Positions 1 through 32,420 of a stretch of 32,420 nt of DNA are shown in pieces (positions within the stretch are counted from its first letter, which is position 1; every line of letters starts with the position of its first letter). This stretch comes from a bacterium. Its GTDB lineage: Bacteria; ARS69. Below the pieces are notes generated by a model. The model made no database searches, was not told where the DNA came from, and worked only from the letters and a program-made list of their open reading frames with translations. The DNA lies in contig JALGZR010000059.1 in the NCBI GenBank assembly GCA_025774805.1, positions 1-32,420 of the forward strand, read 5' to 3'. The position numbers were made by a program, and so were the translations under genes.

Positions 1-911
1 CCGGTGTAGCCTCCCTCGTTGACGATCCAGCCCTTGGGAACCACGGTCGCGGGACGCCCGGTTCTCGTTCGCCAGTCGGCGAGCGGCTGAAAGGAGTCCG
101 TCCAGGCGTGGCGCGTGATGATGACGCACTCGTAGTTCCCGGGCCCCACGCCGCGGTGGCCGCGAGGGCCGCCGAAGGCCGCGACCGGATTCACGTCGCC
201 GGGGTTCACGACCATGTTCCGGAGCGCCTTCTCGTACGATGCGCGTCGCTGCCCGACGAGGGGCGGGGGGAGATAGTCGCCGCAGACGTATCCCGGAACC
301 CCCTCGATGACGATCTCGAGGGTTCGTGCGAGAACGAGGGCGCGCCGGTTCGGAACGTATCGAACCGGTCGGAGCTCGACGATCGCGATCGGCTGCCCTG
401 CGAGATCGGCCTGTCGGGAGAGCGTCGCGTATTCCCCAGGGTACGCGCGTGACGACGAGTATGTCTCGGGGTCGGGCTCCACGAAACCGCGACGGGGGAC
501 CTTGCTCGTCAGGGGGACGGGCGGCTGGGCGGGAAGCAGGTCGTACTCCCCTTCGATCTCCACGACGTCAATCGCCCGGGACCTCAGGCTCGTCACCCGC
601 ATGTCCGCGGGAAGCGCGATCCGGATGGTCCGGGCGGGGACCGAGGGTTTGCCCGCCTCGATTCCCTGGCGGAAGCCCTCGAGTCGAACGATGTCGTATC
701 CCCGGAGCCGGTCGAACTCCAGGTCGCCTTGCGAAAACGTGGAGGTGGTGCGCACCTCGTAGCGCGCGCCGTCCCACAGAACGTCGACGGGCGCGGCCGG
801 GCCGGCGGTGACGAGGGCTGCGAGTGAAACGAGTATCGAGGCGAGTGCGGCGGTCGTCGCCCGGCAGGCGGACGCAGGGGGCAACCGCCGGATCATGGCG
901 GTCCGAAACAT
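1..911 (-). CDS. Gingipain-like peptidase C25, N-terminal part (runs off the window)
   Basis: Reading from an ATG at 911 gives about 303 codons without a stop to the window edge, so the 3' part is missing. Residues 1-40 form a long signal peptide with a hydrophobic stretch ending near AGPAAP. Residues 40-250 look like the C25 propeptide: beta-rich, with the IRIALPADMRV segment. The segment beginning YECVIITRHAW near residue 265, followed by LADWRTRTGRPATVV, matches the first strand and helix of the gingipain catalytic domain. The catalytic His and Cys would lie beyond the window, so activity cannot be judged. The protein is expected to be secreted and processed outside the cell, probably with a C-terminal sorting domain like its neighbours. 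A GGGAGG ribosome site lies about 6 bases upstream of the ATG. Family assignment is from recalled sequence patterns. Confidence 0.8.
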   Translation of the reverse strand, partial: MFRTAMIRRLPPASACRATTAALASILVSLAALVTAGPAAPVDVLWDGARYEVRTTSTFSQGDLEFDRLRGYDIVRLEGFRQGIEAGKPSVPARTIRIALPADMRVTSLRSRAIDVVEIEGEYDLLPAQPPVPLTSKVPRRGFVEPDPETYSSSRAYPGEYATLSRQADLAGQPIAIVELRPVRYVPNRRALVLARTLEIVIEGVPGYVCGDYLPPPLVGQRRASYEKALRNMVVNPGDVNPVAAFGGPRGHRGVGPGNYECVIITRHAWTDSFQPLADWRTRTGRPATVVPKGWIVNEGGYT

Positions 912-941
912 CGCTGGCCTCCCACTGGGGGGGAGACACCC

Positions 942-970
942 ACCATACGCTCGGTGAAACGGGCCTTCAA
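942..970 (-). promoter_or_regulatory. Candidate sigma70-type promoter of the C25 peptidase gene
   Basis: On the minus strand TTGAAG (965-970) is separated by exactly 17 bases from TATGGT (942-947). Transcription would start near 935, giving a leader of about 24 bases that includes the GGGAGG ribosome site. The -35 box reads CTTGAAG, like the CTTGAAA and CTTGAAT boxes before the secreted proteins starting at 5722 and 11268. Confidence 0.4.
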
Positions 971-1009
971 GTAAAACGGAGTACGGGCTCGACCGCGAGC
1001 AGATGTGGC

Positions 1010-2563
1010 CTACTTCAGTCGCGTCACCTTCCGCGTGACGACGAGTCCTTCGCCCTCCAATCGCGCGAAGTAGACGCCGGCAGGAACGGATCGACCCCTC
1101 GAGTCCCTCCCGTCCCAGGTCGCCAGGAACCGGCCGTCCTTCCCGTGACGACTCGGCAGGACCGCCACCCGCCGCCCCGTCACGCCGAGTATCTCCACTC
1201 TCCAGGGACCGGCTTCCGGAGGCACGAAGATCAGAACCGCCGATCCACGGAAGGGATTGGGGTGGACGACCAGGAGCTCGTCCGTGCCTTCCCGAGCGGA
1301 ACCGCCGACCGAGGGGACCGTGGTCGCCGAATACCAGTAGCGCCGGGCCCGGGGAACGAGCGAGGGATGGTCGTACTCCCACACCTTCGTTCCGTCCGTC
1401 GTCACCTCGAACACGAGGCCGGTCTGGGCCTCCGTGATGAGGGTGTTGCCGTTGGGAAGTCGGTAGGCGCCGCCGTGCGTCGGCCCGGCGTAGAAGGAGT
1501 CCTCGTCCACGTACGTCCACGCAGGGGCCGGCGGACCGTATGCCGAATCGGGAGCGAGGAAATAGGTTCCCGACGAATCGACGGGGGGAATGATCTCGGC
1601 GACGGTGGAGTAGTCGTCCAGCGGGCCCTCCCGATCGCCGTTGTCGAAGGCCAGTATGTTCCCGGCTCCGGGAAGGCCGGGGTCGATCCAGTTGACCCCG
1701 TGACAGACGTGGAAGTACTGGTCCGACGAGTCTCCGCGGCCGTAGACCTCGGGGTTTCCCCAACGATAGAGGATGTCTCCTCCCATCCCGCTGTTTCCCC
1801 CCGTGTGTCCCGCGGCCTCCGACGTCGTCGTGCTGTGGTCGAGGACGTAGAACTCGTTCATCTTCCGCGTGCTGAAGATGATCTGGTCGAGCTCCGCGTT
1901 GTAGTCAATCGCGTTCGCGTGGATCCAGTCCCCGCCTCCGTGGGCGGCACCGACCCTTCCGTAGTTGATGTCGATCAGCTCCGGGTGATCGGCGATCACG
2001 CCGTAGTTGGCCTTCGTCGAATCGGCATCCTGGATGAGATGGTCCCACGCGTGCCACTCCCAGACGACATTGCCCCCGCTCGCGCCGACGGGTTCGATCT
2101 CCACGATGAGCGTCGGCCACATTTCACCGGAGATGTCCTGACGTCCGGCGTCGATCGCCTCCTGCATCGTCTTCCTCTCCAAGGCAATCAGCAGGACGTT
2201 GCCGTCGGGCATCGGCTCGATGTCGTGGTGCTGTATGTGGTCGTAATTCGAGAAGAGGAAGTCCCAGACCACGACGTCGTTTGCGTCGATTCTCTGGATC
2301 CTCCCTCCGTTGGAGCTGAACTGGGCGTTGGGATCCTCGCACGGCCTCACGATCGACCCGTCGGGGAGCAGGTAGGCATTGGCGGCCGGCCGGTGAGCGC
2401 CATGCCAGGTCATCACGGTCACGCCGTCCATGTCGATCAGGAACGTGTCGAACGAGTTCTTGGGAGAGATCAGGGTCTCTCCCTCGAACGGCTCCTGGGC
2501 CCGAGCCGGAACCGTGGCCCAGGAGATTCCGAGGAGCGCGAGAAGAAGCGGTCGTGAGAACAT
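1010..2563 (-). CDS. Secreted arylsulfotransferase (ASST)-like protein with C-terminal FlgD-Ig/T9SS-type domain
   Basis: The 517-residue protein starts with a signal peptide cleaved near ARAQ-EP. Residues 30-410 form an ASST-type beta-propeller. Typical signatures are NAYLLPDGSIV, HHDIEPMPDGNVLLI, GGDWIHANAIDYN, FHVCHGVNW, and AYRLPNGNTLITEAQTGLVFEV with a following VWEYDHP. Such propellers transfer sulfate between phenols in known enzymes, using catalytic histidines; several conserved His residues are present (HHD, WIHAN, CHGV, THGG). Residues about 425-517 are an Ig-like FlgD domain (HPNPFRGSAVLIF, GVYFARLEGEG) ending in VTRKVTRLK. This is the module that acts as a secretion tag in type IX-like systems. 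Only 50 bases separate the start from the upstream phosphatase gene, so co-transcription is likely. The substrate is unknown, and similar proteins often have no proven sulfotransferase activity. Confidence 0.82.
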   Translation of the reverse strand: MFSRPLLLALLGISWATVPARAQEPFEGETLISPKNSFDTFLIDMDGVTVMTWHGAHRPAANAYLLPDGSIVRPCEDPNAQFSSNGGRIQRIDANDVVVWDFLFSNYDHIQHHDIEPMPDGNVLLIALERKTMQEAIDAGRQDISGEMWPTLIVEIEPVGASGGNVVWEWHAWDHLIQDADSTKANYGVIADHPELIDINYGRVGAAHGGGDWIHANAIDYNAELDQIIFSTRKMNEFYVLDHSTTTSEAAGHTGGNSGMGGDILYRWGNPEVYGRGDSSDQYFHVCHGVNWIDPGLPGAGNILAFDNGDREGPLDDYSTVAEIIPPVDSSGTYFLAPDSAYGPPAPAWTYVDEDSFYAGPTHGGAYRLPNGNTLITEAQTGLVFEVTTDGTKVWEYDHPSLVPRARRYWYSATTVPSVGGSAREGTDELLVVHPNPFRGSAVLIFVPPEAGPWRVEILGVTGRRVAVLPSRHGKDGRFLATWDGRDSRGRSVPAGVYFARLEGEGLVVTRKVTRLK

Positions 2564-2613
2564 GGTGACGAACTCCGATCGATGTCATCCCCTCGCTCGG
2601 GGGATCGGGGGAC

Positions 2614-3837
2614 TCATGCGTGCCGCGTGATCACGATTGCCGTCGTGTCGTCCTCCCAGAATCCTCGATTTCCGTGGTCGCGCGCCGTCCGGAAGAGCGT
2701 CTCGAGAACCTCCGGCGCGGGCCGTCCCTGCGTCGCCTCCACCACGGCTTCCACGCCGGCCTCGTCGAACATGACCCCCGTCGCATTCTGCCGCTCCAGG
2801 ATTCCGTCGGTGAGAACGACAAGCGTGTCCCCCCGGTCGACGTGAGCCCAGCCGCGCTGGTACGAGGTCGTCTTGACGGGACCGAGGATCGTGCCGCCGA
2901 TGCTCAGTCGACGCACTCCACGGTCCCCCGCGATCCAGGGCGCAGGATGCCCCGCGTTCACGTAGAACAAGTTACCGTTGGATTCGAGCTCGGCGTAGAA
3001 GAGCGACACGAAACGGGTGGAGAGGGCGCTGCGTGCGATCACGCGGTTCAGTCGGTTGACGATCTCGGTGATCTTGAGGTGGCGCTCCGAGCCCATCCTC
3101 AACCCCGTGACCACATCCCGGGCGAGCAGGGCGGCCGGGAGTCCGTGACCGCTCGCGTCGCCCAGCGCGAACACGAGGGAGCCCGGATCCCCGGGGAGGA
3201 AATCGAAGAAATCCCCCCCGACGGCCTCCGCGGCGTCGGAGCGCGCCGCCACCGAAAACCCCTCCAACGGAAGGGGCTCCGTGGGGAGCAGGCTTTTCTG
3301 AATCTCCGCGGCCTGCTCGAAGTCGGTCTTCAGGTGCTGGACCACGAGCCGGTGGTTGATCGCGTTCCGAATCGTGTGCAGCGTGAAGTCCAGCTCCTCG
3401 CGGTCCCAGCCCGGTTCGAGGCCGAACGCCAGGATGCGGCGCGGCTCGCTCTTCACGAGGAGCGCCCCGGAGTCCAATCCGCCGAGGCGGTTCTCCAGCG
3501 CGACCGACTGCCCCTCGATGAAGGGATCGAAGAGGAAGACTCCGTGCTCGAGAACGAGCTTCAGCGGACGGTAATTCGGTTCGATCACGACTCCCAGCGT
3601 CTCGGGGTCCCGGGAACCCACCTGGTGGACGAGCTCGAACTGACCGTCGATCCCCTCCTCGTAGAGACGGCCGCTCTCGATCCGGAGCGTGTTCCCGAAC
3701 CGGCGTACGGTCTCGTCCACTACCCAGCGGAACCACTCCTCCGTGATCTCGACGCCGTCGCTTTCCCGGAGGAGTCGATCCAGCTCCCGGTAAAACTGCT
3801 TCGGCTGCAGAATCGCGCTGTCTCGCGTCACTGCCAT
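2614..3837 (-). CDS. SpoIIE/RsbU-type serine phosphatase (PP2C family) with N-terminal GAF-like sensor
   Basis: The 407-residue cytoplasmic protein has a GAF-like region at about residues 20-170 and a PP2C/SpoIIE domain at about 190-405. The phosphatase motifs are visible in order: EIQKSLLPTEP at the entry, AVGGDFFDF, GDASGHGLPAALLA, TRFVSLFYAEL, NAGHPAPW, LVVLTDGILE, and WEDDTTAIVI near the end. The Asp residues of GGDFFDF, GDASGHG, TDG and EDDTT are the usual metal ligands, so the enzyme looks active. Family members dephosphorylate STAS-domain anti-sigma-factor antagonists in partner-switching circuits. Two STAS genes lie in this window (12272-12616 and 29063-29413), but neither is adjacent, and no RsbW-type kinase is present. 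A ribosome site overlaps the region just before the ATG. The gene probably lies in a minus-strand run with its neighbours. Confidence 0.9.
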   Translation of the reverse strand: MAVTRDSAILQPKQFYRELDRLLRESDGVEITEEWFRWVVDETVRRFGNTLRIESGRLYEEGIDGQFELVHQVGSRDPETLGVVIEPNYRPLKLVLEHGVFLFDPFIEGQSVALENRLGGLDSGALLVKSEPRRILAFGLEPGWDREELDFTLHTIRNAINHRLVVQHLKTDFEQAAEIQKSLLPTEPLPLEGFSVAARSDAAEAVGGDFFDFLPGDPGSLVFALGDASGHGLPAALLARDVVTGLRMGSERHLKITEIVNRLNRVIARSALSTRFVSLFYAELESNGNLFYVNAGHPAPWIAGDRGVRRLSIGGTILGPVKTTSYQRGWAHVDRGDTLVVLTDGILERQNATGVMFDEAGVEAVVEATQGRPAPEVLETLFRTARDHGNRGFWEDDTTAIVITRHA

Positions 3838-3877
3838 CCCTCGTCGGGTTCGCGCTCCACGGGGCGGAGCTCCCGGA

Positions 3878-4252
3878 TCATCGCGCCGCGCCTCCCGCCG
3901 GACCCGGCCCCGGATCGCCGGGACGTGGCCACGCCCGGACCGCGACCAGCAGGAGGCCGACGAGAACCGGCGGAGCCGTGAGACTCCACGCGACGTTCGC
4001 GCGCGGGTGGAAAAGGACCTGCCCCAGCACCCCGAGTGCGAGGAGGACGATCCCGCCGAGAAGCTCGTTTCTCCAGACGATCAAGAGGGCGGTGACGATC
4101 AGACCGGCGACGACCAGGTGATTCACGAGCGACCCGACGCCGTGCTCCGCCAGCTCACCGAAACCGGAGGCCACGTTGAAACAGAGCCAAAACACCGCCC
4201 ACAGGATGAGGAGGATGCGGGCGATCCACCGGATGATCCGCGCAACTCCCAC
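3878..4252 (-). CDS. Small four-helix membrane protein of unknown function
   Basis: The 124-residue protein begins MGVARIIRWIARILLILWAV and shows four hydrophobic segments: residues about 8-28, 43-60, 64-82 and 90-108. A glycine/proline-rich tail (PRPGDPGPGPAGG) follows. It is an integral inner-membrane protein with no catalytic motif that I recognise; the pattern resembles small DUF-type four-helix proteins common in uncultured bacteria. The gene ends 40 bases before the phosphatase gene on the same strand, so the two may share a transcript, but this gives no function. Codon use and GC content match the neighbours. Confidence 0.7.
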   Translation of the reverse strand: MGVARIIRWIARILLILWAVFWLCFNVASGFGELAEHGVGSLVNHLVVAGLIVTALLIVWRNELLGGIVLLALGVLGQVLFHPRANVAWSLTAPPVLVGLLLVAVRAWPRPGDPGPGPAGGAAR

Positions 4253-4390
4253 GGTGCCTCCCTGACGAATGGGGATCCGAGGAAGGATCCAGGATGCTCC
4301 CGCGGCGTTCCCGACGTCAACCGCACAGGGGGGGGAGCCGTCCGGACCGCGCGCTCTTCTGTCGTCCGATCCGTGGTCGGTGCGCCGCGG

Positions 4391-5722
4391 TCATCGCGAG
4401 ACGCGCACGACCTTCGTCGTCTTCACGTGCCCGGCGGCCTCGAGGCGATAGAAATAGATGCCCGAGGGAACCGGCGCGCCGGTGTCGTTGCGGGCGTCCC
4501 AGAGAACCGTGTGGGCCCCGGCGGGGAGATGCCGGTCGAGGAGCGTACGCACCCGACGGCCCGAGACGTCGTGAACGTCCAAGGAGACCCTGCCGCCGAC
4601 GGCAAGGTGACACCGAATCGTCACGTCGTCGGTGAACGGGTTCGGGAAACCCGGCTGCAGGTCGAATTCGGACGTCGACTCCCCGGGACGGGGAACGGCC
4701 GTGACCGGTCCCTGATGCCCCTCGATCGTCATGACGTACTTGGCCGAGCAGGGGATCCCCCCACCGACCAACGGCCGGACCCGGATCCAATACGTCCCTT
4801 CGCCTAGGGTCAGAATCAACGAGAAGGGCTCACACGGCTCTGCCGTGGCATGCGCGATGGCGGTCTCCGCCTCACACCCCTGCGTTCCGTCGAGAACGGA
4901 GACGAAAACGGGGAAGTCGGCCTTGACGTGAAGCGCGATCTCGCTGGTGTCGGCCGGCGAGATCTCGTACCAGTCCTCGTCGTGCCAGGGGTGGGATCCG
5001 AAGGTTCCGCTGAAACAGCAGAGCGTGAAGGGATCCGCTCCGGGCGGAAAGGTCTGGAAGACGGGAGGCTCCGATTCGCACCCGCCGTTGTGGACGTCGA
5101 CGTAGCCGAGTCGGCACTTGGGCTCTCCCTCCTCGTCGGCTCCCTCCGGACAAACGAGCTCGCACGATGCGCTGTCGACGATCCGGAGAAGATACTCGCC
5201 GCACTCGCTTCCGTATCCGTCGACCACGATCAGGTAAGTCGTGCCCGCCACGAGGGGCAGGTCGAAAACGTAGGACAGATAGGGGTACGGGTAGTTCGGA
5301 CCGGTGCACCGATCGTCGTTGCAGGCGTAAGGTTGACCCGGGGTGATCATGTTCTCGTAGACGAGGATCTTCGTATCATAGTGCGAGTCGCAGAGGGAGA
5401 TGTTGACGACCCGGTCGTCGGTCGAAAGATAGGCGTAGACGACGTCCGGACCCATTCCGCCGTAGGGACACATCTCGTCGTAGTCGTTGGCGAATCCGCA
5501 CGTGTTTCCGATGCCTTCGAACGGCAGAGCGGGAATCGTGAACGGCTTCTCCGCCGTGTCTCCGGGCATGGAGGAATCGTTCGCCCCGCGCATCGTCGAT
5601 GCGACTCCCGTGCGCTCGACCGCGACCTCCGTCGGACGGGTTCCGAGAGTCGGCGTGGAGACCAGAGAAAAGGACGTTGCGAGCAGAACGGAGGTCGTGA
5701 CCGGGAGAGGGGACCGAAGCAT
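4391..5722 (-). CDS. Secreted cysteine-rich protein with PPC-like domains and C-terminal FlgD-Ig/T9SS-type domain
   Basis: The 443-residue protein has an N-terminal signal sequence (residues about 1-27). Two beta-sandwich regions resemble bacterial pre-peptidase C-terminal (PPC) domains. The first, at about 55-170, contains GPDVVYAYLSTDDRVVNISLCDS and GTTYLIVVDGYGSECGEYLLRI. The second, at about 210-330, contains HDEDWYEISPADTSEIALHV and GTYWIRVRPL. PPC domains usually help secreted enzymes bind substrate or fold, but no enzyme domain is attached here. Many paired cysteines suggest disulfides in an extracellular protein. Residues about 350-443 form a FlgD-type Ig domain (PGFPNPFTDDVTIRC, GRRVRTLLDRHLPAG, GIYFYRLEAAG) ending KTTKVVRVSR, the sorting module seen in two other genes here. 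The ATG has a GGAGGTGA ribosome site. Confidence 0.78.
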   Translation of the reverse strand: MLRSPLPVTTSVLLATSFSLVSTPTLGTRPTEVAVERTGVASTMRGANDSSMPGDTAEKPFTIPALPFEGIGNTCGFANDYDEMCPYGGMGPDVVYAYLSTDDRVVNISLCDSHYDTKILVYENMITPGQPYACNDDRCTGPNYPYPYLSYVFDLPLVAGTTYLIVVDGYGSECGEYLLRIVDSASCELVCPEGADEEGEPKCRLGYVDVHNGGCESEPPVFQTFPPGADPFTLCCFSGTFGSHPWHDEDWYEISPADTSEIALHVKADFPVFVSVLDGTQGCEAETAIAHATAEPCEPFSLILTLGEGTYWIRVRPLVGGGIPCSAKYVMTIEGHQGPVTAVPRPGESTSEFDLQPGFPNPFTDDVTIRCHLAVGGRVSLDVHDVSGRRVRTLLDRHLPAGAHTVLWDARNDTGAPVPSGIYFYRLEAAGHVKTTKVVRVSR

Positions 5723-5752
5723 GCGTCACCTCCAGGAAGTGGGGCACCCGTG

Positions 5753-5781
5753 AGCGTACTCCCGGGCGAAGGTGATTTCAA
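5753..5781 (-). promoter_or_regulatory. Candidate promoter of the PPC/FlgD-Ig protein gene
   Basis: On the minus strand TTGAAA (5776-5781) and TACGCT (5753-5758) are separated by 17 bases. The start would be near 5746, about 24 bases before the ATG, the same geometry as the promoter at 942-970. Confidence 0.42.
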
Positions 5782-5829
5782 GCGGTAGACCGCGGGATCT
5801 CCGAGCGCGGCAGGGCTCGCCCTGGTCCG

Positions 5830-5899
5830 CCGCCGTCCGGCGGAGTAGTACTGATTCGATGCGGACAGGACCTTCCCGGCGGCGGGATTCCGCCGCCGG
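5830..5899. other. Two GC-rich hairpins upstream of the bacterioferritin gene
   Basis: CCGGCGGCGG (5876-5885) and CCGCCGCCGG (5890-5899) form a perfect 10-bp stem with loop GATT. A smaller self-complementary site lies at 5830-5843 (CCGCCG-TC-CGGCGG). The larger hairpin ends 38 bases before the bacterioferritin start. It could affect the mRNA leader or stop antisense reading. No T-run follows on either strand, so a simple intrinsic terminator is not supported. Confidence 0.4.
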
Positions 5900-5937
5900 A
5901 GCGGGGATGACGAGTCGGATCCGGGAAGGAGAATGAC

Positions 5938-6432
5938 ATGGACCGGAAGAGGAGCATCGAGCTCTTGAACGACGCCGCCCGAGACGAACTGCAGGCGGTC
6001 CACCAGTACATGTATTTCCACTTCCACCTGGACGACCAGGGCTTCGGGCCGCTGGCCGCGCTCTTCAAGAGGATCGCCATCGAGGAAATGGGCCACGTCG
6101 AGAGGGCGGCGGAACGGATCCTCTTCCTCAACGGCGACGTCGAAATGGAGCCGAAGGGGTCGGTCGAGCCGATCCGGGATCCGGAGGCCATGGTGGCGAA
6201 GGCGGCCGAGATGGAGTGGGAGGCCGTGAAGGACTACAACAAGGCCGCGCAGGAGTGCAGTGCGAACGCGGACGCAGCGTCGCGGCAGATCTTCGAGTCC
6301 CTGATCAGCGACGAGGAGCGCCACTACGATCTGTTCGATCAACAGCTCGAGAACATCAAGCGTTTCGGACACAATTACCTCGCACTCCAGTCGTTCGGAC
6401 GGGCCGAGCCGGGGGCGCCCGAGGCGGACTAG
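5938..6432 (+). CDS. bfr: Bacterioferritin-family iron storage protein
   Basis: The 164-residue protein has the four-helix ferritin fold at the length usual for bacterioferritin. The di-iron ferroxidase ligands are all visible: Glu17 (RDELQAVHQY), Glu50 and His53 (EEMGH), Glu93 (AEMEWEA), and Glu126 with His129 (DEERH). Met51, inside EEMGH, aligns with the methionine that binds haem between subunits in classical bacterioferritins. The segment AERILFLNGDVEME is also typical. It is expected to oxidise Fe(II) and store iron in a cytoplasmic shell. The ribosome site GGAAGGAG lies just upstream of the ATG. No Bfd gene is adjacent. The TAG stop codon is the first triplet of a palindromic repeat element (6429-6611). 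A ferritin-like relative not classed as Bfr remains possible, but the ligand set argues for Bfr. Confidence 0.88.
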   Translation: MDRKRSIELLNDAARDELQAVHQYMYFHFHLDDQGFGPLAALFKRIAIEEMGHVERAAERILFLNGDVEMEPKGSVEPIRDPEAMVAKAAEMEWEAVKDYNKAAQECSANADAASRQIFESLISDEERHYDLFDQQLENIKRFGHNYLALQSFGRAEPGAPEAD

Positions 6433-6611
6433 CCTGCACATCTCACCAGGCTCTGCTGCGGCAGCGGCGAAGCCGCGCCTGGCTTCGTCGTCGTGGCACT
6501 TCCGCCCTGCGACGGGGCTACAGCCCCGCCTCGGGCGAAAGCACCCCATCTCCTCGCCAGACACGGCTATCCTCGAGCCTCGCGACGAGCCTGGTGAGAA
6601 ATGCAGGCTAG
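6429..6611. repeat. Full copy of a CTAG-bounded palindromic repeat element, 183 bp
   Basis: The left end (6429-6453) and right end (6587-6611) are inverted repeats of 25 bases matching at 23. Both outer ends read CTAGCCTGCA inward, and both contain TCTCACCAGG. The inside holds smaller hairpins, for example GCGGC-GAA-GCCGC and CGGGGCT-AC-AGCCCCG. No ORF is present. The TAG at 6430 is the stop codon of the bacterioferritin gene. Related ends occur at 14593, 23507, 23803-23886 and 31824. It resembles a REP/BIME or MITE-like element moved by a transposase encoded elsewhere. Confidence 0.75.
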
Positions 6612-6652
6612 CGACCTCGGGGGCCGGGCCGCGGGCCGTCGGCCCGACGCGA

Positions 6653-6687
6653 AAGGCCCGACCTCGCGTCGAGCGGGATCGGGCCTT
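6653..6687 (-). terminator. Candidate terminator downstream of the DUF6982-like gene
   Basis: AAGGCCCGA (6653-6661) pairs perfectly with TCGGGCCTT (6679-6687) around a 17-base loop. In the minus direction the stem ends CCTTTC, a weak T tail, about 40 bases after the stop codon at 6727. Confidence 0.45.
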
Positions 6688-6726
6688 GGCGGGCGGTGGG
6701 GTGAAGCCGATCCGAGCGCTCTCGGA

Positions 6727-7173
6727 TCACCCCATTCGAATCTTCGCGCGATACGCCTCCGCGGCCTTCTCGGCTTCCTCCCCCTGCAGGATGAGACGGA
6801 TGGCCGCGTGGTACGCGTAGGCGCGCTCGAGGTTCGAGTCCGGGTCCGTAGGGGTGAGGTAGAACCCGCCCTTTCCCGAGGCGAAGGCCGAGGACCATCC
6901 CGCGAGCGCCTCCCCGTCGGCGAACAGGATCCAGATCTTCTTCTCGGGGGTCGTCTTCGTGGTGAAATCCTTCACCTCTTCGTGCGTAGGATCGCCCTCC
7001 AGGGTCTTGATGAAGAAGACCGCCTTGAGTCGATTCGTCTCGATGCAAACGACCGTACCGTCCTCTTTCCGTAGGTGGAAGGACGCGCATCCCGGCTTGA
7101 AGTCCGCCGTTCGCCCCTTGTGGAGTGTCCCGTCCAGGTGGCGCGCTGCCACCAGCTTTCCCAGATTGCTCAT
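6727..7173 (-). CDS. DUF6982-like conserved protein of unknown function
   Basis: I place the start at the ATG at 7173 because a GGGAGG site lies 7 bases upstream and the residues from there (MSNLGKLVAARHLDGTLHKG) begin the conserved part. Upstream in-frame codons give arginine-rich, non-conserved sequence. The 148-residue product has a small beta-rich domain at about 1-65: a KGRTADFKPGCASFHL strand, then TVVCIETNRLKAVFFIKTLEGD. This pattern recalls DUF6982, a PilZ-like or Sm-like beta domain in many Gram-negative genomes. A second part at about 75-130 contains KIWILFADGEALAGW, GFYLTPTDPDSNLERAYAYHAA and a final helix. It is cytoplasmic with no catalytic motif. Function is unknown; regulatory roles have been guessed for similar proteins. 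The gene is divergent from the dCMP deaminase gene. Confidence 0.72.
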   Translation of the reverse strand: MSNLGKLVAARHLDGTLHKGRTADFKPGCASFHLRKEDGTVVCIETNRLKAVFFIKTLEGDPTHEEVKDFTTKTTPEKKIWILFADGEALAGWSSAFASGKGGFYLTPTDPDSNLERAYAYHAAIRLILQGEEAEKAAEAYRAKIRMG

Positions 7174-7343
7174 GATCGGCCTCCCGTTCCGAGCCCCCTC
7201 GGAAGATCGACGCCGGCAGCCTCCCGCTTGAGCTTCCCGCTCGAGCGCAGGAGGCCATCCGGCCGGGGCGCGGCGCCCCGGTACCGCCGTCGGCTCCGAT
7301 CGGTTACCATGCGGGGTCCACCGATCCACAGGAGAGCGCCCCG

Positions 7344-7853
7344 ATGTCGTCCGAGACGCGTACCGCCGCCGACCCCCGGGTGTCCTGGCACGAGTACTTC
7401 ATGGGCATCGCCCACCAGGTCTCGACCCGGGCCACATGCGAGCGCAAGCGGGTGGGGGCCGTGATCGTTCGAGACAAGACCATCCTCTCGACCGGATACA
7501 ACGGATCGATCCGGGGATTGCCCCACTGCACCGACGTGGGCCACATGCTGGAGGACGGTCACTGCGTCCGGACGGTCCACGCCGAGGCGAACGCGATCTG
7601 TCAGGCGGCGCGAAACGGGGTGCGGATCGAAGGAGCCGACATCTACACGACGGCAAGCCCCTGCTGGGGGTGCTTTCGGCTCATCGCGAACTCCTCGATC
7701 CGGCGGGTCTACTACGGGGAGTTCTACCGCGATCGCCGATCCCTGGAGATCGCAAAGGAACTGGGAATGGAGCTGGTCGATCTGAGCGGGCTGATGCGGA
7801 CGCTGGACTCCGGGCAGCCCGAGCCGAGGTCTCCCCAGACGGACCCGGTCTGA
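7344..7853 (+). CDS. Deoxycytidylate (dCMP) deaminase
   Basis: The 169-residue protein is a zinc-dependent cytidine/deoxycytidylate deaminase of ComEB type, the usual size for the family. It converts dCMP to dUMP, feeding thymidylate synthesis. The HAE motif (His79, Glu81) in RTVHAEANAI gives one zinc ligand and the catalytic proton shuttle; PCWGC (Cys107, Cys110) gives the other two zinc ligands. The STGYNGSIRGLPHC segment with a downstream GHC is the typical substrate and second metal region. AGGAGAG precedes the ATG by a suitable distance. The gene ends 4 bases before the convergent ArsA-type gene. Confidence 0.92.
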   Translation: MSSETRTAADPRVSWHEYFMGIAHQVSTRATCERKRVGAVIVRDKTILSTGYNGSIRGLPHCTDVGHMLEDGHCVRTVHAEANAICQAARNGVRIEGADIYTTASPCWGCFRLIANSSIRRVYYGEFYRDRRSLEIAKELGMELVDLSGLMRTLDSGQPEPRSPQTDPV

Positions 7854-7857
7854 CGTC

Positions 7858-9039
7858 TCACCGCTCCTTCCGCTCTCCGAACTCGATCCGGAGCTCTCCG
7901 TTCTCCATGCGGGCGCGCTCCACCTCCCGGCCGTGGAGGACGCGGGGGAGATAGAAGGTGCGGCGGTAGGGGCCGAGAACGACGGAGATTTCACAGTTTC
8001 GATGGGTGAGATCGATCTCGTCTTTCGTCGCGAGGGGCAGCGGCATGATCAGGTCCACTCCGCCGTCCTCGCGGGAGCGCACGTCGAACGTTCTCCCTGC
8101 GTAGAGACGGGTGGCCGGATCGCGGTCCCCGTGAAGGGCCTCCCCGAGCCGGCGCAGGTCGTCGGGCCCCATCACCTCGCGATCGAAAGCAGGAGCCTCG
8201 AGCACGGGCAGGGGGGAAAATGTCTCCTCCACCGTCTTCCGGTGCATCTGCTGCCGCTTGCGCATCTTCCCGAAGTAGCCCCCGGCGGCCTCCTCGGGAA
8301 GCATGCGATTCAACACGACGGCGTCGAGGGAATACCCGAAGAGGTGCAGGTAAGTGAACGTGCGACGCGACTCCTTGATCACGACCGTCTCCGGATTGAC
8401 GACGAGACGAACCGAGGTGACGGTCGGATCGGTGAAGCGGTCGTGGACGGAGTCGAGCTGATGGAAGAGCTCGGCCGCCGCGTCGTACGTCTCCTCCTGC
8501 GGCACGGGGAAGTCGGTGACGGCCTGGACGGCCGGCCGGAGCGCGCGGGCCACGCGGCGATGAATGGGGAAGAGCTTCTCCATCCACCAGCGTCCGACAT
8601 CGGGCAGCGAGAGAAACCGGAGGGACTCGCCCGTCGGAGCGGAGTCGATGACGATGAGATCGTAGTCGTTCGAGCGGAAGTGCCGCCAGACCCAGAGGAA
8701 TCCCGCGACCTCCTCCATCCCGGGGAGCACGCTCATCTCCTCCGCCAGGACGTTGTCCAGGCCGCGCCACCGGAAGAGATCGCGGACGTATCGCTGGAGC
8801 TTTCCCCAGTGCTGCTCCACGGAGTAGTGGACGTCCACCTCCTGGCCATGGAGGTTCGGTCCCAGCTCGACCGGCTCGGGGCCGAGCGGGCGGTCGAACA
8901 CGTCGCCCAGACTGTGGGCGGCGTCCGTGGAGAGGACGAGGGTCCGGGTCCCCCGCTCGGCGGCGCACAGCGCGGTCGCCGCCGCCACGGAGGTCTTCCC
9001 CACACCTCCCTTTCCGGTGAAGAGAAGGATTCGGGGCAA
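7858..9039 (-). CDS. ArsA/Get3-family ATPase with C-terminal HSP20-like domain
   Basis: I choose the TTG at 9039 as start. A GGGGAAG site sits just upstream, and the upstream reading frame overlaps the preceding small gene. The 393-residue protein opens MPRILLFTGKGGVGKTS, with a deviant Walker A (P-loop GKGGVGKT, residues 9-16), then LVLSTDAAHSLGDVF (switch I) and LIVIDSAPTGESLRFLSLP (switch II). The middle is helical, as in bacterial ArsA relatives. The last 75 residues (DLIMPLPLATKDEIDLTHRN to the end) match the HSP20-like beta domain often fused to non-arsenite ArsA proteins. No arsenic genes are nearby and no CxxC dimer motif is seen, so arsenite export is unlikely. A role in handling membrane or client proteins is a family-based guess. 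Stop and start are separated by only 10 bases from the small upstream gene, indicating an operon. Confidence 0.88.
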   Translation of the reverse strand: MPRILLFTGKGGVGKTSVAAATALCAAERGTRTLVLSTDAAHSLGDVFDRPLGPEPVELGPNLHGQEVDVHYSVEQHWGKLQRYVRDLFRWRGLDNVLAEEMSVLPGMEEVAGFLWVWRHFRSNDYDLIVIDSAPTGESLRFLSLPDVGRWWMEKLFPIHRRVARALRPAVQAVTDFPVPQEETYDAAAELFHQLDSVHDRFTDPTVTSVRLVVNPETVVIKESRRTFTYLHLFGYSLDAVVLNRMLPEEAAGGYFGKMRKRQQMHRKTVEETFSPLPVLEAPAFDREVMGPDDLRRLGEALHGDRDPATRLYAGRTFDVRSREDGGVDLIMPLPLATKDEIDLTHRNCEISVVLGPYRRTFYLPRVLHGREVERARMENGELRIEFGERKER

Positions 9040-9049
9040 CGATCTTCCC

Positions 9050-9280
9050 CTACTCGACCTCGACCTTGCGGGGTTCGGCCCTCTTCTCCTCCTGTTCCAA
9101 CCGCTCGATTCCGGTGTCCAGGAGGCTGCGGACGGCCAGGAGGCCCTCGCGGAGCGAGCCACGGGCGTGGTCCGAGAACTTCTCGGGGACGCAGGACCGG
9201 AGCTCGACGGCGAACGCCTCGGCCGCTCGGGCGAGGTGCTCCGTCCAGCGGGGTTCGCGTGATGTCTCGTTCTCAGGCAT
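9050..9280 (-). CDS. Small helical protein encoded directly upstream of the ArsA-type ATPase
   Basis: A 76-residue product from the ATG at 9280 (MPENETSREPRWTEHLARAA). GAGG lies 8 bases upstream, which favours this ATG over the one two codons earlier. The sequence is amphipathic and rich in Glu, Arg and Leu, and should form one or two long helices (EHLARAAEAFAVELRS, SLREGLLAVRSLLDTGIERLEQ) with a charged tail (EKRAEPRKVEVE). No signal peptide or motif is visible. Tight coupling to the ATPase gene suggests a partner or regulator. I do not recognise the family. Confidence 0.68.
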   Translation of the reverse strand: MPENETSREPRWTEHLARAAEAFAVELRSCVPEKFSDHARGSLREGLLAVRSLLDTGIERLEQEEKRAEPRKVEVE

Positions 9281-9428
9281 CGTCATCGCCTCGGCGGGGC
9301 GTCCCGGGCCCCGCTGCATCCAACATAAGAAAGAAGCGGGCGTCGGGCCAGCCCGCGGGCGGTAGGCTCGACCGGCTCGACACCCCCGAAGAGCGGGGGG
9401 ATTCCCCATCCCGGGAACGGACGGGATC

Positions 9429-10226
9429 ATGCCGACCGTGACGTTCCGCTTCTACGAGGAGCTCAACGACTTCCTGCCCCCGGGCCTCCGAAAGCGCGAC
9501 TTCTCCCGGACCTGCGGCTCGGACGCGACGATCAAGCACGCCGTCGAGGCGCTCGGCGTTCCCCACACCGAGGTGGATCTGATCCTGGTCAACGGGAGAT
9601 CGGTCGACTTCTCGTACCGTCCCCGGCCGGGAGACCGCATCAGCGTCTATCCCGAGTTCGAGACTCTGGACGTCACTCCCGTCACGAGACTCCGTCCTTC
9701 GGCCCTCCGCCGGCCGCGGTTCCTCGCGGACGCCCACCTGGGTCGGCTGGCGAAGTACTTGCGCATGCTCGGTTTCGACACCGTCTACCGAAACCCGTTT
9801 CCCGTCGGGGAGATCATCCGAGGAGCCGCGTCCGAGAAACGGGTCGTCCTGACGCGGAGCCGGGCGCTCCTCATGAACCGGTCCATCGATCGCGGCTGCT
9901 TTCTTCGGAGCGGCCATCCCTTGGAGCAGCTTCGGGAGGTCCTCGAACGGCTTCAGCTTCGCTCCGCCGCCCGCCCGCTCACCCGCTGTCTCCGCTGCAA
10001 CGAGCCTCTGACGCCGGCCCCGGGGGGGTCGAGGGTTTCCGCTCGGCCTCGGGGAGGCGGAGAGCCTCCCGGGTCGGTTCGGCGCTGTCCGCGCTGCGCG
10101 CGCCTCTACTGGGAGGGATCCCACTTCCGCCGCATGCAGCGCTTCGTTCGCGTCGTCTTGGAGGGCGGATCGGAAGGCCCGGACGGTTCCAGACGGGTCA
10201 ATTCGCGTCCCGATACCGGTTCTTGA
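9429..10226 (+). CDS. Mut7-C RNase-fold (PIN-like) protein with N-terminal ubiquitin-like domain
   Basis: The 265-residue protein has two recognisable parts. Residues 1-85 are a ubiquitin/MoaD-like beta-grasp domain (MPTVTFRFYEELNDFLPPG, LILVNGRSVDFSYRPRPGDRISVYP). From about 97 the Mut7-C domain begins with RFLADAHLGRLAKYLRMLGFDT, whose Asp is the first acidic PIN-fold residue, followed by the RVVLTRSRALL segment. A zinc ribbon closes the domain, with CLRCNEPL and RRCPRCARLYWEGSHFRRM supplying four cysteines. Mut7-C proteins are related to the exonuclease domain of nematode Mut-7 and are presumed RNases, though bacterial members are uncharacterised. The spacer between the two CxxC pairs is long and rich in Gly/Arg/Pro. 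The 3' end overlaps the convergent beta-helix gene by 29 bases. Confidence 0.88.
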   Translation: MPTVTFRFYEELNDFLPPGLRKRDFSRTCGSDATIKHAVEALGVPHTEVDLILVNGRSVDFSYRPRPGDRISVYPEFETLDVTPVTRLRPSALRRPRFLADAHLGRLAKYLRMLGFDTVYRNPFPVGEIIRGAASEKRVVLTRSRALLMNRSIDRGCFLRSGHPLEQLREVLERLQLRSAARPLTRCLRCNEPLTPAPGGSRVSARPRGGGEPPGSVRRCPRCARLYWEGSHFRRMQRFVRVVLEGGSEGPDGSRRVNSRPDTGS

Positions 10227-11268
10227 TCTCCGCCCAGGTCGAGGGATCGACGGCAACCGCGGCGCACCCCTCTCCGCCGGCACCGATGAGCGTCGCGCAC
10301 GGGCTCTGATCGGGGAGACAGGGCGAGTTCGCGGCGAGAGTGTAGTCCCCGCCGTTGACGGGAGCGTTGGCGCACGATTCCGGATCGCAGAAGAGAGGAT
10401 CTCCGAAGCACTGCGGACCGTCGAAAGTCACCGTGCCCGCCCCCTCGATTCCCGTGGAGTCCACAGCGCAACAGGTGAGCGTGACCTGGTCACAGGCGAT
10501 CTCCATGAGGATCTCGTTCCCCGCGGCCGTCGCGCAATTCCCCCACACGATGCACCGTTCGACGGTGGCGGTCGTGAAGAACTGGCCGCGAATTCCCGCG
10601 CCCCGATCCGCCGCGTTCGCCGAGATCGTGCACTCGCGGAGGGTCGGCTCGCATTGGTCCATCAGGTAGATGCCGCCCCCGTTGCCGGTGATGACGCACC
10701 GCTCGAGGCAGGGGTCGCACTCCGCCTGGCAGAGCACCCCTCGCCCTTCATTCCCCGCGATGGTCGATCCTTGAATGGTCGGGGAGCCGCCGGCCTGGCA
10801 CAGCACCCCGTGTCCGACACCCTCCACGACGATGCAGTCCCGGATCGTCGGCGCCGCTTGCCGGCAGTAGATCCCGGAGTCGAGCGCGTTGCGGATCTCG
10901 AGGCCTTGCACGACCGAGCTGGCGTCCTCTCCGCTGAGAAAGGAGATCCCGGACGAGGTTCCGCCGCAGTCGATCGTCGTCACCCCCGGCCCGCTCTCGG
11001 ACCGGAGCGTCACCGCCTTCCCCGAGAAGTCGATGTTGCAGTTTCCGGCCCCGGTGTACGTTCCCGCGCCGACCAGAACGGTGTCGCCGGCGGCCGCGGA
11101 ATCGATTCCGGCTTGGATCGTGGCGGCGTCGCCGCCCCCGTCGTCGGTGACCAGCCAGGTGCGGGCGGACGCCGGGGCTCCGGCCAGGAGGACGAGAATG
11201 GTCGTCGAGAGGCAGTACTGCGCAATCCTCCCTCGATCGAGGCGAAAGCCGCGGGGCGGCGGAGACAT
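10198..11268 (-). CDS. Secreted right-handed parallel beta-helix protein with a C-terminal STW-x-x-IK motif
   Basis: The 356-residue protein has a signal peptide (hydrophobic stretch STTILVLLAGAPASA, cleavage near ASA-RTW). The start of the mature part, ATIQAGIDSAAAGDTVLVGAGTYTG, is the classic opening of pectate-lyase-like beta-helices in surface proteins. Rungs follow at about residues 110-260, with repeated Gly-Ile/Val-x-Cys patterns (SGIYCRQAAPTIRDC, HGVLCQAGGSPTIQGS, RGVLCQAECDPCLERC). Many cysteines probably stack or bridge along the helix. The tail around 280-330 (GDPLFCDPESC, GGDYTLAANSPC) is the usual end of such domains. The last residues, STWAEIKNRYRDAN, resemble the C-termini of the three paralogues at 26-28.5 kb. 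No catalytic residues are evident; binding or surface roles are likely. Confidence 0.82.
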   Translation of the reverse strand: MSPPPRGFRLDRGRIAQYCLSTTILVLLAGAPASARTWLVTDDGGGDAATIQAGIDSAAAGDTVLVGAGTYTGAGNCNIDFSGKAVTLRSESGPGVTTIDCGGTSSGISFLSGEDASSVVQGLEIRNALDSGIYCRQAAPTIRDCIVVEGVGHGVLCQAGGSPTIQGSTIAGNEGRGVLCQAECDPCLERCVITGNGGGIYLMDQCEPTLRECTISANAADRGAGIRGQFFTTATVERCIVWGNCATAAGNEILMEIACDQVTLTCCAVDSTGIEGAGTVTFDGPQCFGDPLFCDPESCANAPVNGGDYTLAANSPCLPDQSPCATLIGAGGEGCAAVAVDPSTWAEIKNRYRDAN

Positions 11269-11310
11269 CGGACCCCTCCGTTTCTGCAGAATCGCTCCAG
11301 GTTACTATTC

Positions 11311-11340
11311 AGGATACTCCTCACCGTTGGACCGATTCAA
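11311..11340 (-). promoter_or_regulatory. Candidate promoter of the beta-helix protein gene
   Basis: On the minus strand TTGAAT (11335-11340) lies 18 bases before TATCCT (11311-11316). The leader would be about 37 bases and contains a GGAGGGG ribosome site close to the ATG at 11268. Confidence 0.4.
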
Positions 11341-11468
11341 GAGCCGGAAGTCCTGTACGCCTCGCGGGGTCCGTGGAGTCGCGTGGAACGGGGCTCCCGC
11401 CGTCCCGCCGGGGCGCCGTACCCTCGGCGTGCCGTCCGTCCCGCTTCCGCTCCGCCGGGAATGCAGCA

Positions 11469-11492
11469 GGGGCGGCTCTCGCGAGCCGCCCC
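11469..11492 (-). terminator. Strong hairpin downstream of the DinB-like gene
   Basis: GGGGCGGCTC (11469-11478) and GAGCCGCCCC (11483-11492) form a perfect 10-bp stem with loop TCGC, 37 bases after the stop codon at 11529. No T-run follows in the minus direction (TGCTGCATT), so termination efficiency is uncertain. Confidence 0.5.
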
Positions 11493-11528
11493 CGAGAATT
11501 CGAACCGGATCGGAGCTCGAGACACGGG

Positions 11529-12065
11529 CTACGTCGGGACCCCCATCCCGTAGAGGGTCATCGTGTTCACCGGCTTGCCCTGGAGCTTGAGGTAGTAGAA
11601 GAGCTGCCCCTTGTGGTTCTCGAGGTGACCCACCATGCCCAGAAGTCGCTGACCCAGAGGCATCGGGGTCGGATCCCACGGGGCCGTGGACGCCTCGTTC
11701 GCGAGGCGGTTCTCTCCGGCCTCCTCGATCAGGCGATGCGCGCGCAGCTTGTCCTCGGCGAGGAGCTTCTTCGCCTCGGCCACGCTCGATACCGTCGGAA
11801 GCTTCTCGGCCGGAGGGAGCATGTCCTCGGCCGGCATGTCCTCGGGATTCACTCCCTCGGGAAGACCCCAGTCTCCCGTCACGAAGCCGCTCACCGTCAT
11901 TCCACAGGCATTCGTGATGTGCATCAGAAGCTGTCCGGTCGTCATCCAATTGGTGCCGGTGGCGGGCTTCCAGTCGAGCCGGTCGTCATCGACGAGGTCT
12001 ATCAGGCCCTCGGTGGCGCCGTAGATCTGGTCCATCTCGGACTTCAGAAGGTTCGTCCAGTTCAA
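11529..12065 (-). CDS. DinB-like four-helix-bundle protein
   Basis: I use the TTG at 12065 as start: AAGGAG lies 7 bases before it, and the protein then begins MNWTNLLKSEMDQIYGATEG, where family homology should start. Longer in-frame starts give non-conserved sequence. The 178-residue product resembles DinB/YfiT-type proteins: an initial helix, LDWKPATGTNWMTTGQLLMHIT carrying the first metal-type His, a central variable part (LPEGVNPEDMPAEDMLPP), and a last helix GMVGHLENHKGQLFYYLKLQGK with the paired His residues. The three His positions could bind a metal ion, as in bacillithiol- or mycothiol-dependent enzymes, but the actual reaction is unknown. The ending PVNTMTLYGMGVP is common in this superfamily. 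Confidence 0.82.
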   Translation of the reverse strand: MNWTNLLKSEMDQIYGATEGLIDLVDDDRLDWKPATGTNWMTTGQLLMHITNACGMTVSGFVTGDWGLPEGVNPEDMPAEDMLPPAEKLPTVSSVAEAKKLLAEDKLRAHRLIEEAGENRLANEASTAPWDPTPMPLGQRLLGMVGHLENHKGQLFYYLKLQGKPVNTMTLYGMGVPT

Positions 12066-12125
12066 TGATCCACTCCTTCGTCGGGGAACGGGGAACAACA
12101 CCGTGTAGTGGGGCAGGAGGATCAC

Positions 12126-12134
12126 ATCATAGCA
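12126..12134 (-). promoter_or_regulatory. Extended -10 promoter of the DinB-like gene
   Basis: On the minus strand TGC-TATGAT (-10 hexamer at 12126-12131) carries a TG-n extension. No good -35 is seen 17 bases upstream. The leader would be about 54 bases. Confidence 0.42.
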
Positions 12135-12271
12135 GGGTTGGGAGGACGGATCACGCCCCTTGCCGGGCGCAAGGACGGCGGCCGCCACCGCGCCCCTTGG
12201 CGACCCTGGCAGCATGCCCGCGTATACGGCCATGTACTCCGCCGGCCGAGCGATGCGTAACCCGCCGGGCG

Positions 12272-12616
12272 TCAGGCGAAGCTCCCCAGTGCCTCGGTCT
12301 CGCTCCTGTACACGTGGATAATCCTCGGAGTCACCCCGCACGTGTCCAAGACCTTGAGAACGCGATCGGAGCCCCCGAGAAGCTTGAGCTCACCACCCTG
12401 GTTACGGACGGAGACGTACGCCGCGACGAGGTGGCCGAGGCCGAGGGAGTTGACCCACTGAAGTCCGTCCAGATTCACCAGGAAGTTCCTCTGGCCCTCC
12501 TCCAGGGCTGCCTTCACACTGTCCTGAAGGTCCCGACATGAGGCGCCGCCATCCAGCCGTCCCGCCAGGTCGAAGATCATCACGTTTCCGATCGCTCGGG
12601 TCTCGAGGGTCAGCAT
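12272..12616 (-). CDS. STAS-domain anti-sigma-factor antagonist
   Basis: The 114-residue protein is a single STAS domain of SpoIIAA/RsbV type. The core motif reads LVNLDGLQWVNSLGLGHLVAAY. Ser57 of NSLGLG aligns with the phosphorylated serine region of D-S-x-G-L-G, although the usual preceding Asp is Asn here. In the family, the unphosphorylated form binds a kinase/anti-sigma factor and frees its target; a SpoIIE phosphatase (2614-3837 is a candidate) restores that state. The gene is monocistronic by appearance, with GGGAG before the ATG and its own extended -10 promoter. The C-terminal part (GVTPRIIHVYRSETEALGSF) is the usual last helix. The cognate kinase is not in the window. Confidence 0.88.
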   Translation of the reverse strand: MLTLETRAIGNVMIFDLAGRLDGGASCRDLQDSVKAALEEGQRNFLVNLDGLQWVNSLGLGHLVAAYVSVRNQGGELKLLGGSDRVLKVLDTCGVTPRIIHVYRSETEALGSFA

Positions 12617-12640
12617 GGAGAACTCCCGGAAGGAGAGGAG

Positions 12641-12649
12641 ATTCTAACA
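12641..12649 (-). promoter_or_regulatory. Extended -10 promoter of the STAS gene
   Basis: On the minus strand TGT-TAGAAT (hexamer at 12641-12646) lies about 25 bases before the ATG. No TTGACA-like box is seen at the proper distance. The leader would be about 18 bases. Confidence 0.4.
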
Positions 12650-12999
12650 CGACCTTAACCACACTCCCTGGGGTGCGGCAAACGTCTACTCGGTGCCCCC
12701 GCCGGGGAATCCGCTTCCGCCCCGGACGCCTCGTCGCCCGCCGCCCCGGGTGCGCGTGCTCCGACCGGGTGTGTCCGCATATCAGCCCGCCGTGTCCCGA
12801 AGACCCGCTCCTCCGAACGGCTCTCTTGCCAAGAGGGTGGAGGGCAATCGGTTACGAGAGCCGGAGCGGTCTGGCACGCGCGTTGCCCTTCGCCGGTAGG
12901 GGCCCGGACCGAGCTCGGCGACTTCGTACGAGTGCCGGTCCGATCGTTGCCGGTCGGGTCGGTCATCGGTCCGATGCCGCCGTCAAGGAGGGATCGAAC
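12650..12999. other. 350-bp divergent intergenic region with no gene
   Basis: This separates the STAS gene (minus) from the lipoprotein gene (plus). Short open frames exist, but they are proline/arginine-rich, lack ribosome sites and look like GC-rich noise. The only clear signals are the STAS promoter at its left edge and the AAGGAGGG ribosome site (12985-12992) of the lipoprotein gene at its right edge. Confidence 0.5.
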
Positions 13000-13599
13000 A
13001 TGAGAACCCCGTTCCGCAAGAGCCGTGGGCTCGCCGCACTCGCACTGATACCGGGCATGGTCCTTCTGAGTGGTTGCTGGACCCTGTCGATCCACCCTCT
13101 CTACCTCGAGAGCGATCTCGTGGTCGATCCGGGTCTGGAGGGGATTTGGGGAGACCCCGAGAGTCCCGAGGGAGAGACGTGGCAGTTCGTCCGGGAGACG
13201 GAGACCTCTTACCGTCTCGTGATTCGGGAAGCCAACGACCTGCTCGTCGATCCGCGGAAGCACGGGGTCTTCGAGGCACGCCTGGTCCGCCTCGGGGACC
13301 GTCTCTTCCTCGACCTCTTTCCGGAGACGCCCGAGACCGTGAACGAGTACTTCGAGTCGCACGTGATCCCGGCACACTCTTTCAGCCGGCTCGTACTGGA
13401 GGGCCACGTCCTTCGTCTCGCGCCTCTCAGCCCGGAGTGGCTGAAGGAGAATCTCCGATCGGGCGCGATCGAGCTGGCCCACGAGACGCAGGACGATGAG
13501 ATCGTCCTGACGGCATCGACGGAGGAGCTCCGGGCCTTCGCTCTCGAGCACGCCTCGAACGCGTTCGAAGAGGAGGAGGTGCTCTCCCGATTGCAGTGA
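13000..13599 (+). CDS. Predicted lipoprotein of unknown function
   Basis: I start at the ATG at 13000, preceded by AAGGAGGG at 7 bases; a longer open frame upstream is GC-rich noise. The 199-residue protein has an n-region MRTPFRKSRG, a hydrophobic stretch and lipobox LLSGC with lipidated Cys26, so it should be anchored to a membrane facing the periplasm. The mature part starts WTLSIHPLYLESDLVVDPGLEGIWGD and continues with a beta-rich pattern (WQFVRETETSYRLVIREAND, KHGVFEARLVRLGDRLFLDLFP), like small calycin-like or lipocalin-like lipoproteins that begin with SIHPLY and EGxW motifs. The last third is helical and acidic (EELRAFALEHASNAFEEEE). No enzyme motif is visible. Confidence 0.82.
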   Translation: MRTPFRKSRGLAALALIPGMVLLSGCWTLSIHPLYLESDLVVDPGLEGIWGDPESPEGETWQFVRETETSYRLVIREANDLLVDPRKHGVFEARLVRLGDRLFLDLFPETPETVNEYFESHVIPAHSFSRLVLEGHVLRLAPLSPEWLKENLRSGAIELAHETQDDEIVLTASTEELRAFALEHASNAFEEEEVLSRLQ

Positions 13600-13774
13600 G
13601 ACGCACGCGCGAAGGCCACCGACGTTCGCTCCCCGAACCCGCGGAATCGGGCTACCATGGGAGCGTCGGCCGGTCCGTCTCCTCCACCGGCGGGGAGCCG
13701 GCCGGTGGCGATCGGCCCGGGGGGCCGGACGGTCGGGCCTCCTCGGGAAGCTCCCGTCCTCCGAGGAGTGAGCG

Positions 13775-14596
13775 ATGGTGCCCACGGCGCGAAAGAGTTG
13801 GGGTCCACCCCCTCTGCCTCGCGAGTACGGCGCGTGGGCCATGCTTCTGATTCCCCTCGCGCTCGGCTCTCTGGCCGCCCGCGCCGTGTCCGCCTCCGCG
13901 CTTCTGATCCTCCCGGCCACGGCCCTGCTCTTTCTCGGTCGCTTTGCCGCGATCCCGGGCGGAACGCGGACCCGTTCGAGCGCGGTCGGAGGAGCCACCC
14001 CCGAGATGCGACGCCTCCTCTGGACGGGTGTCTATCTCGGGGCGAGCGTGCTCGGTCTCGGTCTCGCCGTATGGCTCGCCCCCGCCTCCCGTCGGACCGA
14101 GGCGCTCTCACTCGTCTTCCTGATCGGCGTCCTCGGAGCGGCCAACGCCGGGCTCGTCCTGTCGGGCAAGGGACGGACCCTCGGGGCGGAGAGCTTCGCG
14201 ATGGCCGCCCTGGCGACGACCGCATCTCTCGTGATGGTCCTCGTGGGCGAGCCTCTGGACGGGCGAACGATCGGGATCGGATTGATGTGTCTCTGTTACT
14301 TCCTGTCGAGCATCGCGTTCGTGAGGGCGTTTCGCGTTCTCGGCGAGGGGCGGGCCCGACGCTCCGTGATCACCGCCTGTCTCGGAGTGCACGTACTTCT
14401 CGCGGGATCTTTGATCGTGCTCTGGAGGATCGGCTGGCTTCCGGTCGGCCTTCTCTTCGCATTCGTGCCCGTGCTCGGCCGAACGGCGTGGGGGTTGGCC
14501 CGGCCCGCGCCGAACGTCCGCGCGCTCGGCTGGCGGGAGCTCGTCGTGGCCGCGACGTTTCTGATCATCGCGGGCACCACCTTCCTCGCGAGCTAG
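13775..14596 (+). CDS. YwiC-like integral membrane protein
   Basis: The 273-residue protein opens with PPPLPREYGAWAMLLIPLALG, the signature P-R-E-Y/H-G-A-W of the YwiC-like family, and has eight or so hydrophobic segments over its length. Conserved polar spots such as RFAAIPGG and CYFLSSIAFVRAFR lie between helices, a layout similar to UbiA-like prenyltransferases, but the DxxxD motifs of active UbiA enzymes are absent. Function is unknown; the protein sits in the inner membrane. GAGGAG lies 6 bases before the ATG. The TAG stop codon is part of a repeat end (14593-14617), so the last residues (GTTFLAS) may have been set by a repeat insertion. Confidence 0.82.
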   Translation: MVPTARKSWGPPPLPREYGAWAMLLIPLALGSLAARAVSASALLILPATALLFLGRFAAIPGGTRTRSSAVGGATPEMRRLLWTGVYLGASVLGLGLAVWLAPASRRTEALSLVFLIGVLGAANAGLVLSGKGRTLGAESFAMAALATTASLVMVLVGEPLDGRTIGIGLMCLCYFLSSIAFVRAFRVLGEGRARRSVITACLGVHVLLAGSLIVLWRIGWLPVGLLFAFVPVLGRTAWGLARPAPNVRALGWRELVVAATFLIIAGTTFLAS

Positions 14597-14617
14597 CCCG
14601 CGCTTCTCACCGGTCTC
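14593..14617 (+). repeat. Half copy of the CTAG-bounded repeat
   Basis: Begins CTAGCCCGCG and continues TTCTCACCGGTCTC, matching the left end of the element at 6429 with a few substitutions and the copy at 23803 in its GGTCTC extension. TAG at 14594 is the stop codon of the YwiC-like gene. I find no clear right end within 200 bases. Confidence 0.6.
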
Positions 14618-14784
14618 TGCCGCCGCATCGGGCCACCGGGCGGCGCGCTCCCTCCGAGGTGAAGGGCCGAGCGCTTGTGCGAGCCAGGGCCGTATGCGAG
14701 ACTGCTGCGGCCGAGATGCGTGAGGGAGAGCCGATCGGCGCCGGTCCGGCTCAGGCCGTCGACCCCGCTCGACGAGACACCGAC

Positions 14785-15201
14785 ATGAAAGAGCGATTCA
14801 ATTCGGAATGGTGGTCCATTCAGCTGCCGACCGGTTGGTCCGGCCGAGTAAGCGAGGAGACCGCTCTCCTCTCGGCGGAGGGAGGTCCCGGGCTGATCCA
14901 GATCCGCACTTTCCACAGCAATGGTCGGGACATCCGCGACGACGATCTCAAAGAGCTCGCCGACTTCCACGTCCAGGCGGGCGCCATGCTCTACCACATC
15001 CGCTACGGCGGCGGCTTCACCGGGTTCTACGTGCACTACGAGTCGGAAGGCAAGCTCTGGTGGGAATGGTGGCTGCGCAACGGCCGCCTGGCGCTCCACG
15101 TGACCTACCACTGCCCGAGCGAGGTTCGATCGGTGGAAGAGGCGACGGTCGCCGCGATACTGAACACCCTCCGCTACGAAGGGATGAAGCCGACCGGCTG
15201 A
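14785..15201 (+). CDS. Conserved-looking hypothetical protein, 138 residues
   Basis: Starts MKERFNSEWWSIQLPTGWSGR and is probably a compact alpha/beta protein. The mix of strands (GPGLIQIRTFHSN, GFTGFYVHYESEGKLWWEWWLRNGRLALHVTYHC) and a final helix (SVEEATVAAILNTLRYE) resembles small domains that begin with a W-x-I-x-L-P-x-G-W motif, such as the DUF1795-like or PsbP-like fold. This is a weak structural guess. There is no signal peptide, so it should be cytoplasmic. The ATG at 14785 has only a weak ribosome site (GAG at about 10 bases); an in-frame ATG at 14716 would add 23 unconserved residues. It lies 93 bases before the FG-GAP/UnbV gene on the same strand. Confidence 0.65.
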   Translation: MKERFNSEWWSIQLPTGWSGRVSEETALLSAEGGPGLIQIRTFHSNGRDIRDDDLKELADFHVQAGAMLYHIRYGGGFTGFYVHYESEGKLWWEWWLRNGRLALHVTYHCPSEVRSVEEATVAAILNTLRYEGMKPTG

Positions 15202-15294
15202 CCGACTGCTCGCAACCGGCTCGTCGCCCGGTCCGCCTCTGCAGCGGCCAAGGCCGGTAGGATCGCTCCACCCGGGAAGGCCTTCGGTGATGTC

Positions 15295-17124
15295 GTGATC
15301 CGAGCCATTCGATCGACACTCCGCCTTTCGGACGGACCCCGCTCGCGCGTGCGCTTCTGTCTGATCCTGCTCGCGCTCGTCTCCGGGTGCGGTCGCGCGG
15401 AGGGCCCCTCGTCCGGAGAGACCCCCGTGCCGGACCCGCTCGAACCGAGTCCCGATCCCTTCGTCGATGTGACGGCGGAGACCGGTCTCGACTTCGTGCA
15501 CGTGAGCGGTAGGAGCGGTCAGTTGTACATGGTCGAGATGATGGGAGGGGGGTGTGCGGTTCTCGACTACGACAACGACGGGGATCTGGACCTCTATCTC
15601 GTCCAAGGCCATCCGCTCGGGCCGGACGGCGACTCGACACCGGGTGGGAAGCCCTCCCCGGACCGGAGAGACCACCGGGATCGTCTCTATCGAAACGACC
15701 TCGGCGCTCGCTCCGATCCCGCGCGACCGCTCTCGTTTCGCGACGTGACCGGGGCGAGCGGCATCGAGGCGCGTCACTACGGCATGGGGGCGGCGACCGG
15801 CGACTACGACAACGACGGCTGGGTGGATCTCTACGTCACGAATTTCGGGACCAACCAGCTCTGGCACAACAACGGGAACGGCTCGTTCTCCGAGGTGGCC
15901 GCGGGGGCGGGCGTCGATGACGAGAGCTGGAGCGTCGCCGCGAGCTTCTTCGATTACGACCGGGACGGGTGGCTCGATCTCTTCGTCGTGAACTACGTGG
16001 ATTTCTCCCTGCGAGGGCATCGGGCGTGCTACACGACCGCGTCGGCCCGGGACTACTGCGGCCCGGACAGCTACAACTCGCAGCCCGATCGTCTGTACCG
16101 GAACCGAGGGGACGGAACATTCGAGGATGTCACCGTCGATTCGAAGATCGTCACCGCTCACTCCTCGGGTCTCGGCGTCGTGACGGCCGACTTCGACGAC
16201 GACGGCTGGAGCGACATCTACGTGGCCAATGACAACGACCGCAACTTCCTGTGGATCAACCGCGGCGACGGGACCTTCGCCGAGGAGGCGCTGGTCCGTG
16301 GGTGCGCGGTCAACTGGGCGGTCGAGACCGAGGCGAGCATGGGGGTCGAGGCGGGCGACCTCGACGGCGATGGAGACCTGGACGTCGTCGCCGCCCACAT
16401 GGACGGTCAGACGAACACCCTCTGGGCCAACCTCGGCGGGGGCATCTTCGAGGACGCCACGCGGAGATCCGGCCTCGGGAAGGAGAACTTCCGACACACG
16501 ACGTATGCCCCCGTCGTGCTCGACTTCGACAACGACGGCCGGCTCGACATGATCGCGGTGAACGGAGCGATGCAGCTCTTCAACCTGTGGAATCCGGCCG
16601 GGGATCCCCACCCCCTCCGGGAGCCGAATCAGCTCTACCGCAACACCGGGGGCGGAGTCTTCGAGGAGGTGACGGCGGCGAGCGGCGCGGTCTTCGAGCT
16701 CTCCGAGGTCAGCCGGGGGGGCGCGGACGGCGATCTCGACAACGACGGAGACCGGGATCTCCTCTATGCCAACATCGACGGCCCCGCCCGGGTGCTCCTG
16801 AACCGGGTGGGAAACCGGCACCACTGGATCGGGCTTCGGGTGATGGACGCGAGCGGTCGGCGGGACGCGCACGGCTCTCGCGTGGAGCTCGTCCGACCGG
16901 CGGGACCCCCGCTCGTACGGAGGGTCGGAACGGACGGAAGCTACGCTTCGGCGAGCGATGCCCGGGTTCTCTTCGGCTTGGGCGATCGGGAGGAGATCCG
17001 CGCCGTCAGAGTCCGGTGGCCCGACGGACATACGGAGGAGTGGACCGATCTCCCCGTCGATCGCTACTCGGTGCTCCACCCCGGAACCGGTCGCCCGGTG
17101 GAGAACCCGTCACCCCGGCCCTGA
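15295..17124 (+). CDS. FG-GAP/VCBS beta-propeller lipoprotein with ASPIC/UnbV C-terminal domain
   Basis: The 609-residue protein starts at GTG and has lipobox LVSGC with Cys32. Repeated Ca-binding FG-GAP motifs cover residues about 55-500: DYDNDGDLDLYLV, DYDNDGWVDLYVTN, DYDRDGWLDLFVVN, DFDDDGWSDIYVAND, DLDGDGDLDVVAAH, DFDNDGRLDMIAVN and DLDNDGDRDLLYAN. These should form a seven-bladed, calcium-binding propeller. The end (residues 510-600) has the ASPIC/UnbV signature, GRRDAHGSRVEL, SYASASDARVLFGLGD and VRVRWPDGHTEEW. Related CRTAC1-type proteins are extracellular and of unproven biochemical role. The gene is convergent with a TPR lipoprotein gene 21 bases away, a pairing I recall as frequent in several phyla. 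The start is uncertain because the upstream ribosome site is poor. Confidence 0.9.
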   Translation: MIRAIRSTLRLSDGPRSRVRFCLILLALVSGCGRAEGPSSGETPVPDPLEPSPDPFVDVTAETGLDFVHVSGRSGQLYMVEMMGGGCAVLDYDNDGDLDLYLVQGHPLGPDGDSTPGGKPSPDRRDHRDRLYRNDLGARSDPARPLSFRDVTGASGIEARHYGMGAATGDYDNDGWVDLYVTNFGTNQLWHNNGNGSFSEVAAGAGVDDESWSVAASFFDYDRDGWLDLFVVNYVDFSLRGHRACYTTASARDYCGPDSYNSQPDRLYRNRGDGTFEDVTVDSKIVTAHSSGLGVVTADFDDDGWSDIYVANDNDRNFLWINRGDGTFAEEALVRGCAVNWAVETEASMGVEAGDLDGDGDLDVVAAHMDGQTNTLWANLGGGIFEDATRRSGLGKENFRHTTYAPVVLDFDNDGRLDMIAVNGAMQLFNLWNPAGDPHPLREPNQLYRNTGGGVFEEVTAASGAVFELSEVSRGGADGDLDNDGDRDLLYANIDGPARVLLNRVGNRHHWIGLRVMDASGRRDAHGSRVELVRPAGPPLVRRVGTDGSYASASDARVLFGLGDREEIRAVRVRWPDGHTEEWTDLPVDRYSVLHPGTGRPVENPSPRP

Positions 17125-17145
17125 CGCGGCCGCGCGGGCCATCGG

Positions 17146-18792
17146 TCAGTCTTCCGGCCACGGGTCCCGACACGGGCGATTCGCCTCGTACCGATCCAGG
17201 TTGGCCTGCAACCCGGGCAGAAGATCGGTCCGGCCCGCCGCCTTGGCCGCCTCGAGCACCCCGCGCTGCAGCTCGACGGCCTGCTCGAACTCGCGGCGTT
17301 CCGCGTGCGCCATGGCGAGAGTCTCGATGTACTCGGACAAGGGTTCTCTCTCGACCGCCTTCCGAGCGAGCGTGACGGCGCGCCGACCGTCTCGAATCGC
17401 GTCCTCGGGACAGGCGGCCAGCAGTCGAGCCGTCGCGTTCACCAGCATCAGATCCTCCGGAAAACCGGACAGCCCGGTCTCCAGCTCGTCGAGCGCCTCG
17501 GGGAATCGCCCGCTCCGGACCAGGCAGAGCGCCACTCCGAAGCGGGCCCTCGTGTTCGCCGGGTCGAGCTCGAGGACTCTCCGGAAGCTCGCGATCCCCT
17601 CGGAATACCGCCGGGAACGGCGGAGGGCGTTGGCCAGGTTGAAGTGACTGTCGACGTCGCCGGGATTGCTCTTCAGGGCGGTCCGGTAGTGCTCGATGGC
17701 CTCCGGGAACTCTCCGGCGGCGGCCAGCAGCGTTCCCAGATTGCGGTGGCTCCGCGGACGGCCGGGGTCGAGTCGCAGCGCCTCCTCGAAGGCCTCCCGG
17801 GCCTCGTCCGCCCGTCCGAGGCGGAAGAGCGCCGTGCCCAGGTTGAGCCACGCGGTCGCGTGTTCGGGATCCTCTTGAACGGCCCGGCGAAAGAGCTCCG
17901 CCGCGCTCGCGAGCTCGCCCCGGGAGAACGCCGCGGTTCCGGCCTCGACCAGCGGGTGCGTCCCCCGGATCAGGCGGCGCACCGCGTCCATCCAGGGATC
18001 GTCGGGAACCACCCGACCTTCACCGCGCCGCGCGAGGTGCTCGTCCGCGCGTTCCTGATCCCCGAGGGAGCGATACGCGCCGGACAGTAGGAGATGCGCC
18101 CGCGTGGCCTCGGGTTGAAGCTCCAGGGTTCGATGAAAATGCTCCACCGCCTTCGAGGGATCGCCGCGTGAAATCGCTGCCTGTCCGAGAAAGAAGTGAC
18201 TCGCCGCGCTGGACGGATCCTCCTCGAGCACTTCGTGCAGGATTCTCTCGCCCTCGTCGAGCTCCAGGCTCAATACGTGTTGCCTTCCGAGGGAGGTGAG
18301 CGTCGGGAGGTCGCCCGGCCGGAGCGCCAAGGCCTCCCGAAAGAGGGCGATGGCCGCCTCGGCATTCCCCATCTCGGCCTGGAGCTGACCCAGATAGTAG
18401 GTCCAGCGGAACTCGTCCGGCATCAGCGTCCGGGCGTTGCGGTAGCAGGCCTCCGCCGGCGCGTTCAGATCGTGGGCGTGAAACGCCATTCCCGTGCCGC
18501 CGTAGGCGCCTGCGAGCTTCTCGGCGGTCGTCGACGGATCGAGCGAGAGCGCATCGATCGTATCGAGTCGATGTCGCAGGCTGGCGGCGACGGCATCTCC
18601 CAGTCGATCCAGTGCGACCTCGGGAATCTCGACGAGCGCTTCCGGTGCTCGTGCCGTCTCCCCCTCCTTCTCGCGCTCCCCGCAGGCGCAGAGAAGGGCC
18701 ATGGCAGCCGAGAGGCCACCGAGGACGACCGCTCGACGGGATGGGCCCCCGCGCACGACCTGATTCCGCCACAGTATCCGCCGCAGGACCAT
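17146..18792 (-). CDS. Tetratricopeptide-repeat lipoprotein
   Basis: The start is the ATG at 18792, preceded by GAGGAG. The 548-residue protein has an n-region containing twin arginine (SRRAVVLGG), a hydrophobic stretch and a lipobox-like LCAC with Cys37, so a Tat-exported lipoprotein is possible. About ten TPR units follow, in two blocks. The first (residues 80-270) includes FRWTYYLGQLQAEMGNAEAA, SSAASHFFLGQAAISRG and ATRAHLLLSGAYRSLGD. The second (300-530) includes ATAWLNLGTALFRLGRADEA, PRSHRNLGTLLAAAGEF, VDSHFNLANALRRSRRY and TRARFGVALCLVRSGRF. TPRs bind partner proteins; the convergent FG-GAP/UnbV lipoprotein is an obvious candidate partner, by context only. No enzymatic domain is seen. 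Confidence 0.9.
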   Translation of the reverse strand: MVLRRILWRNQVVRGGPSRRAVVLGGLSAAMALLCACGEREKEGETARAPEALVEIPEVALDRLGDAVAASLRHRLDTIDALSLDPSTTAEKLAGAYGGTGMAFHAHDLNAPAEACYRNARTLMPDEFRWTYYLGQLQAEMGNAEAAIALFREALALRPGDLPTLTSLGRQHVLSLELDEGERILHEVLEEDPSSAASHFFLGQAAISRGDPSKAVEHFHRTLELQPEATRAHLLLSGAYRSLGDQERADEHLARRGEGRVVPDDPWMDAVRRLIRGTHPLVEAGTAAFSRGELASAAELFRRAVQEDPEHATAWLNLGTALFRLGRADEAREAFEEALRLDPGRPRSHRNLGTLLAAAGEFPEAIEHYRTALKSNPGDVDSHFNLANALRRSRRYSEGIASFRRVLELDPANTRARFGVALCLVRSGRFPEALDELETGLSGFPEDLMLVNATARLLAACPEDAIRDGRRAVTLARKAVEREPLSEYIETLAMAHAERREFEQAVELQRGVLEAAKAAGRTDLLPGLQANLDRYEANRPCRDPWPED

Positions 18793-19126
18793 GACGCTCC
18801 TCACCGGCCGGGCTTCGCGACGTTTCGAGGTGACGGTGCGTCCGAACGACGGCGCACCCGCCGATCGTAGCACGTGTCTCTCCGGCTCCTCGACCTCTCC
18901 GGTTCCGCGGCCCCGGCCCGAGCTCGGTCGGGGGAGACGGGGCCGCCGGGCGGCGGGTTGCGGCCCGCGGGCGGCGCAGAAGGACTGGCCGACGAACCGG
19001 GGATCGTGCCATTCTGCCCGTCCGAGTCGCGCGGCCCGTCGAGCCGGTTCTCCACCGGTTCCCGGCCTCCCCGCGACGCGCTCTCGGCGGTCGTCGGCGG
19101 AAAGAGCCGTGAGAGGAGATCGGGGT
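18793..19126. other. 334-bp divergent intergenic region; weak promoter for the TPR gene
   Basis: A TGC-TACGAT extended -10 box lies on the minus strand (hexamer 18864-18869), which would give the TPR gene a leader of about 65 bases. On the plus side the GAGGAG ribosome site before the ATG at 19127 is clear, but I see no convincing promoter. No gene or repeat is recognised. Confidence 0.35.
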
Positions 19127-20893
19127 ATGAGCAACGATCGCAAGGACATCGTCGCCCAGTGGGCCTTCGACACCCGGGCCATCCTGGGGCGGTTTCACGT
19201 GTGGTTGGAAGACGTCGAGGACAGCGAGCCGCAAGGGTCCCCGAACGCGGATCCCTCCTTCGTGGGACCGGCCCTCGAGAAGTCCTTCATGGTCGCCACG
19301 GCGGTCACGGCCCTGGGCACCCGTCTCTTCGGAGGCTACGGGCAGGGCCGGGGAGCCGAAAAGGCACGGGTCAACCGCGTCAAGAAGGAGGCGGACGCGA
19401 TCTCGGCCTACGCCATGAGCGAAGCGCTCTGGTATCTCTCCCGGAATCTCCCGGAAAACCACGTGGTCATGGTGAGTCTCGGTGAGGGACTGATGCCCAA
19501 GGCGGGCGAGACGCCGGAGATGGGCTCGAATCCCCTCCTCGGATTCGGTCGCGTCTACGCGCGACCCGAGGTCGCGGGATTCGTGCATCGGCGGGCTCTT
19601 CGTCTGATCAACGACGAGGCCTACCTATGGGAGGATTTCTGGAGCGAGGTGCGAGGGGCCGGCATCACGATCTGGGGCGCCGCCGTCGACACGTTGGAGA
19701 ACACGTCCCGCTTCGCCAAGGGCGCGGAGACGGGTCCGATGTGCGTTCTGCACCTGTTCGACCAGCCGCTGAGCATCTCCCTTCCCTACGAGGGCTACAT
19801 GGGGAGCCTCTGCCTGCCGAACGAGGTGGTCCGGTCGGCGGAGCGCAAGTCTCTGCTCGCCAACTACCTCACGCCGCGCGCGAAGGTGCTCGAGGCCATC
19901 CAGGACACGTATCCGGGGATCGAAAGGAAGAACATTCACGTCTGGACCCTCACGGGGGCGTCCCGGGTGAAGCGTCTCGGCGATCTGTGGGAGGAGTGGC
20001 GGGCGCTCGGCGTGCACCTGGTCGAGGACGGTTGGACCCTGTCGACCGGAATGGAAGCGTTCACGGAGTCGGGAACGTATGCGCCCACGTTTCTCGTCGG
20101 GCCCTATCCGGCCCCGGACGGCGAGCTCCATCTCTTCCTCTGTGACGGATACGCCGCGTCGGCGGAGGCGATCCAGGCCGCCAGCCTCGATCCGATGCTC
20201 GATCAGCAGACCACCATGTGTGTCTTCTCTCCCAAGTTCGAGTCGTCGCACGAACGGGAAGGGAGGCTCATGCAACTCGATCCCGATGCGGGCGACTTTG
20301 GTGCCCGACTCGGAGAGGTGCTCGGACGGGAGGTGAGCGACGACGACGTGACGGCTTATCGCGGGATCATCCGTCACGCCGGCGCGGCCGGAATTCCTCT
20401 CGGCCGGCCGGTGTTCACGATCGACGAGCTGTTTCCCGGGAAGAACTGGCGCGGCCTGGCGCTCAGCGCCTGCATGTTGCCCGACTCGTACTCCGGCATG
20501 CCCGGAGTCGAGGATCTGGGCTCGAACGTCTACCGCGTGACGGCCCGGGCGGCCGCCGAGGGTCGCGTCCGACATGTCCGGTTGTCGTTCCGCCTCATGG
20601 AGAGCTTCGAGGAGTCCCGCCGCGTCTTCTCCCCGCTTCTGGACCGCTTCTTCGCCGGCGAGAGCTATCGCAGTCGACCGGTGAAGATCTCCGATTCGGG
20701 GCGCATCCGCAACGAGCTGCAGACCTGGTGTTCGGAGGCCTTGGAGCACTTCGGAAGCGACGGGATGCGGATCCACCTGGACGACGTGGAGAATTCCGTC
20801 CTGCCCTCGGAGAAGAAGGAGTTCGTGCGGGAGGTCCTCGGTTGGTACAAGGAGAACCATCCCCTCTGGTTCCGGTGGTTGGAGATTGGTTGA
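19127..20893 (+). CDS. Large cytoplasmic protein of unrecognised family, 588 residues
   Basis: The ATG at 19127 has GAGGAG upstream. Before it the open frame continues but is arginine-rich noise. The protein begins MSNDRKDIVAQWAFDTRAIL and shows no signal peptide, membrane segment or repeat. It has alternating strand/helix patterns typical of a soluble enzyme: HVVMVSLGEGLMPKAGE, LGFGRVYARPEVAGFVHRRA, AGITIWGAAVDTLENTSRFA, PMCVLHLFDQPLSISLPYEG, NIHVWTLTGASRVKRLGDLW, and TYAPTFLVGPYPAPDGELHL. The C-terminal 100 residues are charged and helical (KKEFVREVLGWYKENHPLWF). I do not recognise the family and see no clear nucleotide-binding, metal or protease motif. GC content and codon use match its neighbours. 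It may be transcribed separately from the OPT gene, whose putative -35 overlaps its stop codon. Confidence 0.8.
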   Translation: MSNDRKDIVAQWAFDTRAILGRFHVWLEDVEDSEPQGSPNADPSFVGPALEKSFMVATAVTALGTRLFGGYGQGRGAEKARVNRVKKEADAISAYAMSEALWYLSRNLPENHVVMVSLGEGLMPKAGETPEMGSNPLLGFGRVYARPEVAGFVHRRALRLINDEAYLWEDFWSEVRGAGITIWGAAVDTLENTSRFAKGAETGPMCVLHLFDQPLSISLPYEGYMGSLCLPNEVVRSAERKSLLANYLTPRAKVLEAIQDTYPGIERKNIHVWTLTGASRVKRLGDLWEEWRALGVHLVEDGWTLSTGMEAFTESGTYAPTFLVGPYPAPDGELHLFLCDGYAASAEAIQAASLDPMLDQQTTMCVFSPKFESSHEREGRLMQLDPDAGDFGARLGEVLGREVSDDDVTAYRGIIRHAGAAGIPLGRPVFTIDELFPGKNWRGLALSACMLPDSYSGMPGVEDLGSNVYRVTARAAAEGRVRHVRLSFRLMESFEESRRVFSPLLDRFFAGESYRSRPVKISDSGRIRNELQTWCSEALEHFGSDGMRIHLDDVENSVLPSEKKEFVREVLGWYKENHPLWFRWLEIG

Positions 20894-20919
20894 CGTATCG
20901 CGGACGGACTTCCTAACAT
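20890..20919 (+). promoter_or_regulatory. Candidate promoter of the OPT transporter gene
   Basis: TTGACG (20890-20895) is followed after 18 bases by TAACAT (20914-20919). The -35 box includes the TGA stop codon of the upstream gene (20891-20893). The start would be near 20926, with a leader of about 53 bases holding a CGGAG ribosome site before the GTG. Confidence 0.45.
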
Positions 20920-20978
20920 CCGGCTTCCATGCCTCTTCGGCCCCCTTTCCCCCGTCGTCATCCAACCGGAGCCCGTAA

Positions 20979-23510
20979 GTGAGTCCGTCTCCGCCCCGTA
21001 CCCCCGAGGAACCGAACGAATCCGGAAGGTCGCCCGGAACCGAGCCCCAGGCCATCGAGCCCCGGCCACTCGACCTCACGTCTCCCCAGTTCACTGCCCG
21101 CGGCGTTCTCACGGGCATGCTCCTGGCCATGATCCTGTCCACCTGCAACATCTACACCGGCCTCAAGATCGGTTGGGGCCTCAACATGTCGATCACGGCC
21201 GCGCTCGTGAGCTTCGGCTTCTGGAAGATCCTCGAGAAGACGATTCGGACGCGGGAGTGGGGGATTCTGGAGAACAACATCAACCAGACGGCCTGCTCCT
21301 CCGGGGCGGCGGTGTCCTCGGCCGGACTCGTGGCCCCGATTCCCGCCCTCGCGATGATCACGGGGCAGACCCTCGGCTGGCCCTATCTCGCACTCTGGGT
21401 ATTCAGCGTCTGTCTGGTCGGAATCACGGTCGCCATCACGCTCCGAAGACAGATGCTGATCGAGGAGAAACTGCCGTTCGCCTCGGGCATCGCGTCCGCA
21501 GAGACGCTCAAGGAGATGTACGCCCACGGCGGGGAGGCCCTGAAGCGGGTGAAGATGCTCGCGGGCTCCGGGCTCATCGCCGCGTTCGTGAAGGTCATGA
21601 CGGACGTCACCCGATGGGTCCCCGTCGCTTTCCCCTTCGGGGGCGCGCTCCGCGGTGTGCCGATGTCTCAGCTCACGTTCCGTTTCGACACGAATTTTCT
21701 GATGTACGGCGTCGGTGCGCTCATCGGAATCCGCGCCTGTATCTCCCTTCTGATCGGCGCTGTGCTCGCCTGGTCCATCGTTGCCCCCCATATGCTCCTC
21801 AACGGAAAGATCCGCCTCGAGACCTCGGAGACGCTCGCCGTACTACCGTCTGAAGTCGAGCTCGAGGCGGCGCCCGAGGGATACGCGACCTACGACGCCC
21901 AGCGCGGTCTCCTCAAGTTCCAGGGACAGATGACGGTGGAGGAGCGGGATCACCTGCTCGCCAAGAGCGACGACCCCCGGTACCGCGAGGCCGTCCATCG
22001 ACTCTGGATGCGCTCCGATCGAAACGCCGCGGCGCCGGCCGATGCCGCCCTGTGGACCACGACGCGGCCGCTGGAGTTTCGGGAGCCGGTCGGCCGGATC
22101 CCGCTGGCGTTCAATCTCCCGCGTCACCTCACGAGCTCGATCCGGATCGACCGGGAGGCGGAAACACTCGTCGTCTTCGGAGCGCTGCCGGAGGAGGCGC
22201 GCGCGAAGGTCGAGGATCTGATCGCCGAGACGGAGCAAGGTGATCCGAAGCACGGCGAGGCGATGGCCCGCCTCCGCACCGCTCTCGATGCGCTCCACGC
22301 GCGATCGAACACCTCGTTGCTCGAGGGCGGACAGACCGAGCTCGTCTTCGGGGACGGACAGGTGGTCTACGACGACGAGTCGAAGACCCTTCGGATCGCC
22401 GGGGTTCTTCCGGCCGGGAGCACGATCCTCGACGAGGTCGTCGGGCGGCTCGGCCTCTCGCCCGACGCGCTCGGTTCCCTGGCCGACGATACGCGATTCC
22501 GACCCGTCGTCCCCGGCTTCCGCGGGCTCGTGACCTGGCTTCTCTGGCCCGGCGTCACGATGATGGTCGTCGCCTCTCTCGCGTCGTTCGCCTTCTCGTG
22601 GCGCTCGATTCTCGCGTCCTTCACCGGGCGCGGCGGGGGCGGGGAACAGAAGGCCGACACGGGAGAGGTCACGCGGACTTGGTTCGTCGTCGCCATCATC
22701 GCCGCGCTCCTGCTGTCGGTCACGCTCCAGGTCTCGCTCTTCGCGATCGTATGGTGGACGGCGGTCGTCGGAGTGCTCGTGACGTTCCTGCTCGCCATCG
22801 TGGCGGCCCGCGTCTCGGGAGAGACGAACATCACTCCGGTGGGAGCCATGGGAAAGGTCACGCAGCTCATGTTCGGGGTGATTGCGCCGAGCCAGCCCGC
22901 ACCGAATCTCATGGCGGCGAACGTCACGGGGGGGGCGTCGAGCCAGTGCGCCGACCTCCTGCACGATCTCAAGTGCGGTTGGCTTCTCGGGGCCTCACCC
23001 CGACTCCAGACCCTCGCGCAGATCTGCGGGGCGTTCGCGGGTGCCATGGCCGGCTCGTTCGTCTACCTCGTGCTGTTTCCGAGGCCGGCCGATCAGCTCA
23101 TGAGCAACGAGTGGCCCGCCCCGGCGGTCGCGACGTGGAAGGCGGTGGCCGAGCTCTTCCAGGTCGGATTCCGGGCGATCCCCGAGGGGACGCCGACGGC
23201 CATGGCCATCGCGGCGATCGCGGCCCTCGTGCTCGTCTTCGTCGAGAAGCTGACCCCGGCGAAGTACCGCAAGTTCACGCTCTCTCCCGCGAGCATCGGA
23301 CTCGCGTTCGTCGTTCACGCCCACTACAGCATCACCATGTTCATCGGGGCGGTGATCGGTCTGATCCTCGCGAGGACCCGCGGGAAGTGGACGGCGGCCT
23401 ACCTGGTCGTGATCTGCGCGGGAATCATCGCCGGCGAGAGCCTCACCGGCGTCGGGGTGGCGTTCTCGAAGATCGATTTCGCGACGATCCTGGAGCAGAT
23501 CCTGGGCTAG
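20979..23510 (+). CDS. OPT-family oligopeptide/metal-chelate transporter with a large soluble insert
   Basis: The 843-residue protein starts at GTG (CGGAG about 8 bases upstream). It has a proline-rich cytoplasmic tail, then TARGVLTGMLLAMILSTCNIYTGLKIGWGLNMS, typical of the first OPT helices. NNINQTACSSGAAVSSAGLVAPIPAL and EKLPFASGIASAETLKEMY are further family signatures. The second membrane half begins near residue 515 and includes GETNITPVGAMGKVTQLMFG and PAPNLMAANVTGGASSQCADLLHDLK. OPT proteins are inner-membrane, proton-coupled importers of peptides or metal-siderophore compounds. Residues about 275-512 are a hydrophilic insert without helices long enough for the membrane; it contains three related segments (starting near 303, 387 and 460), described in the findings. 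The TAG stop codon opens a short repeat match. A small gene follows 50 bases later. Confidence 0.9.
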   Translation: MSPSPPRTPEEPNESGRSPGTEPQAIEPRPLDLTSPQFTARGVLTGMLLAMILSTCNIYTGLKIGWGLNMSITAALVSFGFWKILEKTIRTREWGILENNINQTACSSGAAVSSAGLVAPIPALAMITGQTLGWPYLALWVFSVCLVGITVAITLRRQMLIEEKLPFASGIASAETLKEMYAHGGEALKRVKMLAGSGLIAAFVKVMTDVTRWVPVAFPFGGALRGVPMSQLTFRFDTNFLMYGVGALIGIRACISLLIGAVLAWSIVAPHMLLNGKIRLETSETLAVLPSEVELEAAPEGYATYDAQRGLLKFQGQMTVEERDHLLAKSDDPRYREAVHRLWMRSDRNAAAPADAALWTTTRPLEFREPVGRIPLAFNLPRHLTSSIRIDREAETLVVFGALPEEARAKVEDLIAETEQGDPKHGEAMARLRTALDALHARSNTSLLEGGQTELVFGDGQVVYDDESKTLRIAGVLPAGSTILDEVVGRLGLSPDALGSLADDTRFRPVVPGFRGLVTWLLWPGVTMMVVASLASFAFSWRSILASFTGRGGGGEQKADTGEVTRTWFVVAIIAALLLSVTLQVSLFAIVWWTAVVGVLVTFLLAIVAARVSGETNITPVGAMGKVTQLMFGVIAPSQPAPNLMAANVTGGASSQCADLLHDLKCGWLLGASPRLQTLAQICGAFAGAMAGSFVYLVLFPRPADQLMSNEWPAPAVATWKAVAELFQVGFRAIPEGTPTAMAIAAIAALVLVFVEKLTPAKYRKFTLSPASIGLAFVVHAHYSITMFIGAVIGLILARTRGKWTAAYLVVICAGIIAGESLTGVGVAFSKIDFATILEQILG

Positions 23511-23516
23511 CCTGCA
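23507..23516 (+). repeat. Short remnant of the CTAG-bounded repeat at the OPT stop codon
   Basis: CTAGCCTGCA is identical to the outer 10 bases of the element at 6429, then similarity ends. TAG at 23508 is the stop codon of the OPT gene. A ten-base match alone is weak; its position at a stop codon, as in three other copies, is what supports it. Confidence 0.4.
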
Positions 23517-23560
23517 ACAAATCCGATCCCGGAAACGTCTTACGGTCGGAGGTGATTGCG

Positions 23561-23764
23561 ATGTCGACCACCCCCCGTGGACGGACCCTTCCGAGAAGTG
23601 AGCGGCACAGCGTCTCGCGGACCCTCGCGGCCCTGCAATTCGCCAAGCGGCTGGCCGCGAATCGTGGACGGGTCTCCCCGACGGATATCGCCATACTGCG
23701 CCGGGCCGGATTCACCGATCACGAGGTCTCAGAGATCTCCTCCCGGGTGATCGCCTCGGAGTGA
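23561..23764 (+). CDS. 67-residue protein resembling the C-terminal helices of AhpD/carboxymuconolactone decarboxylase-like proteins
   Basis: An ATG with a very strong GGAGGTGA site at 5 bases suggests real translation. The product, starting MSTTPRGRTLPRSERH, contains LAALQFAKRLAANRGRVSPTDIAILRRAGFTDHEVSEISSRV. This looks like the helix pair that follows the catalytic CxxC in peroxidase-related AhpD-like proteins, where a region of the form FA-x-x-L-x-x-x-P-x-x-V-x-x-x-D-x-x-x-L-R-x-A-G-F-x-D is common. The protein has no cysteine, so it cannot be a peroxidase itself. It may be a remnant, or a small stand-alone domain used for protein contacts. It lies 50 bases after the OPT gene and may be co-transcribed. 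Confidence 0.62.
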   Translation: MSTTPRGRTLPRSERHSVSRTLAALQFAKRLAANRGRVSPTDIAILRRAGFTDHEVSEISSRVIASE

Positions 23765-23802
23765 AAAACGCCCGCTGACGGACCGCCGTCCGCGGGAGGT
23801 TC

Positions 23803-23886
23803 CCGGCCTGCATTCCTCACCGGTCTCCGCTGCGGCCGTGGCTCGCCGATGGCCTCGCCACGAGCCGGGTGAGAGATGCGGGCCGG
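23803..23886. repeat. Short complete copy of the inverted repeat element, 84 bp
   Basis: The left end starts CCGGCCTGCATTCCTCACC; the right end, read on the minus strand, starts CCGGCCCGCATCTCTCACC. The two ends differ at only a few places, and both match the element at 6429 apart from the outermost CTAG, changed here to CCGG. The inside contains TGCGGCCGTGGC and GCCTCGCCACGAG, which can pair further. This copy lies between two genes, not at a stop codon. Confidence 0.65.
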
Positions 23887-23927
23887 CCCGCCCTTTTGCC
23901 TCAGAACTACAGATTTCGGTCCTCAAC

Positions 23928-23969
23928 ATGACCGATGTCATTTCATCCGGGCCCGGGAGCTGGCATAGT
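23928..23969 (+). promoter_or_regulatory. Candidate promoter and operator of the FG-GAP propeller gene
   Basis: TTTCAT (23941-23946) and CATAGT (23964-23969) are 17 bases apart, and TGG before the -10 gives a TG-n extension. Overlapping the -35 by one base is an inverted repeat, ATGAC-CGAT-GTCAT (23928-23941), the size and shape of a dimer operator. The regulator is unknown. Confidence 0.35.
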
Positions 23970-23987
23970 CGGCGGAGGAGGTGCCCT

Positions 23988-25277
23988 GTGACCTTCTCCA
24001 ATCGACGGGCCGCCCGACCCCTACCGGCGGCCATCGCTCTGCTCGCCCTCGCGGCCGCGGCCGCCCCGGCCCTCGGACCCGAAGAACGAGTTCAGGCGGG
24101 CGGGGCCGACATCGTCGTTCCGGGCTACTCCGTTCCCTCGTTCGTCCTCTGGGACGGAGACTCTCTCCGGGATCTCGTCGTCGGAGAGGGCGGGGGGACG
24201 ACCCCCGACGGGAAGATCCGCGTCTATCTCAACGTCGGCACCGAAGGGGAGCCGGAGTTCTCGGACCATGCCTACGTCCAGTCCGAGGGATCCGATCTGA
24301 TCCTCCCCGGCGGCGGGTGACTCGGCGTCTTTCCCCGAGTGGTCTACTGGGACGTGGACGGACGCAAGGACCTGCTCGTCGGAGGGACCGACGGAACGGT
24401 GATGATCTACCTGAACGTCGGTACGGATGAGGCTCCCGTGTTCGACGGGGGGACCCGGCTCCAGGTCGGACCGTCCGGCGACAAGTCGGACATCGATGTC
24501 GGGTCGCGCGCGACGCCGGTCCCGATCGACTGGAACAGCGACGGAAAGAAGGACCTCGTCGTGGGCGCCCTCGACGGCAAGGTGCGCGTCTTTCTCAACG
24601 AGGGCACGCACGACTCCCCGGATTTCCGCACCATGCAGTTCGTGCAGGACGACGGCGTCGATCTCGTCGTTCCCACTTGGCGCTCGAGCCCCGATGTCGC
24701 CGATCTGACCGGGGACTCCCGGAAGGACCTGCTCACCGGGGACACGGCCGGGCAGCTTCTCTTCTACGAGAACACGGGGAGCGACGCGTCCCCGAGCTTC
24801 TCGGGTTACGTGCTCGTCGAATCCGACGGTGTCCCGATCGATCTCCCGCTGTCGCCGCGCTCCCGCCCTTTCTTGTGTGAATGGACCGACGATGGGGTTC
24901 CGGACGTTCTGCTCGGGGCGGGAGACGGTCTCGTGCGCCTGTATCGGGGAGTCCACCCGGCCGTCGACGCAGTCGTCGAGGAGTCGCCTCGGCCCGCCGG
25001 CGGCCCTCGCCTTCTGCCCGCCTTTCCGAACCCGTTCCGGGGCGGCACGACCCTTCCCGTAGCGCTTACGGGATCCGATCACGTCGTCCTTTCCGTATAC
25101 GACCCGGCGGGTCGACGGGTGATCCGGATTCTCGATCGGAAGCTCGGCGAGGGGGTACACCGCGTGCCCTGGGACGGCCGGGACGACCGGGGCCGGCCCG
25201 TGCCCTCGGGCGTGTACTTCGTGCGAATGGTGGCGGAGAGAAGTACCGAGGGCCGGACACTCGTCCTCCGTCGTTGA
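23988..25277 (+). pseudogene. Secreted FG-GAP beta-propeller protein with C-terminal FlgD-Ig domain, interrupted by an in-frame TGA
   Basis: From GTG at 23988 (GGAGGAGG just upstream) the frame encodes a signal peptide (AAIALLALAAAAAPALG) and the first propeller strands. It then meets TGA at 24318-24320 (codon 111), and the same frame continues without further stop to 25277. After the TGA come LGVFPRVVYWDVDGRKDLLVG, DWNSDGKKDLVVGALDGKVRVF, DLTGDSRKDLLTGDTAGQLL and EWTDDGVPDVLLGAGDGLVRLY. These are FG-GAP blades, and then a FlgD-Ig domain (FPNPFRGGTTLPV to GVYFVRMVAE). As I recall, homologues have G-C-x-G-x-x-P-R-V-V-Y-W at the break, so TGA replaces a Cys codon by one base. A recent nonsense mutation or sequence error is the simplest reading; recoding is discussed in the findings. 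No frameshift or other decay is seen. Confidence 0.7.
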
Positions 25278-25727
25278 TCCACGGACCGACCGCGGGAGGC
25301 GGTGCCTCGACCATCCACACCCGCATCTCCCGGGGGCCCGGTCGGCCGCTCTCCGATGGCGTCACCCCATTGTACGGCAAAGAGTTACCGGGCCTCGTCG
25401 GAGGGCCGGGCGCGGGAGGAAGGGCAAATACCGGGACACGGATCGCCGGGTTGGATCGGGTCGGCGCGAGGGGTCGCTCGAAGACGGCCCCGACTTTTCC
25501 CCCTGGACGGGCAACCTGAGGTATTCTTCATGGCCCGGATCGTCGGAATCACGGTCCGGGAAGGCGGCCCGGAGACGGGGGGCTGCGGAATGGGCCCGCC
25601 CGCCGGCTGGGGACGTCACCGATGCGGGCGGTTTCCCGCGGGAAGCGAGTAGTCGGGCAGTGCGGCTGGACCGAGCAGTACGTCAGGACCGGACTCCGAC
25701 CATTCGAAAACCCTGAGGAGTACGGGA
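25278..25727. other. 450-bp intergenic region upstream of the cold-shock gene
   Basis: No convincing gene: the open frames are Gly/Pro/Arg-rich and lack ribosome sites. A possible -10 (TATTCT, 25522-25527) would give the cold-shock mRNA a leader of about 190 bases, a length typical of cspA-type leaders, but no good -35 is visible. The right edge carries GAGGAG before the cold-shock ATG. Confidence 0.35.
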
Positions 25728-25946
25728 ATGCGTACGACCGGAACCGTGAAATGGTTCAACGATGACAAGGGCTTCGGATTCATCTCCCGCGAGGACGGAG
25801 AGAAGGACGTCTTCGTTCATCACTCCGCGATTCAGCAGGAGGGCGCCAGCCGAAGGACTCTGCACGAAGGCGAGCGGGTCGAGTTCGACGTCGTGCAGGG
25901 CACGAAGGGTCCGGCGGCGGAGAACGTCGTCAAGGTGGGTGCCTGA
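25728..25946 (+). CDS. Cold-shock domain protein (CspA family)
   Basis: The 72-residue protein is a single cold-shock domain with the standard start, [23 protein letters not shown]1 is KGFGFIS and RNP2 is DVFVHHSA, giving the aromatic surface that binds single-stranded RNA and DNA. The loop [30 protein letters not shown] is normal for the family. It acts as an RNA chaperone in the cytoplasm. GAGGAG lies 11 bases upstream of the ATG, and a strong hairpin (25980-26010) follows the stop. The long upstream gap could contain a regulatory leader. Whether it is cold-induced cannot be told from sequence. Confidence 0.95.
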
Positions 25947-25979
25947 GAGCGGCTCGAGCGAAGTCCGGTGAAAGGTGAG

Positions 25980-26010
25980 GCGGGGGCGGTTCCTGGGGGA
26001 TCGCCCCCGC
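25980..26010 (+). terminator. Hairpin terminator candidate after the cold-shock gene
   Basis: GCGGGGGCG (25980-25988) and CGCCCCCGC (26002-26010) form a perfect 9-bp stem with a 13-base loop, 33 bases after the stop. The following bases (TCCCATTGCC) are only weakly T-rich. Confidence 0.5.
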
Positions 26011-26101
26011 TCCCATTGCCCTCGAAGGGGGCCGGTGCCGGCCCGCATCGTTCACGGGGCCGGCTCGGGGGGCGGCCTGCGAGGCCGAGCCCTGCCTCAG
26101 C

Positions 26102-26740
26102 TCATCGGTACAGCGCCTTGACCGAGCTCCAGCTCGAACGCTCCGTCGCGACCGGCACCCCGATGACGAACGAGCCGGAGGTGATCGCCAGCTCGACCCC
26201 GGTCTCCGGATCGGTGACCATCGCCTCGAAGCCACCCTGAACGTCTTTCCACGAGATCTGCGAGAACGTCACCGTTCCGGACGTCGAGCCGTATTTGCCC
26301 GCGGCGTCGATCAGGAGCAGCTCCTCCGCCCAATTCGTCTTCCAGAGGTCCGAGGGGGGGATCCAGCCGACGGCGTCGTCGACGAACGCGAGAAAGCCGG
26401 TCGTCCCGTCGAGATCGTAGGTGCCTGCCGTGATCGGCTCGGCACCGCTGACGATGATGACGGCACCGTCGGTGTAGTTCGTTCCGTCCTCCATGGCTCC
26501 TATGATCGTGAGGTAGTGGACTCCGTCGAGGACGTAGGCGGTGGCCGCCGTGCCCTCATTGGGGGGATCGTGGGCCAACATGCCATCCGAGCTGAAATGA
26601 CCGGACACGGGGCCCGACGGCACCTGGGCGTAGTCGAAGGCCATCGCGCCGGAGTTGATCAGGAAGTCCGGCTCGAGGGTGGCGAGCGCCGAACCGGAGA
26701 GAATGAAGAGGGCGAGCACGGTCGTGGTCAGGGTCTTCAT
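26102..26740 (-). CDS. Secreted paralogue 1 of three, beta-rich, with C-terminal SSW-x-x-VK motif
   Basis: The start is the ATG at 26740 (MKTLTTTVLALFILSGSALA, signal peptide). The 212-residue protein has a short mature domain of about 190 residues. It shares its whole plan with the next two genes: PDFLINSGAMAFDYAQVPSG, the HDPPNEGTAA segment, YLTIIGAMEDGTNYTDGAVI, TYDLDGTTGFLAFVDDAVGW, AGKYGSTSGTVTF, and a final strand set GGFEAMVTDPETGVELAITSGSF. The SGTVTF and G-x-F-x-x-x-V-T-D pattern recalls the lipocalin-like DUF6252 type of beta-barrel, a weak comparison. The end, ERSSWSSVKALYR, is the shared C-terminal motif. It is the most diverged of the three and lacks cysteine. It has its own promoter, and the terminator of paralogue 2 lies upstream. 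Confidence 0.8.
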   Translation of the reverse strand: MKTLTTTVLALFILSGSALATLEPDFLINSGAMAFDYAQVPSGPVSGHFSSDGMLAHDPPNEGTAATAYVLDGVHYLTIIGAMEDGTNYTDGAVIIVSGAEPITAGTYDLDGTTGFLAFVDDAVGWIPPSDLWKTNWAEELLLIDAAGKYGSTSGTVTFSQISWKDVQGGFEAMVTDPETGVELAITSGSFVIGVPVATERSSWSSVKALYR

Positions 26741-26803
26741 GGGGCGGCCTCCGGAGATGTGGTCGGCGGACGTGCCGGACGGCGAAGAGCCGAGCACTCT
26801 ACT

Positions 26804-26812
26804 ATTATAGCA
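26804..26812 (-). promoter_or_regulatory. Extended -10 promoter of paralogue 1
   Basis: On the minus strand TGC-TATAAT (hexamer at 26804-26809). No TTGACA-like -35 is found at 16-18 bases. The leader is about 57 bases. Confidence 0.5.
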
Positions 26813-26857
26813 GCCTGCCTGGACCCTCCACGAGACCGGGACAAGACCACGAAGAAA

Positions 26858-26887
26858 AGCGGTGTCTCAGAGCTCTGAGACACCGCT
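26858..26887 (-). terminator. Palindromic intrinsic terminator after paralogue 2
   Basis: A perfect 30-base palindrome with no spacer (half-site AGCGGTGTCTCAGAG). In the minus direction it is followed by TTTCTTC, about 67 bases past the stop of paralogue 2. An almost identical copy lies at 27784-27815. Confidence 0.75.
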
Positions 26888-26953
26888 CGATGGTGACCCG
26901 GCGAGTGGATCCCGGGGGAGGGCCTCCCGATCCGGGATACGGAGACGCTCAGA

Positions 26954-27598
26954 TCAACGGTACAGCGCCTTGATCGTGCTCCAGGTCGAACGTTCCGTCG
27001 CGACCGGCACATCAACGTTGAACGAGCCGGTGGTGATGGCGAGGACGATCCCGGTCTCCGGATCGGTCACGCTGCACTCGAACGTGCCCGCGATCTTCGA
27101 AACATCGAGATCCGTGAACGTCACGGTACCGGACGTCGAGCCGTACTTGCCCGAGGCCTCGATCGAGAGAAGTTCGAGCGACCAGTTCGTCTTGTACAGA
27201 TCCGAGGGCGGAGCCCAATCCACGGCGTCGTCGACGAACGCGAAGACGGCGACGGTCCCGTCCAGCGGGTACGAGCCGACCGTGATCGGGTCGGAGGGAT
27301 CGCTCACGACGATTACACCGCCGTCGGTGTAGTTCAATCCATCATCCGTCGCTCCGACGATGGTGGCGTAGTGCACGCCGTCGAGAGCGTAGGTCAAGGC
27401 GGCCGTTCCCTCGTTGGGGGGATCGTGGGACAAGACGCCGTCCGAACTGAAGTGGCCGGTGACGGGGCCGGGCGGCACTTGCGTGTAGTCGAAGTCCATG
27501 GTCCCGCCATTGAGCAGGATGTCCGGTCCGGGCCCGTCAGCGAACGCCGGAAAGGAGAGAAGGAGCAGAGCGATTGCGCTAGTAGTCATCTTCTTCAT
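26954..27598 (-). CDS. Secreted paralogue 2 of three, beta-rich, with C-terminal STW-x-x-IK motif
   Basis: The start is the ATG at 27598, giving 214 residues with signal peptide MKKMTTSAIALLLLSFPAFA and mature start DGPGPDILLNGGTMDFDYTQ. It is clearly closer to paralogue 3 than to paralogue 1: FDYTQVPPGPVTGHFS, HDPPNEGTAALTYALDGVHY, NYTDGGVIVVSDPSDPITVG, VFAFVDDAVDWAPPSDLYK, YGSTSGTVTFTDLDVSKIAG, TFECSVTDPETGIVLAITTG. It contains a single cysteine, in TFECSV. The end is ERSTWSTIKALYR. The 5' leader is unusual in holding four tandem 13-base repeats (27674-27725). The protein should be exported; whether it is released, surface-held or periplasmic is not shown. Confidence 0.82.
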   Translation of the reverse strand: MKKMTTSAIALLLLSFPAFADGPGPDILLNGGTMDFDYTQVPPGPVTGHFSSDGVLSHDPPNEGTAALTYALDGVHYATIVGATDDGLNYTDGGVIVVSDPSDPITVGSYPLDGTVAVFAFVDDAVDWAPPSDLYKTNWSLELLSIEASGKYGSTSGTVTFTDLDVSKIAGTFECSVTDPETGIVLAITTGSFNVDVPVATERSTWSTIKALYR

Positions 27599-27673
27599 CG
27601 AGAAACCTCCGGAGGCCAGGGATGCAGGGACTGGATGTACTTGGCTGCAATGCGCCGAGCACCACGTCATCAT

Positions 27674-27725
27674 GTCGGATCGTGCCAGCGGGTCATGCCA
27701 GCAGATCGTGCCCGCAGGTCATGCC
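27674..27725 (-). repeat. Four tandem 13-bp repeats in the leader of paralogue 2
   Basis: Read on the minus strand, the units are GGCATGACCTGCG, GGCACGATCTGCT, GGCATGACCCGCT and GGCACGATCCGAC, alternating at two positions (GCATGAC versus GCACGAT). They fill most of the predicted 5' UTR between the -10 at 27739-27744 and the ATG at 27598. No equivalent is seen in the leaders of paralogues 1 and 3. Confidence 0.8.
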
Positions 27726-27738
27726 AATCCACCGGGTC

Positions 27739-27747
27739 ATTATACCA
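27739..27747 (-). promoter_or_regulatory. Extended -10 promoter of paralogue 2
   Basis: On the minus strand TGG-TATAAT (hexamer at 27739-27744), a consensus extended -10. No recognisable -35 exists. Transcription from about 27732 gives a leader of about 134 bases that includes the tandem repeats. Confidence 0.55.
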
Positions 27748-27783
27748 TAACCACTCCCCCGGGCCGTCCCCAGAACCATGAAA

Positions 27784-27815
27784 AAGCGGTGTCTCAGAGC
27801 TCTGAGACACCGCTT
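27784..27815 (-). terminator. Palindromic intrinsic terminator after paralogue 3
   Basis: A perfect 32-base palindrome (half-site AAGCGGTGTCTCAGAG). In the minus direction the stem runs into a five-T stretch, 68 bases after the stop of paralogue 3. It is the best intrinsic terminator in the window and insulates the promoter of paralogue 2 just downstream. Confidence 0.82.
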
Positions 27816-27882
27816 CGGGGCAGCCCGGAGGGGGAGCCCCGACGGGAGGGACATCCCGATCCGGATAGGGAACCGCTTCAGA

Positions 27883-28527
27883 TCAACGGTACAGCGCCTT
27901 GATCGTGCTCCAGGTCGAACGTTCCGTCGCGATCACCCCATCCGCGTTGAAGGTACCCGAGGTGATCGCAAGGGTGATCCCGGACTCCTGATCGGTCACG
28001 GTACACTCGAAGGTCCCCGCGATCTTCGAATCGTTGAGATCCGTGAACGTCACGGTACCGGACGTCGAGCCGTACTTGCCCGCGGCATCGATCCCGAGCA
28101 GCTCCTCCGTCCAGTTCGCCTTGAACAGATCCGGAGGAGGGGCCCAATCCACGGCGTCGTCGATGAACGCGAAGATGCCGACGGTTCCGTCCAGATCATA
28201 GGAGCCGACCGCGATCGGGTCGTCGGGATCGCTCACGACGATCACCCCGCCGTCAGTGTAGTTCGCTCCGTCCTCCAACGCGCCCACGACCGTTGCGTAG
28301 TAGGTGCCGTCGAGCAAATAGGTCGTGCCAGCAACTCCCTCGTTGGGGGGATCGTGGACCAAGATCCCCTTCGCACTGAACTGACCGTTGACGGGACCTG
28401 GCGGGACTTGCGTGTATTCGAAGGTCATCGTCCCGCCATTGATCATGATGTCCGGTTCAGGTCCGTCGGCGAAAGACGGAATGGAGAGAAGAAGGAAAGC
28501 GATTGCGGTAGTAGCCATCATCTTCAT
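27883..28527 (-). CDS. Secreted paralogue 3 of three, beta-rich, with C-terminal STW-x-x-IK motif
   Basis: 214 residues with signal peptide MKMMATTAIAFLLLSIPSFA. The mature protein begins DGPEPDIMINGGTMTFEYTQ and follows paralogue 2 closely, with PPGPVNGQFSAKGILVHDPP, NYTDGGVIVVSDPDDPIAVG, IFAFIDDAVDWAPPPDLFK, YGSTSGTVTFTDLNDSKIAG and TFECTVTDQESGITLAITSG. The end ERSTWSTIKALYR is identical to that of paralogue 2. Conserved acidic and aromatic spots (NYTDGG, DDAVDW) across the three copies suggest a shared binding surface; no catalytic motif is recognised. GGAGG precedes the ATG, and an extended -10 promoter lies 84 bases upstream. The array probably arose by duplication of a roughly 925-bp unit including promoter and terminator. 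Confidence 0.82.
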   Translation of the reverse strand: MKMMATTAIAFLLLSIPSFADGPEPDIMINGGTMTFEYTQVPPGPVNGQFSAKGILVHDPPNEGVAGTTYLLDGTYYATVVGALEDGANYTDGGVIVVSDPDDPIAVGSYDLDGTVGIFAFIDDAVDWAPPPDLFKANWTEELLGIDAAGKYGSTSGTVTFTDLNDSKIAGTFECTVTDQESGITLAITSGTFNADGVIATERSTWSTIKALYR

Positions 28528-28610
28528 CGGGAAGCCTCCTGATGGTGCAGTGGCTCATCGTCTCTGTCGTCGTCCCTGGCTGCGCAGCACAGACACAGAG
28601 AGGTACAGGC

Positions 28611-28619
28611 AGTATATCA
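28611..28619 (-). promoter_or_regulatory. Extended -10 promoter of paralogue 3
   Basis: On the minus strand TGA-TATACT (hexamer 28611-28616). A T-rich stretch (TTTTTT) lies 17 bases upstream, but it is not a good -35. The leader is about 77 bases. Confidence 0.45.
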
Positions 28620-29062
28620 AAGAGGAGAGGCTCAAAAAAGGCCCCTGTGGAGGCAACTTTTTGGCGCGGATTCGGGGGCCTCCGTGGAGGTGGCCGAGCC
28701 CCGGCTCGGGCCCGGTCCGGGGGGCACCGGGAGGGGCAGGGTCGGCCGGAAGGGTCTCCGGGGTGGGGACCCTGGCAAAATCCGACAAAAAACAAGAAAA
28801 AGCGGTACTCCAGACTGGGCTCCGCCGCGCCCTGCCGCCGATACGGGTCTGCGAGGGCCCGCTTCTTCCCGTTCGCCCCCGACCGGGCTTCGGCTACTTC
28901 GACAAAGCCCCGAGAGAGCCGCGATCGGGAGAGGAGAGGGCGGGAGGACGGGAGGAATCGCGTGGGGGCGTGACCGGATCGAGACGACCAGCCGCTCCTC
29001 GCACCGGCCGCGGGGGGCGCGGACGGGAGTGTCGGATTCTCCCGGCCGGCGTCCAGCCCGGC
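28620..29062. other. 443-bp intergenic region without a supported gene
   Basis: Long open frames cross this stretch on both strands, but they are Arg/Gly/Pro-rich and lack ribosome sites. It holds a hairpin CCGAGCC-CC-GGCTCGG (28694-28709) and the terminator-like structure at 28787-28825. Otherwise I see nothing. Confidence 0.45.
28787..28825 (-). terminator. Imperfect hairpin with T-runs, possible terminator of the second STAS gene
   Basis: On the minus strand GCGG (28822-28825) pairs with CCGC (28802-28805), with an inner CCAG-T-CTGG stem. Five Ts and then six Ts follow. The start of the T tail (CCGCTTTTTC) is the same as in the terminator at 27784-27815. It lies about 240 bases after the STAS stop codon, an unusually long distance. 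Confidence 0.35.
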
Positions 29063-29413
29063 CTACGCCGTCGAGGCCTGAATGGCGGAGATCGCCGAGT
29101 TGACGGAGTCGTGAACTTCGAAGAGGACGTTGAGCTTCGTGATTCCGAGCAGGCTCAGGATGCGCTGGTTCACGTTGCAGATCCTGATCCTCCCACCGGC
29201 CTTCTGATAGGCCACGTTCGAGGCGACCAGGATGCCGATTCCCGTACTGGACAGCCACTTCACCTTGGCCATGTCGATCACGAGGTTGAGCTTCTTCTGC
29301 TCGGCGAGCTCGGCGATCATCTCCTTGAGGCGATAGTTCTCCGGACCTCCGTACATCTCGCCGGAAACGGTCAGAATCGGAATGCCGTCCATTTCCTTCG
29401 TCACGATCTTCAT
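29063..29413 (-). CDS. Second STAS-domain anti-sigma-factor antagonist
   Basis: The 116-residue protein is a complete STAS domain. Residues 43-60, NLVIDMAKVKWLSSTGIG, carry the core; Ser56 aligns with the Ser57 of the other STAS protein at 12272-12616 and with the phosphorylated serine region of SpoIIAA/RsbV. The Asp normally before the serine is Ser here. The rest (ILVASNVAYQKAGGRIRICN, SLLGITKLNVLFEVHDSVN) is canonical. It is probably dephosphorylated by a SpoIIE phosphatase and binds a kinase/anti-sigma partner not encoded here. A GGAAGG site precedes the ATG. A possible -10 (TATGAT on the minus strand at 29492-29497) lies about 80 bases upstream, next to the start region of the divergent EAL gene. 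Confidence 0.9.
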   Translation of the reverse strand: MKIVTKEMDGIPILTVSGEMYGGPENYRLKEMIAELAEQKKLNLVIDMAKVKWLSSTGIGILVASNVAYQKAGGRIRICNVNQRILSLLGITKLNVLFEVHDSVNSAISAIQASTA

Positions 29414-29652
29414 GGCACCTTCCCGTTCGGTCGCCCCGCTCTCCGGGCCGGAGACTCGAGGGGGGCCAGGGTGCTGCGCGGCTGGGCCCGAATCATAGGC
29501 GATTCGGCGGGATAGGAAAAGTGCGCGATCCTGACCTCGGCCTCCGTCCCCGGATCGATCTCCCCCACGGGGCGTCTCTAAGGTGCTCGGGAGGGGGGGA
29601 CGATACCCGGAGGGGAGGTCGACCTGCCGGGGGCCTCCGGAGGTCGTCGCTT

Positions 29653-31827
29653 TTGTCTCAGCACACCGATGGGATCGGATCCGCTCCGCCCGGGTCGCCG
29701 TCGGCTCGGCCCGTCGTGTTGATCGCCTCCGGCTCCGACGACTCGACCCGGGAGATCGCGGCGGAGCTGTCCCGACTCGGAATCGACGCTCGATCGACGG
29801 CCTGGAGCGATCTGGTTCGCGACGCGGAGACGATCGACGCGGATGGGGTGATCGTGGATGTCGGGAGCCGCATCCCGGACGCGAACGACCTCGCCCGGAT
29901 CGCCGCCGCCGTGCCGACCGTCGTGATGTCCGACGACCTCGACCCCGACGCGACCCTCGCGGTCCTGCGCACCGGAGTCGCGGACGTTCTCCCCCGACTT
30001 CGCCACGGGCCGCTGCTGGCGGAGCGTCTCCGGCGCCTCCTCCACCCGTGGAGGGGCGTGGGGAGCCTACGGCGCGGGACCCCGAGGGTTCGAGAGGCTC
30101 ATCGCGCGGCCGAGATGATCACCTGGATTTGGGATCGGGCCGGGGGACGGCTCTCCTGGGAAGAGGGAGCGGAGAAGGTTCTCGGCCTCTCGGGAAGGCC
30201 GCTTCCGACGTGTCCCCGGCTCTTCTTCCGTCGGGTCTGCGAGGAGGATCGCCGTCGCGTCCATCGGGCGGTGCTGCGGGCCGAGGCCCTCGACGAGCCC
30301 CTGATCCAGGCGTTCCGCCTGATCGACGGGAAGGGCGGATTGTGTTCCGTGGAGGTTCGCGCGGACCGGGTCCTGGACGGGCAGGGCCGGCTGCTCCGCT
30401 GGTGCGGGACTCTCCGTCGGAAGCCCGAGGGTCGCTTCGAGACGTCCTTCGGGGCGCCTGCCCCCGAGATCGACGAGCTCACCGGAGTCGCCACGCTGGC
30501 CCTCTTCCGTCCGCAGATCCGCCGGGCCGCCTCCCGGGCTCGCCGCGAGGGCCGGATGATCGCGGTCGTCCTCCTGGACCTCGATCGCTTCGGGCAGATC
30601 AACGAGCTCCACGGTCACGAGGCCGGGGACCGGATCTTGCGGCAGGTCGCCGAACGTCTCACGAGGTCCGTGCGGGACTCCGACTCGATCGGAAGGGTGG
30701 TGCGCCGCCTCGGCTACGAGCGGCGAAGGGTGTCGCGCCTCGGGGGAGACAAGTTCGTCGTTCTGCTCGAGGGAATCAGCAAGGCGCGGGAAGCCGCCCT
30801 CGTGGTGCAGAGAATCCTTAGTCGACTGGCGAATCCGTTGCGGATCGGTGATACGACGGTCTCGCTCTCGGCTCGAGCCGGAGTCAGTCTCTACCCCTCC
30901 GACGGGCTCGACGCCTCGGAGCTGCTGCGATGCGCCGAGGCGGCGATCCAACGCGCCGAGCATCCCGGGGTCTCGAAACGCATCCGTTTCTTCTCCAAGG
31001 AGGCGGCACTCCGGCACCGACGCGACATCGACCTGGAGGAGAGGCTGCGGGTGGCGGCCGAGGCGGGCACGTTCCGGATCGCCTACCAGCCCAAAGTCTC
31101 TCTTCCCAGGGGGGAACCCATCGGGCTCGAGGCCCTGCTCCGTTTCGATCATCCGGAACACGGTCCCGTCTCTCCGTTGACCGTCATCGAGATCGCGGAG
31201 CGGACCGGGATCATCCACGAGCTCGGGAGCGCGATCTTCCGGAGGGTGTGTCGGGACGCCGAACGGATTCGAGAGCAGACCGGGGTGGGGACGCGGCTGT
31301 TCACGAATTTCTCTCCGCGCCAGCTCGAGAGTGAGGACTGGAGTGACCGCGTCGGTCGAATTCTCGAGGAAACGGGGGTGGATCCGAATCTCGTGGGAAT
31401 CGAGATCACCGAGTCCGTGCTCGTCGAGGATCGCGCCCCACTGACGTGTGCACTCGAGAAACTCGCCGATCAGGGAGTGGAGATCTCCCTGGACGACTTC
31501 GGCACGGGGTACTCTCACCTCGGCTACTTGACGCGGCTGCCTCTCCACGAGATCAAGATCGATCGGTCCTTCGTCGTGGGACTGACGGACATGCGGCCCG
31601 GCAGTCAGGAGGTGGCGGCTCTGATGGTCATCTTGGGTCGGAGTCTCGGGATCCGGGTCGTCGCCGAGGGAGTGGAGACGGAAGGTCAGATCAACCTTCT
31701 CCAGGCCATGGGATGCCGGGCCATCCAGGGCTTCTACTTCTCGCGTCCGCAACCGCTCGAGCACTTTTTCGACGGCGTTCGCGACCGGAGGATCGCGCCC
31801 GCCGGCGCGACGGCCCCCGCCGTCTAG
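29653..31827 (+). CDS. Receiver-like/PAS/GGDEF/EAL protein; probable cyclic-di-GMP phosphodiesterase
   Basis: I favour the TTG at 29653, which has GGAGG 9 bases upstream; a GTG at 29521 would add 44 residues of Arg/Gly-rich sequence without a good ribosome site. The 724-residue protein has a receiver-like domain (about 19-120, without a clear phospho-Asp pattern) and a PAS domain (about 145-250, ITWIWDRAGGRLSWEEGAEK). A GGDEF domain (about 265-435) follows, with signature GGDKF (364-368). An EAL domain (about 450-705) ends the protein. The EAL motif EALLRF (Glu493), TNFSPRQL, EITES, DDFGTG (614-619), KIDRSF and EGVETEGQ are present, so hydrolysis of c-di-GMP to pGpG is likely. Lys in place of Glu in GGDEF, plus an insert before it (RVVRRLGYERRRVS), argues against cyclase activity. 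No membrane segment is seen. The TAG stop codon lies in a repeat end. Confidence 0.9.
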   Translation: MSQHTDGIGSAPPGSPSARPVVLIASGSDDSTREIAAELSRLGIDARSTAWSDLVRDAETIDADGVIVDVGSRIPDANDLARIAAAVPTVVMSDDLDPDATLAVLRTGVADVLPRLRHGPLLAERLRRLLHPWRGVGSLRRGTPRVREAHRAAEMITWIWDRAGGRLSWEEGAEKVLGLSGRPLPTCPRLFFRRVCEEDRRRVHRAVLRAEALDEPLIQAFRLIDGKGGLCSVEVRADRVLDGQGRLLRWCGTLRRKPEGRFETSFGAPAPEIDELTGVATLALFRPQIRRAASRARREGRMIAVVLLDLDRFGQINELHGHEAGDRILRQVAERLTRSVRDSDSIGRVVRRLGYERRRVSRLGGDKFVVLLEGISKAREAALVVQRILSRLANPLRIGDTTVSLSARAGVSLYPSDGLDASELLRCAEAAIQRAEHPGVSKRIRFFSKEAALRHRRDIDLEERLRVAAEAGTFRIAYQPKVSLPRGEPIGLEALLRFDHPEHGPVSPLTVIEIAERTGIIHELGSAIFRRVCRDAERIREQTGVGTRLFTNFSPRQLESEDWSDRVGRILEETGVDPNLVGIEITESVLVEDRAPLTCALEKLADQGVEISLDDFGTGYSHLGYLTRLPLHEIKIDRSFVVGLTDMRPGSQEVAALMVILGRSLGIRVVAEGVETEGQINLLQAMGCRAIQGFYFSRPQPLEHFFDGVRDRRIAPAGATAPAV

Positions 31828-31846
31828 CCTGCATTTCCCACCGGGT
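31824..31846 (+). repeat. Half copy of the CTAG-bounded repeat at the EAL gene stop codon
   Basis: CTAGCCTGCA followed by TTTCCCACCGGGT, one base off the consensus TTTCTCACC. TAG at 31825 is the stop codon of the EAL gene. No matching right end is found before the next gene. Confidence 0.6.
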
Positions 31847-31946
31847 GCGGCGCTTGCGGCCACAGCTGAGGCCAGGGAGGGACACGGGCCCGACCCGCCG
31901 CCCGGGGCCCCCGGTGTCCCCCTTCGCCGGCGCCGGCGATCCGTGT

Positions 31947-32375
31947 CTACTCGCAGAAGATGCGGACCGTGTCCCCATCGCCCGACTCGACGTCGACCTG
32001 GAGATCGCGAAGCGCCTCGTTCAGCTCCTCGCCCTCCAGTTCGCTGAGATGGGAGAGATCGATTCCCCGTTCGGACAACTTCGCGCTCGCCTTCTCCGGC
32101 ATCATCGTCGAGAGCTTGATGCCGGTGCGCACGAGGGCGAGGGGAACCCGGATGTTCACCTTGTCCCCGTCGGAGCTGTCCACGACGACTCGCAGGTACT
32201 TCGGCTGCGATCGGCTCCCGCCGTTGCGGGAGGCCGCCTCCGAGTCCGACGCCTCGGTTCCGACCTCCCGGCCCGCGCCGGACACGCCCAGACGGTCCAG
32301 CAGCCTCTCGGCATCCTCGTTCGTGATCTTTCCCTCCGCCAGCATCTCCAGGACCTTCTTCGTTTCGCGCGACAT
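31947..32375 (-). CDS. SHOCT-like domain protein
   Basis: The start is the ATG at 32375, preceded by AAGGAG at 7 bases; an in-frame ATG six codons earlier has no better site. The 142-residue protein begins MSRETKKVLEMLAEGKITNE and continues DAERLLDRLGVSG, the short SHOCT-like helical motif (EGKI-[TS]-x-E-x-A-x-x-LL). A Ser/Gly/Glu-rich linker (about 34-58) follows. The C-terminal domain has YLRVVVDSSDGDKVNIRVPL and ALVRTGIKLSTMMPEKA, the pattern of the common SHOCT-like/YvlB-type proteins thought to act in envelope stress or anti-sigma contexts. It ends LQVDVESGDGDTVRIFCE. It is cytoplasmic; function is unproven. A palindrome, CGCCGGC-GCCGGCG (31925-31938), lies just past the stop codon and could help termination. 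Confidence 0.85.
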   Translation of the reverse strand: MSRETKKVLEMLAEGKITNEDAERLLDRLGVSGAGREVGTEASDSEAASRNGGSRSQPKYLRVVVDSSDGDKVNIRVPLALVRTGIKLSTMMPEKASAKLSERGIDLSHLSELEGEELNEALRDLQVDVESGDGDTVRIFCE

Positions 32376-32420
32376 GACGTATCTCCTTCCCATTCGCGAC
32401 TCTCTCGCGAGTTGCGGTCA

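Follow-up and report, generated by a model that had tools for sequence, protein, structure and literature searches.

The dispersed inverted repeats of the DNA analysed here, a bacterial stretch of 32,420 nucleotides (the window), very probably belong to a MITE family that is moved in trans by an IS1380-family transposase and is targeted to CTAG, and the coincidence of their ends with stop codons would follow from that target. The evidence comes from the copies in the window, from their relatives in the rest of the host genome and from complete transposons with the same ends in other genomes.

Copies of the element in the window

The five copies listed in an earlier reading made from the sequence alone (hereafter the sequence-only reading) were all found again as described. 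A complete MITE lies at 6429-6611 on the forward strand, i.e. 183 bp if the CTAG at either side is counted in, with its ends at 6433-6447 and, in reverse, at 6593-6607. It has inverted arms of 25 nt with 92 % complementarity and is 95.6 % identical to the genome consensus. Of its two flanking CTAG tetramers (6429-6432 and 6608-6611), the former holds the TAG stop codon of a ferritin/bacterioferritin-like gene (5938-6432). Half elements are found on the same strand at 14593-14617, where the left half with one end only is left, and at 31824-31846; the stop codon of a YwiC-like gene (13775-14596) falls within the CTAG at 14593-14596 of the first, and that of a PAS-GGDEF-EAL gene (29521-31827) within the CTAG at 31824-31827 of the second. 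At 23507-23516 (forward strand), the outer 10 bp of an element end are present, CTAGCCTGCA, and the OPT transporter gene (20979-23510) ends within the CTAG at 23507-23510. This 10-bp copy, the weakest of the five, is probably a remnant of an element end, judging from the motif CTAGCCYGCA, which occurs solo five times in a 1.163-Mb sample of the host genome compared with an expected 0.3.

The remaining copy (23803-23886, forward strand) is, as reported, complete at 84 bp and represents a short, deleted form, but it has CCGG in place of CTAG on either side and does not lie at a stop codon. The TAG is thus the stop of the upstream gene in all four window copies that bear a CTAG, which agrees with the four genes (bacterioferritin, YwiC-like, OPT and EAL) named before.

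The proteins encoded by these genes have normal C-termini where this can be judged. The OPT profile match reaches position 622 of 623 and the EAL match 236 of 236, while the bacterioferritin has 164 aa, with around 155-180 aa in most of its solved relatives. Since the gene-side copy of CTAG restores the stop codon, the C-terminus need not change upon insertion, and the completeness of the domains in the occupied genes fits an unchanged stop. Homologues in the host's family were too few or too distant for a comparison of orthologue C-termini, and an orthologue comparison at locus L137 of another genome was useless, the query carrying an element itself.

Abundance and size forms in the host genome

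A genome-wide search with CCTGCATTTCTCACC, allowing up to three mismatches, gave 625 matches compared with 46 for the reversed pattern, and the 19-mer end CTAGCCTGCATTTCTCACC, allowing up to two mismatches, gave 290 matches compared with none for the reversed control. Therefore, the window copies are not due to chance, and the search with the ends that had been suggested for this repeat shows the family to be abundant. For further statistics we used a host sample of 1.163 Mb, i.e. 24 contigs including the window, which were picked for holding exact matches; genes were called with a simple home-made codon-usage model, and all host statistics given below rest on those calls. The sample contains 140 elements, of which 90 have kept both their ends, and from these figures we estimate around 350-380 elements for the whole host genome. 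Lengths peak at 180-185 bp; elements of about 43-111 bp also occur and have the look of internal deletions. Of the full-length copies, 35 in all, most share 84-99 % identity with the consensus, and two fall below this range (77 and 55 %). In keeping with a MITE, the element is short, has many copies and carries no transposase gene of its own.

A good many matches, among them those at L058, L104, L127 and L157, face a contig end at a distance of 80-140 bp, suggesting that the elements probably break short-read assemblies.

The element ends are those of IS1380-type transposons

The same end was found in many phyla outside the host, with similar element lengths recurring at about 184, 222 and 248 bp. 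A second size class of around 248 bp, with the same ends and another palindromic core, is present in several genomes (L079, L083, L133, L162 and L169).

At L175 and L183, two loci of Bryobacterales, the element ends enclose 1.73 kb with an open frame of 492 aa, which matches PF13701 with an E-value of 7e-147 (489.5 bits, cut-off 34.7). This profile, DDE_Tnp_1_4, describes the DDE domain of IS1380 transposases and so identifies the type of the partner IS. An annotated IS1380-family transposase encoded on Pseudomonas putida and Stutzerimonas plasmids is 57 % identical to the Bryobacterales protein, and the IS on both plasmids, although located at different sites, reads CTAG-CCCGCATTTCTCAC...GTGAGAAATGCGGG-CTAG. 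A similar IS1380-family IS with CTAG on either side was found on a Rhizobium plasmid. The terminal inverted repeats of the small elements are those of the IS1380-type transposons at L183, L257 and L258, as would be expected of MITEs derived from a full transposon type. Considering that these ends are common to complete IS1380-type elements, we assign the family to IS1380 and not to the REP/RAYT systems.

In the host genome itself (284 contigs, 96 % complete), no complete IS1380 transposase was found. The only trace of this family is a fragment of 131 aa at C17:1747-2085 (L173), which was rejected as a partner as it has no matching ends nearby. The element is also absent from four genomes of the same family. 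The enzyme behind the host copies may therefore have been lost, may be unassembled or may have come from outside.

CTAG as a probable duplicated target outside the repeat

The IS at L183 sits inside a copy of a small element that belongs to that Bryobacterales genome. Intact copies of this element (L112, L152 and L175) read GCGCCTAGTCCTGACGG, with a single CTAG, while L183 reads GCGC-CTAG-[IS]-CTAG-TCCTGACGG, i.e. one CTAG was turned into two. Moreover, the IS copy at L175, which is 97.4 % identical to that at L183, has a direct repeat of CTAA on either side, and one copy of IS1380A has TCAA on either side. Flanks of CTAA and TCAA point to a 4-bp duplication rather than to ends that carry CTAG. 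On the strength of these comparisons, in which the duplication is shown for the IS, we regard CTAG as a 4-bp target duplication outside the repeat proper. The sequence-only reading had counted CTAG as part of the shared end, which these sites contradict; its proposal of a MITE-like element that targets CTAG, on the other hand, is supported by the CTAG flanks and by the duplication made by the matching IS.

For the host elements, the sign of a duplication is that neighbours standing back to back share one CTAG, at C8:21990-21993 and C80:32469-32472, suggesting that each insertion offers a target to the next. Both flanks read CTAG in 27 paired host elements, and five flank pairs are exactly inverted, mostly CTGG..CCAG. 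The host flanks as such were uninformative for telling a duplication from a terminal repeat, CTAG being palindromic and its variants mostly resembling decay. No empty site was found for a host element, and the flanks of a Thioalkalivibrio copy had no contiguous match in relatives of the genus.

Stop codons and occupancy of CTAG

In the host sample, a gene stop falls exactly at the TAG of the element end for 52 of 219 ends, while every other stop offset within 60 bp of an element end occurs at most twice; 51 of these 52 stops are TAG. CTAG is scarce, as the sequence-only reading had supposed, with 291 occurrences compared with 901 expected under a second-order Markov model, and gene stops make up roughly half of its noncoding occurrences. 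CTAGs free of an element comprise 63 gene stops, 71 other noncoding sites and 50 genic ones, while elements keeping at least one CTAG number 37 at stops, 36 at other noncoding sites and 5 in genes. The element thus occupies 37 % of the CTAGs at stops (37/100), 34 % of the other noncoding ones (36/107) and 9 % of the genic ones; noncoding and genic sites differ (P=1e-4), and no preference for stops over other noncoding CTAGs was seen (Fisher P=0.66). Since occupancy is similar at both kinds of noncoding site, the apparent stop rule would come down to the choice of target together with the loss of insertions that do harm, without recognition of stop codons, and the special rule of insertion at stops proposed earlier has to be given up. 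The under-representation in genes is most simply explained by the loss of genic insertions.

Neither end is preferred on the gene side at stops (17 vs 19). Where one end of an element is at a stop (28 cases), this end reads CTAG or TTAG in 25, while the free end reads CTAG in 11, as expected if selection holds the stop only and lets the free end drift. At loci of other phyla, a frame of at least 150 open codons is closed by 21 % of the CTAG element ends that face inwards, compared with 11 % of element-free CTAGs and 5 % in the outward-facing control. An offset-based count for these phyla (41/208) was discarded as biased, a TAG being nearly always present at offset 0.

TAG accounts for 32 % of the called stops of the host sample (274/867) despite 68 % G+C, and 51 of these 274 TAG stops bear an element. 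In two called genes the stop lies 40 bp into an element, which would fit a lost TAG and a short extension of the C-terminus encoded by the element. Upstream of 6882 at L137, an open frame runs for about 55 codons through the preceding element copy, up to the CTAG that this copy has in common with the next one; the peptide is encoded at many other places of the same genome (matches throughout G060 and G082), suggesting that the elements can extend frames once the stop is lost.

Proposed mechanism

We propose that an IS1380-family transposase (DDE, PF13701) would recognise the end CCYGCATNTCTCACC and act in trans, inserting the element into CTAG, less often into CTAA and related tetramers, with duplication of the 4 bp. 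CTAG is rare in this genome of 68 % G+C, and in about half of its noncoding occurrences a codon ending in C meets a TAG stop, so that many insertions would hit stop codons. Such an insertion would leave CTAG on both sides, so that the gene keeps its stop and the event is near-neutral, while insertions in genes would mostly be lost. Later on, the gene-side TAG would be held by selection on the stop, while the free copy would be left to decay into CTGG, CCAG or CCGG. That an IS1380-type enzyme made the host copies, and that genic insertions were removed by selection, is what we infer from the ends and the occupancies described above.

A conserved fold-back and alternative explanations

An end-to-end alignment was obtained for 15 full-length elements, taken from the host and other genomes; they have in common CTRCTGCG close to one end, TCGCNACG close to the other and a hairpin in the centre. 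Of the 44 pairs in the predicted fold-back, 23 show compensated changes, and the covariation score is 0.347, compared with 0.151 in shuffles and 0.05-0.10 when slid. Compensated changes and covariation together indicate that the predicted fold is kept while the sequence changes. The core of the element is common to several phyla. The conservation may stem from the needs of transposition, from exchange between the arms or from an RNA function. No Rfam family matched at its gathering score, and two sub-threshold matches (E=0.072 and 0.26) were at chance level. In addition, convergent genes flank 36 of the 117 intergenic elements, compared with 87 of 487 intergenic regions of at least 40 bp.

Both observations would suit a mobile stop with a 3' hairpin, i.e. 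an element whose fold-back terminates the transcript or protects the mRNA and whose copies are kept as a portable gene end. Such a role could add to the preferred explanation, but we consider it unlikely, given that stops are not preferred among noncoding CTAGs and that either end may face the gene; moreover, a fold would be seen in any fold-back MITE, and an excess in convergent regions would equally arise if promoters and operons are avoided. It is tempting to speculate one step further, with a little less confidence still, that the structured core common to several phyla is itself kept as a portable gene end: the CTAG target would seat the element on TAG stops, the protein would remain unchanged and the fold-back would become a 3' hairpin taken into use by the host.

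A MITE of an IS5-like element would share both the target and the 4-bp duplication with MITEPsy1 (PMC3189936), but the MITEPsy1 ends, GGAAGGTCTGAAAAAGCC, are unlike those found here, and the matching ends enclose IS1380 transposases, making this origin improbable. Even less credible is a REP/BIME family moved by a RAYT (Y1 transposase), which the sequence-only reading had entertained and which a short, palindromic, dispersed and mostly intergenic element would suit. The ends and the 4-bp duplication are of the IS1380 type, and PF01797, the RAYT profile, has no match in the host genome, while the control genomes give one; the transposons found with these ends are the IS1380-type IS of other genomes. 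Finally, ordinary and unrelated 3' hairpins that resemble each other by chance, without conserved ends, might be suspected from the three partial copies among the five of the window, but can practically be dismissed in view of the 290 end matches against an empty control and the 35 full-length copies mostly close to their consensus.

Significance and comparison with known systems

The preferred explanation, a CTAG-targeted MITE family moved by an IS1380-type enzyme, offers a simple reason for a transposon to sit exactly on the stops of unrelated genes: its target is a rare palindrome containing TAG, and the duplication of this target restores the stop. Other elements targeting CTAG or YTAR should obey the same logic. 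In the host, many genes receive a fold-back at their 3' end, while the IS1380 family gains a MITE family of high copy number whose single core can be recognised in several phyla.

The type member of the family, IS1380A of Acetobacter pasteurianus, shares with the element the inner end TCTCAC and, probably, the duplication of a 4-bp palindromic target; its transposase is 48 % identical to that of the IS bearing the element's ends. In contrast, the 4-bp flanks of IS1380A are mostly TCGA or TCAA, while the element uses CTAG, and the element, unlike IS1380, is only about 182 bp long and without a transposase. Closer in their target are the IS of Pseudomonas putida pKF715A and Stutzerimonas zhaodongensis, which have the outer end in common with the element and CTAG on both sides at two sites; unlike the element, they are autonomous and around 1.66 kb long, and the likeness is one of ends and flanks.

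Among short elements, REP/BIME sequences with their RAYT are likewise dispersed and mostly intergenic palindromes, but the present host has no RAYT and the ends are those of a DDE-type IS. The Chunjie MITEs of Geobacter uraniireducens resemble the element by description in being intergenic, 178-235 bp long and present in many partial copies (PMC10969869); the same review of prokaryotic MITEs makes no mention of IS1380, CTAG or stop codons. Searches of the literature text gave no paper with the end sequences and nothing relevant on IS1380 with CTAG or stop codons. The available excerpt on MITEPsy1 of Pseudomonas syringae (PMC3189936) describes a MITE that duplicates 4 nt at CTAG or YTAA, and reports no link to stop codons. 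MITEPsy1 resembles the element in its CTAG target and probably in the 4-nt duplication, and differs from it in being 100 nt long, in its other ends, in having six copies and in probably being derived from ISPsy2, possibly of the IS5 type. MITEs that duplicate CTAG are already known and, set against the published papers searched, we file the element described here as a further MITE family, of the IS1380 type.
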